From: [Phialemoniopsis] sp. UDSM-2020
Taxonomy: Eukaryota > Ascomycota > Sordariomycetes > Thyridiales > Thyridiaceae
Direction: 5' to 3'
DNA: 64,000 nt
NCBI GenBank assembly: GCA_018873225.1
Contig: JAEILZ010000004.1
Coordinates: 3,658,001 to 3,722,000, forward strand
The translations under genes were made by a program, and so were the position numbers. The notes below the pieces were generated by a model, which saw only the letters and a list, made by a program, of their open reading frames with translations, was not told the origin of the DNA and did no database searches. The number at the start of each line of letters is the position of its first letter. Position 1 is the stretch's first letter. Below, piece by piece: positions 1-64,000 of the stretch.

Positions 1-1020
1 CACCTTGACTGAGCCCGGCTGGCAGGTCGAGCTCAGCACTTTTCCGTCTTTGGCGACATACGCGGAGAAGTACTCCTTCCCGTCACGACCAAGTGTGTCA
101 AACCATACCACGGCGTAGGGTCCGAAGTGACCGTGGCCCCAATACCATGACTGGACGTTGCCTGTGAAGGGCGTGACTCCCCAGTTCTTGTCGTGGTATC
201 CAACTCCGTCAAACTTGACCGGCTCTCCGCCAATGATGAAGTCGGCAGATCCGTGCGCGTCCGGAATGGCATTGCTCCAGCCTACGCCGGGGCAGACTTC
301 CTCGTTCTGTCCTGCTTTGTTGAGACCGCAGGGGTAGTGCGCCGGTGCCCTCTGGAATGGGCGGTTAGAACAAGCTAGTCACAACCCGCAGGTCTAGAGA
401 GTGATGGCGGAGAAACATACCGATTTCAAGGTCAAAGTGCCGTGGACATCGAGAATGGGACTGTCGATTGTGACCGTGTACGTCGCCAGCTTTCCGATCT
501 GGATGCTGGATCCCTCAAACTTGGCGCCGACAGACTTCCATTCTCCCCGTACGCCGGACTGGCCAACCTCGAGGTGGACGGCTGACTCCAAGGACGGGTC
601 CACAGGAGCGGCGAGTTGTACCCATGTGCCGTTGTCGAAACTCGCCCACACAATGACTGCCGCTGCTCCTAGCTGCTCCGCGCCCGTGTAGCCTAGAGAC
701 TCGGGCCCGAATTCGTAGAAGACAACCTGGAAGGACATATTACCTGATGATACCGCATCGAAATACCACCTTTGTGTGTCGAGTTAGTCTGCGGCCCGCC
801 AAGCGTTAGTACTGAGGGAGTGGTCTCACCAGTCGTATGCAGTTCTGTTGGGGCCCGGAGCCAACTTTTGTCCGTCGAGGTTCCCGGCGACAGATGCGAA
901 CTCGGCTGTCACGGAACCATTCTGCCAGACATTGGGTATGTCATAAGTCTTGGAGCAGCTTGGACTTGCTGCGCCTATGCGTAGCAGCCATAGCGCTGCG
1001 AAGGCAATGTAGGCAAGCAT
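1..1020 (-). CDS. Partial secreted lipocalin-type Diels-Alderase / CrtC-like protein
   Basis: Three exons can be read: 1020-830, 769-421 and 351 to the left window edge, where the gene continues. Introns 829-770 and 420-352 have GTGAGA and GTATGT donors, CTAAC-like branch sites and AG acceptors, and frame is kept across both. The protein starts with a hydrophobic signal peptide (MLAYIAFAALWLLRIGAA). Exon 1 joins exon 2 as YDWWYFDAVSS, and exon 3 carries GYHDKNWG. These WWYFDA and YxDxNWG blocks are typical of the hydroxyneurosporene-synthase/AttH-like double-lipocalin family, which includes fungal pericyclases such as CghA, Fsa2 and Sol5. About 297 residues are visible against a usual 370-400, so the C-terminus is missing. 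Family placement is good. Whether it is a true Diels-Alderase is unknown, because no PKS or NRPS is visible in the window. Confidence 0.75.
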
Positions 1021-1774
1021 GGCGATTGCGTGACGAGATTTGAAGTTAGCCGGCTGGAGATGATGGACACTTTCGTGGGTTCACTGCGAGGAAAGGGTGA
1101 GCAGTCAGTCAAATACAAATGCAGAAATATGCGACCCTGGTAAAGTAATCGCCATTTTGTCAGCCGCGGATGCCGATCTTCAGCGCAAGCATCAAAGCAG
1201 GTCTCCCGGGTATCCGGGTATTGACTGGGTTCAGGCTCTCTGACGTAAGCGCTACCACAACTACCAACCTTTCAGAGACAACAGCGTATGCAAACAAGTG
1301 GAAAGAAACTGCGTACTTCATTGTCCGACTCGTTGGATTAAGCTTTTTCTTGATAGGTTAGACGGCACTCGATGGGGATGCGGTGGAGCCGTGATTAACA
1401 TTGAACTTCAGGGCGTTGGGGAATACAGCAAGCTTACCTTTCCAAGAACTATGTCATCATAACGACCAACTTCCTGCGAGTAAAGAGTACTTGCACATAG
1501 ATAATCAACTACTTGAGTAGATATCTACATATGAACGCACCTCCAAAGTCCGGGAAGCTGGAGGAGCCCCGCATAGCTGGACAGGGACACCCACGCGTGC
1601 CTGCCAAGCTTTTTAGAACCCCCCTTTTTCGCACGCGACTGTCCATTTTCTCCTCCAGCCCATCGTGACGCTGGCGGGGTACATTGAAGCATCCTTTGGC
1701 ACGACCGACTGCACAGCCTTGCGTGGAGTTTGTGGAGATCGGCTCTGAATCAGTCGCTCAACTTGCTGGCAAAC
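1021..1774. other. Gene-free divergent promoter region
   Basis: This stretch separates the CrtC-like gene (-) from the F-box gene (+). No convincing ORF or TATA box is seen. It contains a perfect 12-bp palindrome, GTAGATATCTAC, at 1517-1528, of unknown significance. Confidence 0.5.
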
Positions 1775-3710
1775 ATGGTCGTCAAAATAACCACGCTCCC
1801 TTCGGAGATACTTGCCCTCATCATTTTCTACGCGCACCCAGCAGACCACCTGAACATCGCACTCACGTGCAAGCGGCTCGGCGAATGTGGTCAGCCTAGC
1901 CTCAAACGGCACCGGACAGCCCACGACAAGTACCGCGTCACTTCTGATCTCCACCCTTGCACGATTCCCTACCTACTTCGAAACATCGTCCTAGGCGACG
2001 GTGTTGAAGCATGGCATGTGCGGTCCCTCGAGATATGGACATGGCGTCGGAATCCGAACCATTGGCGCCCTTTCATCGTTCCCAGAGATGGAGCATCAGA
2101 GAGGGATTGGCAGTGGGGCAGACCCCCTACTTCCGAGCAGACTCTGTGGGGCTATGATGAGTTTGGGGAGATGCGCGCGTACCTGGAGAACTTGCGGACG
2201 CAACTTGGATGGCCTGCCGACATGGCGGACCACGCCATCACGCAGATGCAGAACTACGATGACCAGGCCATCAAGCTCCTGCTGATAGCTCTCTGCCCAC
2301 GCATCACGAGCCTCAAGTTCGTTGATGGGGCCTACCCTCATGATTTATCGTAGGTACTCCTTGAAGGTAGACTCCTTCTGGCTGCCAGTTGACCAGCTGC
2401 ATTGCAGGGCGATGGATAAGCTAAATTGCTTGCCTGCGTATATCTCTCTCAGCGTGATGACTAAGCTGGACAATGATGAACTTCGATGGCCGCCAGGGTT
2501 CCATTCTCTCCACGACGTCTCTGTGGGAGCAAACAACACGATGAGTCATAATCATCGGTACAGCTCCAAGAATAGGCCGTACGTCCTTGCTGCGCTCTTA
2601 CGGCTGCCAAACATCAAATCTGTGTATTTCTGCCACTATAGAGACGACCCTTCGCTTGGGTTGATGGGAACAGCTTTGTCTCAAGTGTCTGACTGGAGGA
2701 GAGACAGCATATTTGCTCATAAGGTGGTCAGGCGCCCGGAGGCTTGGCTCCTCTCGGGACCTCAAGCCTTGAGGACCTCTACCTTGATGATGCTGCCACC
2801 ACCATCCATTCCAGGTACTGCAACGCGCTTTTCCGGTGCATTCGTGGTCTCAAGACGCTGTGTTTGCGTGGAGCACCGTACACATTACATCCTGTGACCC
2901 ACGATCTTCTGATGGACGCCCTGGCAATTCACAAGAGAACACTTAAAACCCTGATGCTCTACAACATGCGCTATCTTTGGCGTTTGTACACCGTCATGAC
3001 CCCTGTTGGGCCATATGAGCCTTGCCTGGCCGGGTCGACGGCGCTCAAGACGCTTTCTCTGTCAGCAGAAGATATCTTTCAGGGCGGCGGGGCGTTGCCT
3101 ATCAAAGGTGGGAACAGGCTCGATTCCTTGAACTACTACTTTTTTCAAAGGATGGGAGGCACGCCACGAGTGCATCGATCTCTTCATCGGGTCCTTGCCC
3201 GAGAACCTGGAAGTGTTAGTTCTGTCACTAAGTGAAGACTACTGGACAGAAGAATGGGACCAAGAAAACGGGGACAGTCCGACCACCTGGGAGGATCACG
3301 TCAGCTCCGATGACGATTATGCAGACATGACACACCGCCAGGAGCTCGACCAGTTCGAGGAAACCATCCACGTTGCCGAGGTGTGCCTCGTGCATCTGAT
3401 CAAACGACGCCCGAAGCTCAAGAAGATCTTCATTGATAAAGGAGATCGTGTTACGCAACATCCTATTCCTTACTGGAAATGGAAGTGGTTTCAGCGCGCC
3501 GTCAGAGCAGGCAAACAGCATGGTGTGGATGTGTACATCGGGAACGATGACGAACATGACTTTCCATTCCCAGCAGCACCGGACGGGGCCGACTTGGAGT
3601 CCGGGCCGGAGGCTAGGAATAGGAAAGAACGGACGTGGGAGATTCAACCTTTTACCGGGCGATGGCTAAAGAGAAAGACACAACAAGTCAGCAGAGATTC
3701 CTCATCCTAG
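1775..3710 (+). CDS. F-box / leucine-rich-repeat-like protein
   Basis: I model four exons: 1775-2349, 2408-2684, 2732-3107 and 3151-3710, giving 595 aa. The start is the ATG at 1775 because the F-box follows at once (residues about 5-45, ITTLPSEILALIIFYA ... ALTCKRLGE). An in-frame non-ATG extension upstream has no support. The body contains LRR-like strings such as SLEDLYLDDA, LKTLCLRGA and NLEVLVLSLS, typical of fungal F-box proteins that act as substrate receptors of SCF ubiquitin ligases. The introns are very short (58, 47 and 43 nt), but each restores the reading frame exactly. The GTGTCT donor at 2685 is the weakest point. An acidic, charged tail follows the last repeats. The target is unknown. 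Confidence 0.7.
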
Positions 3711-3985
3711 GCCAGGCCAGGCGCCTTGATGCAGGAAACTTGGTCAGAAGCTCAAGCAAGAAAGAATCGCGTTCTATTTGAAGTCATACCCAGTCTTGAG
3801 CTTCGGTCTATTCACAAGAGAGATAATCACGAAGAGAAGATGAAATCAAAGGTCAAGCCGTCCAATGTATGCGTCCACCACGGTAGCACTGAAGCGGGGC
3901 CGCGGTCTTAACATTCCTCCAGTTGGAGCTTCCTGTTCCTGGGGAGATGTTGAATTCCCCTTCATGCAAATGAATTGCAGCGGCC

Positions 3986-5829
3986 TTACACGGCGTTGGG
4001 CTCCGCGGCTACTACGTCAGCGGTCTCCTTTGTCTCACCGACGGCCTTGGTGTCCTGACGGTGCTCCCACGAGTGCGAAGGCACCCAACGCTTCGACTCC
4101 CGCGCGACACTGACCTCCTCATACAACTGGTCCACCTCCTCCAGACTGAGCCCCTTGGTCTCGTAGATGAAGAAGTAGACGAAAGCGATGCAGATAAAGC
4201 AGGCCCCAAACCAGACAAAGAAGATCTTGGACTGCAGGTTGGCGTAGCCCTCGCCGTAGTTGACGAGGTACGGCGTCGAAAAGGCGATGGCCCAGTTGAG
4301 CAGCCAGTTGGTCGCCGTCGTCATGCTCAGCGACTTGGCGCGCGTCTTGAGCGGGAAGATCTCGCCCGTCACGACCCAGGCCAGCGGGCCCCACGTCGCC
4401 GCGAAGAAGGAGATGTAGACGCAGGTGAAGGCCACGGCGGCCTTTTGCCCCGCGAGACTCTTGACAAAGATCTCGCCGTTATCGTGTTGGCCTGTCGACA
4501 CGGTGCCGCAGACGGCTACGATGAGCTGCGAGACGGCCATGCCGACGGCGCCCCAGAGGAGGAGCGGCCGGCGGCCCCATTTGTCGATGAAGTACATGCC
4601 CGGCACCGTGGATGCGACGTTGATTGCCGAGGTGACCATGGATATGGTGAAGCCGCTGGAGACGCCCGAGTTCTGGAAGAACTTGGTGCCGTAGTAGAAG
4701 ATAAAGTTGATACCTATATTTTCTCAAACTGTCAGTATGATGGCGTGCAAGACGTACACGTCGAAGAAGCACTCAGTTTGTACGCACCTGTCAATTGCTG
4801 CAGTGCCTGCAGAGCCATACCGGTCAACTGCCTCTTTCGTATGGGTGCCTTGAAACAGTCGAGGTACGAGCCGCTGTCCTGCGTCATCTCGTAGTTGTGG
4901 ATGGCCTGAATCTCCGCCAGTTCCATACGGATGGCAGGGCTGTCAACAGGTAGGCGTCGGATCTTGCCAAGTGCCTTGGCTGCCTGCTCAAGCTTGTCCT
5001 TTTTGATCAGATAACGTGGCGTCTCGGGGAGCACAAGCATGCCGCCAAAGAGGATCAGGGACCAGGCAAGTTGTACGGCGATGGGAATGCGGTAAGATCC
5101 GGAGTCGTTGCGTTTCGAGGTCGCGTTGTTGACTACCGAGGCAAGGAGGAGCCCGATTGTAATGGCCCATTGGTACGCGCCGACAATGACGCCACGGATC
5201 CATTTCGGTGCGGTTTCGGACTGGTAAAGGGGTACTGATCCAGACAATCAATGTTAGTATCATCTTGTCATCGTGTCATGGTGCAGGGAGATAAATGTAG
5301 CGACATGAAATGGAGAAATACTCACCCATAGCAGAGATCAAACCAACCCCAAGGCCAGCAAAGAAGCGACCGGCGAGAAACAAGGGGAGCGAAGTGGCAA
5401 CTGTATGTAAGACAACTCCAAGGTTGAAGACCCAAGTGGAGATAAGAAGCGCAGGTCGGCGCCCGATCGAGTCAGTGAGCAAGGGCGAGGCGAGGGCGCC
5501 GAAGAAGGTGCCGGCCGATAGAATGGACACGACGGCGGATTCCTGTGAGGCATTGATGTTGAGGTTGCCCGAGGGATCGATGTAGCCTGTACTGAACAAT
5601 CGCTGCCAGTAAGGCATTGCGAGGATGCCGCTCACGGTTCCGGTATCGTATCTGAAGAGAGAGAGAGACGCATTGTTAGTTCTGCGACTTGAAGGATGAA
5701 AGATGTTTTCGATACACACCCAAAGAGTACACCTCCAAAGGCCACAAAGAGGCCCATAGCAATGGCCGCCCATGATTTTCCTGCCTCTCCCTCGGGCTTC
5801 GAGAGTGCGATTGAGCGTAGGAAGCCCAT
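3986..5829 (-). CDS. MFS sugar (hexose) transporter
   Basis: Four exons (5829-5720, 5651-5326, 5234-4788, 4713-3986) give 536 aa, the normal size for the fungal sugar-porter family. All introns have GT-AG ends (donors GTGTGT, GTGAGT, GTGCGT; the last intron is closed by ATAG), and phases fit. Family motifs visible are GRRPALL in the first half, PETPRYLIKKD at the start of the central cytoplasmic loop, QQLTG joined to INFIFYYG in TM7, DKWGRRPLL, GEIFPLKTRAKS, and YETKGLSLEEVD at the C-terminal end of TM12. It should import a monosaccharide by proton symport at the plasma membrane; the exact sugar is not deducible. It is divergently paired with the secreted GH32 enzyme, which suggests uptake of the hexoses released outside the cell. 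Confidence 0.92.
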
Positions 5830-6007
5830 GGTGATGGGACGGAGTGACTTTGGCACGGAAAAGGTGCTGTACTGATAAGCAGGATGGGAACTGGAAGAAG
5901 CGACGAGTAGGAGTTGGAGATGCAGACTCAAGTCAATTCCAACAAACGGGAGCGGAAGAGCGCTTTTAAAGTTTTCTATGTGGCTCAAGGCTTCCCCGGG
6001 TCTGACT

Positions 6008-6081
6008 GTGTTTACACACATTCCTGACAAGCTTTCCTCCTATCTCTCGCCCACTCCGTGTTTACACATGTTGATGACAAG
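6008..6081. repeat. 24-nt direct repeat in promoter (two copies)
   Basis: Copies at 6008-6031 and 6058-6081 match at 20 of 24 positions. They share GTGTTTACACA at the 5' end and TGACAAG at the 3' end and are offset by exactly 50 nt. The core GTGTTTAC resembles a forkhead-type site, which is inference. They lie about 180-250 nt upstream of the transporter ATG. Confidence 0.7.
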
Positions 6082-6323
6082 ACTGCCGGTCTATCATTGA
6101 CTCCATGCCCACGAGACGCCCCGTTTGTTGTCAGTGCCAGGGACGGGAAGACATCATCGGGGAGTCCGATGAGCACGTCACCAGTCACTGGGGACTGAAG
6201 GATGGTACTGACCGGCACTGCGACATAGCTGTTCAAGCGCATGTCTTCAAAGAGCCTTGTGATGGAGTACCAGCCTCCCTAGCCTACCTTCGCAGATGAC
6301 AGGACCTTGGAACCTTCCATTTT

Positions 6324-6335
6324 CCTTCTAGAAGG
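6324..6335. promoter_or_regulatory. Palindrome CCTTCTAGAAGG (HSE-like)
   Basis: This is a perfect 12-bp inverted repeat containing TTCnnGAA, the half-site pair of heat-shock elements. The same CCTTCTAG word recurs in the tandem repeat at 6949. Function is unproven. Confidence 0.4.
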
Positions 6336-6948
6336 ACTGATCGACTCCGCTCAGACGCATCAGCTACCCCATACCAGCGCCGTGCCAAGATCCATGGGGC
6401 TGCTTACGGACCCCGACACGGAGACCAAGCGACGAATCGGACCTTTTACCCCGGCTAATAGGCCGCAAGGGTTGCCCGAGTAGCAGAGACTCCTCACTGT
6501 CTACGTAATTGTTTCATTACTGTGGGAAGGGCTGATTTCTTACATGAACGCAGTGCATCCCAGCCTCAACATCACTGGCAGGCATTATCGTCCGCGACAC
6601 GTCTGGTGATCGTTCAACAAGATCACCCTCTGAGAACTCATATGACGGCGGTTCCGAAGTCGATCGATCGGCAGTTCCATGGATTATCAAAACATCAACG
6701 CCAGAGTGACTCTAGAAAGGTGGTGTGGGGGCTGCGGCCTCCCCTCCCAATGAAGTCGACGCCGCTCACATGCATAAGCGGTTGGAGGTGTACTACTTAG
6801 TGTATGTGACTGCAACCCCATGGCGATCCTCACCCAACATGCATGAGATATCGCGGTTCAACATCTAACTCCGCGTGCAAAAGCAGGGGGCTGACGACAT
6901 GTTTCCCCGCGCCTTGCCCGCAAACTCATTAGTCTCTCCACACACCAG

Positions 6949-6981
6949 CCTTCTATCGACCTTCTAGCGGCCTTCTAGTCT
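6949..6981. repeat. Three 11-nt tandem units with CCTTCTA core
   Basis: CCTTCTA begins at 6949, 6960 and 6971, an exact 11-nt period close to one helical turn. Such phasing would place three protein-binding sites on the same face of the DNA. The tract lies about 720 nt upstream of the GH32 start. Confidence 0.6.
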
Positions 6982-7580
6982 CTTCCCAACGATGCGCGAT
7001 TTATCTTGACAACGAGACGGTGGCAGTTGGAGTTGCATGCGAAATGGAGAAGCTGAGCTGGTACCTGGCCGAGTTCCTGAAGTACCTTTGCAGATCAGTC
7101 CAAGCGCCGCCGTGACAACACAGGTCTTGGCCAATCATGACTGCGAGCGGCGCGACGCGATGGTGAGATCTGCGAACGCTAGAAGAACGCATGGAAGGCG
7201 GACTCATCATGATCTGTCTCAGTGTCTTGTACACAGGCTAGGACGGCATTCGCAGCTTCAGCCGCGTGGCAGAGCATGCTCATAACCATGTCCCTGTTCT
7301 GAACGGTCCTCGGCGTGGCCGAAGGGACGGGCCTTGGCGTACGCTGTCAAGGTGCGATGAAGACGAATTTGAGTAATCCTTGATGTGAAAGGCGCTTTTG
7401 TAGGACCTTAGCTAGCAAGTCGCGAGTCTCGTCTCGCAAGATCAACGGGACTCGGCCGGATAGATTGAACGGAAGAAAGAATCGAATAACTTTCGTGTCT
7501 TGGGTTACACCATTAGCCTCAAGGCCAGCTGCCTAAACAAATAAGTTCAGTTGCAAGATCAATTCATGTCTTCAACGGTG

Positions 7581-7588
7581 TATAAATA
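7581..7588 (+). promoter_or_regulatory. TATA box of GH32 gene
   Basis: TATAAATA lies 100 nt upstream of the GH32 ATG at 7688, a usual distance in filamentous fungi. Confidence 0.6.
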
Positions 7589-7687
7589 TTCATGCATGCC
7601 TCTGCCTCTTGACATCTCAGAATTATCTCTGCCCCGTCAGCCATCGAACTATCTCTATCATTTGCTCTGCCATCTTCTGGTCACATC

Positions 7688-9763
7688 ATGAAATACTCGA
7701 CTCTCCGCGGCACTCCGCGTCAGTGCTTCTGTCTTCTTGCGGCAGCTCACCTTCCCTGGGCTACTGCCTTGAAGCCACTGCCAGACTGCACCGTCAACTC
7801 GTACCCAGGACCACAGAATGCTGGGTTTGAGTCCGGTACTCTGGAGGGTTGGGAAGTTGTCAGCGGCAATGCTTTCGGCACCAACTCGGTCAGCAAGGAA
7901 GTCTCGTACTGGGACGGCCCTTTCCATCAGTCAGGCTCGTACTTTGTCCTCGGCAAGGCTCAGTCGGGTGAAGTTGCCGTGGGAGAGCTGCGCTCCGCAC
8001 CTTTCAAAGCCAGCAATGTCATGAGTTTCCTCATCAGCGGAGGCTACGACACCGAGAATCTCTATGTTGCGCTCATCCGCGAGGACGATGGGCAGATTCT
8101 CTTGAACCAAACTGGCGCCAACGACGAAGCACTCGTCCGCATTGTTTGGGACACCAGCGAGTGGGCCGGACAGTCTGTTCGCGTGACTGTCGTGGACCGC
8201 AGCACAAGCGAGGGATGGGGTCACATCAACTTTGATGACCTGAGAGTCGGCTGCGCGGCTCTTGGGGATGACAACGGGGATCAGAAACTTACGTTCAACG
8301 TCATCGGTCAGGCCAACCAGCCGGCCAAGGACAGCATGAATGTTTGCGATCTGTTTGCCTCCGATCCCCTGCGCCCGCAGTACCACTACACCCAGTACCA
8401 GGGCTGGATCAACGACCCTGCGGGTTTGTCCCAGTGGAAGGGGAAACACCACCTCTTCAGCCAGTTCAACCCCGACGCGCCCCTCTGGGGCCCAATGCAT
8501 TGGTCGCACGCAGAGAGCGAGGACGCCGTGCACTGGCGGGAACTACCCGTTGCGCTCTACCCCAACCCTACCAACGATAGCAGGGACACTTCTGGGCGGT
8601 TCACGGGTAGCGCAATCGCGGACGGCGATGTTCTCCGCCTCTTTCTCACGGACTTTACGGATCAGACCTACGGGCCGAAGAAGGTCCAGGAGACAGTCAT
8701 TGAAGCGACTACTACCGACGGCGTCAACTTTGTATACCTCCCCAGCAATCCCGTGATACCGGGCCCTCCCCCAAACGCATTCTCGCCCGTATTTCGCGAT
8801 CCCAAGGTGTTCCACGACCCCACCGATAACTCCTGGAAGATGGTCCTTGGCGCTGAGAACGCAGATTCTGGGCTTGTCCAGCTTTTTGAGTCGTCCGACC
8901 AAATCTCCTGGTCCTACGTCGGGATTTTGCACAGCGGCGACGGGTCTACTGGTAAACCGTGGGAATGCCCAAACTTCCTGCCGTTGGAAGACAAGTGGGT
9001 TTTGTTCTACGGAGGCGAGGCCAAGGGTTTCTACGAAGTGGGATCCTACAACGGCTCTGTCTTCACCAGCGAGAAGATCGGGCAATTCGACTACGGCCCT
9101 GCGAGCTACGCCGCGCAGTGGTACAAGGACGAGGCTGGCCGCAACCTGGCCATCGCCTGGATGGCAAATTGGCCGACACCCAAGTGGGCCAGCCGCTTGA
9201 ACGGATGGGCCGGCCAGCAGTCGGTCACGAGAGAGCTGTTCATTCGTGAGGACGGCGGCCTTGGGAGTCGCCCTATCCCAGAGCTGGACAGCCTCGCCAG
9301 CGGCCCTGCCACCAACTACGGTACCGTGAAGCTGACTGGGGATGGGGGTACGCTCCACGTTGGCCACACCAATACGGCCAGGCTCAGGTTCGTGGCGAAT
9401 CTTGGCTGCGGCACAGACCCTAGCGCCGGCTTTTCCGTTTACATGTTTCGGTCGGCGGCCGAGGAGGTGCGACTTGCGTACGACATCGAACGGCGGGTTC
9501 TCAGGCTCGAAACTACCAAGGCTGGGTATGCCGAAGCGAACACGTGGGAAGCCGTGATCGACGTCCCGGCGAGCAAGAAGCTCGCTCTGGACATCTTCAT
9601 CGATCGGTCGAGTGTGGAGGTATTTGCTGGCGACGGAACGGTCATTTCGGCACTCGTTTGGCCGCGCTATCAGGAGTCACAAGGCATTGACCTCGTTGCC
9701 GACAGGGGACGTGTCAGGTTTGAGAATGTCACGTTCACGCCACTGGGTTCGAGCTGGTGCTAG
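7688..9763 (+). CDS. Secreted GH32 fructan hydrolase (exo-levanase/inulinase/invertase type)
   Basis: Single exon, 691 aa. Residues 1-28 look like a signal peptide. Residues about 40-190 form an extra N-terminal beta-rich module (NAGFESGTLEGW ... WGHINFDDLRVGC), found in front of some levanase-type GH32 enzymes and possibly carbohydrate binding. The GH32 five-bladed propeller follows. It has the nucleophile motif WINDPAG (Asp243), the stabiliser motif FRDP (Asp371) and the acid/base motif WECP (Glu426). A C-terminal beta-sandwich ends with IDRSSVEVFAGDG. The usual WMNDPNG Asn is replaced by Ala, as in some fungal exo-fructanases. The enzyme should cleave beta-fructofuranosyl ends of sucrose, inulin or levan outside the cell; the divergent transporter could import the products. 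Substrate preference cannot be read from sequence alone. Confidence 0.93.
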   Translation: MKYSTLRGTPRQCFCLLAAAHLPWATALKPLPDCTVNSYPGPQNAGFESGTLEGWEVVSGNAFGTNSVSKEVSYWDGPFHQSGSYFVLGKAQSGEVAVGELRSAPFKASNVMSFLISGGYDTENLYVALIREDDGQILLNQTGANDEALVRIVWDTSEWAGQSVRVTVVDRSTSEGWGHINFDDLRVGCAALGDDNGDQKLTFNVIGQANQPAKDSMNVCDLFASDPLRPQYHYTQYQGWINDPAGLSQWKGKHHLFSQFNPDAPLWGPMHWSHAESEDAVHWRELPVALYPNPTNDSRDTSGRFTGSAIADGDVLRLFLTDFTDQTYGPKKVQETVIEATTTDGVNFVYLPSNPVIPGPPPNAFSPVFRDPKVFHDPTDNSWKMVLGAENADSGLVQLFESSDQISWSYVGILHSGDGSTGKPWECPNFLPLEDKWVLFYGGEAKGFYEVGSYNGSVFTSEKIGQFDYGPASYAAQWYKDEAGRNLAIAWMANWPTPKWASRLNGWAGQQSVTRELFIREDGGLGSRPIPELDSLASGPATNYGTVKLTGDGGTLHVGHTNTARLRFVANLGCGTDPSAGFSVYMFRSAAEEVRLAYDIERRVLRLETTKAGYAEANTWEAVIDVPASKKLALDIFIDRSSVEVFAGDGTVISALVWPRYQESQGIDLVADRGRVRFENVTFTPLGSSWC

Positions 9764-10528
9764 ATTTGCCAAGGACGAGATCCTTGACCCTGGATCAACT
9801 GTAGATGATCAGGCTTCTAGAAGCCAACCTGTACGTAGACTCGGCACGCATATCCGGAACTTGATGATGCGGGAGGACGTGGAGCTCTCTCACAAATACA
9901 ATCGATGAATGAACAATGACAAACAATTCTACTTGTAGCGCCGTACCCCTGCTTCTGAAGACGTCTTCGTCCTGCATGAGACTTTTAGGCCAATGGGCGC
10001 GTAGGTGGGCAAAACCAGTGATATCGAGTTGTCTAGGGGTTGAGAAAATAGCGCATATGGTGTGGAAAGGGGCTGGGATCATTTGATTCTGACAGTGACA
10101 TTGGTCAATCACTCAGGTACATGAAGAAACTCGCCGCGAATTTTGGGGGACTGTACACATGTGATGCCACTTGGTTCTGATGGGGGGTGGTGTGCAGCCC
10201 TGGTCTAGCGCTGCAATACCTGGCATTACTAGCGGGGTACTTGGACGAAGCTGAATGCAACTTGGCAACCAAGACAGCCAACCCCAACAAGACCTAGAAA
10301 CTAGCTCCAGACCAGTTGCTATGCGGGGGAACCCACCCCCAAGAGGAGCTGATGGGAAACATGGAGATATAAGTACTTCAGGGCCGAGCCATCGTTCGCC
10401 AGCCGTCTTTCGGTCCACCATCACTTCCTTCAATCTTGGTCGTCGTGGCCTTGATGACGAGACCTTCAGCAGTGTTTTCCACTGTGCCGTGCTTCGTGAA
10501 TATACCATTTTGAGCCAATACCACAACA
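9764..10528. other. Intergenic; promoter of membrane-protein gene
   Basis: No supported gene. A TATA-like ATATAAG at 10367-10373 lies about 155 nt before the next ATG. Nothing else stands out. Confidence 0.5.
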
Positions 10529-11620
10529 ATGGCGGGAGTTCAGGTAGCCGGAGCCGTGACCAAGCCCACGAGTCCTGAGAAGGTCACCCTCGAAGCGTGG
10601 TCTCAAGGCTTCATGGTCGGGGCATTGATCATCATGGCAGCCATCACGCTGGTCAACATGCGCAAGGGCGTGCTCCTTCATAAATTGATTTTCATCGAGG
10701 TATGCGGATTCGGCTGGCCCTCAGACGATCGTGTATATGTATCATTCCATGATGGCTAACATTCCATTTCTGAATCAACAGCTAGCCCTCGCAGTACCCA
10801 ACGGCTTCTTCGCTTTTCCCGACCCACCGGCGTGGGGCTGGTTTCTCTCCTCGACGGTTGTGCCCCTCATAGCATCCTGGTCGCTGCACAACATTGTTGC
10901 GTGGATGAAGAACAAGCCATTCCTCGAACAAAGAGCAAGCCTCATATACATCGGAACTGTCGTTCTTGTACAGCCGTACTGGATACTGGAGATATACGCC
11001 AACTTTGCCTACTTCAACAATGTTGGGAATACACGTCTCTTCAACAGCACCCGGCCGTTCGAGGCTGTGTGTCGGTGAGTGCGACTCGGACATTCAAAGT
11101 CGATCTGAAGTGCTAACACTGGCGAAATAGTGACCCTTGGTGGATCTTCACAACCGTGAACCTCTTTTACAACATCCGATACCGTTACGAGCTCAGGCTT
11201 ATCGACATTGTCAGGATCTGCCCACGCTTCGGCATCCTGCTCTTCTGCATGATCCTCAGTGTCATTTTCATCATCATCGATCTGCTATCCGTTGTCCCGG
11301 TGATTCCCATTGGGTTCATCAACCCCTTTTGGAAGTTTGCCTTCGTCTTCAAGTGCCTGGCAGATACCATCGTCCTTGACGATTTCAAGACCGCGCTGGA
11401 CAAACTGAGTCGTCATCGGAGATCGCAGATCCTCCCATTTGATGTTTTCGCGGATCCGTTCGGTGCAGATGTGAAAGAAAAGAAGGCATCGGCCTCTCGA
11501 TTGGATTCGGGTTACTCTGATCGTCTTGCCTCTGTGCAAGAGATTGAAACAGTGGCCGAAGGCAGAAGGCCAACCATCTCCTTTCCACCACCCACTCTTT
11601 CTACCAAAGCCTTAATATAG
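10529..11620 (+). CDS. Uncharacterised multi-spanning membrane protein
   Basis: Three exons (10529-10699, 10782-11074, 11131-11620) give 317 aa. Donors GTATGC and GTGAGT and the acceptors (AACAG, AATAG) keep frame, and the second intron contains a CTAAC branch site. About six or seven hydrophobic helices are visible, for example GFMVGALIIMAAITLV, WFLSSTVVPLIAS, IYIGTVVLVQPYWIL, FGILLFCMILSVIFII and FWKFAFVFKCLADTIVL. A roughly 70-residue hydrophilic Ser/Lys-rich C-terminal tail follows, probably cytosolic. The helix count and tail would fit a fungal 7TM receptor-like protein, but I recognise no diagnostic family motif. Function unknown. Confidence 0.8.
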
Positions 11621-12555
11621 CTTAATGTGGGCGTATTTCTTTGACGCCGAAAACCTCTTTATCGTACCCGATGCGCAGTATCCCATTAATGTGTGATCCT
11701 CGATACTTGGCCGCTATGGTCTTGCTACGAACCCCGTCCTTCGCAATAACAAGGTTGCTCCTGACGGGCTTAACGGAGAGGAGAGATGGGACAAAAGTGA
11801 ATAAAAATTAATGAATGGCGAATGCAGCGAAACTCCAGATCAGATCGCGGCATGCGATGACAGCATCCGGACTGCCTCGGCCTGCCGAGTCAGCATGGTC
11901 GGGCGGCACCACGCGCGTTGCCTAGGGACGATCCTCATCGGTCCACATTAGTAAAGTCTAGGCGCTAACACGGATATGCTTATGTATCTCAGCCGCGCTG
12001 TCGAGGCGTGGCAACAGCTGATTGTAGCCGTGCACATCAGAGGCAGACAGTCACACGGCATCTCACTCCCGGCTCAGATTTGTCATCTGCTCCAAATCGA
12101 GCTTACGGAATGTGCCCCACTTTTGTCGAGACACCAACGACACAGCTCCGAGGCTTGACCTGATTAGGAAAATGAGATGTTAGCGTAAAACGATTCCATT
12201 TGACGACGATGTTATAAAAGGCGCCATGCTCGCACTCGCGAACCTCCCTAGAGGGCCAAGCAATCTCAAAAAAGTCTCCGGTAACGTGTCTGGAAGATAC
12301 CTAGATACTATGCTTCGAGTAAGCAGTTCGTTCCTGACCGTTTCCGCTGGAGTGTTGCTTCTCCCGACGCCGACTCGAGAGGCCCGCAATAACCGCAGCT
12401 TCTCCCGCAGCCATGGCGACGCATTTGTCATGTAAAACACATGAGAACAAGTATAAGACGCGACCGAAAGACACCATTTCACTGTTCTAACTCTGTTCAA
12501 ACATCAATCCCATCACCTCACACCTCAAGCACTCTCACCCACTACCTCGCCCATC
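11621..12555. promoter_or_regulatory. Intergenic; promoter of NmrA-like gene
   Basis: No supported gene. Two TATA-like elements face the next gene: TATAAAAG at 12213-12220 and TATAAGA at 12452-12458, the latter 104 nt before the ATG. Confidence 0.5.
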
Positions 12556-13515
12556 ATGTCCAAGATCCTCGCCGTCTTCGGCGCCACCGGCCAGCAGGGC
12601 GCCTCCGTCATCAACCATGTCCTGAGCGACCCAGAGCTGTCCGCGCAGTACAAGATCCGCGGCATCACGCGCGACACCACTTCCGAAAAGGCCAAGCAGC
12701 TCGCCGCCAAGGGGAACGTCGAGGTCGTCCGCGGCGACATGGAGGAACGGTCCTCGCTCGAGGCCGCCCTGAGCGGCGCCCACACCGTCTTCATCATGAC
12801 CGTGCCGTCCCTCGCGCCCAACGGTACCGAGATCGAGTACGGGCAGGCCAAGACCATGGCCGACGTCGCTGTCGCCCAGGGCGCGCAGTACATCATCTTC
12901 AGCACCCTGCCTTCCCCCTCGGAGATGTCGGGCGGCGTGCACACCAAGGTCGGGCCCTTCGAGTCCAAGGCACGTGCCGAGAAGTACATCCGCACTCTGC
13001 CCGTTAAGAGCGCTTTCTTTTCTGGAGGCTACTTCATGAGCAACTGGGCCCTGCAGCCCTTCATCGGGCCCATGAGGGTGCCAGGCGAGGAGACCTGGGT
13101 CATCAGCCGTCCTTTCTCGGGCAAGACCCTGATGCCGTACTTTGACGTCGATGCCGACGCCGGCAAGTTCATCGGGGCCATCCTGGCAGAGCCCGACAAG
13201 CTGGCGGGACAAGTCATCTGCGCCGCGGAGAACCTGTACCCCATTGAGGAGGTCGCCAAGATCATCTCCAAGACCCACGGCAAGAATGTCATCTACAAGG
13301 AGGTGTCGCTGGAGGAGACCAACGCCACGCTGAGCGCCATGGGCCTGCCGCCCGTCTTTGTCGAGCTCTTTGTCGACGGCTTCCAGTGCCAGTCCAAGTA
13401 CGGGTACTGGGGGCCCGAGTCGGAGAAGTGGGTGGCCGAGGGCAAGAAGCTCGCGCGTGGCCGGCTGACCACCCTGGAGGAGTTCTTCACGAAGAACCCT
13501 CTTACCCTGGCTTAA
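12556..13515 (+). CDS. NmrA-like family NAD(P)-binding protein
   Basis: Single exon, 319 aa, the typical NmrA-like length. The N-terminus is an atypical short-chain dehydrogenase Rossmann fold with VFGATGQQGASVI at residues 7-19, matching the GxxGxxG dinucleotide site of NmrA/HSCARG proteins. GDMEER and IMTVPS follow, as expected of the NmrA beta-strands. There is no canonical catalytic Tyr-x-x-x-Lys pair that I can assign, so it may be a redox sensor or regulator rather than an enzyme; isoflavone-reductase-like activity is the alternative. The cytosolic role and target are unknown. It converges on the large redox fusion gene with only 163 nt between stop codons. Confidence 0.85.
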   Translation: MSKILAVFGATGQQGASVINHVLSDPELSAQYKIRGITRDTTSEKAKQLAAKGNVEVVRGDMEERSSLEAALSGAHTVFIMTVPSLAPNGTEIEYGQAKTMADVAVAQGAQYIIFSTLPSPSEMSGGVHTKVGPFESKARAEKYIRTLPVKSAFFSGGYFMSNWALQPFIGPMRVPGEETWVISRPFSGKTLMPYFDVDADAGKFIGAILAEPDKLAGQVICAAENLYPIEEVAKIISKTHGKNVIYKEVSLEETNATLSAMGLPPVFVELFVDGFQCQSKYGYWGPESEKWVAEGKKLARGRLTTLEEFFTKNPLTLA

Positions 13516-13678
13516 AGTCACGATGATACAAATTTGTGCAGTACTTTGTTAGCATCACCTTTGACACGACCTGGTGTTTTATTTATCCTAGAAAGATTGT
13601 GAATGAAATAAATATATATGAATGACTACTTTAAATTTATTTTGTTGATCTCCCTTTCACATTTGCATGCCTCCCCTT

Positions 13679-16600
13679 CTAAAACGTAGGCGCAACCCTC
13701 GCCTCCGGCTGCCCAAGCACAGACTTGAGCTTGAACGACCGGAGCGACCCCGCGCTCGACGGCGCCCGCGACCGGCTCTGCGCCATCGACGCCATAGACA
13801 GCTGTCGAGCATGCTGCTGCACCATGCCACCACCACCGTGCACAGACCCCGAAGTCGGCGACGACGCCCGCGTCGTCGACCGCGACCGCACATGCAGCTT
13901 GCCCATCAAGGACGCCATCGCCGCCGCCGAGTCCAAGGGCGGCGTCGGCGGTTTTCCGTGTCCTACCATAGCGTCGAGCGTCATGCCGCGACGGCCACGG
14001 CCGGAGTGATCGACGCTCGAGCCGCGGCTCGACGGCGGCGTCGGCGCGCCTACACCTAAGCCGGGAATGCCGCCCGCGAGAGCGGCCTCGATGGTGAGCG
14101 CGGGCGGCATCTTGGACAGGCGCCGGATGGCGCGCTGGTTGCGCGTGATGAAGGTCGACATGCGCAGCAGCGCGCTGCCGCTCTCGTGAGTCTCGAGGCC
14201 CGACTGGCCGGTCGGCGACCGCGGTGCGCGAGCGGAGTTCATGGCATCCAACTTGGTCGGCGCGGCCGCGGTGGGTCTGGCCGGCGCCGCGGCGATGGTT
14301 TGTTGGACCCGGCTCATGACACTGTCAAAGTCTGTGGCCGTCTGGTACGCCGCAGGCTGACTGGCCCCGCTGCTGCCGCCCATGACGGGCCTGCTCGCCA
14401 TGCGGAAGAGTGACCCGTTGCGTGCGCTCTGGCGCACGAGCGCCCAGCGGGTGCGGGCCGGGTTGCGCTCGAGCTCCGGGGCGTAGACTGAGAAGAGTGC
14501 GAGGTTGGTGTAGAACACCTCGAGGCGGCGGGCCATGCGCTCCATGATCTGCATGAGGAACGTCGCGAGCAGTGTGACCTGGGCCTCGGCATCAGCTTCA
14601 CCTCCAGCGGCCGCGGCCGCAGCGGCAAGCTCGTCGAACGCGTCCATGCCGGAGCACGCCTCCTCGCGGATGTCCTCGAGTAAGCCCATGTCGAGCTCGA
14701 CGGAGCGGCTCGCGTACGCGATGATGCCACGCTCGTGGTACAGAGCGCCCTCGGCGTTGGAGACAAAGTCACCGACGAGCGCGACCTCGCGCGACGTCTT
14801 GATCGCGGCGTCGGATGTCTTGGCACGCGCTACGATGCCCAGGACGTCCGGCAGGTGCGCTGACCCTTCGACCGAGTTGGCCAGCGCGAACGACAGCTTG
14901 AGCACAAGCTCCTGCAGTTTTGGGCCGAACAGCGCCGAGAACCCCGTCTGCAGCAAGCGGCTCTGGTACTGGTAAAACTGCCGGACGTGCTTGATGTTGA
15001 GCAGGTCGCCCTGGTACCAGAAGCCGCTGGCCGAGACGCCGGGGGCCGCGGCCGAGGACTCGGCCAGGCCGGACTTGTTGGCGGCGATGAGGACCGACAT
15101 CTCGAGCTGCTGCGCGACGAGCGTCTCGACGGACGTGCGCAGGTAGTCGGCCCAGAGGTCGTACAGGTCGGAAAGCTCCTCGCTGGCGTGCAGGTCGGGC
15201 TTGGGGGTGAGGTGGCCGACAAAGTATTTTGTCAGCAGGCTGGAGACCTCCGGGTTGGTCGTGTGGGCGAGGTTGTCAAACGTTTCGGAGCAGTCGACGC
15301 CGGCGTTGGACTTGATGATGAGCGTGCCGCCCGGGTGCATCGGGCAGAAATCCGTAATGTCGTAGGCCTTGCCGTGCACGCCGATCCACATGCGCCCTCC
15401 CGGACGGTGGCCCGTGTTCTTGGCGAGCTGGGACAGCGGGATGGTGGGCACGTTGCACGGCAGGGGCTTGGGCGTCATGAAGACGTCGAGCATGAAGCGG
15501 CGCTCGGCAAACGCCGTGTTGACGATCATATCGGTCGACTCCATGGTCGCGGTGCGGTGGTTGTAGATGGCCTTGCGGATGCCCGACATGACCGAATCGA
15601 AGACGGAGACGGAGCCGCAGACGTATAGATACCCGCCCAAGCCGCCCTGGCTCTTGCTCATGACGAGGTCGCAGACCGTGGCGCCCTGCTCAACGATCAG
15701 GGCGTCGATGTACCGGGGCTGCATCGGCTTCTCGACGAGCTCGCGGCCCTTCATGGCCAGGCCGCGCGAGTCGCGCGAGAAGGCTAGGTGCACCTCCATC
15801 TGGCCTGCGCCGACGTACTGGCGCAGCTCGCATTCGTAACAGAACTTCTCGCGCGACTGCACGCCCAGATAGAGGATGTTGCGGCCGACGGTGCGGCCGA
15901 TGCGGGCTTGCCAGAAGCTGCGGAAGGGGGCGATGCCGCTACCTCCTGCGAAGAAGGCGCAGGGAGCTGCACCATTGAGTGGCAGAGCGAAGGAGACTGG
16001 ACGCGAGACGCCAATCAGAATGTCCTCATCGACTGGGATGACCTCGTCGTTGGACGTGATCCTGGGATTGAGGAAGCCGCTGCTGACACCGCCGCGATTA
16101 ATTTTGGACGATCCGGCAAACGTCGAGCACAGCTCATATTCGGCGCGCGAGACGGTCAGCTCGACGGTGCTCGGCAGCATCTCATCTGGGTAGTTGGAGA
16201 TGGAGTAGGTACGCGGGACCTCGACAGGGATGAGATCGCAGAGCCAAGTGAGGTTTTCGAGATCGAAGGCTTGGTCCCAGATCTGCGAAGGCGTGTCCAC
16301 CAGGGCGGCTTGCAGGAGGTCACCGAGGGATCCGCGGACCGGCCACTCGTCGGTAGCAAGGACCTGGAGAATTGTGTTGGAGGAAGCACGAAGCATGTGG
16401 TGGACCTTGAGAACCAGGTCTTGAGTCAGTGGAGCGAGGTGACCACGGCGGAGGATGTGCTGAACCGTGATCGGTTGGGGTGAAGACATGTGTGACACCG
16501 AGCCAACGTGTTCGGCGAAGCGACCCCATTTCTTGTCAAGCGTCGGCCTGACGTCGAGCATCTCTCCCAGGCCCAGAGAGGCGGCAACCTTGGCGCACTC

Positions 16601-18576
16601 CTCCCAGCTGTTCAAGGGCATGACAGCAAGCCGGTCGCCAGGCTGGAAGGTGATACCAGTGTCATGGATGTCGAGCGAGACGAGAGCGATTGACCTGTCC
16701 GCATCATTGTCGACAAATGAGCGGCCGAGGAGCTTGGCCTGGTACCTGCACTCCTCGAAGCTTCCGCGCATCTGGTGAGGCTCGACGGGAATGTCGGCAC
16801 GGAAAGGATCCAGGCGCTCCTTCATGGCTTCCGAGAACTGCTTGTGCGTCTCCTCCCAAGGCCGCAAGCCGGTGTCTGCTCCGGCACCTGACGAGCCGTT
16901 TGTTTCCGTGCGGCCAGTCTTGCCAGCAATTTCGAGAATACCGAAGACTTTGTACCGGTGGACACCCATGAAGCCGCGCTCGCCCGTGTAAGCCTCCACA
17001 ATCCCGTCGAGAACGCCCATAAGCCGCGCATCGCCGGACTTGGCCACGAATTCGGGGATGCTGTAGTAATTCTCCACCGCGGCGATGAAGGCACGCAGGT
17101 TGGACGGCTGCCAGGCGCGGAGATGAATACCCTCCGCGCCGAGAAAGGATGTGTATTTCTTGCGGCCGAGGAATGCGTCCATGAGGAGATATGGTGGGAA
17201 TTGAAGACCAGAAGCAGCTGGGCATCGCTTGGAAAGTGGCGTCGAGAACTTGGCCCATCGCACCCACTCGTCTGCCGAGACGAAGTTGTCGCCCGAGTTG
17301 GGGCTGGGAGAGATGGAGTGGAAGGCGTTTGGCATGCGCTCAAGGATTTCCTTGAGCCGGATCATCTCGCGGAGGAGCCCTTCGATATTCCTGTTCATGA
17401 CGTGTTCCTGGCAGCTCGCGATGGCGTCGGGACCGTGTTGGAATGATGCTGGACAGTGCTAGTTAGCCATCACATCGAAGTAATACAACCATGAGTCCTT
17501 ACCTGAAGTATCAGCACACCCCTTGAGAAACGCAATCTCCGTTCGATCCCCAAACATAGGCCATCGCAGATCCATATTGTCAAACCTGGCCACATAGGGA
17601 TACGTCGACTTGTTGTCCCGGATCTTGACATTGTACGACGACTGGTCCGGGAACGACAAGTGCGGCACCGCCCTGCCCATCCGCCGCGAGATCTGGTAGT
17701 ACGGCAGGCCGATCGTCTTGGGAATCCCTTTCAACTCCTCCACCACGTCGTCGCTCATCTCGACCTCGGGCCGCGCCTGCTTGACCACCGCCACGCCCTC
17801 GTGCCCGTCGTGCTTCTCCTCGTACCGGTAGATCGAGCACAGCATACCCAGCGCCACGAGCGCGGCCCACAACGCGTCGTCCGGGATGACATCCTCCGTG
17901 CCCTCCACCAGCGGCAGCGCCGCCACGGACTCCCTGACCCGTCCGCGCGCCACACAGCCTGGCATACGCTCGCAGAGGTCGGACCACACCCGGCCCGGCG
18001 AACCCGCGAGGGCGGCGACGTGCTCGTCGATGTCGGGCGGGACGAAGCCGTACTCGGCGGTCAGGAACCCGTCGCGCCAGCCCGTGCGGGGGCCGACCTC
18101 CTCGGCGCGCAGCATGACCTGGCGGGCCGGGGCGCCGAGGGCGACGGCGAGCAGGTCGTGCTCGGCGGCGGCGAGGTCGTCGATGTTCTTTGTGCTGTTG
18201 ATGATGCGGGCTTCGGGCATGGACGAGTAGATAATCTCGTTGATGGCCTTGCGCTCGCTGTAGGGTGAGGAGACGGTTGTGTTAGTGCACTGCGGTTAAT
18301 CGAGTTTGGTTGGGGTCTTTGTGGGTGGTATCATACCGTAGGCGTAGCCATTCTTCTGGGTTGACGCCTCTCGGGATCTAGTACCGGGTCAGTATTGGTG
18401 TTATTCTTGTTGTGGTGTGGCTGTGGACTCACATCAAAAGCTGAATGCAGGTCACCTGGCTGCGAGTAGCCAGAGAAGGAGCAACCCCTCGGGCCCATGC
18501 GGGCGTTGTTGCCTTTGCCAAACGGGCAGGGTCCGGCTCCAGCCGACCTCGACACCGGGCATGATCTTTCGGACAT
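13679..18576 (-). CDS. Giant redox fusion: PrnB/IDO-like domain + FAD/NAD(P) reductase + cytochrome b5
   Basis: Four exons (18576-18433, 18377-18337, 18257-17503, 17448-13679) give 1,569 aa; donors GTGAGT, GTATGA and GTAAGG with AG acceptors keep frame. Residues about 50-500 resemble the PrnB/DUF1864 branch of the heme dioxygenase superfamily (IDO/TDO-like), with WPMFGDRTEIAFLK and GVHRYKVFGILEI; His477 is a candidate heme ligand. Residues about 550-960 are a cytochrome-P450-reductase-type FAD/NAD(P) module without a flavodoxin domain: RTYSISN at about 726 (FAD), AGGSGIAPFR at about 815 (nucleotide), LYVCGS at about 921. Residues about 985-1060 are cytochrome b5 with HPGG (His1018) and a second ligand His1041, 23 residues apart. 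The last 500 residues are helical, then disordered and Ser/Ala/Arg-rich. I infer a self-sufficient heme oxygenating enzyme with built-in electron supply. The PrnB assignment is from memory of motifs and is moderate; the reductase and b5 assignments are strong. Confidence 0.82.
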
Positions 18577-20415
18577 GGTGAAAAAAGGAATGTAGTGAAG
18601 TAAATATTAAGACAATATGAAGGAGTCACCAGGACCGAGAGAAGGGAAGATCGAGCTAATCACACCTAGGCCGTAACGATCATTAGAAAGCGCACCGAAG
18701 GAGAAAAGAGTCGTGATGGGGCTGCATGATGGGATGTGCATCTGGGGGATTTATGGAAACATGCATTTTCGCCAAGCCAAACCGCTGGGAATAGCGACAT
18801 GGTGGCGTTGCGGCGTTTCCCGTGCTGTCACTGGGGCATCGCCTCCTGAGTTTGTTCGAGAGAAGCAAAAAGCAAGGCCCAGAGCTGTGTAACGCATCAA
18901 ATGTCCGGTGTCTGGGTCAACAAAACCGGGGAGGCTGGCTGTCTGGCCCCCGTCACGGTCACAGGGGAAGCTAGAAGCGTTAGTGAGCTGTCAAATCCAG
19001 GCGCCCACGATGTGCAAGTATTCAGGGTCGACATTCCCCGTCGATTTTACGTTAAAATTGTGCCACAAATTCTTCAGGAGGTGCCAATTTGACACAAGCG
19101 ACAGCGCGCCAAGCCGCCGCGGGTACCAGGGTTGTTGGGGGGAGCTAGGATCGGGCGGCAGCATGGCCAAGCTGGGAAGGATTGGACACCCCAGGTGGGC
19201 CCAGAACTGCCATCGCATAAATCGAGGAGCTCGAGCGCCAGGGAGAGAAAAAGAGAGTAAGTCTGGGATCGCCGTTTGGAACCAGAAGATCATGGAGCTG
19301 CACGAGTGTGAATCACTGCAATTGCCGGCCGCGGGATCGGGTCGATCACTGATCTCTGCATGCAGACGACCTGGGCGGCAAGCAACACAGACCTTCTCGA
19401 CATGTCGTGTACCATTATCATCCTGCCAGTACTGTCAACACCAGTGTCAAATGCTCCTGCAGATTTTGACACATCGTGACAGCGACGCCAATTGGGTGAA
19501 GGCAGGGCGCGCAGCACCCGATCGGCTCTCGCGAGAATGAGACAAAAGAGGGCAATGCGCCTCAGGGGTTTGGTTGCTGTAACGGCCAAGACTTATTCTC
19601 CGGGCGGCAATTCGTCGCACGCTCTGTCGCGGTGGGGAACCAAATTTCACAAACCTGGTTTCCAAAGCTGAAACAAGCTTAAGCTTAAGCAACTACCGAA
19701 CGTGGCAGCAAGATTCCGAGGGCAAATTTTCATGATTGGGTTTCTCCACGGCGCGGAGGAGACGCGCGGCCGCCTGATGACCCTTGCTCGTCTGTCGAAC
19801 GATAAATACCTCGCTTCCACCAAGAGCTTGGTCGTCTTTGGAGCTGTACAAACAGGGGATCTTGTATATCAAGGAAGCTAGCATAACAACCTCCAAACAA
19901 TCATCTGAGCATTCTCATCTTGATGCCTGTTTGTGTTTGACTGGAAGTCAAGAAACGGCTACATCTTCGATATGCGCCTTGCTTGTGGGAGATGGCTTTG
20001 GCCGGCTACCCATCCAAAACATGACACGCAAGAAATTAAAGACTGTGTATGGGTAAGGATAGAGCTGCTGCGATGAGATTTCAAAGCTACAATAGTAACG
20101 CTGGTAATGAAGAGCACTGGGCACTGGTAGTTAATTTCTCTTCTGTGATGGTTGACCCAAGACTAGCAGCTACGGGATGGCCATCACGTGCAGAAGACGC
20201 CTTTTATCGATGAAACATCACTTCGCATTCCACTCAGATTCTTCTCGTGGGGAGAATTGCCTTATCATTCAGAATAAAGGCAGCGAAACCTCGACGGAGA
20301 TGATGTGGTGTACCGGTCCTTCAGGTCCGTTGAAGCCTTTCCGTCGAAGTCACCCGAGGTTCTCCTCCCTCTAGCAAAATCCGTCTAGAATACCCATTCG
20401 GGAGGCGTGTTTTCG

Positions 20416-20449
20416 CAGCCAGGCTTTCGAGCCCTGGCTGAGTTTTTTT
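20416..20449 (+). other. Hairpin followed by T-run
   Basis: Arms CAGCCAGG (20416-20423) and CCTGGCTG (20433-20440) form a perfect 8-bp stem with a 9-nt loop. Two bases later come seven T residues (20443-20449). In a eukaryote this could end a Pol III transcript or be accidental; no A- or B-box was seen upstream. Confidence 0.35.
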
Positions 20450-21330
20450 GTTGTTGCTACTTTTTTTGGCCCCGTCTTTCCTTTTTCCTCTGCTGTTCTC
20501 TTGTCTCTTTGCCATCGCGTTTGTTATGCCTTCCTGTCTTTCCCCATCGCGTGCTCACGGCAGTCCAGTCGTTTGAAGTCATCATTATTCGGAAACGGGT
20601 AGACTTCTGGGGGCTTCAGAGTACCTTGTTTGATGCTACGGGCCATTCTCGAAAGTATGCCACTTCATCCAGAGAGACTAACTTCACCAATAAAATTTGC
20701 TTGCTTGCCATCTCTCAGAGTCATCCTTTGCAATGCACGTTAAAGCTGCCTGTTGATTGCCACTGACTTATGAAGGGGGATATCTTCTCCATAATCCTAT
20801 TAACGATGCTATCATATTCCATGGGTCCGATTGGAACTCAATTATTGACGCGCATATAGTTTGAATCGTAGTAAAACTACCGCACAATGACTGCAACGCG
20901 CTGGAAATTGTACTCGGCTGTTCCCATTGTTCCGACGACCGCTTTCAAACACGACACGCCTCTCAACTTTCACATAAAACAGAGTGCTTCCCTTGTTGCT
21001 AGAGTCTAGTTTGGCTGTCCCGCGCCTTTTCCCCTTTCCTTGGGCTCAGCTATATAATCGTCAAGTGCCGGCAACGCCTGTTTAAATGGCATCTATATAT
21101 ATTCATAATATCTCGACAATTGTGAAGCGAATTCTGAGAAGAAGCTGACCTCGTAGCTCACGAGCACAATAGCAGCAACTCCCAACCCCCTCGTCAATGG
21201 CAGCGAGGCACTCTATTGGCTGAGCTTAAATGCCTTTCGGGGACAATAGCGACTTACACACGCAATGGCAGAAACTCACAATTGCGAAATGCCTCTATTC
21301 AAACTGAGTCTTCGCAACACAGATCTCGGG

Positions 21331-21338
21331 TATAAAAG
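21331..21338 (+). promoter_or_regulatory. TATA box of basic nuclear protein gene
   Basis: TATAAAAG lies 215 nt upstream of the ATG at 21546, implying a 5' leader of about 180 nt. Confidence 0.5.
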
Positions 21339-21545
21339 AATCTCTTGGCCTCGAGATTTCAACTCTCGATCCTTTTCTTTCCCATCAACAGCTTCGGATC
21401 TCGCAGTTAACTTTCTTTACCAAAGATCAAGTTCTTCCTCGCGTCGAATCTTCTCTTTCGTCAAGAAAGATACCTGCATCACCACCACCAGCACCGAAGT
21501 ACCAGCGTCTTCTGTCTCCCAGAGACACCTTCTCCGCCGCCGACA

Positions 21546-23212
21546 ATGCCTTCATACATTGTCACCCCTCCTTCCTCCTCGGACAACATGTCCAACAGCA
21601 CCGCCGGAGACGATGACCTTCTGGGTATGTTCCGCACTCTAATCCATCCCCTCTTTCCAACTTATCTCTCTCTTTCGGGCGAAAACTGACAAAGTGACCA
21701 GCCGAGTTCAGGGCCGCCGGCAACGACGACGACAACGGTCTCTCCGGAGACACACCCGCGCCGACCCAGGCCGAGTCCCCCGTCGCCGCTCCCGCCCCGG
21801 CATCGCCCTCGAACGAGGCGTTGCTCGACGCGATGCGCGCCCCAGAGCCCGGAAAGACGAAGAAGGCTGCCACCGACAAGCCCAAGAGGCAGTACAAGCC
21901 CCGCAAGAAGAAGGAGACCACGGGCTGCCTCGACCCCGTCCGCCAGCCGACCATCGCAGAGAGACTCGCAGACAGCCCTGCGCCCGCCAAGGTCCCGGCC
22001 GCGGGCCGGTCCGTCATGGACCAGCTCGTCGACCTGACGCACTGGATGGACGTGGCGCGCTTCGACCTGGCCAAGTTCAAGGAGACGGGCGAGGTCGTGC
22101 ACCACTTCGACTTCGGCCTGAACGAGACGTGGATCTGGGTCCACGGCCAGATCGGCCGCTGCCCGGGCGTGCCCACCCGCGAGGATCTCTTCGCCGCCTA
22201 CCTCTCCGCGGCCGCCGACGACGCCGCCACGGCCGACCTCGACGCCGCCGTCTACCGCTGCTGTCTGAGCTGGGTCTTCAACCCCAAGTTCAGCAGGCCT
22301 CGCTTCTGGCAAGGGTTCGAACCCCTTGACCCACTCCATTGTCACCAGAAGGAGGAGGTAGACAGCGAGCTCCCCGTCGCGCCCGTCACCAAGTTCGAGA
22401 TGGCGATGGACGAAGCCTCTTCTCTCTCGAGCATCCCTCCCGCCGGCCCCGACACAGCCGACACCACCTCTTCTCCCCCCGTCGCTGCTCAGAGAGCTCC
22501 GACCACCACCACCCCGCCGCGCGGTGGAACGTCCGGTGCCGCCGCTCCCTCGAGCGCGCCCGGCCATACCACCGCCGGCGGCGGCCACAATAACAAGCGG
22601 AAGAGGACCGCCGCCACTGATGAAGACGACGAGGTAGTCGAAATCCCGGCGCCGGCCAAGAGGGCTCGCACAGAGCGTCCGTCGCGGCGACCGAAGACCG
22701 GTTCCTCCTCCGCTGCGCCCATCGTCCTCGCTAATGATGACGACGATGTTGCTGCTCCTGTCTCTGGCTCCTTGTCTGCCTCCGCCGCACCGCCGCCGCC
22801 ACCAACGACGAATGTTGCTCCCGTCTCCGTCGCCGCTTTCGGCTCGTCTTGGCCAGAGGCCAACACCTACCTTTCCGCCCCCGCCGTCGCCTTGCCGCCC
22901 GCCTTTTCTGCCGGCCTCTCTTCTGCTGCTGTCTTGGGCCCCGCCGCTTCTGCCGCCGCGCCTTTCTTTCCCGCCGCGCCTGTCTTCCCTGCCGTCTCCG
23001 TCACCGCCGCACCCGCCGCCCAGCAGCAGGGCGTCGCCTTCCCCACCACCGCCACCGCCGGCTACCAGAGTGGTGGTCACCTAGGACAAACGTCCTATTT
23101 CGAGAACGCTGCACCGGGCCTTGGTGCTTGGCAGAACCTGGTGTCGTCGGCGCCCGAGCCGACCGGACGCAAGACCGCGTCGTTTTTTGACCTGTCGGAG
23201 TATGGGTTTTGA
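21546..23212 (+). CDS. Uncharacterised basic, Ala/Pro-rich probable nuclear protein
   Basis: Two exons (21546-21624 and 21702-23212; GTATGT donor, ACCAG acceptor) give 529 aa. The start ATG at 21546 opens MPSYIVTPPSSSDN. Near residue 75-95 is a strongly basic patch KRQYKPRKKKE, like an AT-hook or NLS. Residues about 110-240 are the only compact-looking part, with SVMDQLVDLTHWMDVARFDL, WIWVHGQIGRCPG and CLSWVFNPKFSRPRFW. The rest is low-complexity Pro/Ala/Thr/Ser with a second basic cluster (PAKRARTERPSRRPK). The C-terminus ends FFDLSEYGF. I recognise no family. The basic patches and disorder suggest a nuclear or chromatin-associated role, which is inference. A long antisense frame across the same bases is a shadow caused by GC-rich codons. 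Confidence 0.7.
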
Positions 23213-24538
23213 GGGGACGGGGAGTAGGGGAGGGAGAGAGGGGATAGGGGAAGTCACATTTTATGAGCATGAGGAGATGGAGAGATGATGAAAAAAATAC
23301 TATTCTTTATGGTTTCCTTGAAATATTTGCCTTTCTTCCTGTGTTGATCCATGTGTGACCTTGAACTGTGCTTGTTGACGGTACAAACCTTGAAGCCAGC
23401 GATGTGTGCCTAATACAGCATCGTGACACTAGCCCGAAGCACGCGGTCCGGAAGTCGTCATCCTCCCCCGGTCGTGGATCCCCGACTTGCCGTCAGCCTA
23501 TCCAATGAAAGCAGAGACAAATCCTTCTTTGGGCTGGCTGTGTGGGTGTGCCCCGTTTGAGGCTCTGTCTTTTGGCAGCCGAGCTTAAGAGCCTGCAGGA
23601 TCCGGACGAAGGGAAGCGGGAGTTGCCGAGTTTAGTCCGAGAAGGTCAGGTACAGCGCCAGATATTATCAAGCCACTCCCCGCCTGTCACGGTGCCGCTG
23701 CAGCTTGACGTCGCACTTCTCTTCAATTCAGGAACACCAGTCACGTTGTCTGTATTATGCGACAGTAATTTCTTTATTGATAGCATCGTCTTGATGCTTC
23801 TTTCTTCGGTCGTAGAGCAAGAGAGCAATGTCACCAGATGCACTGAAAGCAATGACGAAACAGGTGGTCAAAGCTCAAGCTTGCACTGGCCGAGCCGGGT
23901 ACGAGTTACCGACGCTGACAGCTGGTTCGGCTAGCAGACATGGCAGTGCATTTGGTGCAGAACTGTTAGTGCGGTAAAGCTGAAAGTGCCCCGCGCAGGC
24001 GCGTCTTTGGCGTCTCGATTTCCTTTGCCTGCCCAAAGTAAAGAATGCGCCAGCCAAAGAATACCTAGTCCCTCCTGCTATTTCTGCTACCTAGTACTTT
24101 TTGATAGCCGGCGGCAAAGGAAGAGAGAGACAGGGAGCTTCAATCGTCTCTTTGAGAGCAAAATGAGATAAATCAGGTGCAGCGTCATCAATACCGAGGA
24201 AATTCCACTGCGTAATGGGCTGATCGCAACATGACCCAGAAAAAAGTTCCAGATCCTCCATACCTGCCCGCTGCTTGTCTCGTCTCGCCCATGCCATCCA
24301 CTTAAACTGCTTAACAGCTCTGCTGACTTGTCAATTGGCTTCTGGGAAGCATTCCCAAGATCCTTAAAACCTTAGCCTGCCGCTAGCCGAGTCGTCCCCC
24401 CCATACAAGCACCCAAGCTTGTCTCTCCCTTCTCCTCCACACACCTTCTCTCCTTCTCTACTCTCCTCTCTTTTGTTTTCTTTTCGTTTGCTCTGTCGTT
24501 CTGTTGCTTGACCTCGAGGAGACACGAGACCACCCATC
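23213..24538. promoter_or_regulatory. Intergenic; pyrimidine-rich leader of ACH1
   Basis: No supported gene. The last 120 nt (about 24418-24500) are strongly CT-rich, a common core-promoter/leader feature of highly expressed fungal genes lacking a TATA box. Confidence 0.5.
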
Positions 24539-26302
24539 ATGGCCTCTCCCATCGCTTCGGCCGCCCTCAAGGCCCGCGTCCACCGCCCCTCCATGCTCAA
24601 GAAGCTGTGCCAGCCCCAGGACCTGCTTCACCACTTCCCCAACGGTGCCGCCATCGGCTGGTCCGGCTTCACCGGTGTTGGATACCCTAAGTAAGTGCGC
24701 CCGCAACCGCGAGAGATGCTTGTCTCGGGGTGCAATGCAGCAAGGCACGAACAAACCAGCTGACTCGTCACCCCACCACGCACAGGAAGATGCCCACTTT
24801 CCTCGCCGACCACGTCGAGAACAACAACCTCCAGGGACAGCTCAAGTACACCCTCTTCGTGGGCGCGTCGTCGGGCGCCGAGACCGAGAACAGGTGGGCG
24901 GGCCTGGACATGATTGAGAGGCGGAGTCCTCACCAGGTCGGCAAGGCCATCTCCAAGGGCATCAACGAGGGCCGCATCCACTTCTTCGACAAGCACCTGT
25001 CCATGTTCCCCGTCGACCTCGTCTACGGCTTCTACACCAAGGACAGGCCCAACAAGGCCCTCGACGTCGCAGTCGTTGAGGCTTCCGAGATCAAGCCGGA
25101 CGGCAGCATCGTTCCCGGCGCCTCGGTCGGTGCGACGCCGGAGCTAATCCAGCTTGCCGACAAGGTACGTTTTGGCTCCAATCGCGCGCAGCGTCGGAAA
25201 AGCCGACGACTGCTCGCATGGCATCCAATTGAATGCTAATCCGATCCCGCAGATCATTATCGAGGTCAACACGGCCATCCCCAGCTTCGACGGCCTGCAC
25301 GACATCACCATGACCGACCTGCCGCCCCGCCGCAAGCCCTACCTCATCATGGGCGTCGAGGACCGCATCGGCACCACCTCCATCCCCATCGACCCGGAGA
25401 AGGTCGTCGGCATCATCGAGTCCGACTACGCCGACCAGACCGCCCCCAACTCGCCCGCCGACGACGCCTCGCGCGCCATCGCAGGCCACCTCATCGAGTT
25501 CTTCGAGCACGAGGTCAAGCACGGCCGCCTGCCCCAGAACCTGCTCCCGCTGCAGTCCGGCATCGGCAACATCGCCAACGCCGTCATCGGCGGCCTCAAC
25601 GAGTCCAACTTCAAGAACCTCAAGGTCTGGACCGAGGTCATCCAGGACACCTTCCTCGACCTGTTCGACTCGGGCAAGCTCGACTTCGCGACGGCGACCT
25701 CGGTGCGCTTCTCGCCCGACGGCTTCAAGCGCTTCTACGACAACTGGGAGCGCTACTACGACAAGCTCCTCCTGCGCGCCCAGCAGGTCTCCAACTCGCC
25801 CGAGATCATCCGCCGCCTCGGCGTCATCGGCATGAACACGCCCGTCGAGGTCGACCTGTACGCCCACGCCAACTCGACCTGCGTCATGGGCTCGCGCATG
25901 CTCAACGGCCTCGGCGGCAGCGCCGATTTCCTGCGGTCATCCAAGTACTCCATCATGCACACGCCGTCGACCCGCCCCTCCAAGACGGACCCGCACGGCG
26001 TCTCGTGCATCGTGCCCATGTGCACGCACGTCGACCAGACGGAGCACGACCTCGACGTCATCGTCACTGAGGTCGGCCTCGCCGACGTGCGCGGCCTGAG
26101 CCCGCGCGAGCGCGCGCGCGTGATCATTGACAAGTGCGCGCACGACGTGTACAAGCCCATCCTCAAGGCCTACTTTGAAAAGGCCGAGATCGAGTGCCTG
26201 CGCAAGGGCATGGGCCACGAGCCGCACCTGCTCTTCAACTCTTTCGACATGCACAAGGCGCTGCTCGAGGAGGGCAGCATGCAGAAGGTCAAGAGCTGGT
26301 AG
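24539..26302 (+). CDS. ACH1: Acetyl-CoA hydrolase / CoA transferase (Ach1/Acu-8)
   Basis: Three exons (24539-24690, 24786-25164, 25253-26302; donors GTAAGT and GTACGT) give 526 aa, the length of yeast Ach1 and Neurospora Acu-8. The protein aligns by eye over its full length with this family: [17 protein letters not shown] at the N-terminus, [15 protein letters not shown] in the middle, [12 protein letters not shown] and [17 protein letters not shown] in the C-terminal half. It is a mitochondrial class I CoA transferase that moves CoA between acyl groups (acetate, succinate, propionate) and so supports acetate or propionate metabolism. The N-terminus [16 protein letters not shown] is weakly compatible with mitochondrial import. 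Codon use is strongly GC-ending, unlike the paralog array that follows, which fits a highly expressed housekeeping gene. Confidence 0.96.
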
Positions 26303-26939
26303 AAAAGAACATCAAGGTGGTGATGTAAGAGCCTTTGAGTAGGTATAGTGTCAGGTGATGGTGAGGAGGAAAACATGATATCTTGTACACAGACATTTGC
26401 TAGGAAAGAAGGCTTGTAAATGGCGCTTTTACTGGTTCTTGGGCGATTTACTTTTTGGATAGAAGCATAGATTCGATTAAGAGTCGGTGTGTAAAGCAGT
26501 GGATAGCTGTCTAGGGATGTTACCCCGTGAACCCAACCCTCTTTTGAGCAAGATCATTCTCATCTTCTACTGAGGTGACGTATGGTTTGCAATACCGTAT
26601 CTGGTGAGCAAAGCCAGCAAACCTCGTTGAGTAGGTCCGTTTCTTGCGAAGGGCCGAGCTTCTTTACTCAAGCCTAACTGATCTCATCAGATTGAGCACA
26701 CGGATGATAGCACCCCCATCTATACCCCCTCACTTTCAACTTTACTGCAACGTCGGTTTGCTTCCATCTCATCTCGTCTCAACTCGGCCACATTTACTCT
26801 CGGGCTTCTGACTACTTCATCACTGCTGATTCTCGCTTGAAAACAATCTTGAAGATCGACGTCTCTGAGCCGTCGTTCTTGTCGACTATAACACCAAGGT
26901 TCTAAACCCTCACAGCTGCTTCACCTACGATTCGACAAG
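26303..26939. other. Intergenic at left border of the array
   Basis: No gene or repeat seen. This marks the switch from GC-rich housekeeping sequence to the more AT-balanced paralog array. Confidence 0.5.
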
Positions 26940-28046
26940 ATGTCTGCGCCACAACAGAACAAAGCCCTGAGCTCGAAGGTCAAGATCCCACCAAAGTATG
27001 ACACGGTTCAAAAACGCATAAAGTCATTTCCTACGTCGGGATGCCCTCTCTCCCTTCTCCAGCGGCACGTTCTGGCCGTGTTCGGATTTCGATACTCTTC
27101 AAGCACACCAGATGACTGCTTTGGGAGGTGCCTAGAGTGCAGCTGGACCTTCGAGGAGGAAGAGATGGAGTATCTCGCAACATCGCTTGTCTTGGAGCTT
27201 GACGACTTTCATGACGACGGCTGTTCCTTTGCTGAGGCGAGATGCTCTACATGCTCCAAGACGTTCACACAGTGGGCGTTGTGGTGGGACCACATCCTTT
27301 CGGCTCATATTGTCCACAGTGTTCTTGCCAAGGAGCATGCTGCATATCAGAATCGCCACAAGAAAATTGAGCCGGACCTCGGATGTGGTAGAGAGAAACA
27401 GCCTGGCACTCTATCGGGACTGAAACGAAAGGGAGAGGGCGCAGTGCCTTCATCAACCAAGAAGCCCAAGGTTTCCGGCTCAGGCATCTCGACCAACAAG
27501 CCCTGTGTTTTGGAGTCCGACAAGAACGATGCTAAGTCCGCCGCTAGTGAGCAGGAGGTTAAATCTACCACTCTGAACGTCAAACTAAATAGCAAGCTAG
27601 ATACCAAGTCCACCAACAGGCAGGATACCAACGCGGCTAGCAAGATGGAGCTCGAGTCCTCTGAGAGGCAAAACAAGAACTCGAGCAAGCAGGACGCTAA
27701 GTCTACTAAGCAGGACACCAAGTCGACCAAGCAGGAGGCAGTGAAGTCGACCAGCAAGAAGCCTGCAAAGTCCAGCAAGTCGGACGTCGTGGTCATTGCA
27801 TCATACAATCCGACCAACAAGAAAATCATCATTGGCACTACGGATCAGATTCATGGCGCAGGGGACGTCCCCCAGCTGACCACGAGAGAGATGATCAAGA
27901 AGCTCACGACTTTGGTGCAGGATGCCGCAGCTCGGAGTCTCACGGATGCCAATCTAACAACCACTTTGGCGACCATGACTGCAGGCGAGTACGATACTCT
28001 GCGCGAAGACATCGAGCTCCAAAATGCGATCCAAGGCTCAGCTTGA
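26940..28046 (+). CDS. Array member 1: BIR-like + C2H2 + CTD protein
   Basis: 368 aa, single exon. The zinc module uses C64, C67, H91 and C95; the C2H2 finger uses C102, C105, H118 and H123. RIKSF (residues 26-30) and VLAVFGF (44-50) match the RxxTF and LAxxGF positions. The linker (about 140-280) is highly charged, with repeated KSTKQD-type units and a KKPKV NLS-like patch. The CTD spans about 281-368: VVVIASYNP, KKIIIG, PQLTTREM and MTAGEYDTL. It is the first intact member next to ACH1 and is most similar in its CTD to member 2. Confidence 0.85.
   Translation: MSAPQQNKALSSKVKIPPKYDTVQKRIKSFPTSGCPLSLLQRHVLAVFGFRYSSSTPDDCFGRCLECSWTFEEEEMEYLATSLVLELDDFHDDGCSFAEARCSTCSKTFTQWALWWDHILSAHIVHSVLAKEHAAYQNRHKKIEPDLGCGREKQPGTLSGLKRKGEGAVPSSTKKPKVSGSGISTNKPCVLESDKNDAKSAASEQEVKSTTLNVKLNSKLDTKSTNRQDTNAASKMELESSERQNKNSSKQDAKSTKQDTKSTKQEAVKSTSKKPAKSSKSDVVVIASYNPTNKKIIIGTTDQIHGAGDVPQLTTREMIKKLTTLVQDAAARSLTDANLTTTLATMTAGEYDTLREDIELQNAIQGSA
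27660..27785 (+). repeat. Lys/Ser/Thr/Gln coding microrepeat in member 1
   Basis: The DNA repeats AAGTC(C/G/T)AC(C/T)AAGCAGGA-like units, encoding KST-KQD repeats in the linker. Such unstable repeats can change linker length between strains. Confidence 0.5.
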
Positions 28047-29013
28047 GAAACTTGCCAGGTGGAGAGATACCTCCAGTCATCCACTGGCAACAGCCTTTGC
28101 CGGAGAGCCTCACTGGTAAGTGTAAATGTACTTATACCTTACATATCATTGTGCTAACGAGTACCGCAGAATCAGAGGTAGGGGCAGTGCGACTACACAA
28201 GAAGTACGTGCAGTTGAAGGAGGCGGCCTGACGATGACCTTTGGGACTTTCGAGGCTTTCTATGCCCGCATACAGGATCTCTGCTCTTTCTCTCGAGAGA
28301 GGGTTCGATGAGTGCGGGTTCTATATCTAAGAGACGACGTTTCTCCATGGTCAAGAATACAGAAGTGATACAATAGAAAAGACCATGGGTGCAGAAGGAG
28401 GAAAGCAGACCTTTTGCAATTGAGTAAGCTAAAAGACTAGGCTCACTTAATTCAAATGATTTACCATATCGTGGGAATATCATTGCTTCCTTTATGCGGA
28501 TAAGCTGAATGTGGACCTCATTGAGTAATTGTCTACGACAGCACCATGAGAAGCAAGGATACTTCATATCCGCACCGAGAAGGTCTCTACCGACTACTAA
28601 AGCCCTCGCATACCCGATGTCTTCGTGCTTTTGATCACTGCGTCAAGTGACCCGTCTACAGTTCTTGAGAATGTAAAGATTGGGAACATGATAATCTGAG
28701 ATTCTACCCTCAACGCATTGCACCCTTCATCCTCCGTTGCGCCACTGGAAGGCTCTACTCTTCTCTCGCCTCCCAAACAAATGCACCTCACCTGGTTTAC
28801 ATCACAGATTATCGTCAGCTTTCAGCTGTCTGGTTTATTCGCGCCAATCTCGCCGAAAGCCGTTTCTTCGTGGCCTCAAACTCACAATCTCGCCTAGTCA
28901 TTTCTTCACTTCTGCGGCTCGTCATATTCCAGCTTTGCTCTCCTACGATCCCTTCGCTCTGTTCAACACGCCATCATCTCGGCATAAGACTCAGTCAGTC
29001 GTGTTCCGCCAAG
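28047..29013. other. Intergenic in array
   Basis: No second gene is supported. An in-frame open stretch before the chosen start of member 2 (28870-29013) looks like leader sequence rather than protein, because it lacks any family motif. Confidence 0.5.
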
Positions 29014-29988
29014 ATGAGGATCACAGAGTCTCCGATGTTCGTCTCGGAGCAGCCTCGTGGCGAGGACTACGTGGCTGTTCACAAACGCTTCGAGTCATTC
29101 GCTGACCGAGATTACTCCGACGTCAAATGCTACGTTCTTGCAATCTGCGGCTTCATCTACGCTGATTACTATTCGGTCGCATGCTGTCCCTGGTGTGAGA
29201 ACATCGTCGACGACTACCAGACGAACCAAGTCATCCAGTCAATCGAGGATTGCCCCAAGTATCACAAACTCAACTGCACGTTCATCAACGGCCAAGTTCC
29301 CAAATGCCAAGACTGTTCCACCACCTTCAACACTCGACGGGCATGGAAGCACCACATGCTCAGCGAGCACCTCATCCCGGACCTGCTCAGACCCGAGACG
29401 GGGGGTGTCGCCAAACAGCGCCCAAAACGTGACTCGTCATCCCCTGAGTTTATCTCGAACTCCAAGCCTTTCGGCGATCCTAGCTGGGGCACTAGCAAGA
29501 CCAAGCACAAGCACCGCGAAAACACCACCGGACTCCCTCGGCGCCCCAAGCATCGACAAAGTGGAGCATGGCCGCCGACGCCCAAGCGCAGTCGTGAGGC
29601 GACGGGCCACGACCACTCCGGCTCGCGCAACAAAAGGGCCAAGCGCACGCCCAACGGATCTTCGCCCCAGCCTGTTGTGATCAAGTTGTCTTCCCCCGAC
29701 TTACCCGAGGACCTCCTGGCGATCGTCTCGTACAACCCTGCCAGCAAGAAGATTATCGTGGGCCGTGCGGAGGACAACCACTTAATCGCTGACTACCCGC
29801 GCTTCACGGCCTGGGGAATGATCAAGGAGCTCATTCCCATGGCTAGGGAGGTATCTGTCTTTTCGAGCCGGGGCAGCGAGGCGGACGAGGCAACCCGGAA
29901 GCTGAAGACGAGGTTTGCCACGATGAGCCGCGCCGAATACGACAACTTGCGCTCGCTTGTGGAGCTTGTGGCTACGATTCACGGTTGA
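29014..29988 (+). CDS. Array member 2: BIR-like + C2H2 + CTD protein
   Basis: 324 aa from the ATG at 29014 (MRITESPMFV); an earlier ATG at 28870 is in frame but adds 48 residues without family character. Zinc module: RFESF at 25-29, CYVLAICGF, C58, C61, H84, C88. C2H2: C98, C101, H114, H119. The linker is rich in basic residues (RRPKHRQS, PKRSREATGH, NKRAKRTP), a good nuclear-localisation candidate. CTD about 228-324: LLAIVSYNPASKKIIVG ... FTAWGMIKEL ... MSRAEYDNLR. The YNP(A/T)xKKII(I/V)G string is nearly shared with member 1, suggesting a direct duplication. Confidence 0.85.
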   Translation: MRITESPMFVSEQPRGEDYVAVHKRFESFADRDYSDVKCYVLAICGFIYADYYSVACCPWCENIVDDYQTNQVIQSIEDCPKYHKLNCTFINGQVPKCQDCSTTFNTRRAWKHHMLSEHLIPDLLRPETGGVAKQRPKRDSSSPEFISNSKPFGDPSWGTSKTKHKHRENTTGLPRRPKHRQSGAWPPTPKRSREATGHDHSGSRNKRAKRTPNGSSPQPVVIKLSSPDLPEDLLAIVSYNPASKKIIVGRAEDNHLIADYPRFTAWGMIKELIPMAREVSVFSSRGSEADEATRKLKTRFATMSRAEYDNLRSLVELVATIHG

Positions 29989-30726
29989 GGGATGCTAAGA
30001 AACAAGAGCATGGCTGGCTTAAGTCGGAAACATTGGGCGGGTTTGGTCGTTCTGGGCATGCGCAGCGAGTGCTTTGGAGTCATTGAAGCCATTCAGGGGC
30101 ATTGCCGCTTGACTCATGGTCTGCAATCCCTTTCGCTCTTGCCCCTCGGTATTAAGAAACGGGCTTGTCACAAAGGACGGGCACAGTGACGTCTAAGCTT
30201 TGCATCCTGGGTCTGATTTTTCAATAGCATGGTTCAATGCTAATTTAGGTTGCGATGGATTCGAGGAAGAGCGGCATGGACATCGGAATGGTTGATAGCG
30301 GGCGGAGTGGCAGCCAGTGCATAACATGAACAAGATGCACCTACTAATAAACTTCTTGCTCTGCATAAATGACATTGCATCGTACTGGGGCTGCTCCTGA
30401 CAACCACATCGTTTCCATGCCAGACGGGACGGGAAGGAGTCCTCTTGTATCTGACCATTGAGGTCATTTGCTATCAAGTAGGCACGGCCCCCCGGGTGAT
30501 GACTTTCATGGGGAATCACGGGCGATCGTGTGCTTTCCATTCTCGGGACAACCTGGGAGAGGATGACTTCATTTCCCGGCTCCGGGCAAGAACCCTGTCG
30601 CGATGAGAACATCGATTGAATCTTCAAACCGATTGTCAGAATCATATTTTCTCTTGCTGTCTAGAATTCTTGATTGCGGCACCTTCATCTATCATTCTCA
30701 ATTAACAGCTTCTGGAATAATCGACG
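29989..30726. other. Intergenic in array
   Basis: Small ORFs on both strands carry no family motif; nothing else seen. Confidence 0.4.
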
Positions 30727-31428
30727 ATGGGTATTGGATCAGACCCTCCACAGCCCGGTTCTCCAAAGAGAGGGTTTCCAATGCGGAAGACGGAGACACC
30801 GACCACCAGCACTGCTTCAAGAATCCCCGTACCGGAAGAAACCGTAAACACCAGCACTGCTTCCAGCATACCTGTTACGAAAGAGACCGTGAGGCCCGGT
30901 GAATACCTGCTCGACGAGAGCCTCCGTTGCGGAGACGCCTGGTAGGGTTCAAGCATCTCCACTCCAACAATCCCGGTTGCGAAAGCGCCTACCGAAGACA
31001 AGACGAAGAATATTGTGGGCCCCCCTTCGATGATCAACTTGCATTACCGATACAACTGCGAACGTTTCAAGACACTCTCTGACCGCCGTTGGCCATACAC
31101 CCTCCTGGCAAGACATACATTAGCTGCTTTCGGATTCTACGACACGTACGGGCAGCCGCCCAAGAGATGTATTTCCTGCCTGAAGCCGCTCACACAGGGC
31201 GAATTCCATCAACTACTGCGGTCGAAAGACTGGGACCTGTCATCGTGTCATTATCCCGGGTGCGACTTTATCGCCAGGCTCAGGTGCAATTGCTGTGGAC
31301 ATATCGCCTCGACGTAGGATGAGTGGAGGCACCATGTGCTGGACACTTTAATCGTACCGCTCATGGTCACGCAGGAGATATCACTTTTCACGCCGCAGCT
31401 ACCGCAAAAGAGGGCTGCAAGCTCCTAG
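30727..31428 (+). pseudogene. Array member 3, broken (in-frame stops)
   Basis: One reading frame carries family sequence but is interrupted by stops at 30943, 31315 and 31426. After a Thr/Pro-rich start (with two similar ETVNTSTAS/ETxxTST blocks), the frame contains RYNCERFKTL, WPYTLLARHTLAAFGF, CISC, then CHYPGC (HxxxC) and CNCC. The stop at 31315 falls inside the C2H2 finger; the frame resumes with DEWRHHVLDTL, where the second zinc His is Leu. No CTD can be recognised downstream. The promoter and start look intact, so a short BIR-like peptide could still be made. Confidence 0.75.
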
Positions 31429-32179
31429 ATTGACACGGTGTGCAAGAAGTTCAAGCCTGTTGCCGCACTTGGGCATTGGGAGACGGTGATGGATTCGACT
31501 ACCAAGAAGTAGCCCTGTCGAATTTGGAAATTGGAAGGGAGGATGCTGAGCTTGAGATCAATGGCTATGGAGCGTTCTTTTCAGAGCGAATTTGTATCAT
31601 CTCTTGATTGATACTGTTTCTTCAGCAAAGCTTGATGATGTGGACTGAGCACCGTAGGACGAGAGGGGCATACGGGCGGCCTTCTTAGCGACATGCATAC
31701 CAGCGAAGACAATGGCTAGGGAAGAGGTAGCATCTCAACTTGAATTAATACTTGACTCATTCGTATCATCACATTGCCGTCTGGATCAACAGTCTGCGTC
31801 TTACTCAACATAACAGTCGACGCACCCTCCCATTCATATCTCATCTTTCATTCGCTCTTCTCTTTCAACGGAAAAAGAATCAAAAGGAAAGAACGAAGGA
31901 CGAGAAAAAAGATAAGGATAGGAAAATTGTAGGTGGAAAATTTTCTACATCCGAATTCCTCCTTCCAGCTCAAAGATACCCTGACCTCATCATCTTTTCC
32001 AATTTCGAACATCAGCCCACCCTCACCTAGATCTCACGACACCACAGCCGACAGAGTGTGGTGATATCTCCAAGCGAAGGCCAACCCACATTTTATCATC
32101 CTCTCTGACTCCGCGTGGATTATCACGAATCAGCGAGAAATCTCAAGTCATCAATAGCCACGAACGGCGGTGCCTCGAA
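31429..32179. other. Intergenic in array
   Basis: It holds the decayed tail of member 3 and the A-rich leader of member 4 (about 31860-31940). No separate gene seen. Confidence 0.4.
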
Positions 32180-32989
32180 ATGGCTCCCGTTGCGATGCCG
32201 TACAAAGAGTTTCAGGGTCGCTACGACACCTTCACCAATGAAACATGGCCAGCTACAACCCTGGAACGAAAGCTATTGGCATATGCCGGGTTCATTCATA
32301 GCCGATGTCTCAAAATGAAGACCTGCGTGTCGTGCCGCCAAGAACTGAGCTACAGCACAGTAGAGCGCATGTTCGATACCGGCAACTGGGACATGAGCAA
32401 GTGCCATACAGACCACTGCGCTTTCGCCTTCTCAAAGTACCCAACATGCTACGATTCCCTATGCTGTTTCAAGTTGGAGAGCTGGAGCGTTTGGAAGTGC
32501 CACATGATCAAGAAGCATCTCATTGACGACATCGCCGAGTGGGAGATCCGCCATGCTAGAGATCACGACACCATCACCTCTCTGAAACAAATCGCGGGAC
32601 TCACACCAACCAACAAACGCAAAGAGACGGACTCAACAACAGACGACCAAACCGCCAAAAAGGCCAAGTCAAACCCGCCCGCCCTGTCACTGATTGCTCC
32701 GATGACTGTAGCGTCAGTCACACCACCCGAGGAAGTCGTTGTCATGGTCTCGTGCGACCGGGTCACCAGGAAAATCAAACTTGCTCTAGTGGACGATATC
32801 GACGAGAGTATTGCGCCACAGCGCCTGACGGCCCTGGAGTTGATCGGCAAGCTGGCACCGGCGCAGGGCGTTGGCCACCAGCAGGCAGCCATCGTGCCAA
32901 GCCTAGTAACTCGCTTTGCAGCACTGACGCGAACCGAGTACGAAAGCTTGCGTAACTACATCCGTGTTGCCAACATGTGGCAGAGTTGA
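32180..32989 (+). CDS. Array member 4: BIR-like + C2H2 + CTD protein (compact)
   Basis: 269 aa, one of the shortest complete members, with almost no N-terminal extension. RYDTF at 14-18, WP at 23-24, LLAYAGF at 32-38; zinc ligands C49, C52, H76, C80. In the finger the first Cys pair is spaced C90-x4-C95 instead of CxxC, with H108 and H113. The short linker has KKAKS. CTD about 174-269: MTVASVTPPEEVVVMVS ... RKIKLALVDDID ... LTALELIGKL ... LTRTEYESLR. The ELESW and TVASV blocks pair it with member 5. Confidence 0.85.
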   Translation: MAPVAMPYKEFQGRYDTFTNETWPATTLERKLLAYAGFIHSRCLKMKTCVSCRQELSYSTVERMFDTGNWDMSKCHTDHCAFAFSKYPTCYDSLCCFKLESWSVWKCHMIKKHLIDDIAEWEIRHARDHDTITSLKQIAGLTPTNKRKETDSTTDDQTAKKAKSNPPALSLIAPMTVASVTPPEEVVVMVSCDRVTRKIKLALVDDIDESIAPQRLTALELIGKLAPAQGVGHQQAAIVPSLVTRFAALTRTEYESLRNYIRVANMWQS

Positions 32990-33656
32990 AGGACATGTCT
33001 GGCCTTCTGGGGTGGCTAGTTGAAGCTTGAACATCACTAGGTATGTATAGCCACGTTTGCGGATGCAAGCCAGTTTCCCATTGCCCATTACATGTCAGCT
33101 AATGCCATGACATAGGGTATCGTGACGATCTTGCCAGACCTTGAGCTGTTTCACCTTGGAGAGATTATTAGCGGGTGCTTCAGGACTTACTCTGCCGCTT
33201 GATGAGTCGGATCGTGCATCTACGGTCTTTTTGCCGAGAGCAAACTATTTGAAGACAGATTTGCGACTGGGGCTGCGTTGTTCTGATGCCACTGTATCGC
33301 CAGGTTAGCTGGCGTTTGTATTTTACACATTACATTCACGAATGCGCAATATTTTCGCTGAGGCCATGTTTCCAGTAGCGAACCCGATAGATACCAATCG
33401 GCAATTGTTATGTGCTAACCTAAAGTATTATTTCAATTCTTGCGGTGTACGTGACAAGTCGCCCCGTTCCCAAAAAATTAGCTGCTTCCTACAGTTTTTG
33501 ATTCACTCGAGATCCCAAATTCAACCTTAGATCTTCTTATGTTTATCATTCTGACGTATTATTGTCACATACCACGTGCTAGTCTCTGAGATGTGACCTC
33601 TCTCAGAGAACCTTTTCGGTCTCGGCTGTTGTTCATTTCTTGACCCCTCCCTCAAA
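32990..33656. other. Intergenic in array
   Basis: Nothing recognisable beyond ordinary AT-balanced spacer. Confidence 0.4.
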
Positions 33657-34646
33657 ATGTGGTCCAGCTCGTCCGGTCCTATGAGGCGTTCCTCTCGCAT
33701 CGCAGCCCTTCAGACCACAGAAATTGAAACTCACTTATCGACTCAGAGCCCCAGGGAAACTTCGAGTGCGATACCTTTCACAGATGCAGCTATGCCTCGC
33801 TTACTCGTGGCTCCGTCTATGCAGGAAGACTATGGAACGGTCATGGGGCGATATTCCTCTCTGCTCCAGGAAGATTGGGACTATGAACCTGCTACACTGT
33901 TTCTTGCAGCGTGTGCAGGTTTCTTTTGCACGTATAAAACATACATCCAGTGTGTCTCCTGTGTCCTCAAGCAGGAACCCGAGACTATCGGCAAGCTCGC
34001 ACAGTCGCCGGACTGCAACCCGACTGCTTACCATGCGAAGGACTGCGCCTTCACGTCGTCGAAACATCCAAAATGCCACGAGTGCAATATCGAGCTGGAG
34101 TCATGGCTCAGCTGGAAGAACCACACGATCAAACATCACATGCCCGACTCCATGATTCCTGAGTCGGCCAAAGGATCCGGCAGATGGGCCAGAGTATCAC
34201 TATCGTCCGTGGGCGGGCCACCAGCGAAGAAGGCCAGGCCTAACCCCCCCGAGCTCCACCGCATACCGACTGTCACCGTGGCATCCATTGCCCCATCATC
34301 GAGAAAGAAGACCAGGCGAGCTGAGGAGAAGCTCTCTCGCAGCGCGATCATCACAGTGGTATCGACCAAGCCCTCTCCCAACATCGCTGCCCAGGTCTCA
34401 TACGATTCGGCCAAGAAGACGATCGCCATCTGCTCGCTGTATGATGTGGACGAGAAGCTGGATCTCCCGCGCTTGACAGTCTGGGAGATGATCCGCAAAC
34501 TGCCTACGTTGAAGGACGCGACACCGCCTAGAGGAGCACAGAACCCTGGCGTTACAAACCGGGCCTATATCCTTGCTTTAATGGGTCGTAGCGACTACGA
34601 CAACTTGCGAGACTATGTTCGTACGTGGAACATGATGCACGACTGA
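33657..34646 (+). CDS. Array member 5: BIR-like + C2H2 + CTD protein
   Basis: 329 aa. An N-terminal Ser/Arg/Thr-rich 55 residues precede RYSSLLQEDW (65-74) and LFLAACAGFF (81-90). Zinc ligands C99, C102, H126, C130; C2H2 C140, C143, H156, H161. The linker has KKARPNPPEL and RKKTRR basic patches. CTD about 230-329: IITVVSTKPS ... AAQVSYDSAKKTIAI ... LPRLTVWEMIRKLPT ... MGRSDYDNLR. The finger (IELESWLSWKNH) and the PNPPEL / TVASIAPS linker words recur in member 4, supporting a local duplication. Confidence 0.85.
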   Translation: MWSSSSGPMRRSSRIAALQTTEIETHLSTQSPRETSSAIPFTDAAMPRLLVAPSMQEDYGTVMGRYSSLLQEDWDYEPATLFLAACAGFFCTYKTYIQCVSCVLKQEPETIGKLAQSPDCNPTAYHAKDCAFTSSKHPKCHECNIELESWLSWKNHTIKHHMPDSMIPESAKGSGRWARVSLSSVGGPPAKKARPNPPELHRIPTVTVASIAPSSRKKTRRAEEKLSRSAIITVVSTKPSPNIAAQVSYDSAKKTIAICSLYDVDEKLDLPRLTVWEMIRKLPTLKDATPPRGAQNPGVTNRAYILALMGRSDYDNLRDYVRTWNMMHD

Positions 34647-35645
34647 GCCAATGGCCTGGTTCTACCGTTTGCTTGCCTCGGGCTTGCTTTGAACCCCTGA
34701 GCTTCAGCTTAGAATCAGCAATCTGACCTTCCGCACAAGGTAGGTGAGCTTCCACTAACAAAATATTGGCAAGGGAAATCCTAACATCTTATAGCATACT
34801 TACATTCTCCACTATGGCGATGCCTCTGGAGAAACTCGACACATTGACAGATCGGCGAAAATGGGAGGTTCAACGTGATAACCAAGGGATGAAAGATTAC
34901 ATGGCTGAGTTTGAATCGCGGATTCCAGGGTTTCTTTTCAAAGGACTGCTTTCCAGACGGGCTGGTCGTTTGCTGGGGCAGATGGAACGTTGCGGGGAAG
35001 GGATTGACATGAATATCGAAAGCAATCGCCCGGAGAGGGAACAATGCAAATGGCATCTTCAAGCCACGGTAATAGAAGAGGAGGACGATGAGCTTCTCAA
35101 AGCTCGTATACATAGCCTCAAATAGCGCAATGACAATTCTACCTCTTTCACACACTCAAGACTTTGACAAACACCGAGTCGGATAAGCCTGACCGTGCCC
35201 AATGACTGCCGCTCCCTTATCTGGTGTGTCACGAGATCTGCTGGGACTACAATCCTCCACATGACACGCGCTACCTGGTACCTATCCCCTTTATTTCAAT
35301 CACACGAGAGAGATCGGTGGACGAAGACAGCTAGCAAGTCTCACTGTCACAAATATCTAGACGGAGCAAATTCTAGAGATAGAAAAGGTTACACCTGCTC
35401 CTGGAGGTGTACCGAATCCTGGCCTCACTGCCCGGTTCGCTTTCCTCTTCGAAGATACCCACTTCATTTCACTTACTAAATCTCCGCCGCACATCTGTCA
35501 AACAAAACGCGCGCATTCTACTTGGCTTTGTCAGCGGCATCTTCGTTTCACGCAGACCTCATCTTGTCACCACATGCGATCGCAGTGACATATCTCGTTG
35601 ACTCGACAATCACAGCTGGTATTACTGATACCGACGCGAGAAAAG
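34647..35645. other. Intergenic in array with an unsupported small ORF
   Basis: An ORF at 34814-35125 (+, 103 aa, MAMPLEKLDTLTDRRKW...) has no cysteines, no family motif and no known relative I can name. It may be chance. Nothing else seen. Confidence 0.3.
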
Positions 35646-36629
35646 ATGCCGAACGAGGCGAAAGAAGAGTGTCATATCCCATCGGACATCCTACGCCTGA
35701 GAGAGACGCTCAAAGCCAAGGGACTGTTGTCTATCAAGCAACGGTCTGCAACATGGGCCGGGGGCAATCTTGACGTTCCATTTCCTGAGTTCCTTCAGGA
35801 CAATCGCTTCTTGTGGGCTGCAGAGGGTCTGGTAATTCCGGGAAAGGGTCTCCTGGGAGTTAAATGTGTCTCTTGCCAGGCTACCTTCCACCCAGACAGG
35901 GAGGACACAATCATCAAGGTGGCTGAATACAGAAAGGGTCACTACGAGGATTGCCCTCTACGGCTGCGATGGTGCATTGACTGCACCGAACAATTCCCAA
36001 ACTGGGAAGCATGGAGAGCCCACCTCGATGGCCACAAGAAGGTGTTTATCGCAAAGTCCACGCCACACAACCACGAGAAGGAAGTTGCATCAGCATCCGA
36101 CCCAGCACGTATCGAGTCGGGCACCAGCCTGAAGAGAGCCCGCAATGTCGGGGATGAATCCAAGGTTCCCGACCCCAAACGAATCAAGCCATCGACACCC
36201 TCCCTCTTCATGGGCCCAGCCAGAGATTCGGCGAGGCTAGAGCTAGTCCCCTCGGAGAATGTCGAAGTGGCTGGAATATCTACATCTAAGAGCACAACGG
36301 TGACCCCCTTGGAACCTACACTTTCGACAGAGGTCCTCGTTGTCATCACTTACTACCCAGGCTGTCGTGATACATCGGTTGCTGTGGTCGATGAACTGAA
36401 CCACGACAGGAAGGTGCCATGCCTCTCTGCACAAGAGGTCATCACCAGGATCGCTCCGATGTCAAAGATCTCTATGATTCGCGTGGATGGCGCTGATGCT
36501 GACAGCTCGATACATCTCTCGCTGAACGCCCGCATGAGAAGAGAGGAGTATGTCCTGCTGTTGGATCTGGTGAAGGCGATCAACACCATGAATAGCCTAG
36601 GATCTGGGAAGACCACTTCCGATAATTAG
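35646..36629 (+). CDS. Array member 6: divergent BIR-like + C2H2 + CTD protein
   Basis: 327 aa from the first ATG (35646). The BIR-like front is the most diverged of the + strand members: no clear RxxTF, with SATWAGGNLDVPFPEFL in its place. The zinc ligands remain: C74, C77, H99, C103, then C110, C113, H126, H130 (finger with x3 between the histidines). The linker carries LKRARN and PKRIKPS. CTD about 218-320: TTVTPLEPTLSTEVLVVITYYPG ... VAVVDEL ... PCLSAQEVITRIAPM ... MRREEYVLL. The KPGKGLLGVKCVSC-type lead into the first Cys pair resembles members 4 and 5. Confidence 0.8.
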   Translation: MPNEAKEECHIPSDILRLRETLKAKGLLSIKQRSATWAGGNLDVPFPEFLQDNRFLWAAEGLVIPGKGLLGVKCVSCQATFHPDREDTIIKVAEYRKGHYEDCPLRLRWCIDCTEQFPNWEAWRAHLDGHKKVFIAKSTPHNHEKEVASASDPARIESGTSLKRARNVGDESKVPDPKRIKPSTPSLFMGPARDSARLELVPSENVEVAGISTSKSTTVTPLEPTLSTEVLVVITYYPGCRDTSVAVVDELNHDRKVPCLSAQEVITRIAPMSKISMIRVDGADADSSIHLSLNARMRREEYVLLLDLVKAINTMNSLGSGKTTSDN

Positions 36630-37420
36630 CGGAAGACGGGCTTGGGGTTCGGATTGATGCAGGTATGGGCTTTCTCCGACGCTACATAAATTACACAAAA
36701 CTGACTGTTGGAAACAGGGCGAGTGAACGGCCAGCAGCGATGGCAAAAGGGAAGGTCACATGAATGGAGGAAGATGCAGCCTGGCATGGCTCTTATCCGG
36801 TCGAAGGTCCCACACAACATTTCGCGATGAGTTTTTGAGGCAGGATGTTCTGCTTTCCGCTGTGGTCGGGGCAACCATCGTTTATTAATCGTCAGTATTG
36901 AAGATACGTGATACTGGGCGACCTAAAAGGGATGGTCGGGGAAGAAGCCTAGACCTCGTCGTTAAGGGAAGAAGAACTGAGGGCACGCGAACATATCTCG
37001 CGTGATGTAGGCAGGTAGCTGAAATGCATGACAAGAATAGAATAATACACGACCAAAGACGCGTGCTATTAACATTGACTCAAGCGCACTCCTAGCCTCT
37101 ACCGACATGAGCGACTGGCAGCTCCATCTTGAGCGAAAAGACAATACGTGATATTAACCCCATCTTCCAGAATGACGCCCTTCTTTTCGGTTCCATTCCC
37201 TGGCCTCTATCCTTATCGAGATTTCGGCCGTTCGCTTAGACGTTAATGGACAAAGCCCTGTTCCTGGCATTCAATTAGTAAGAACAGTAGTAAGCGTGTA
37301 GCTGAAATGATCCTTACGCTCGCTTGCTCTTAGATACTCGTCTGATGCTAGAGCCGACCACTCTTAGGAACCCCGAAGAGTAGATTCCCCTGCCTTGTCG
37401 CATGTAATCGCGACAATCTT
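36630..37420. other. Intergenic in array
   Basis: 3' regions of members 6 (+) and 7 (-) converge here. No CTD remnant for member 7 was found downstream of its stop. Confidence 0.4.
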
Positions 37421-38056
37421 TCAGGTGTTAGTGGAGGCATCTGTAGTTTCGTTGCATTTAAATGCATTCTCTTTCCTTCGCTTGGCTAGAGACATGTTCT
37501 CTTCGCTGAGCACTGTCTGTGTTCGTTTATTTGAGGGTCGCAGCTCTGCCGAACTTCCTCTATTCTCTGAGTCCATAGGGAAGACTGACCCAGATTCGGA
37601 TTCGGTTTCGGTTTCGGTTTCAACGTCTGCCTCTGCACTCGGCTCTTCTTCAAAAAGTGCCAGCCTGACTATGTGGCGAGTAAGGTGGCTCTTCCATGAT
37701 GACCAGTCCGCAAATGGCCCGAGACAATGTTTTTCGATGCATACGCGGTCGAGAAGAAGGCAATCGACTTGGTGATACTCACTCATATCCCAGGAATGAT
37801 CTGCCAAAAGTCTGGCAGCTGATTCCTCCGTGATACGGTGGTGGCATGAGATACATTTGATGGGGCGTTGACCATCTTCCGAATACGAAAAGCCCATTTG
37901 GGCAAGGCAACGTCGTTTGGTGATAGAAGAATACCATCCGGTAAGTGGAAAACTCTTGCAACGAGCTCTGCACCTGAGATTCTCATTTGTGAGCCGTTCA
38001 CGCAATCGACGTGATGCGTCGAAGACCTCCTGCCTGCTGCGCATTTTTATCGACAC
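37421..38056 (-). CDS. Array member 7: BIR-like + C2H2 protein lacking the CTD
   Basis: 211 aa on the opposite strand. CKSFPLTGW (33-41), RCLAQMGF (49-56); zinc ligands C68, C71, H95, C99. The finger pair is C106-x4-C111 with H124 and H128. After the finger comes an acidic repeat VETETETESESGS encoded by a hexanucleotide microsatellite (about 37595-37625), a basic SLAKRRKENAF patch, and then the stop. There is no CTD. Either this is a natural two-finger form or the gene was truncated during inversion. ATGs at 38056 and 38044 are both possible starts. Confidence 0.75.
   Translation of the reverse strand: MSIKMRSRQEVFDASRRLRERLTNENLRCRARCKSFPLTGWYSSITKRRCLAQMGFSYSEDGQRPIKCISCHHRITEESAARLLADHSWDMSEYHQVDCLLLDRVCIEKHCLGPFADWSSWKSHLTRHIVRLALFEEEPSAEADVETETETESESGSVFPMDSENRGSSAELRPSNKRTQTVLSEENMSLAKRRKENAFKCNETTDASTNT
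37592..37625. repeat. Hexanucleotide microsatellite (GGTTTC)n
   Basis: Consecutive TCGGTT/TCGGAT units within member 7 encode alternating Glu-Thr/Glu-Ser on the - strand. Its copy number may vary. Confidence 0.6.
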
Positions 38057-38596
38057 TGGGATAGCCCAGGTAACGACAAAATGGGTAAGAGTGACTGGGG
38101 TTTAAGAAGATGAGATGCGTGAGAGCGCCAGGTGTTGGGTTAGAACAGTTGGGGCGTTCCCCAGATAGTTCTTGTTACGAGAAAAGAGAGGCGAGAAGTG
38201 GTAAGGGCGCGTCGAAGAGGTGATGGGAGTGAGGGCAGACTTTTGGGTATGGTGTCGGGGGAATCATGCGCTTCAAAAATGATCCTTTGGAGAACAAAGT
38301 CAGCTTTGAGAAGCTCGGGGCAGTTGGCCAAACCCCGAATCAAACAACAACACATCAGTGAATGCAAATTCCAGCACTTTGCATTCATAGAATTACTCAA
38401 ATACCCACGCTAAATCCACAAGGCAGCAAGAGGTCAATCTCCCAAACTTCTCACACTCATTGCCCACTGACAGATATCTCTGAGTAGACCTCGCAAACCC
38501 AACCTCACCCTTCCTGTCATCCACTCTTGCAATCATTTTTTCATCAACAACATCTCGCCTGACCAGGACATTGATCAAGACGAGCCATCTCCAAGC
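38057..38596. other. Divergent promoter between members 7 and 8
   Basis: 540 bp without a gene; no TATA box or repeat stands out. Confidence 0.4.
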
Positions 38597-39991
38597 ATGG
38601 AGCAAACTTTCCGAATCGGCGTCAAGCCGTTAACTGCTGACGCAGCTGGCGAGCTCATCGCCGACATTGCCCCCGGCCTATTCCTCGAGACAAAGTTCGC
38701 ATCGTTTGAAGCCAGACTGGATTCCTTTGAGCGCTTCGAATTCCCACACTCCGATGTCGTCCGATGCATCTTTGCATTTGCCGGCTTATTTCGCATTTCC
38801 GAAGACCATAATGGCCATGCCGCGCGGTGCGGGCACTGTAACTTCGGCTTCAGCGAGACGGATCTCGAAATGGTCCTGAAAGGCGATCTGCAACCTCACC
38901 GCCACTACAGCGGCTGCTTCTGGCGCCGTACTGGAGCTCTGAAGTGCTTCGCCTGCCGCCATACCTGCGCGAATTGGAAGACGATGTTGGACCACGCTCT
39001 CCTGGCCCATCTGGTGGAGAGGATGCATTACAAGGCTGTGAAGTGCGACGAGATACTGCACGCCTTGTACGACAAGTTCATCGTTCTCATCAACTGTCAC
39101 AACAAACGGGGTCCAGAACTACCATCGAACACTCTTGCGCCCGCCTCTGATCCTGAGTCTGAGGCTGCGGAGAACGCGAAGTTTGAGGCCTTCGTGCGCA
39201 TGGTTGTACAGGCATATGACAGCATCGGCGTAGACATCAGCGATTACCTTGACAGGCTGCCCGACACTGACGACAACCTCACCTGCACTGGACCGAACAC
39301 TCCGCTCTCAGTGGACTACCAGTCGTCCTCCCAGTCGACAGACTATTTCATGGTCGAGAGATCGGTCAGTGGCAACAATGAGAGCCCAGCCGAGGGCGAG
39401 GGCCGCCCTGTCCAAGACTTGCTCCACGATGCAGCTGAGCTGGAACACTCCGTCTCTCTGCACCGCTCCGAGCTCGACGAGCTCAAGATTACGCACGCCG
39501 AAGACATTGAGGCGCTGAAGCGTGAGCACCAGGCGGAGCTGGCGACAACGAAGGCAGCCTACGAGGAGAAGCTCGCGAACATGCAGACGGAGGTCTTTGA
39601 GAAGTCGCGGCTGGTTGCCAAGTTTGCCGAGGAGCTATCGCGTGCGCAAAAGCCGGAGGACAAGCCCACCCAGAATGTCGCGACGGGAGACATCGTCGTC
39701 ATAGCGACCTGCGACCCGGTTACGAAGAAGGTCGCTATCGGTACTAGCACTGATGCCGGCCTCGCCTCCGCCCTCCCGCGGCTCACTGCCGCCGACATGA
39801 AGGACAAGATCGTTGAACGGCAAGCCATGGCGAACAACGAGCAGTCAGACAAGAGCCGCCTTTTCTGGAGAAACTCGGCGGAAGTTCGCAGGGCTTCCCA
39901 GGGTCAGGAACCTGTGGTGGCCGTGATGAGCTACCAGGAGTACGAGGCTCTTTGCTCGCTGTTCCGCATGGGCGGAAATAATGTCGCCTGA
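38597..39991 (+). CDS. Array member 8: BIR-like + C2H2 + coiled coil + CTD
   Basis: 464 aa, the longest member. The front shows LDSFERFEFP and CIFAFAGLF; zinc ligands C78, C81, H103, C107 and finger C117, C120, H133, H138. Residues about 272-351 form a long heptad-rich helix (LEHSVSLHRSELDELKI ... LKREHQAELATTKAAYEEKL), clearly a coiled coil not present in other members, which should mediate oligomerisation. CTD about 360-464: GDIVVIATCDPVTKKVAIG ... LPRLTAADMKDKI ... MSYQEYEAL. The linker before the coiled coil is acidic rather than basic. Confidence 0.85.
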   Translation: MEQTFRIGVKPLTADAAGELIADIAPGLFLETKFASFEARLDSFERFEFPHSDVVRCIFAFAGLFRISEDHNGHAARCGHCNFGFSETDLEMVLKGDLQPHRHYSGCFWRRTGALKCFACRHTCANWKTMLDHALLAHLVERMHYKAVKCDEILHALYDKFIVLINCHNKRGPELPSNTLAPASDPESEAAENAKFEAFVRMVVQAYDSIGVDISDYLDRLPDTDDNLTCTGPNTPLSVDYQSSSQSTDYFMVERSVSGNNESPAEGEGRPVQDLLHDAAELEHSVSLHRSELDELKITHAEDIEALKREHQAELATTKAAYEEKLANMQTEVFEKSRLVAKFAEELSRAQKPEDKPTQNVATGDIVVIATCDPVTKKVAIGTSTDAGLASALPRLTAADMKDKIVERQAMANNEQSDKSRLFWRNSAEVRRASQGQEPVVAVMSYQEYEALCSLFRMGGNNVA

Positions 39992-40430
39992 GCGAGGCGA
40001 TCATCTTGAGACAGGGAGAAATAGCATCTTGAAGGATTGTTAGAAGACTTTGTCTGTATCTTCACGTTCTAGATCGAGGCCCGCAATGCGATGCGATGCT
40101 ACGAGGAGAGCTTGCTTGCGACTTGGCCCATTTGCACCAAACACGCGTCGTTAGACTTTGATAGACTTGAAACAATCTGCCTTCATTATTCATTCCTGCT
40201 AAATGGTTATCTTCAACTGTAGAATTTCACTGGGGTCACATCGTCTTTTCAAAGCAGAAGCACCTAGGTACTCAATCCTCTCGATACTGAGCTACCTAGG
40301 TAAGTAAAGTACTCGAGATTCCAGTTATGTTGATCGTTCCTTCCACCCCAAATCAGAACGAAAATCAAATCACGTCACCTCATGACCACTTCAATTTCTT
40401 CAGCACCCACAATTCTCACCTCGCAATCAA
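39992..40430. other. Intergenic with inverted repeat
   Basis: 439 bp without a gene. An imperfect inverted repeat built on ACCTAGGT lies at 40262-40302, upstream of member 9. Confidence 0.4.
40262..40302. repeat. Inverted repeat with ACCTAGGTA arms
   Basis: ACCTAGGTACTC at the left and GAGCTACCTAGGT at the right form near-complementary arms around a 15-16 nt loop, about 130 nt before the ATG of member 9. ACCTAGGT words are common in some Sordariomycete spacers, so it may be a degraded small repeat. Confidence 0.5.
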
Positions 40431-41648
40431 ATGGACGCTTCTCTTCCAGTGCGAACCCGATTTAATCTTCCCTCTCGCGATTCTCAGTCTCGCCGAGGCT
40501 CTCAACTTCCACACCGAATTCGAACTCATCAGACACCTCCGATGGATCCGCCTCAAGTGCCAGACCCTTCTCAGGGCTCTCAGCATGCTCGCGCGCTGAG
40601 TTCGGCATCTGTCGATAGCAGCACTGGCGCACCAAAACTCCTGACAGATTCCAGGACCAACCTGCTCGAATCTTCCACCGTTTCCGATGTCTATACCGAA
40701 ATGCTGCTTGCAGAGCCACTGCGATGTTTGCGACACGAGGAGGATACTCTGTCCATGGAACAGCGGTACATGACTTTCAAGAGCTCAGGTTGGCCGCACT
40801 CGAATGCCCAGCGCCTTCTCCTTGCTACCCTGGGATTCTACCGGCTTGCTGACGGAGCAGTCTGCTCCGGCTGCTGCACCCTTCTTCCCCGCAGCGAGGT
40901 CTCGACTATCATTGACTATCCGAATGCTTGGCGAGCAAGAGAGTTTCATCAGCACAATTGTCGTTTTGCTGGAGCACAGGAGGACTGTCTCTCGTGTGGA
41001 GTTTACTTCCACGCCACAGTCCCATGGAAAAAACACATCTTCCATGCGCACATCCTGCCCATGCTCAAGAGCAGCGGAAACGAGGGTGAATACAACAATG
41101 CTTTTTGTCAGAGTGAAAAACTAGGATCAATCATCACTACAGCATCTCCTTCAGGAGAGCGCTCCCTAGCGGTTTCGCGCAACTTCATCTCAGACAACCC
41201 AACACCACCTCTCATACCGGCAACTCGTACGGCGGCTGCAATTCAGGAAGCCATCACAGCAGCACCGTCTCCGCCCACGACACCGCTCCCATCTTCTACT
41301 CATGATGCATCACGAGCCAATCTCTCTCTGACAGCGGAGATTACTACTGTGGCGTCCATCGAGCCCTCGGATCATGTTGTCGCTCTGGCATACTACGATG
41401 CCCACAAGAAGACATTTTCCTTCTTGTGTATCGACCAAGTCGTGTCCCGCCAAGTTCCCCTCCTTACGGCCCAAGAGGTGTTTACTAGAATGACCGGGTC
41501 GAACGGTAACCGAGCGGAGGGCTTAGGAGGCGCGCCTTCGGATACGACACGGGCTCTTGCACCGCAAAGTACGATGGCTTGGATGACGAGGGAGGAGTAT
41601 GGGAACCTCAGGTGGTGGACAGAGGCCCTTCGGGGTGGCCAGGTTTAA
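40431..41648 (+). CDS. Array member 9: BIR-like + C2H2 + CTD protein
   Basis: 405 aa. A 105-residue Ser/Pro-rich N-terminal extension precedes LSMEQRYMTFKSSGWPHS (107-124) and LLATLGFYRLADGAVC; these match a BIR front very well. Zinc ligands C145, C148, H173, C177; C2H2 C186, C189, H202, H207. CTD about 301-405: EITTVASIEPSDHVVALAYYD ... LLTAQEVFTRM ... MTREEYGNLRWW. The order and wording are almost those of member 10 (EQRYxTF, DGxVCSxC, FHQHxC, CLSCGVxxHxTVPW, ITTVASIEPS), so 9 and 10 are recent duplicates. Confidence 0.88.
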   Translation: MDASLPVRTRFNLPSRDSQSRRGSQLPHRIRTHQTPPMDPPQVPDPSQGSQHARALSSASVDSSTGAPKLLTDSRTNLLESSTVSDVYTEMLLAEPLRCLRHEEDTLSMEQRYMTFKSSGWPHSNAQRLLLATLGFYRLADGAVCSGCCTLLPRSEVSTIIDYPNAWRAREFHQHNCRFAGAQEDCLSCGVYFHATVPWKKHIFHAHILPMLKSSGNEGEYNNAFCQSEKLGSIITTASPSGERSLAVSRNFISDNPTPPLIPATRTAAAIQEAITAAPSPPTTPLPSSTHDASRANLSLTAEITTVASIEPSDHVVALAYYDAHKKTFSFLCIDQVVSRQVPLLTAQEVFTRMTGSNGNRAEGLGGAPSDTTRALAPQSTMAWMTREEYGNLRWWTEALRGGQV

Positions 41649-42515
41649 GTGTGCTGAGTCACGTTGTGCGATGTGGTTCGCTCGATCAGTCATGTATTCG
41701 CTGCATGTTGCTGCTCAGGTCTTGCGACGGATCTTCGGGGCAGTGTGCTTGGTAACATCAGTTTGTTTGATTCTCAATTTGCTGATCTGGCTGTTATAAT
41801 AATGCTTGAAGGAAGAATTGTGTAAAGCGAGCCTGGGAACAGACTACAAGGGCTGCAAGTCAAAGGACTACAAGATTGAATGAAAGACATTTGAACTGAG
41901 CAGATTCGCAGGCGAGGTGAGCCTACAAGATATCTCTAAAACGCTACTAATAGTAGTCGTGTCATCCTTTATCATTGTTGCAAAAGTACCTATTCTGAGA
42001 GCCAACTAAGTGTCCTCGGCGGGGCATTGGATTCAAATGAAGGACAGGGATCCGGTTCCGGGGGTCTCAACAGACGAAGAGGGATTGCATGGATGACAAG
42101 GATGACAAAACGGGCTGAGGATCCGGGGCGCTCATGTGTCGATTCAATGCAATGCTGCACGCTACTGAAGTTATGTGTTAGTACAACTCCACTCGCGTCG
42201 TTCCACTTGCTCATCCATTTCGCAACTTCAGGGAGCTCATTGATGATGTTATGCACAAATTCATCCCTGTGATCCCCCAGAAACATGTTTCAGCTTTGCT
42301 CAAAAGGAAAGCCCTGATGCGACCTTGGAAAAGGGGGCTGACCCCTGCGCCCATGTGCTGCCCGAACCAACAACATAACATCCATGTCTGCTCTAGGACA
42401 CGGACGCTCCCGCTGAGCTGCGCGCACACGCGCGCAGTCACATCCTGCTCGCGCTGCTCGACTTTGTCACGACTTTCTCAATCATCGAACTACTTCTGGC
42501 TCCTCAGATCTAGAG
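41649..42515. other. Intergenic in array
   Basis: 867 bp; small ORFs only, none with family motifs. Nothing else seen. Confidence 0.4.
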
Positions 42516-43844
42516 ATGGAAAATTCTCAAGCGCATCAACCGGCCCAGCAGCCTCCTCAGGCACCTCGAGCCCCTACAAGTCAGCCTTTGCAGACTTCCC
42601 AGGCCCCCCAGACTCAGAACACGCCGGCGGCGCGGGCTCCTCTGCCTCCTCACATGTCTGGTGGTACTCAAGTTCCCAAGAATACTCTATTCTCTCATAT
42701 TGTGCAACCGTCTTTGCCGTTACGAGCCGCGCAAGCTCCTCCTGCTCCAAAAAGCCCTCAGACTCAAAGGCTCGGAACACCTGAGAAAGCCCAGGCTCCT
42801 CAATGTACTCAGACAACGCAGCCTGTCCAGGCCCGCCATGCCCCTCAGACGCCCCCGGCTTCCAATACTGCTCAGGCTCACCAGCCTGTAATCACTGGCC
42901 GGCCTGTGTCTTCCCCTCAGTCCGTGGAAGGGGGTGCATCCGCGGCCGCCAGTAGCTGTACGACTGCCCCGACGCCCTTTGCAAGCTTCGGAGCTGAGGT
43001 CGCCGACTCCGCTTCTACCTCCCCATGCTACTACAGCCTTACATCCACCACGTTGGGACCATCCCGATGCCTATTACATCAGAAGGACAATCTTTCCAAC
43101 GAGCAGCGCTATGCGACCTTCCATCCAGCATCAGACTGGCCGTATTCGTGCGCCGCACGACTCTTTCTAGCTGCTTTAGGTTATTTTCGACTGGCTGACG
43201 GCGTGGTGTGCTCCGACTGCTTTAACATCCTTCCTCGGGATAAGTTGTCTAAAGTCCTTGACTCGGTTTTTTGGCGACCCGAGGACTTTCACCAGCACCG
43301 CTGTCGGTTTCTCAGAGTACAGGACATCTGTCTCTCTTGTGGAGTTCATTATCATTCCACTGTACCCTGGAGAGAGCATATATTGGATGCGCATGTGCTT
43401 CCTTTACTTATGAACAATCCGCACGAGTATAATCAGCTTTATGAAACGGGCGCTCAATTATCGGACGTCAGCCCGAGTGCTGCCGTACACAACGCCACCC
43501 CGAGTGCTGCCGTAAAACCCCCAAGAATGCCAGTCAATCAATCTGTCACATCTAAGATCACTACTGTTGCCTCTATTGAGCCATCAAGTCATGTTCTGGC
43601 AATTGTTTCCTACGATTCTTCAGAGAGATTCATCTCCATCATGGCTGTCGATCAAGTTGAGAGCGAGAAGGTGCCATTGCTTACAGCGCAGCAAGTATAT
43701 GTTCGTGTGACCACGGGCGCGACTGGGGAGACGATTGGACGGAGTAACGATAAGACTACAATAGCCTGGATGACGAAAGAAGAGTATGAGAGCCTGCAAT
43801 GGTGGTCGCGGGCTGCTCGGGGTGTTTTCACGGAGCTACACTGA
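42516..43844 (+). CDS. Array member 10: Pro/Gln-rich BIR-like + C2H2 + CTD protein
   Basis: 442 aa. Residues 1-180 are Pro/Gln/Ala/Ser-rich with recurring QAPQ/TQTTQ words, like a disordered activation-type region. Then LSNEQRYATF (193-202), DWPYS, RLFLAALGYFRLADGVVC; zinc ligands C232, C235, H259, C263; C2H2 C272, C275, H288, H293. A short duplicated unit (PSAAVHN / PSAAVKP) lies at about 43472-43516. CTD about 346-442: KITTVASIEPSSHVLAIVSYD ... LLTAQQVYVRV ... MTKEEYESLQWW. Of all members this most clearly recalls the BIR consensus upstream of the first Cys pair. Confidence 0.88.
   Translation: MENSQAHQPAQQPPQAPRAPTSQPLQTSQAPQTQNTPAARAPLPPHMSGGTQVPKNTLFSHIVQPSLPLRAAQAPPAPKSPQTQRLGTPEKAQAPQCTQTTQPVQARHAPQTPPASNTAQAHQPVITGRPVSSPQSVEGGASAAASSCTTAPTPFASFGAEVADSASTSPCYYSLTSTTLGPSRCLLHQKDNLSNEQRYATFHPASDWPYSCAARLFLAALGYFRLADGVVCSDCFNILPRDKLSKVLDSVFWRPEDFHQHRCRFLRVQDICLSCGVHYHSTVPWREHILDAHVLPLLMNNPHEYNQLYETGAQLSDVSPSAAVHNATPSAAVKPPRMPVNQSVTSKITTVASIEPSSHVLAIVSYDSSERFISIMAVDQVESEKVPLLTAQQVYVRVTTGATGETIGRSNDKTTIAWMTKEEYESLQWWSRAARGVFTELH
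43472..43516 (+). repeat. Short coding duplication in member 10
   Basis: CCGAGTGCTGCCGTA occurs twice with a 27-nt offset, giving PSAAV twice; a small slippage-type duplication in the linker. Confidence 0.6.
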
Positions 43845-44544
43845 AGAGGACCACCGAGTCTTCCTGTGAACTCTGTTGGTCCTGTCTGCTATGTACTATT
43901 TGCGTTATGGTATTTATCTCTGGAGAGGACTCGTTCCAGACTTGTATCATATTGCACGAGCTTGTGTCATATATTGATGGTTGGTAGGAGAAAACATTTG
44001 TGAGGAAGGGACTGTCTGCATGCTTTGCCTGGGTGTTTGCGGAGGGCCCTGTTCGTTTGTTCGCTAGTTGGAATTGCATACCCTTTTATATCGTGCCGAC
44101 AAGCCTAATGACCCATTGAATGCAGCATCAGGTTGAGAAGCCTGCTACTCTCTTTTTGATTGCTAAGTACAAAGGTAAGATGATGCTGCATTGTGTCATG
44201 AAATGCTCTCAAACGAATCTTACACTATCCTTTGTCAATGTTAGACCAGTTCCTCTATTCTCAACCTCCTTCCTCTGCCTTGAATTCTCATAGAATGTGA
44301 AGTTGTTGCTTTGATACATATGAGCAAAAGCAAGATTGTTCTTTCCCTCTCTTTATTTTCTCCCCTGCCTGCTAAGACACCAAGGTTGCTCTTTCTGGTA
44401 AGTAGGCGCGACAGCCAGCGACACTCCCCCAAAACCAAACCAGACGCGTCCAGGAGAGTTCGATCATCCCCCTCCCTCAAACAACATCACCACTGAACAT
44501 CGCTCTCATAGAGAACATTGTACACCAACAGCTCGAATTGCAGC
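43845..44544. other. Intergenic in array
   Basis: 700 bp without a supported gene; a TTTTATAT element near 44083 is far from the next start. Nothing else seen. Confidence 0.4.
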
Positions 44545-45840
44545 ATGGCTCATCACTCCCCTCCTACCACTCGGAGCAAGGTTGGGCCCTCTACAAAAGT
44601 CAGCTCCAGCTCCAAACCCACCTCGAAGCAGCCTCTAGAGGGATCCTCCGCGACATCGATCAATTCCACGCTCGAAGACAGTAAAAGCTCTCACAGGACA
44701 CGCAAATCGGCCTCCAGCCATAACGAGAGCGACCCACTCCTCAAAAACCCCAACCCGAACCATCAGGAGAAGGTGCGCAGCACTTCACGCAAAGCCACCC
44801 CTCGCACCTCCACGTCTACTCCCACCACAACACGTCCCAACCCAAACCCAGACCACAGTGAGAGGAAGAGACCAGCCACACCAATCAAAACTTCGCATGC
44901 GACTCACAATCCCTCCCCCAGGCTACAGGTTGCCAAACCCTATGACACGACCCTCTCGGTGGAGCAGCGGTACCAGACGTTCAACATCAAGAAGTGGCCC
45001 CATTCCCACGCCAAGGTTCTGGTTCTTGCATTCATGGGCTTCAGCTGCCATGACGGCAAGATCTCCTGCCGTGGGTGCGGGAAACCCTTGGTTGCCAGCA
45101 CGGCTCAGGTGGGCATCGACTCGGAAGAGTGGCAGGCCAACGACTTTCACCACAAGGGTTGCGACTTTGCCATAAACAACATTTGCCGGGCCTGCTACAC
45201 GTCCTTCAAGGACTACGCCGCCTGGAAAGCCCACATCAAAGAAGCCCATATCGGTCTTCTGCTGGAGTACGTCAGCCCTGTCGAGTACAAGCTTTGGGCT
45301 GAAGAGAATCGGCCGTTCCGCCAGATCAAGTCCGGACCAGACGGGGGAAGCCCCACTCGGACTGACGCCGTATCCAAGCCTTCCAAAACCTCTGCGACAA
45401 CGATCTCGGGCCAGACCACGCCCAAGACGAAGCTCAAAGACACCATGGCCAAGGCAGCTCCCTCTAGCGAACCTTCCAAACATGCTGCGGCCACAGCCAA
45501 GACTCGAGCCGAACCCACCATACGTCTTTCGCGGACCAAGAAGCTGTCAACTATCTCCATTGCGCCGTCCGAGTACATCCTGGTGTTGGCTTCGTACAAG
45601 CCCGGCGACAAGTCCATTCGCGCCCGTTCTGTCGAGGAGTCGCACGCCCGAGGAGATATTCAGGTCATGAGTGGGCTACAGGTGTATAAATGGCTCACCT
45701 GGCCCGAAGAGAAAGGAGAAACGGAGTCGAAGGATGAAGGTGCAGATCTGCTGGAGGACGGTGTGACGATTGCGGCTTGGATGACCACGACCGAGTACAG
45801 CAATCTTCGTCAGTGGATTCGCGCTGTCAAGGGACCCTGA
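44545..45840 (+). CDS. Array member 11: BIR-like + C2H2 + CTD protein
   Basis: 431 aa from the first ATG, 44545 (MAHHSPPTTRS). A 130-residue Ser/Thr/Pro/Lys-rich N-terminus precedes LSVEQRYQTFNIKKWPHS (137-154) and VLAFMGF. Zinc ligands C175, C178, H202, C206; C2H2 C214, C217, H230, H235. The linker is Lys/Ser/Thr/Ala-rich. CTD about 331-431: KLSTISIAPSEYILVLASYKPGDKSI ... MSGLQVYKWL ... AWMTTTEYSNLRQW. The shared LSxEQRYxTF and AWMTxxEYxxLxxW signatures join it to members 9 and 10 as a local three-gene clade. Confidence 0.87.
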   Translation: MAHHSPPTTRSKVGPSTKVSSSSKPTSKQPLEGSSATSINSTLEDSKSSHRTRKSASSHNESDPLLKNPNPNHQEKVRSTSRKATPRTSTSTPTTTRPNPNPDHSERKRPATPIKTSHATHNPSPRLQVAKPYDTTLSVEQRYQTFNIKKWPHSHAKVLVLAFMGFSCHDGKISCRGCGKPLVASTAQVGIDSEEWQANDFHHKGCDFAINNICRACYTSFKDYAAWKAHIKEAHIGLLLEYVSPVEYKLWAEENRPFRQIKSGPDGGSPTRTDAVSKPSKTSATTISGQTTPKTKLKDTMAKAAPSSEPSKHAAATAKTRAEPTIRLSRTKKLSTISIAPSEYILVLASYKPGDKSIRARSVEESHARGDIQVMSGLQVYKWLTWPEEKGETESKDEGADLLEDGVTIAAWMTTTEYSNLRQWIRAVKGP

Positions 45841-46368
45841 GGTTTGGCGTCACGAGCACGGTTACTAGACCCGGGACGGGATTGGACGTTTTTGGAAACC
45901 ATAATGTGGAAAGGATGGGAGTATTTGTAACTACGGACTGGAAATCGGCCTGCATCCAAGTACTATTTGAAGGAAGAGGAGCATCACTTCTGCAACATTG
46001 TACAGTAAACACGGGGATCAAGACCATTGTACCTGCCCACTTAGATAGCATCGATTGCCGTCTGCGCGGGCAAGAAAACACACTTAGCCAAGGAACGTCT
46101 TTTCACATTTGCTAGAAAGGCTCCTTCTAGTACCTACAGTGCATCACACCCCATCCGGGGTCAAAGTTCTCTTGCCACACTGCGACCGTCGCAGTCTGCA
46201 ACAAAGCATCCACGATACCATTCTCCTTGACCATTCATGTCAGTGAGGTTTCTCCGCTTCGTCACGCCGCGGTACATTCTTATTTTCACCTTAACCACTG
46301 GCCATCAATCCATCCGTGACATATCCCTCCATCTCGAACGCTGCCAAGCCAGTCGGCGTGTCTTCATC
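45841..46368. other. Intergenic in array
   Basis: 528 bp; no gene supported. The true start of member 12 might lie here if an unseen intron exists. Confidence 0.4.
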
Positions 46369-47146
46369 ATGGCGCCCGAGCTCAGGGACCAGATACAACG
46401 CGATCAGGCTCCATCAATGGCCGCCCCTGCCGCCTCTGAGACGCTACATGCTTGCGCTCTCGGGCTTTTGCCCGCGTCGTGGCGAACCGGACCTGACATG
46501 TTTCTCCTGTCGTACCCCGCTGCTACGTCGTGAATACTCGGGATTGTTCGCCCTCAGGAGATTTGATCAGAAGTTTCATCATACCGAAGATTGTGTGTAC
46601 AACAACACGACCAGGCTCCGCTGCACCATCTGCGAAATCAAGTTCTCCCGCGAGTCACTTTGGCACGACCACCATCTGGAGTACCATATGCGTCCCATTC
46701 TCCAGAAGCCACCAGATACAGAACTCTATTTCGGCTACCTCGGATCTCCGATGATAGAGCACTACAAGACAGACAAGATTCCGTTCTCCGACGTTCCTGT
46801 CGATTACACCCCGAACGCAGATGCCGGTACAAGCCAAACAAGATCAGATGCAAACCAACTGTCGAATACTCCTGCAGCAGACATACGTTTCGCTGCACTC
46901 AGCTTCAATGTAACAGCCAAGCGCCTCATTCTTGCGGCATATCCTACGCATGCGAATCTGGACCCGTACAACGCGACGGTACCAAAAACCGCGATACAGG
47001 TTCTCTTGCACTTAATCTGGCGCAGCTCGATGTTCATCTCACCCGACTTGGAAGTGTGGAACACGACGGGCTTTGTGAAAATGACCCCGGCGGAGTACAC
47101 AAACTTGCTTATCTATATTATACTTACTGCATGTTTGTTTGGTTAG
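46369..47146 (+). CDS. Array member 12: BIR-like + C2H2 + CTD, frame conflict at start
   Basis: The family frame is open from 46316 to 47146 but has no ATG before MLALSGF. A plausible family-type start, ATG at 46369 (MAPELRDQ), lies in a different frame, so a one-base frameshift near 46385-46400 or an unseen upstream intron is needed. In the family frame: RYNAIRLHQWPP, RRYMLALSGF, CFSC (C-x2-C), KFHHTEDC, then CTIC with the finger histidines in DHHLEYH. CTD: RFAALSFNVTAKRLILA ... MTPAEYTNLL, ending in a hydrophobic YIILTACLFG. It may be a functional gene with unresolved 5' structure or an early pseudogene. Confidence 0.6.
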
Positions 47147-47594
47147 CCTTATTGGCGCACGGGGTGGTGGGAAATATTTTCATAGATGATGGGTCTGCAG
47201 CTTTGCGGGTGTTGCATGGGACTCTGACAGAGGAGCGAAGCGGTCTCTTTTGTATCAGACGTTATCTCTTCATGGGTATGGGTCGGCACAGACCATAGCA
47301 GCGGCGAAAGGGAACGAGGTTAGCGCTACTTGAGAATCCATTTGTCAACGCTTGACTCAGCATCTTTCAGTGCATTGGAACTGCCAACTCGTTACGCAAC
47401 TGCATCGGCAATCGACGTTCTACCTCCTCTCGCTTCCTGAATACAGGTCTCGGCGTGGGCGGAGTACGCGGCGAGCATCAAAGCTCCGCCGAGCCGGCGG
47501 ACGTGATGACATATAACTTCAGCCGGGCCTCCCGCTTGGATTAGCGGCAGAGCTACAGCTGACCGGCAAATCCGTACCTCAAATCAGGCCCAAA
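47147..47594. other. Intergenic
   Basis: 448 bp between member 12 and the reductase; nothing recognisable. Confidence 0.4.
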
Positions 47595-48635
47595 ATGTCC
47601 AATTCCAAAGTACTTATCGTCGGGGCCGGCTCCATGGGCCTCATTACGGGCTACCACCTCGAATTGTCTGGCGCGGACGTCACCTTCCTCATACGACCGC
47701 ACCGAGCGGCCGAGCTGAGCAGGCCAAAGACTTTCTACTGCTACGATGACAACCAGCTCAAGCAATACAAGAACATCAAGTTCATAACGGATCCCGTGGC
47801 AATTGCAGATGAGCAATACAAGTACATCTTGATCACCTTGGACGGCGCGTCCTTGCGCAACGAGACAGGCCGGGCCCTAGTGGAGGCCGTCGGAAAAGCT
47901 GTGCGGGGCACGAACACCAATGTCATCCTCGGCAGTGTTTTCCTCGACCTACGCGCATGGTTCATACAAGCCTCCGGCGTGGCACCGGAACAGGTCACCA
48001 ACGGATACCTCAGCATCCACGCTTATCCGACCAAGAAAGTGACTCTCCCGGTGCACGGCCAGACGAACTCGGATCTAATTGCGCGGGCCGACCTCGCCTA
48101 CACGGACTGCCTCGGCCAGGGCATCATACTCGACGACAGCTCGCCGGAGGTAGCAAAGCGGTTCGCGGGGCTGTACAACGCCTGCGGTGTATCGAAGGCC
48201 GCCGTGAAGCCCGCAGCCGAGACTGCCCTGGCTGCGTTCCCGTTGTTCACTGTCTTTGCGGCGTGTTCTTTGTTGGACTGGCCGAAGTTCCGCGACATTG
48301 CGAACATGGACAAGGACCTGTGGGCTCTGGCGGTTGAAGCAGTGAAGGAGGTTCAACGTCTCGGTGTGCACGGGGAGGCGGGCCAGCAGGCCGCGCTTGC
48401 GACTACGGAAGAGGGTCTGGTAGCAAGCTTGGTAGGCTGGGAGGACGCCATGTTGCCGTTTGATCTGCAAGCGTTCAACAAGTTTCACCACGGGATGAAG
48501 GTCAATGATCAGGACTGTGAGCATTTGCAAGCTTGTATTACGCGAGGTGAAGAAGAAGGAAAGAATATGTCTGCGCTGAAGGAGTTGTTCAGCCGTGTGC
48601 AGGCCGCAAAGAATATCCCTGCCGCAGATATGTAG
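47595..48635 (+). CDS. Ketopantoate reductase-like (ApbA/PanE family) oxidoreductase
   Basis: Single exon, 346 aa. The N-terminus is a Rossmann fold with VLIVGAGSMGLITGYHL (GxGxxG at residues 10-15), followed by DVTFLIRPHR, where the Arg suits NADP(H) binding. The C-terminal half is helical, as in ApbA/PanE ketopantoate reductases (NADPH-dependent reduction of 2-dehydropantoate to pantoate). Many fungal homologs are diverged paralogs of unknown substrate, and this one is longer and lacks some PanE landmarks I would expect, so it may not make pantoate. It is unrelated to the flanking zinc-finger paralogs and appears to be a bystander in the array. Confidence 0.8.
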   Translation: MSNSKVLIVGAGSMGLITGYHLELSGADVTFLIRPHRAAELSRPKTFYCYDDNQLKQYKNIKFITDPVAIADEQYKYILITLDGASLRNETGRALVEAVGKAVRGTNTNVILGSVFLDLRAWFIQASGVAPEQVTNGYLSIHAYPTKKVTLPVHGQTNSDLIARADLAYTDCLGQGIILDDSSPEVAKRFAGLYNACGVSKAAVKPAAETALAAFPLFTVFAACSLLDWPKFRDIANMDKDLWALAVEAVKEVQRLGVHGEAGQQAALATTEEGLVASLVGWEDAMLPFDLQAFNKFHHGMKVNDQDCEHLQACITRGEEEGKNMSALKELFSRVQAAKNIPAADM

Positions 48636-48844
48636 AAGGCTAGAAATACAGAACTCCAAGATCGTTCTCTGAGTATCTGCGCCTCTACTCGGCTGGAGAC
48701 AGTGTCCCCTGGATCTAGCCTCGTCTCCCAAAATCCTTCAACATCTAATGGTCCCGTTTCCTGACCGTAAGGTCGATCCATGTCTGTTCGCTGTTATTAG
48801 CATTATGTTTGATACCACGCAGCCTGTCATACAAAACTTACAGC

Positions 48845-49570
48845 TCAACGGGCCAAAGATCGGATCAGGTACATATGGAATTTGAGGGCTTTAAGTTCTT
48901 TCGGTGTCATTCTCACCATCACCGATGTTCCGAGATGTCCCTCGTTCTGCGCCTCGTCTTCAGCCTGTTGAGCCTGTGCATCCATGCGGAATAACTGCTT
49001 CATGACATCCGTGGCCGTTCGAGAAGGAATCGTCTGGCTGCAGTCGACACTGGCAACAGTTGCGAGCGAAGCAGACTTGGTTCTAGGGTGGAATGAAGCA
49101 ATGACAATCGTCTCCTGAGTCATGCTTGATCTGCCGTCGAGGAACGGAGCCAGGGAATCTTGGGTGAGGCAGTGTCCCGGGGCTTCGAAAACCGCTGGTG
49201 CGAAGGAAGGTGTCAGGTGGTAGAGGACGTGATGATGCCTCCAGTCCTGAAGGCTGGGAAATTCCCATTCGCATATGGTGCACGCCGTCTCAGTCTTGTG
49301 GAGATAGGGGCATCCCCACCCATGCAATCCCTCCGAGCAATAGTCCTCCTCGCCAAAGAGTTCGTGAAGTTTTTCTTCGTCAAAGCGTACGAACCCGGGA
49401 CAAGAAACACATGTCGTCTGCTCGTCCTCCTTTTCTGCTAGGTAAAACCCTCCTACCGCGAGCATATAATGTTTTGCCGGAGGCATATCGCCCCATCCAT
49501 GGGTGCCGTGGGCGAAAGTATCAAATCGAGCCTTGAGGGAATTGAATCTGCCCTGATCCGAAGCCTCCAT
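48845..49570 (-). CDS. Array member 13: BIR-like + C2H2 + CTD protein (compact, inverted)
   Basis: 241 aa; I start at the ATG at 49570 (MEASDQGRF) since family sequence follows at once and the upstream in-frame residues look like leader. RFDTF (15-19), HYMLAVGGFY (34-43); zinc ligands C54, C57, H83, C87; C2H2 C97, C100, H113, H118. The linker is very short and has no basic cluster. CTD about 148-241: ETIVIASFHPRTKSASLATV ... RTATDVMKQLF ... MTPKELKALKFH, where the usual Tyr of the EY motif is Leu. One of two members on the - strand, converging on the reductase gene. Confidence 0.85.
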   Translation of the reverse strand: MEASDQGRFNSLKARFDTFAHGTHGWGDMPPAKHYMLAVGGFYLAEKEDEQTTCVSCPGFVRFDEEKLHELFGEEDYCSEGLHGWGCPYLHKTETACTICEWEFPSLQDWRHHHVLYHLTPSFAPAVFEAPGHCLTQDSLAPFLDGRSSMTQETIVIASFHPRTKSASLATVASVDCSQTIPSRTATDVMKQLFRMDAQAQQAEDEAQNEGHLGTSVMVRMTPKELKALKFHMYLIRSLAR

Positions 49571-50080
49571 ATTGATTGGCCAGTGGAAAGGGGTGATGTG
49601 GAAGGTGGCTGTTTGAAAGATCTGTGACGGGGTGGATTTCAAGGGTGACGAATGTGGAAATACGAGTCTACACTTGTGACTGGCCCTTTTTTGGTCAAAG
49701 GCGAACAAGTGATTCGATAATGGCGGGTGACGTTTAGGTAAGAGGTGGTTGAGAGAGGACGGTCAGATAACAAGACCTCCATTGTTCGGGTAAGTAATCG
49801 CTAGCCCGTTCTCAGTACCTCTGGACGCTATAAAGAGAGCAGTGAGTCAAGGAGTCTTTATGATCTAGGCGCACTTCAATCTTCATAATGTTATCTGTGA
49901 GTGTGCCACCTACCGGCAAACAATGCCCTACTAACAATTGCCTCGGAAGTTGAAGAATGGTAGGTATAAAAAGGGAGTGTTTCCCGGCTGTCCGCTTTCC
50001 AAAGTCGTGAAATCCACATTGAGCACGAACATCAACACCAAATACCAAGAACCAGCATTACCTTCGAACTCCAAATCAAA
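49571..50080. promoter_or_regulatory. Divergent promoter, member 13 / solo BIR gene
   Basis: 510 bp with a clear TATA box, TATAAAAAG at 49965-49973, 108 nt before the solo BIR start. Confidence 0.55.
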
Positions 50081-50455
50081 ATGGCAGACAAGAAACCCAC
50101 AGAGGAAGAGAAAGGCACGCTGGATGCCTTCTTCTTCAAGCGAAACCACAGATTTCTGACCTTTATGACGCACCAGCACTGGCAACATGACACTCTGATG
50201 CCGGCCGAGATGGCCGACGCCGGGTTCTATCTCGAGGAAACGCTGCTCTATGTCAGGTGTTCCATTTGCGGGCTGCGGGTGAACCCTTACAACGATGGAT
50301 TCGACCCGTGGCAATACCACATCGAGGCGTCGCCCGCCTGTCGATATGTCGCATGGATGAAGAGGCGCGATGCACAAACGGCGGCTTTGGAATATGCACG
50401 ATGGGAGGCTGAGCAAGCTGCCCAAGGCGAAGCTTCGCAAAATCAGACTTCCTAG
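50081..50455 (+). CDS. Solo BIR-domain protein 1
   Basis: 124 aa, single exon. Residues 20-90 are a canonical BIR domain: RFLTF (24-28), W34, MADAGFYL (44-51), C60-x2-C63-x16-H80-x6-C87, with FDPWQYH before the His and ASPAC after it. Spacing matches BIR (CxxC-x16-H-x6-C) exactly. A short charged helix and AQGEASQNQ tail follow; there is no RING, CARD or second BIR. BIR domains bind short peptides, as in IAP proteins and survivin/Bir1. This is far shorter than fungal Bir1, so it is not that gene. It sits inside the array, whose members carry a modified BIR-like module, and is probably the same lineage without finger and CTD. Confidence 0.88.
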   Translation: MADKKPTEEEKGTLDAFFFKRNHRFLTFMTHQHWQHDTLMPAEMADAGFYLEETLLYVRCSICGLRVNPYNDGFDPWQYHIEASPACRYVAWMKRRDAQTAALEYARWEAEQAAQGEASQNQTS

Positions 50456-51003
50456 GATCAGCTTTCGCAACAAGAAGCATCCGAATCAAATCAGCAAACG
50501 TCGGCTTCGAGAAAGACCATGCGAGGGCGTGTGATAAAAGAAGGAATTGAGGGAGATGGAGTATGGAGAGTTGCTTTGCTTTTGGTAGCGGTGGAATACC
50601 CAGATGCCTGGTCAAAAAGACATAAGGCTAGCTCATTTTACTGAAGCAATTGATTTTTGGTTTTCCTTTATCTGATTTCTGCAAATTAGAGAGCTTGACT
50701 GGTAGGCTGGGGGCATTGCTACTAGTGGTCGGCCCGTGCATTTGATGATCTAGGCCTTTTAGTTGTCTTTCACGCGAGTGTTCAACGCGATCAAAGGAAA
50801 ACAACCACTCCTCACTCGCATCTCACCTAACCACTCCAACTTTCTGGCCGGAGTGAGGGCTCCATTTTGTCAGCCTGCACACACAACACATTACATCTTG
50901 TTTGATTTGACAGGACTCTCATCTCTATCAACTGTATCGCCTTCACCACAGGGTAGAGATCAAGGCTTCAAACCGCTTGCAGCACGGTTCGTGACCGGTA
51001 ATC
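50456..51003. other. Intergenic
   Basis: 548 bp; no gene supported and no clear element. Confidence 0.4.
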
Positions 51004-51906
51004 ATGGACCGCAACGCCAATCCACTGCCGCGGCCCGGTCAGGACCAGGGCCAGACACGAATCAACCAGATCCACTCCTCTGTTCTTGGAAGCTACGCGT
51101 TCTTCCTCCTTAGCCCTTTGTATCTCTGTCTCTTCGGCCTCCTTCCTATCACTGTTACCCTGGTTCACATCTTCCTGGACTACGCAATGTCCTTGTTCAA
51201 GCCACGGATTCGCTTTGTCACCCTCACCTGCAACCAAGACACCCTCGAACGCTACCTTGACAAATTCCGACGCGAGGGTTTCCACATCAAAACCAACCCC
51301 GATCTAATTTCACAGGGAGGTCTCGCTCGCAACGAGAAGCGGACCTGGAACATCAAAGTCACTTGGCACATCGATTCAGCCATCTTTTATGGCGTTCGCT
51401 ACCTGATCTCGCTTCTCGCCGGCAAAAAGAAGAAGGCGCCCAAGGCTGCTCTCGACAAGGATGGCTACAAAACCGCAGTCAAGCTCATGGGCCCAGGCTT
51501 CAAGCCAATCTACAAGCCTGGGGACGAGGAGGCATTCTGCAAAGTCTTTGACCAGACCAAACTGAACCCATTGATTCTCGCCATGGCCCCCGAGGATCTG
51601 GAGCTCCTCGGCAAGGATGACTTTGTCCACATCCGCGCCACCTACCACCCGCTTAGCAAACAGTTCGATGTCACGGCCCTAGAGGAGAGGTTTCTGACTC
51701 CGGGCATGCGACATAGGAACCCCACTGATGTGGTCAATGCACTTCTCCACAGCGTTCCGCCCAAGGACGATCAGCCTGTCTGCTTCGCCAAGATGACTAA
51801 GGAGGAGTACGACGAGCTGTTGCGCCTTATGAAGTCGGGCTACTCCGTAGCCGACATCTCGACTCGCCGCCAATGGCTCGCGGATGCCGGCTATGATGAC
51901 CATTGA
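51004..51906 (+). CDS. Membrane-anchored protein carrying the array CTD without zinc fingers
   Basis: 300 aa, single exon. Residues about 26-62 are strongly hydrophobic (SYAFFLLSPLYLCLFGLLPI, TVTLVHIFLDYAM), one long or two short membrane helices. Residues 65-200 are a soluble segment of unknown fold containing a GKKKKAPKAA patch. Residues about 205-290 match the array CTD: FVHIRATYHPLSKQFDVTALEE, a PTDVVNALLHSV block where others have LTAxEVxxxL, and MTKEEYDELLRLM. There is no CxxC pair. This shows that the CTD is an independent module that can be combined with a membrane anchor. Function unknown. Confidence 0.78.
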   Translation: MDRNANPLPRPGQDQGQTRINQIHSSVLGSYAFFLLSPLYLCLFGLLPITVTLVHIFLDYAMSLFKPRIRFVTLTCNQDTLERYLDKFRREGFHIKTNPDLISQGGLARNEKRTWNIKVTWHIDSAIFYGVRYLISLLAGKKKKAPKAALDKDGYKTAVKLMGPGFKPIYKPGDEEAFCKVFDQTKLNPLILAMAPEDLELLGKDDFVHIRATYHPLSKQFDVTALEERFLTPGMRHRNPTDVVNALLHSVPPKDDQPVCFAKMTKEEYDELLRLMKSGYSVADISTRRQWLADAGYDDH

Positions 51907-52374
51907 ACACAAGCACGACTGGCAGGATGAGCCGAGCGATGGCTTTATTGAGGGGCGTCAACCACGTCTTTCTGCACCAACGGACAGAGAAGGAATAGGA
52001 AGAAGATAGCTCGTGTGCTCGAGTCGGGACTGGAAAGCAGATTCACCATGGATATGTCTATGACGGTCAGAAGTGCTGATCTCATTGTCCCCCTGTACAC
52101 GGACTTATTACTCGAATGAATAGAATTGTGAATCACGGAGTGAAACATCGTCGAATCGTTGAATATGATGTAGCCTGGAGCCCTGAAGTCACTGATCATG
52201 CTGACATTCCGTGAACTCGAATTTCTCCTTATAAAGTCGTAAATATGTCCAAGACCCCTCTTGCTTTACACATCAACTTCAAGTCAAAGTCCATTACTAA
52301 CAAACATCCCCGATACGTTAAAAGCAAGAGTTCAAACACAGCTCAACGCACATTCAAACCATACCAACTTAAAA
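51907..52374. promoter_or_regulatory. Promoter of solo BIR gene 2
   Basis: 468 bp; TATAAAG at 52230-52236 lies 139 nt before the ATG, an arrangement like that of solo BIR gene 1. Confidence 0.5.
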
Positions 52375-52671
52375 ATGCCTGCCAGTCCGTCAAAGTTTGA
52401 CCATGAACACGAGCGAATCTGGACGCTCACCGTTCGCGGCTGGCCTCACCAGTCCCCCACAGCCCGGGATGTCGCCTATGTCGGCTTCTACTTTCCCGAT
52501 GCGAGCAAGACCCTCCGCTGCCCCTACTGTGGCTACCAATTCTGCGACTACGCCGAAGGTTTTGACCCCCAGGCTGTGCATCAGCGGAACTCACCCAACT
52601 GCTCGCGTGTCAAGGCGATTAAGGAGTACCAGCGGACTGCCCCGCGGGCCGAGCTGCCCAACGGAAACTAG
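52375..52671 (+). CDS. Solo BIR-domain protein 2
   Basis: 98 aa from the ATG at 52375 (MPASPSKF); an in-frame ATG at 52261 would add 38 residues without domain character. Almost the whole protein is one BIR domain: RIWTL (14-18, usual Phe replaced by Leu), WPHQSP, VAYVGFYF, C49-x2-C52-x16-H69-x6-C76 with GFDPQAVH and SPNC. Two open residues from the finger are an extra Cys (C57). The sequence GFDPxxxH and xSPxC relate it directly to solo BIR 1, about 2 kb away, so the pair probably arose by duplication with the membrane-CTD gene between them. Confidence 0.87.
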   Translation: MPASPSKFDHEHERIWTLTVRGWPHQSPTARDVAYVGFYFPDASKTLRCPYCGYQFCDYAEGFDPQAVHQRNSPNCSRVKAIKEYQRTAPRAELPNGN

Positions 52672-53290
52672 ATGCCGGAGTTGCTACAAGTCTAGTGCTG
52701 GTGATGGAGAGTAATGGATTTTCGTGACAGGTGGAGGAGGTAGGAAGTCAAGCAAAACATACTTATGCCACAGAAGGAGTTGAGAGGTTGAAATGGGGCC
52801 ACAGAAGCAGTGAAAAAAGAAATAGCAATATCTTTTTGGACTGACAAACACGCTTTGGTGGTTTTTGTTACTTTTGCACTGCTGTGAAGGGCCTTGAAAT
52901 GCCGATTTAGGTTCTGCGTACGTATTCCAAATCTCTGAGTAGCCCTAATTTGGTTGCATGAGACCTGTCGGCCAGATAGAGGTAGCAAGCATCTCGTGAC
53001 GAGGCTTAGATCCAGGTCCCTGGTCCCCATCGCTACGGCAATTGGTGAGACAGTGGCGCCAAGCCTTACGCCAATGACGTTTTAGTGCGGGCGAAGCAGC
53101 CCGCCAAGACGGCTAACCCTGCGGCCGCCGGTCCTTTGTTTGACGACACACGGCACTTCCGGCCGTTGGATCTTCATCAATTGCCGACAATATATCACTT
53201 CAACCCTTCCACAATCAGTGTCTTTGACGTGGGCTGCTTCATCAAACACTCCTTCACGCCAATATACTTCTTGCAGAGCAACACACCAGC
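52672..53290. other. Intergenic
   Basis: 619 bp; nothing recognisable. Confidence 0.4.
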
Positions 53291-54185
53291 ATGTCAAAGC
53301 AGGACGAGCCCCTCCCGCCGCCAGGCGACCTGCCCCCACCATACCAGCCCGCACCATCATCATCCTCCACAACCGTACCACAGGACACCCTCTCCCCAGA
53401 AGACGAGCTCGTCCAGCCCATAGTCCTCGTAATAGCGGGCCGCGTCGTCCTCGCCGAGCAGCCGGGCGTCGACCCGCGCTCCGTGCCGCCCACGCCCATG
53501 TACTCGCTGTCGCGCGCGCTCGCCGACCTCGGCGACTACGACATGAGCGTCGAGCTCGAGCGCCTCGACTACAAGGTGCGCACGGCCGCCGACGGCACGC
53601 CACGCGTGGCGCCCCCGAGGCCGAAGCACGTGTACGACTTGTCGCACCCGCCGCCGCTGACGAAGCCGGCCTACGCGTTCGAGCTCAAGGCGCAGTCGCG
53701 CCGGGCGCTCGGCAGCCTCGGGATCGTGGCGCACGACCTCCACCACGGCAAGGCGGTCTGGCGAGCTGTGCGGAGGGACGGCGGGCGCGTCGAGTTTGAG
53801 GTGCGGAGGAAGGATCGGCGGAGGCTGGAGTGGCGGGACGCCGAAGGGAGGGTGGTCGCGGCTGAGGAGGAGGATGAGGACTTTGCGCTTGGGGAGATTG
53901 GGGCTGCTGGTACGGGGTTGAAGGTCGGGGAGAACATTGGACGGCTGAGGATGGTTATGATGATGCCTTTGCCGCGGAGGACGTTGGATGCGCTCGTTGG
54001 GGTGTGGTGTTTGCGGGCGTGGCAGGAGGGTGTGGAGAGGGCGGTTAAGCCGCGAGGCTTTAGTGGATGTGAGTATCGCTCTCTCGAAGCTGGTTGTGCA
54101 GCAAACTTACTGACGAGATACCATAGTCAAAAGCATACTGAAAAAGAGAAACGAAGAGCTTCCGAGAAGCATGTGGACCCGCTGA
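53291..54185 (+). CDS. Uncharacterised proline-rich-start protein
   Basis: Two exons (53291-54068 and 54127-54185; donor GTGAGT, acceptor CATAG) give 278 aa. Reading through without splicing would give 301 aa, but the canonical donor and the better basic C-terminus (FKSILKKRNEELPRSMWTR) favour splicing. The N-terminus has two Pro runs (LPPPGDLPPPYQP, a PPxY-type motif that could bind WW domains). The middle shows HVYDLSHPPPLTKPAYAFEL, FEVRRKDRRRLEWRDAEG and LGEIGAAGTGLKVGE. The layout suggests a beta-rich conserved fungal protein of the kind that recognises a modified surface, but I know no family for it. GC-rich codons set it apart from the array genes around it. Confidence 0.75.
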
Positions 54186-54287
54186 GGCCAGGTTGATGGA
54201 GGCGGTCTCCGGGATCGATGGTGACACGAGCAAAAAGACAAACAACAACCCCTGCCATCAGGGCAAACGACATCAATACAGAGCGCA

Positions 54288-54361
54288 TGATTGAGGCAGG
54301 GTTCGAACCTGCGATCTCCGCTGTGTGAAAGCGGCGCGTTAAACCACTACGCTACTCAACC
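54288..54361 (-). tRNA. tRNA-Val(CAC): tRNA-Val (anticodon CAC)
   Basis: On the - strand a full cloverleaf can be drawn: acceptor GGTTGAG/CTCAATC (one G-U pair), D-arm with the A-box TAGCGTAGTGG, anticodon stem CCGCT/AGCGG around loop TTCACAC, and T-arm GCAGGTTCGAACCTGC containing the B-box. The loop gives anticodon CAC, valine. There is no intron and CCA is not encoded, as expected of a eukaryotic tRNA gene. Confidence 0.95.
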
Positions 54362-54892
54362 TGTGTGCCGGCCGTGTGTTTATCGTGATATTTATGAGTG
54401 AAGATGGTGGTCTGTCAGAGTGGGAGACCCCAAGACAACACAAAACTGTCATCACTACATCGTAGTAGCATAGACTTATGGTAGAGCTGTCATTATGTTT
54501 TCACCAGGCAGGAATTTGATCCCTCGCCATGTCATAAAATTGAAGACTGACCTCCATTAGAAATTACGTCGCGGTTATTTCCATACTGGCCTTTCCTCAT
54601 CTAACCCACTTTCATTTCTTCCCCCATTACCTTCAAGTTCGTCTCACCCTACACTGACGCTTGCTTCACCTCAATTACATTTGTAAACACGGATCCCCAT
54701 TTATCAGGTTCGACCCGGATCAGGTCGTGATCTAAGCACCATTCTCGCAGCGCCTTCTCATCAACAGAGACTTCCAAGTGCCTCCTCACCGGAAAGCAGG
54801 CGCGAAGCAGAAAACGGCAGTCAAAATACATCTAGGAGACAGGGTGCATTCTGTTCCATCAGCAAACCCCGGCTGGATCAAAGCCTAGCAAC
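54362..54892. other. Intergenic
   Basis: 531 bp between tRNA-Val and member 14; no further gene or element seen. Confidence 0.4.
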
Positions 54893-55783
54893 ATGGCTGA
54901 CGAAGGGGACTTGACTCCATCGTCGGCTGTTCTTGCCAAGCGACCTGGACAAGCTACTCTCGGCGAACCGGCTCGCAAGATCGCGCGTCGTGCGAAGGTG
55001 GAGGAAAGCTCAATCTTGAAACCACTTGACAAAACGTGTTACAATTCAGTCGCAAAGCGAGCAGCAACGTTTACAGGTCAATATCTCTTTTTGCCATACG
55101 GAGATGCAAAAGCCCTGATCCTAGCGTTTTGCGGATTTGCGTATATTGAAGTTGACCGGCGGACCGCTTGTTTTTCCTGTCGACGCTGGCTTACACGGCA
55201 ACAAGGTGAGGATCTCATCAACTCAGTGGACTGGAATTCGGGAAAGCTTCACGACGAAGGATGCAATATGTTTGCAGTTGTGAAAAACTACTGTCCTATC
55301 TGTTACATCTATTTCACCTCCTGGGCAGCATGGAAGCATCACATTTGGATGACGCACCTCCATCCGAGTACACTCGACAAAGGAAAGGCGACAGCATCAG
55401 ACACAAGCAAGGTGGCAGTCACCTGTGACTCGATGGTCACCATCGTGCCTACGACAATGATCTCCGTCCAGCCTTCGCGCGAGGTCTCAAGCCAGGTCAC
55501 CGTGGTCGTTTCTTACAACCCTTCACGTAAGAGCATCTCAGTTGCGTCTGTAGACGAGATCGATGCGACTGAGAGCATTCAGACTATGACAGCAGAGCAG
55601 ATGATGGAATTAGTCTCGACGATGATCTCTCGAGGGCAACCTTCGGCGGATCAGACGGCTCAGCAGTGCTCACATGTGCCCATTACAAGTCAGGTCACGG
55701 CATTGATGGACCGAGCGGACTACAACATTCTACGGGCAAACGTGCGTGCGGTTCGGCAGATGGTTGGACTTGTGGGCCGCTAA
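54893..55783 (+). CDS. Array member 14: BIR-like + C2H2 + CTD protein
   Basis: 296 aa. Unusually, the basic cluster is N-terminal (ARKIARRAKVE, 27-37). RAATF (56-60), ALILAFCGFAYI (74-85); zinc ligands C93, C96, H120, C124; C2H2 C134, C137, H150, H155. The linker is only about 30 residues. CTD about 181-296: MISVQPSREVSSQVTVVVSYNPSRKSISVASVDEID ... MTAEQMMELV ... MDRADYNILR. All eight zinc ligands and the CTD are intact. Confidence 0.86.
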   Translation: MADEGDLTPSSAVLAKRPGQATLGEPARKIARRAKVEESSILKPLDKTCYNSVAKRAATFTGQYLFLPYGDAKALILAFCGFAYIEVDRRTACFSCRRWLTRQQGEDLINSVDWNSGKLHDEGCNMFAVVKNYCPICYIYFTSWAAWKHHIWMTHLHPSTLDKGKATASDTSKVAVTCDSMVTIVPTTMISVQPSREVSSQVTVVVSYNPSRKSISVASVDEIDATESIQTMTAEQMMELVSTMISRGQPSADQTAQQCSHVPITSQVTALMDRADYNILRANVRAVRQMVGLVGR

Positions 55784-56578
55784 GCAGCTGCGCTTTGGAT
55801 TGGAAGACTTGGAGATGTCTGGGGGCTCCAGTCGTACAAAGATTGCATTGCTTTCTGTGTTCATATGGAGAACTTTCTCTTTTCGAGGACGCGTATTGTC
55901 GTGATTCGTTGGGGTGCATTGCCGGTGGCTTGTGCACTTCGGAGAGTAAGCTTTGCGGTTTTCCTAATAAAGACAGACAGTCATAATACAGCGGGGAGCC
56001 ATAGAGAAGTAATCAAGTAATTCAAATTCGAATACTCATTTGATTCAGCTTACTCGTGTACTGTGACTTGCTGCTTCTTCAGCTGACCATACTACCACGA
56101 CTGCAAGTGCAAGCAGTCAACTCGAGCAGACGTATGCAGGGTACATAATGAGCCTGAACAAAAACACACTTAACGGGCAATTTCGTCCCGGGTTGTGTTA
56201 TTTCGTAAGCCATACCTTAAGAAATGGCCGTGTTATGTCTCATGATGAAGCTTTTGGACCTGCAGGCTACGAAACAACTTAACCTCAATGAAAGGATGTC
56301 CCATTCATCCTCAGATAAAGTTTAATAGACACCATCACGTGCAAAAGGGGGTGATTCACTTCGGAGCACTTGTTTGCAAAACATCAAAAATCGCGATCCT
56401 CCCGCGCCGCGCTAGCCTCCTCGACAGCCTCGCGTTGCCTCCGCTTCTCGAGCCAGTAGGACTTTCCACTTCGTGACAAAATCCCCTCAGGGTCATCTCA
56501 CTCATATATGATCTTCTCACTCAATTCTTCCATCATCGCATCGATCAAGTCGACAAGTTGGCAAACCTTACAGGTCTC
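55784..56578. other. Intergenic in array
   Basis: 795 bp; no gene supported. Confidence 0.4.
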
Positions 56579-57730
56579 ATGATGGCGTCAATTCAGGCTG
56601 AGCTGCGACCAGACAGCCTGCCGATCCAAGCTGCTCTGGCAGCCGGCGGTACCGAATCAGATTTTGAGACTCTGCGAGCAAGGTACAACTCCTTCTCAGC
56701 TGGTGGTCAGCCCTGGCCGTCAGCTAGCATCAACAGATATAGCCTCGCCATTAATGGCTTCAGACGCACCGGTCGTCTCGAAGTCGCGTGCACTACCTGC
56801 GGTGGCAAGCCGACCTCTCATTCTATCAGGTTCAACGAGCCGATGGACAGAGATCAAGCTCAATTTCACGAGCGACATTGCCCCTTCCTAGCTACCCTGT
56901 CGTCCTGCGAGCTTTGCCACGAGAAGTTCTCCAGCCGTCCCGAGTGGAGAGCCCATCATCATACTCATCACTTCAAAGAGTTTGAGAAGGCATGCAAGAT
57001 TCAGCAGACTGCAGAGCCGCGCACTCAACTTGAGCCACCAGTTCCATCCAACCCTCCAATTCAAGACGAGTCTTCTGCCAACCTGATTTCGGTGCTATCC
57101 AAGGCCGAGAGGCGCGCTGCAAATAAGAGAGCCAGGAGAGCCAGACAAATGGCTGAACGACTCGCCATGATAGAGGAAGGCGCCATGGAATGGGACGAGG
57201 CGCACAAAGAATCCCAAGCACCTGAACATTTTCACACGCAAGGAAGCTCTAAGAAGGCCAATACCACCCAGAAAAAGGCCCGAGCACGAAAGAGCGCGAA
57301 GGCTGCCGCCCGCGCTGTCTCCCAATCTGCGTCTGCCGGTATTTCTGGTGGCAATTCCAATTCTAAGATCTCATCCTCGTCAGCTCTAGTTCCGACTGTT
57401 CCACTCCCCACCGGGGAGTCTCGCGCTGCTTCAGACCGTCGGGGTCCCGGTGTGGAGCTGATCATGTCGACCTGGTTTAACTCTGGAACCAAGGAGTTCT
57501 TCATCGCGAAGGTTGACGACATGACTGCCGATCCCGGCCTAGGATTGTACCTTGCCAAGGACATAACCGATTTCATCATCCGCCGCAACAAGTACGAGAC
57601 AGAGCAGGCCGCTGCCAAGGGCGGCCAGAAGCCGGACACGTTCAGCTTTCACGTCGTGGGCCGTATGGAGGTGGAAGAATATGCGTACTTGGCATCTTAC
57701 GTCGGAGCTCTGAAGGTTATGCTTGCTTGA
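56579..57730 (+). CDS. Array member 15: BIR-like + C2H2 + basic linker + CTD protein
   Basis: 383 aa from the first ATG (56579; a second ATG follows directly). RYNSF (35-39), WPSASINRYSLAINGF; zinc ligands C71, C74, H97, C101; C2H2 C110, C113, H126, H131. The linker (about 160-270) is strongly basic and helical (AERRAANKRARRARQMAERL, KKARARKSAKAAARA), the clearest NLS or nucleic-acid-binding segment of the family. CTD about 288-383 is more diverged: VELIMSTWFNSGTKEFFIAKVDDM ... LAKDITDFII ... MEVEEYAYLASYV. Confidence 0.83.
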   Translation: MMASIQAELRPDSLPIQAALAAGGTESDFETLRARYNSFSAGGQPWPSASINRYSLAINGFRRTGRLEVACTTCGGKPTSHSIRFNEPMDRDQAQFHERHCPFLATLSSCELCHEKFSSRPEWRAHHHTHHFKEFEKACKIQQTAEPRTQLEPPVPSNPPIQDESSANLISVLSKAERRAANKRARRARQMAERLAMIEEGAMEWDEAHKESQAPEHFHTQGSSKKANTTQKKARARKSAKAAARAVSQSASAGISGGNSNSKISSSSALVPTVPLPTGESRAASDRRGPGVELIMSTWFNSGTKEFFIAKVDDMTADPGLGLYLAKDITDFIIRRNKYETEQAAAKGGQKPDTFSFHVVGRMEVEEYAYLASYVGALKVMLA

Positions 57731-58327
57731 GACTCAACAGGTGTCAGTTTCGAGACTGGCAAACTCGAGGGTCAATATTCTTTTTATCTGATTCCTTTCC
57801 ATAGTTGTTTTCTTTTTCTCCACACGCGTTGTTTTGTCTTCATCTTCAAAGAACAGGTTTCTTCCATATAAAACTATACATCTCGAGGTAAGTTCATATG
57901 GTTACCATCCATTCCTTTCCCCGCCATGATTCTGTTTAGGTTGCTAACATTAGATGCTAGACACGATCAGCGTTCAAGAGTTACAAATGCAGGCTTGAAC
58001 CGAGCTTCATCGCGTACTGCGTAATGCGCTAGAAAGATGCTCGAGGAGATATGGTTTAAGGGGGCAGGCGTTACGGAACAGGAGCATGAGGATACATAAT
58101 ACTAGCAGTATTCTCCGTAGCCGTTACAGGTGTTGAAGACGGCACAACGACTTCAATCTCTATTCGCGGGATCACTGTACTTTATTTCTTTCTCGGCTGC
58201 GTTGTGTTCAGTACCATTGCTCAAGACAAGGGAAAATAAAATAGTTCTTCAACATCAAGAAGCTACATACAGCGCTCGGCAAACAAGACAGGCCAGGTAT
58301 CCTATACCAGCCAACCCAGTAAGCCCA
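57731..58327. other. Intergenic
   Basis: 597 bp between convergent genes; nothing recognisable. Confidence 0.4.
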
Positions 58328-59955
58328 CTAGGCTCTGTCCGGGATGCTCTTCAAGATCTCCTGTGCCGCCTTGAGCCGCCCATGCCCACCACTCGTACAT
58401 ATCGCCGCTACCTCCTTGGCCCTTGCCTGCATCTTTGTGGCGTTGGGGCCGAGGACCACCTCGATCAGAGCTGGCCCGACCTCAGCCGCCCTGCACTTTG
58501 GTGCATACCAGGGGTTGCCCCAGACTCCTACACCGAGGAACGTGGCTCGCTGAGGTGCCTCGTAGGTGTCGGACCAGACCGGGAGAATGACTTGGGGAAT
58601 ACCGGCACTAGATCAGATTGTTAGCGACGGTTGAGAAGAAGAGTAGGAGTGAACGTCGACACATACCATAGAGCCTCGTACCATGAGCTAGCCCCTCCGT
58701 GATTAACAGAACAGATGACGTGACCAGACTCAAGAATAGCGATAGGCTCTGCGTCCAGCCAGTCCGCGATGCGCACCCTATCCTGGTCGATCTCGCGCTT
58801 CAGGATGGAATACAACTCGGACCCTTCTGTAGTGCTGTAGTTACCTTCCTTCTTCAATTTCCACAGAATTTGTAGCGGTAGCTCCCCGGCCTGTGAGGCA
58901 GTCTGGGCCTTGTCCAGAAGCATTCGCAATGCCGTACCCAACTCCTTGGCCTCGTTCTCGGAGTACTTCTTTAGCGTGCCCATGTTGATGTAGATGTTGC
59001 GGCCGCGGGCTAGCCATTTGGCTAGTGCAGGGTCCGTCTCACCGATCACCGGCCCAGGCCGTACGATCGGGCCGCAAGGACGGATGAAGTCGGGGACAAG
59101 AGTCATTGGGAAGTCCACTTCGGGCCGGCACCCGAGGAGCACTGGCACGGGAGGTGGCTCAAGGACCATGTCCTTCATGCATATAACCTTGACGCCGAGC
59201 TCCTTCTCCACTTCCCCGGCGATCTTGGGGAGACGGGGATCCGTCAACATGGATATCCCAAAGGCGATTGAGTAGAAGACGTTGAACGGAATCTGGTACC
59301 AAGGAACGGGGAACGCAAAACCAGAACCGATTCTGGCCTCTTGTGTCAGCCTAGCTCACAATCTTCGGATTTTGGCACACACATACGCAGCATATTTCCA
59401 GAGGGCCTGTCCCTGAGGCTGCGATCCCAACGAGAGCTCCTTGATGCTGTTGGGCAGATACAGCACGTAGTCGAGCTTCTTCTCGACGCAAAGCGTCCAG
59501 CCAGGCGCGAAGACCGGATCCAGCACGGTGAAATGAGGCTGGACCTTCTCCAGGATGGTCTCCAGCTGGCGATAGATGGCGACAAAGTCCTTGGCGTCCC
59601 ACGCATTGAAGACGGTGCTCGTAGCTCTGGCAGTCGAAAAGATCTTGAAGGGATTTGGCTGCATCCGATCAGCTATGATGTCCCAGAACCGAGGCTCCCT
59701 GGCTAGCAGGGCCTGCCCGAGATGCGGTCCCTGCAGCTCATGGAAGATTGGCGGTCGCGCACGCGGCGCCGCCTTGGTGGCGTAGTCGACGGCACTCTTG
59801 TAGGTCTTGCTGATGTTGGTGAACGAGACGAAGTGTATCTCCAGGTCCGGGTCAAGCTGCATGAGCTCGTGGATGGCTGCGAGGAAGATGTTTGCGGCCC
59901 CTAGCTCCGAGTTCGTCAGCATCAGGAGCCGCCTAGGCTCGCTGGTCTTAGCCAT
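58328..59955 (-). CDS. UDP-glycosyltransferase (GT1 family)
   Basis: Three exons (59955-59387, 59332-58667, 58607-58328; both donors GTATGT) give 504 aa. The N-terminal half has the acceptor-domain start LLMLTNSELGAANIFLAAIHEL. The C-terminal half holds the GT1 donor-site signature: WLDAEPIAILESGHVICSV, NHGGASSWYEAL joined across intron 2 to CAGIPQVILPVWSDTYE. The Asp/Glu and His-Gly-Gly positions that contact UDP-sugar are kept. No transmembrane segment or sterol-glucosyltransferase GRAM/PH domains are present, so it is a cytosolic UGT of the kind that glucosylates small lipophilic molecules or secondary metabolites. It is unrelated to the array family around it. Confidence 0.9.
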
Positions 59956-61400
59956 GACTTAAGACCAGTGGGGCTAGCTGGACGGGTCGTCAGAAAATGA
60001 GTAATGCCTTGGCAGATGAGGATGGCGATTTTGCTGAACGGTGAAGAGGTCCGCCTGGCTGTGGAATTTGAAAGTCGACAGCCATGACGAAGTAAGGGGT
60101 CGACCGTGCTGCGGTATTTGGGAGACGTGGACGCGGGACGGCTCGGACTCCTAAGGATTAGGTACCTAGTGCCTAGCTCGAATCAAAAGCCCTTTTCTGG
60201 GTCGTATCTAAGGAGCATAGATTACGCGGATAACCTCGCAGTAAGCAAAGGATCGGCAGGGTTTGGCGTCTCTTAGCTCCATTATTTTGCCTGGGCCGTA
60301 ATCACAAACGATCCACACGCATCCTGTTTAAGCTTGTGCAGTAAGCATACAGGGATCAAATCCCACAGCCCGTCCCATCCAGATGGGCCTTACAGGGGTG
60401 GATAATTGCACTAACACCGCCACAGAGGCCTCGTAGCCGCGCTCTAGATCACCACTATTCTGAGCGTGAGAGCCTTGTGTTGCAATCATGTGAAGAGGCA
60501 AAGTCTCGGTTGCTTTCTTGAAATGTGCAGTTCTGGTTAGATGGCCTTCACTATCTGCTGAGAAGCCGGAGGTGTCTTGTCAGGCATGCATAATTTTCAA
60601 TTTCTTTAGAGCTGAGCAGAATTGCAACGCCAACTCGAGCGTCGAAGAGGCAAGCCATGTAAAAATGCGCTCTCCTCTTGTACCCAGGTTGATGTTTCTC
60701 TGCCATGTGGTCAAATATACATTGATGCAACTGCTAGCGATGAGGAAATCAGAGGAGGGTGATGCGACTCCATTAGCACTGAAAAGCACCAGATCTCTGA
60801 GCAAGTTCACTCTGTCCCATCAAATTCCCACACGCCAGCTGATTCGGAAATCCGATGTGAGTTGCCAACCTTCTGACCCAATCTTGGGCTGAAGCTACTG
60901 CTAGGCTATTTCACGAATACCAGAATAATGAGTTTCTACAATAAGGAGAGATGTCGCGATTTAGATCAGGTGGCAGGTGTTGTGGGTGATACAGACGAAA
61001 TCGAGGGTCCAATTTGTACGGCACTGCCATTCCTTCTGGTAATGATCTGGCCCTGCTCTGGCCTCACTAAGGCCGTCAGAATGACACGCCGACAATTCAC
61101 TGAGCTGGACTGGGCTACGAAAATGGCGGAGAGCTCTTTCCGTCTGCAGTCTTTGGCAACAGCGTCAAATACTGACGACACTCTCGCCCCCGCAGTTGAC
61201 TCTACTCTTATTCACAGAAGCTGCCACTGGCTGATCTGACCCAACCCAACCCGCGCTCAGCACATCTTCCCCCTTCACTGATGTACATTTTCGCGCGCAC
61301 TTCACGGCATGTGTCAGACCAACATTCGACATCTCGTACTGTCCAGACCTCGGGTTTGATTGGCTTCATTGGCGTCACCTAAGCCTCGCGACCTGCCAAC
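59956..61400. other. Gene-free stretch (1.4 kb)
   Basis: Promoters of the UGT (-) and member 16 (+). Two + strand ORFs (60518-60892, 60928-61239) have no known motif and look like chance. ACCTAG words recur near 60160-60180. Confidence 0.4.
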
Positions 61401-62324
61401 ATGTCGCATTGGTCGCCTGGACAGGACAAACGGACCAACCCGAAAAGGGCTCGCCCTGAATCTTTCGGCTCAGACAGCGACGTGGATACCATCGTGCCTG
61501 CAAAGCAGCAAGTCAAGCTAGAACCGCTTTCAGCCCCGTCTATGCGAGAGAGATTCGAAACCTTTGCGACTTGCCCCTCGCCTGGAAATCCTGATCATCG
61601 ATACGCCCTGGCCGCGAACGGATACATCTACATTCCACACACAAAGGAAATTCGCTATTTCTCTTGCAGATATCGGTTCACAAACCGTATTCATGCCACC
61701 GGCGTTTACCGTGAGCATTTATCCATTGCCAGGTCCGATAGCTGGGACTCGGAGAGCTTTCACAAACCGTTTTGTGATTTCTTTCCCAAGCGTTGGTACT
61801 GCGGAGAATGCGATACGACTGCTGAGAATGGTCATACATGGAGAGATCACCACTTTATGGAGCACATACATCATATACCTTCCAAGAGACCGAGACCGTT
61901 CTCGAGTGACACCTCGGAACGGACTGAAAAGCAGCGAACCCCTAGCGAATATGAATTCGGAAAACTTCCTAACCCTTTCAGGGACGAAAGAGGAACACCA
62001 GCTATCGAGGACGACATCAGATCACAGCCTTCAGGGATCAAAACCGATGCTGAGCTTGTAGTTGTCGTGGCCTACAAGTGGTCCACCAAGAAGGTCGAGC
62101 TCACATTATCTGAGCTCATCTCCACCAGCCAAACACTACCAAAATGCACCGAAGAAGAGGTCTTCGGTCAAATTCCACAACTTAAGGAAGTCCAACGCCA
62201 CATCGCCAAGAACTGCAACCTGCAGCAGACCAACTGTGCTGCGTCCATCACAGTCAGAATGGACCGGAACGCGTACCAGGCTTTGGTGCGGCTTGTCGAC
62301 GTGATGAACAACATGATGATTTAG
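61401..62324 (+). CDS. Array member 16: BIR-like module with lost Cys + C2H2 + CTD
   Basis: 307 aa. RFETF (51-55) and HRYALAANGYIYI keep the BIR-like front, but the first Cys of the CxxC pair is Tyr86 (YFSC instead of CxSC); C89, H121 and C125 remain, so this zinc site is probably weakened or gone. The C2H2 finger is intact: C134, C137, H150, H155. Basic cluster RTNPKRARPE is N-terminal. CTD about 214-307: ELVVVVAYKWSTKKVELTL ... CTEEEVFGQI ... MDRNAYQALVRLV. Confidence 0.82.
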   Translation: MSHWSPGQDKRTNPKRARPESFGSDSDVDTIVPAKQQVKLEPLSAPSMRERFETFATCPSPGNPDHRYALAANGYIYIPHTKEIRYFSCRYRFTNRIHATGVYREHLSIARSDSWDSESFHKPFCDFFPKRWYCGECDTTAENGHTWRDHHFMEHIHHIPSKRPRPFSSDTSERTEKQRTPSEYEFGKLPNPFRDERGTPAIEDDIRSQPSGIKTDAELVVVVAYKWSTKKVELTLSELISTSQTLPKCTEEEVFGQIPQLKEVQRHIAKNCNLQQTNCAASITVRMDRNAYQALVRLVDVMNNMMI

Positions 62325-63270
62325 TGGCTGATGTCAAGAGCGGGAGTGCTCATGGGGGGCTTCTCGCTAGCCAAATGAATGGACCACAGCTAAGGGATAA
62401 TGGTAGGAGAAGGCTTGTCCCATTCCATCGCGTCTTGTACTGACGACCATAACAGCAGATTGCGAAGGAGACGCATCCTTCCTTCGTCGTCAGAGTGATG
62501 CGAGAGCAAGAGTGCAGAGTAGCACCACGCTGGAGGGAAGGTCATTGCATGGCCATAATGCTTTGCTTGTGCTTTTCTTTTCATGGGGACCAGGACGGTC
62601 TCTCCGCCTTCAGTCACACAGTGTTGGGTCAAGGACGGGTATGTCTGATGCAGACCTCGGTTCCTATCTTTCTACTGCTTTCTTGCCCTGAACACCTATT
62701 TGTTTCTCGCCTTACAGTTGCAGGACAGTGAGATAGCACCAAAAGTACAAAATGTATTGAACACATTGCCACACAAAACCTGCTGCACTGAACGCCCAAT
62801 ACGAAGCCCCTCTACCTCAACTACTCCAAGTACAGACTTAACGAGGGTTCCATGTAAGGAACAATCTGTGAGTCTTTGCATAAGGGATACGAGGTCCGGG
62901 ATTGAAGTTGTGACCGGCAAGGATCTTCACACCAATGGGTTACGCGGTCGCCAATAAGGCTTGGCTCGAGGGGACTGCAGATCATTCTATCACCCATAAG
63001 CGACTAGAGAGGGCAGCTCGCTGAGATTGGAATCATTCGATGAGGGAAGGACACGAGCTTGTTACTGTTCGAGCCAAATTTATTTCCACCGCTCTCCACA
63101 TTAGGAATTATCCCACTCACTAAATCGCGTGGACATCTACAGATGGGACACTCTGGGTACATCACCAAGAACCCACAAACCTCTCAGATCATCAATGCAT
63201 CACCCAGGCCAGTGAGTTGAACCCAGCATTGCTTCAATTCAAAGCTAGCTCTAATAAGCTTTCATCTAGA
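62325..63270. other. Intergenic in array
   Basis: 946 bp without a supported gene. Confidence 0.4.
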
Positions 63271-64000
63271 ATGCCATCTTCAAAGAGAAAGCGCCCTGCC
63301 GCAGAGATGTCAGGAGCCAACGACCACGCGTCTCCCGATCGCCAACCAGTGCGTTTCCCACGCCCGAACCCGCGGCCTGGCTACGCTGAGTCTATGGCAA
63401 AACGCTTCAAATCCTTCCTGGATCCAAACTGCCCAATCAAACAGGAGATCACATATATGCTTGCAGCATCTGGGTTCTACTGGATGGTTCCGAACTCGAG
63501 CATGGCTGTTGAGTGCTCCTGCTGCGCTACCACGCCGTTGTGCGCTCACATCCAGGGTGCGACCTTCTGGGACTTCGTCAACGACCACGAGCCCGGTTGT
63601 CCGTTCACGTTCAAAGAATGGCAATGCCAGCTTTGTGGTGCGGACTTCGCAAAGTTCCAGAATTGGCAGGAGCATCACAACGTGGACCATCGCATTCCGC
63701 TTCTTCTCGACGCTCTAACCGCACGCAAGACCGATGTGGTCATTGGCAAGAAGATCGGCTCGGCCGCCAACCTGGTCGTCCCTTCTGCTTATATCCGCGC
63801 GACGATCACCAGTGACCCCACCACGAAGCGTATTCTTCACACAAACTGCGGAGCATGGGACAAGGAGAGCGAATCTGACAAGGCTCACACGGCAGCAGAG
63901 GTTCTCTCCCGGTTCGTGCAATTGGGACAACGACAAAAGAAGTTGAACAAGGAGGAATATGACGTGGGCAAACTATCCCTCACATTGACTGTGCGGATGA
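63271..64000 (+). CDS. Array member 17: BIR-like + C2H2 + CTD protein, cut by window edge
   Basis: An open frame of 243 codons from the ATG at 63271 (MPSSKRKRPAAEM) runs to the right edge with no stop. The start has an immediate basic cluster. RFKSF (45-49), MLAASGFYW (63-71); zinc ligands C82, C85, H106, C110; C2H2 C119, C122, H135, H140. The linker is short and the CTD begins near 169 (YIRATITSDPTTKRI ... HTAAEVLSRFV), so only its end is missing. Its presence shows the array continues beyond the window. Confidence 0.85.
   Translation, partial: MPSSKRKRPAAEMSGANDHASPDRQPVRFPRPNPRPGYAESMAKRFKSFLDPNCPIKQEITYMLAASGFYWMVPNSSMAVECSCCATTPLCAHIQGATFWDFVNDHEPGCPFTFKEWQCQLCGADFAKFQNWQEHHNVDHRIPLLLDALTARKTDVVIGKKIGSAANLVVPSAYIRATITSDPTTKRILHTNCGAWDKESESDKAHTAAEVLSRFVQLGQRQKKLNKEEYDVGKLSLTLTVRM

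What the first reader, a model, noticed from the sequence alone, without database searches (positions are those of the whole stretch)
26940..64000. A 37-kb array of paralogs with a BIR-like zinc module, a C2H2 finger and a new conserved C-terminal domain
About 17 intronless genes share the order RxxTF..WP..LAxxGF, CxxC...HxxxC, CxxC-x12-H-x3/4-H, disordered linker, and a CTD with VSYxPxxKxI and MTxxEYxxL. I know no described family with this combination. Seen directly: zinc ligands and spacing in each member, and their clustering. Inference: the family arose by tandem duplication from a BIR-type ancestor, acts in the nucleus, and diversifies quickly, which recalls recognition or genome-conflict gene families.
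Basis: partly seen in the sequence, partly recalled or inferred. Interest (0 to 1): 0.95.

Follow-up and report, generated by a model that had tools for sequence, protein, structure and literature searches.

The report
Fungal array of BIR-finger proteins
A fungus carries a row of about eighteen related genes, old duplicates whose proteins join an altered form of the zinc domain known from cell-death inhibitors to a second zinc finger and a small end domain with no known relative so far; what they do is unknown.

Summary
The window lies in a 44-Mb genome, fungal by its genes. From 26940 to just past its end, 15 genes encode a BIR-like module, a C2H2 finger, a linker and a conserved C-terminal domain (CTD). 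Three more copies lack a whole CTD, and one gene has the CTD without zinc modules. The first module is a BIR relative by profile and by predicted fold, but its zinc His lies four residues before the last Cys (H-x3-C; 16 of 16 aligned copies), not seven. The CTD model is fairly confident (pLDDT 85.5) and has no clear match among PDB or viral models. The array is one clade, and its four supported paralog pairs are neighbours. Paralogs average 23% identity, dN is below dS in the closest pairs, and some copies are broken: an old, constrained family. 'Fast diversification' is not shown. Function and nuclear site are inferred.

The parts
26940..28046 (+). array member, 368 aa: BIR-like, C2H2, linker, CTD
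29014..29988 (+). array member, 324 aa; P0001 is its ortholog-like relative (55% in zinc modules, 35% in linker, 57% in CTD)
30946..31314 (+). degenerate member: BIR-like module, stop inside the C2H2 finger
32180..32989 (+). array member, 269 aa; closest to Pfam BIR (22.5 bits, 23.2 with its neighbours in the frame; cut-off 22.9)
33657..34646 (+). array member, 329 aa, sister of 32180 (90/81)
35646..36629 (+). array member, 327 aa, diverged (long branch)
37421..38044 (-). member with zinc modules; stop before the CTD
38597..39991 (+). array member, 464 aa; weak sub-threshold Pfam matches in its linker, several of them coiled-coil families
40431..41648 (+). array member, 405 aa; closest pair with 42516 (56% in zinc modules)
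42516..43844 (+). array member, 442 aa
44545..45840 (+). array member, 431 aa
46448..47146 (+). array member; its module extends upstream in an open frame (from 46295) without ATG, so the start is unclear
48845..49570 (-). array member, 241 aa
50081..50455 (+). short canonical BIR gene, 124 aa, CxxC-x16-H-x6-C
51004..51906 (+). 300-aa protein with the CTD at its end, no zinc ligands, hydrophobic segment near its N terminus (read by eye)
52375..52671 (+). short canonical BIR gene, 98 aa, CxxC-x16-H-x6-C
54893..55783 (+). array member, 296 aa; the protein modelled
55484..55780 (+). CTD of that member, modelled alone: strand-strand-helix-strand-helix, pLDDT 85.5, pTM 0.74
56579..57730 (+). array member, 383 aa
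61401..62324 (+). array member, 307 aa; first zinc Cys replaced by Tyr, 31 residues between the second Cys and the His
63271..64000 (+). array member cut by the window end (263 aa in the genome)

Best explanation
Identity (well supported): the array is an old family at one locus, with gains and losses of copies, that shares an ancestor with a dispersed, conserved BIR-C2H2 protein of sordariomycete fungi. The BIR fold lacks His at the usual place and has an invariant His three residues later, about one helical turn along, and a C2H2 finger follows 6-12 residues after the last BIR Cys, so the two zincs probably form one compact unit. A low-confidence, probably disordered linker, often with NLS-like clusters, leads to a small alpha/beta CTD without known relative. 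Mechanism (inferred): non-enzymatic, mostly nuclear adaptor or receptor proteins. The zinc unit would bind a peptide or protein end, the usual role of BIR folds, and differ between paralogs; the CTD would bind a shared partner or dimerise. Shown: architecture, homology, ligand position, fold models, one-clade descent. Inferred: zinc binding, nuclear site, peptide binding, CTD role.
Confidence: 0.42

Rival explanations
1. Sequence-specific transcription factors: the C2H2 finger with flanking basic stretches binds DNA, and BIR and CTD are dimerisation or cofactor modules.
For: The finger motif C-x2/4-C-x12-H-x3/4-H is in 17 of 18 proteins examined (the exception is the CTD-only 51004), with Lys or Arg just after the core Trp position in 12 of 17; NLS-like motifs are enriched; the dispersed proteins have a basic stretch after the finger.
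Against: One finger only; base-contact positions (-1, 2, 3, 6; entropy 2.8-3.2 bits) are not above the loop positions x1-x3 and x5 (3.1-3.3), though above helix positions 1 and 5 (2.6, 2.3); the core Leu position is Trp in 16 of 17. The position names are recalled.
Confidence: 0.25
2. Non-self recognition or cell-death regulators: a repertoire that works with the HET/NLR genes of the region.
For: 10 of 150 listed HET matches lie within 300 kb of the array (mean 2.0; 1.6% of random places have as many) and 13 within 500 kb (0.5%); three HET genes lie in the 60 kb downstream, with NB-ARC and AAA matches below their cut-offs; the BIRs of BcBir1 are anti-apoptotic in Botrytis (PMC3158046, passages); broken copies occur.
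Against: Within 60, 100 and 200 kb the HET excess is weak (30%, 6%, 8% of random places); radii were chosen after looking; dN below dS in the pairs compared; no strain data; no HET or NLR domain match in the array proteins.
Confidence: 0.15
3. Chromosome or cell-division adaptors like fungal Bir1/survivin, multiplied.
For: Bir1 is the BIR protein described for fungi (PMC11596484 and PMC3158057, passages); survivin structures are among the VIA matches.
Against: The genome has its own pair of canonical BIR exons on C7; array proteins have one BIR with other ligand spacing and a CTD that matched nothing.
Confidence: 0.08
4. Relict array: mostly remnants of an old expansion, no present function.
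For: Three copies without a whole CTD and one unclear start among 18.
Against: 15 full copies, 14 of them with all zinc ligands; domains kept over linker against P0001; dN below dS in the pairs compared.
Confidence: 0.1

Closest known systems
BIR (PF00653; NAIP, XIAP, cIAP, survivin, Bir1)
   Same: R-x-x-(T/S)-F, LA-x-x-GF, CxxC, later H and C; profile and predicted fold match
   Different: 20-25 residues between CxxC and His (31 in 61401) instead of 16, then H-x3-C instead of H-x6-C; none of 16 excised modules reaches the Pfam cut-off (best 21.4 of 22.9 bits)
Dispersed BIR-C2H2 protein (this genome, contig C7, L019; Thyridium curvatum E0L32_003013; P0003-P0006)
   Same: H-x3-C BIR, C2H2, linker, C-terminal M-S/T-R-x-E-Y motif
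   Different: one copy found here, 17-18 residues (23 in P0005) between CxxC and His, 13 before the finger, strongly conserved; only 23 columns at the CTD end align
C2H2 zinc finger (PF00096, PF13894)
   Same: C-x2/4-C-x12-H-x3/4-H in the 17 zinc proteins examined
   Different: one finger, Trp for the core Leu, below the Pfam cut-offs in the 19 ORFs scanned whole
NuBaID / zf-C3HC (PF07967)
   Same: weak match in 2 of 16 modules (best E 0.0059); a BIR relative in nuclear proteins (recalled)
   Different: too weak to file; not listed for the whole ORFs

Membership tests
BIR domain (PF00653) | score over Pfam gathering cut-off | tested here: inconclusive
   7 of 16 modules match at E up to 1, best 21.4 against 22.9; member 32180 flagged over (22.5, 23.2 with its neighbours), 54893 under (21.0). 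Over it: 50081 (44.7), 52375 (40.7), C7 protein (31.1)
BIR domain (PF00653) | homology by profile to solved BIR proteins | tested here: met
BIR domain (PF00653) | BIR fold | tested here: met
   predicted model of one member only:
BIR domain (PF00653) | zinc ligands CxxC-x16-H-x6-C | tested here: not met
   H-x3-C in 18 of 18 array copies; one search looked for H-x3-C by pattern, so the unbiased count is 16 of 16 alignment rows. Met by 50081 and 52375
BIR domain (PF00653) | peptide-binding groove | not tested
   no coordinates or docking available
Inhibitor-of-apoptosis proteins | anti-death activity, RING or caspase binding | not testable with these tools
   no RING match in Pfam scans of 19 ORFs; activity needs the bench
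Fungal Bir1 | two canonical BIR domains | tested here: not met
   array members have one module; two canonical BIR exons lie at C7:672547-673020
C2H2 zinc finger | C-x2/4-C-x12-H-x3/4-H | tested here: met
   17 of 18 proteins, all but the CTD-only 51004; 30946 not in that set
C2H2 zinc finger | Pfam gathering cut-off | tested here: not met
   best PF00096 19.6 against 25.2, best PF13894 17.6 against 27
GIY-YIG domain (considered for the CTD) | sequence or fold match | tested here: inconclusive

The most novel reading that the evidence does not exclude
A fungal recognition repertoire: an array of nuclear receptors in which a BIR fold, changed by moving one zinc ligand by a helical turn, is welded to a zinc finger and ends in a new CTD fold, kept by birth-and-death in a HET-rich chromosome region as part of a fungal immune or self/non-self system.
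Probability: 0.15. Interest if true: 0.88.

Novelty: new variant of a known kind. Interest (0 to 1): 0.6.

Why it matters
One review and one genome paper, of which I read passages, describe one fungal BIR protein type, Bir1 with two BIRs (PMC11596484, PMC3158057). Here a second type exists: a conserved BIR-C2H2 protein and an 18-copy array related to it. It offers a natural case of a zinc ligand that moved within a fold, a CTD without known relatives, and about 15 full paralogs for asking what BIR folds bind outside animals.

Tried and rejected
Recent duplication: rejected, since in 26900-64000 no repeat of 40 nt or more joins two copies (the one family found is a local pair 45 nt apart; seed 14) and the closest pair is 56% identical in its zinc modules. 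Repeat-induced point mutation: TpA/ApT is 0.44-0.69 and (CpA+TpG)/(ApC+GpT) 1.15-1.36 in 16 blocks, a little higher in array blocks for the second index but not in the range that I recall for RIP. Hypervariable DNA-contact positions: not seen. Identity against gene order over all pairs is weak (Mantel p 0.065 for N modules, 0.051 for CTD); only supported tree pairs show adjacency. dN/dS by YN00 failed with an error in all three comparisons; NG86 gave 0.30/2.88 (zinc, 40431/42516), 0.49/1.44 (CTD, same pair) and 0.63/1.71 (zinc, 40431/44545), with dS at or near saturation. CTD in sequence libraries: nothing better than E 0.31 in PDB and 0.049 in Pfam; in viral models the best row is E 0.36, prob 0.63. 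Homologs of array proteins among 5.8 billion: one, P0001, with one query and with 17 sequences (only the 7,996 candidates sharing most words were scored). The tool finds relatives sharing exact words only, so absence elsewhere is not shown. NCBIfam gave unrelated weak matches. Viral origin: not tested, as the one viral scan did not run; the dispersed gene in other fungi speaks for vertical descent. Paper searches listed no paper on such an array; they cover open-licence PMC only, and I judged papers by listing except the six whose passages I read. Organism: a relative of Thyridium is a guess from one ortholog (58% by BLAST, 71% in the alignment).

Rows dropped: A2 leaves out 51004 (no zinc), 30946 and 64714; A3 leaves out 37424, 30946 and 64714 (no CTD) and has 63271 cut at the window end; A4 leaves out 51004, 30946 and 64714. 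Pfam saw 19 ORFs whole. The tree has 27 rows; its maker warned that 38597 and the dispersed/canonical group are long branches that may meet falsely, and the dispersed group is not a single clade in the drawn tree (84% of bootstrap trees have it so). One search used 150 listed HET places (151 or more exist; the weakest of the three downstream HET genes is not among the listed rows) and contig lengths set to the last HET place except C6.
Full report
WHERE IT IS. Gene content is fungal: HET-domain genes, an acetyl-CoA hydrolase piece ending at 26302, and a TRP-type channel gene after the array. The dispersed relative of the family has an ortholog in Thyridium curvatum, a sordariomycete, so a sordariomycete is likely.

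WHAT IS THERE. Seventeen ORFs align, 16 over a zinc region. One search scanned the six frames of window plus 59 kb (123 kb) with profiles of the zinc and C-terminal regions. It added a degenerate copy at 30946 and a copy just past the window (64690-65298), and also gave weaker matches to the two canonical BIR ORFs and the C7 gene. In sum: 15 full members, 3 without a whole CTD (37424, 30946, 64714) and one CTD-only protein (51004). Sixteen of the 18 zinc-module copies lie on the plus strand. A ketopantoate-reductase-like gene (47595) and two minus-strand ORFs at 58621-59955 without Pfam match (a glycosyltransferase look is recalled) interrupt the row, and so does an ORF at 53291 without Pfam match over its cut-off.

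A search of the genome with Pfam BIR found matches over the cut-off inside the array at 50150-50350 (E 4.9e-10) and 52438-52608 (E 1.2e-8). They belong to short ORFs of 124 and 98 aa with the canonical CxxC-x16-H-x6-C and resemble each other (31%). The other places flagged over the cut-off are two BIR exons 180 bases apart on C7, a single-exon gene elsewhere on C7, and member 32180; member 54893 was just under.

A WIDER FAMILY. The single-exon C7 gene encodes BIR (over cut-off, 31.1 bits), a C2H2 motif, a linker and a C-terminal stretch with the motif V-M-S-R-x-E-Y-R-E-F. The database search returned five relatives, all with precomputed PF00653: P0002 of T. curvatum, whose source calls it a C2H2-type domain-containing protein, and four without organism. 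All six share H-x3-C. Profile comparison with the array gives E 6.9e-15 over BIR and C2H2 and a short match at the CTD end (E 2.2e-4, probability 45%, 23 columns). Array and dispersed gene therefore most likely share an ancestor in which the His had already moved. Against this: the CTD link is short and of low probability, and a genome search with the C7 protein did not reach the array.

EVOLUTION. In a tree of 27 zinc units the 19 array-type sequences, P0001 included, form one side of a branch (96/98; 96% of 200 bootstrap trees). The four supported pairs of paralogs, 40431/42516 (97/87), 32180/33657 (90/81), 63271/64714 (97/90) and 35646/37424 (92/88), are all neighbours, and P0001 pairs with 29014 (97/92). 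Eleven of 24 inner branches are open, deep order is unknown, and the program warned of long branches, 38597 beside the dispersed and canonical rows above all. Identity averages 23% in zinc units and 21% in CTDs. No DNA repeat of 40 nt or more joins two copies. Between 29014 and P0001, zinc unit and CTD are 55% and 57% identical, the linker 35%. dN/dS (NG86) is 0.30/2.88 and 0.49/1.44 for zinc unit and CTD of 40431/42516, and 0.63/1.71 for the zinc units of 40431/44545; dS is near saturation. The picture is an old family under purifying selection with loss of some copies. For comparison, the C7 protein and its T. curvatum ortholog share 85% in the zinc unit.

SURROUNDINGS. The genome has at least 151 HET matches. 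Around the array 10 of 150 listed lie within 300 kb (mean 2.0 at random places; 1.6% reach 10) and 13 within 500 kb (0.5%); within 60, 100 and 200 kb the fractions are 30%, 6% and 8%. Three HET genes lie in the 60 kb downstream, with sub-threshold NB-ARC and AAA matches. This recalls the idea of fungal defence regions raised in PMC10197012 (passage), but it was looked for after the fact.

MECHANISM. No Pfam family reached its cut-off in 19 ORFs scanned, so no catalytic domain is seen. Eleven of 18 proteins carry NLS-like motifs (5.1 in shuffles). BIR folds are described as protein-binding modules (PMC11596484, passage). I therefore favour nuclear adaptor or receptor proteins that bind a peptide through the BIR unit and a common partner through the CTD. 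DNA binding by the finger is the main rival. Neither was tested.

VERDICT. A new variant of the BIR kind with an unplaced CTD.

Noticed in passing
50081-50455 and 52375-52671 (+): Two short genes with canonical BIR domains sit inside the array and resemble each other at 31%.
   Followed up: yes
L019:895-1779 (-), contig C7: Dispersed single-exon BIR-C2H2 gene with a Thyridium curvatum ortholog, named there only 'C2H2-type domain-containing protein'.
   Followed up: yes
51004-51906 (+): Protein with a hydrophobic N-terminal segment (by eye) that ends in the array's CTD: the CTD in another architecture. A genome search with it hit only itself.
   Followed up: partly
C6 3.35-4.14 Mb around the window: HET-domain genes are dense in this region; three lie in the 60 kb after the array, with sub-threshold NB-ARC/AAA matches.
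   Followed up: partly
13679-17398 (-): 1239-aa ORF that looks, by eye, like a flavin reductase joined to a cytochrome b5 domain; not scanned.
   Followed up: no
30804-30890: A 42-nt unit repeated twice at 45-nt spacing beside the degenerate copy 30946.
   Followed up: no
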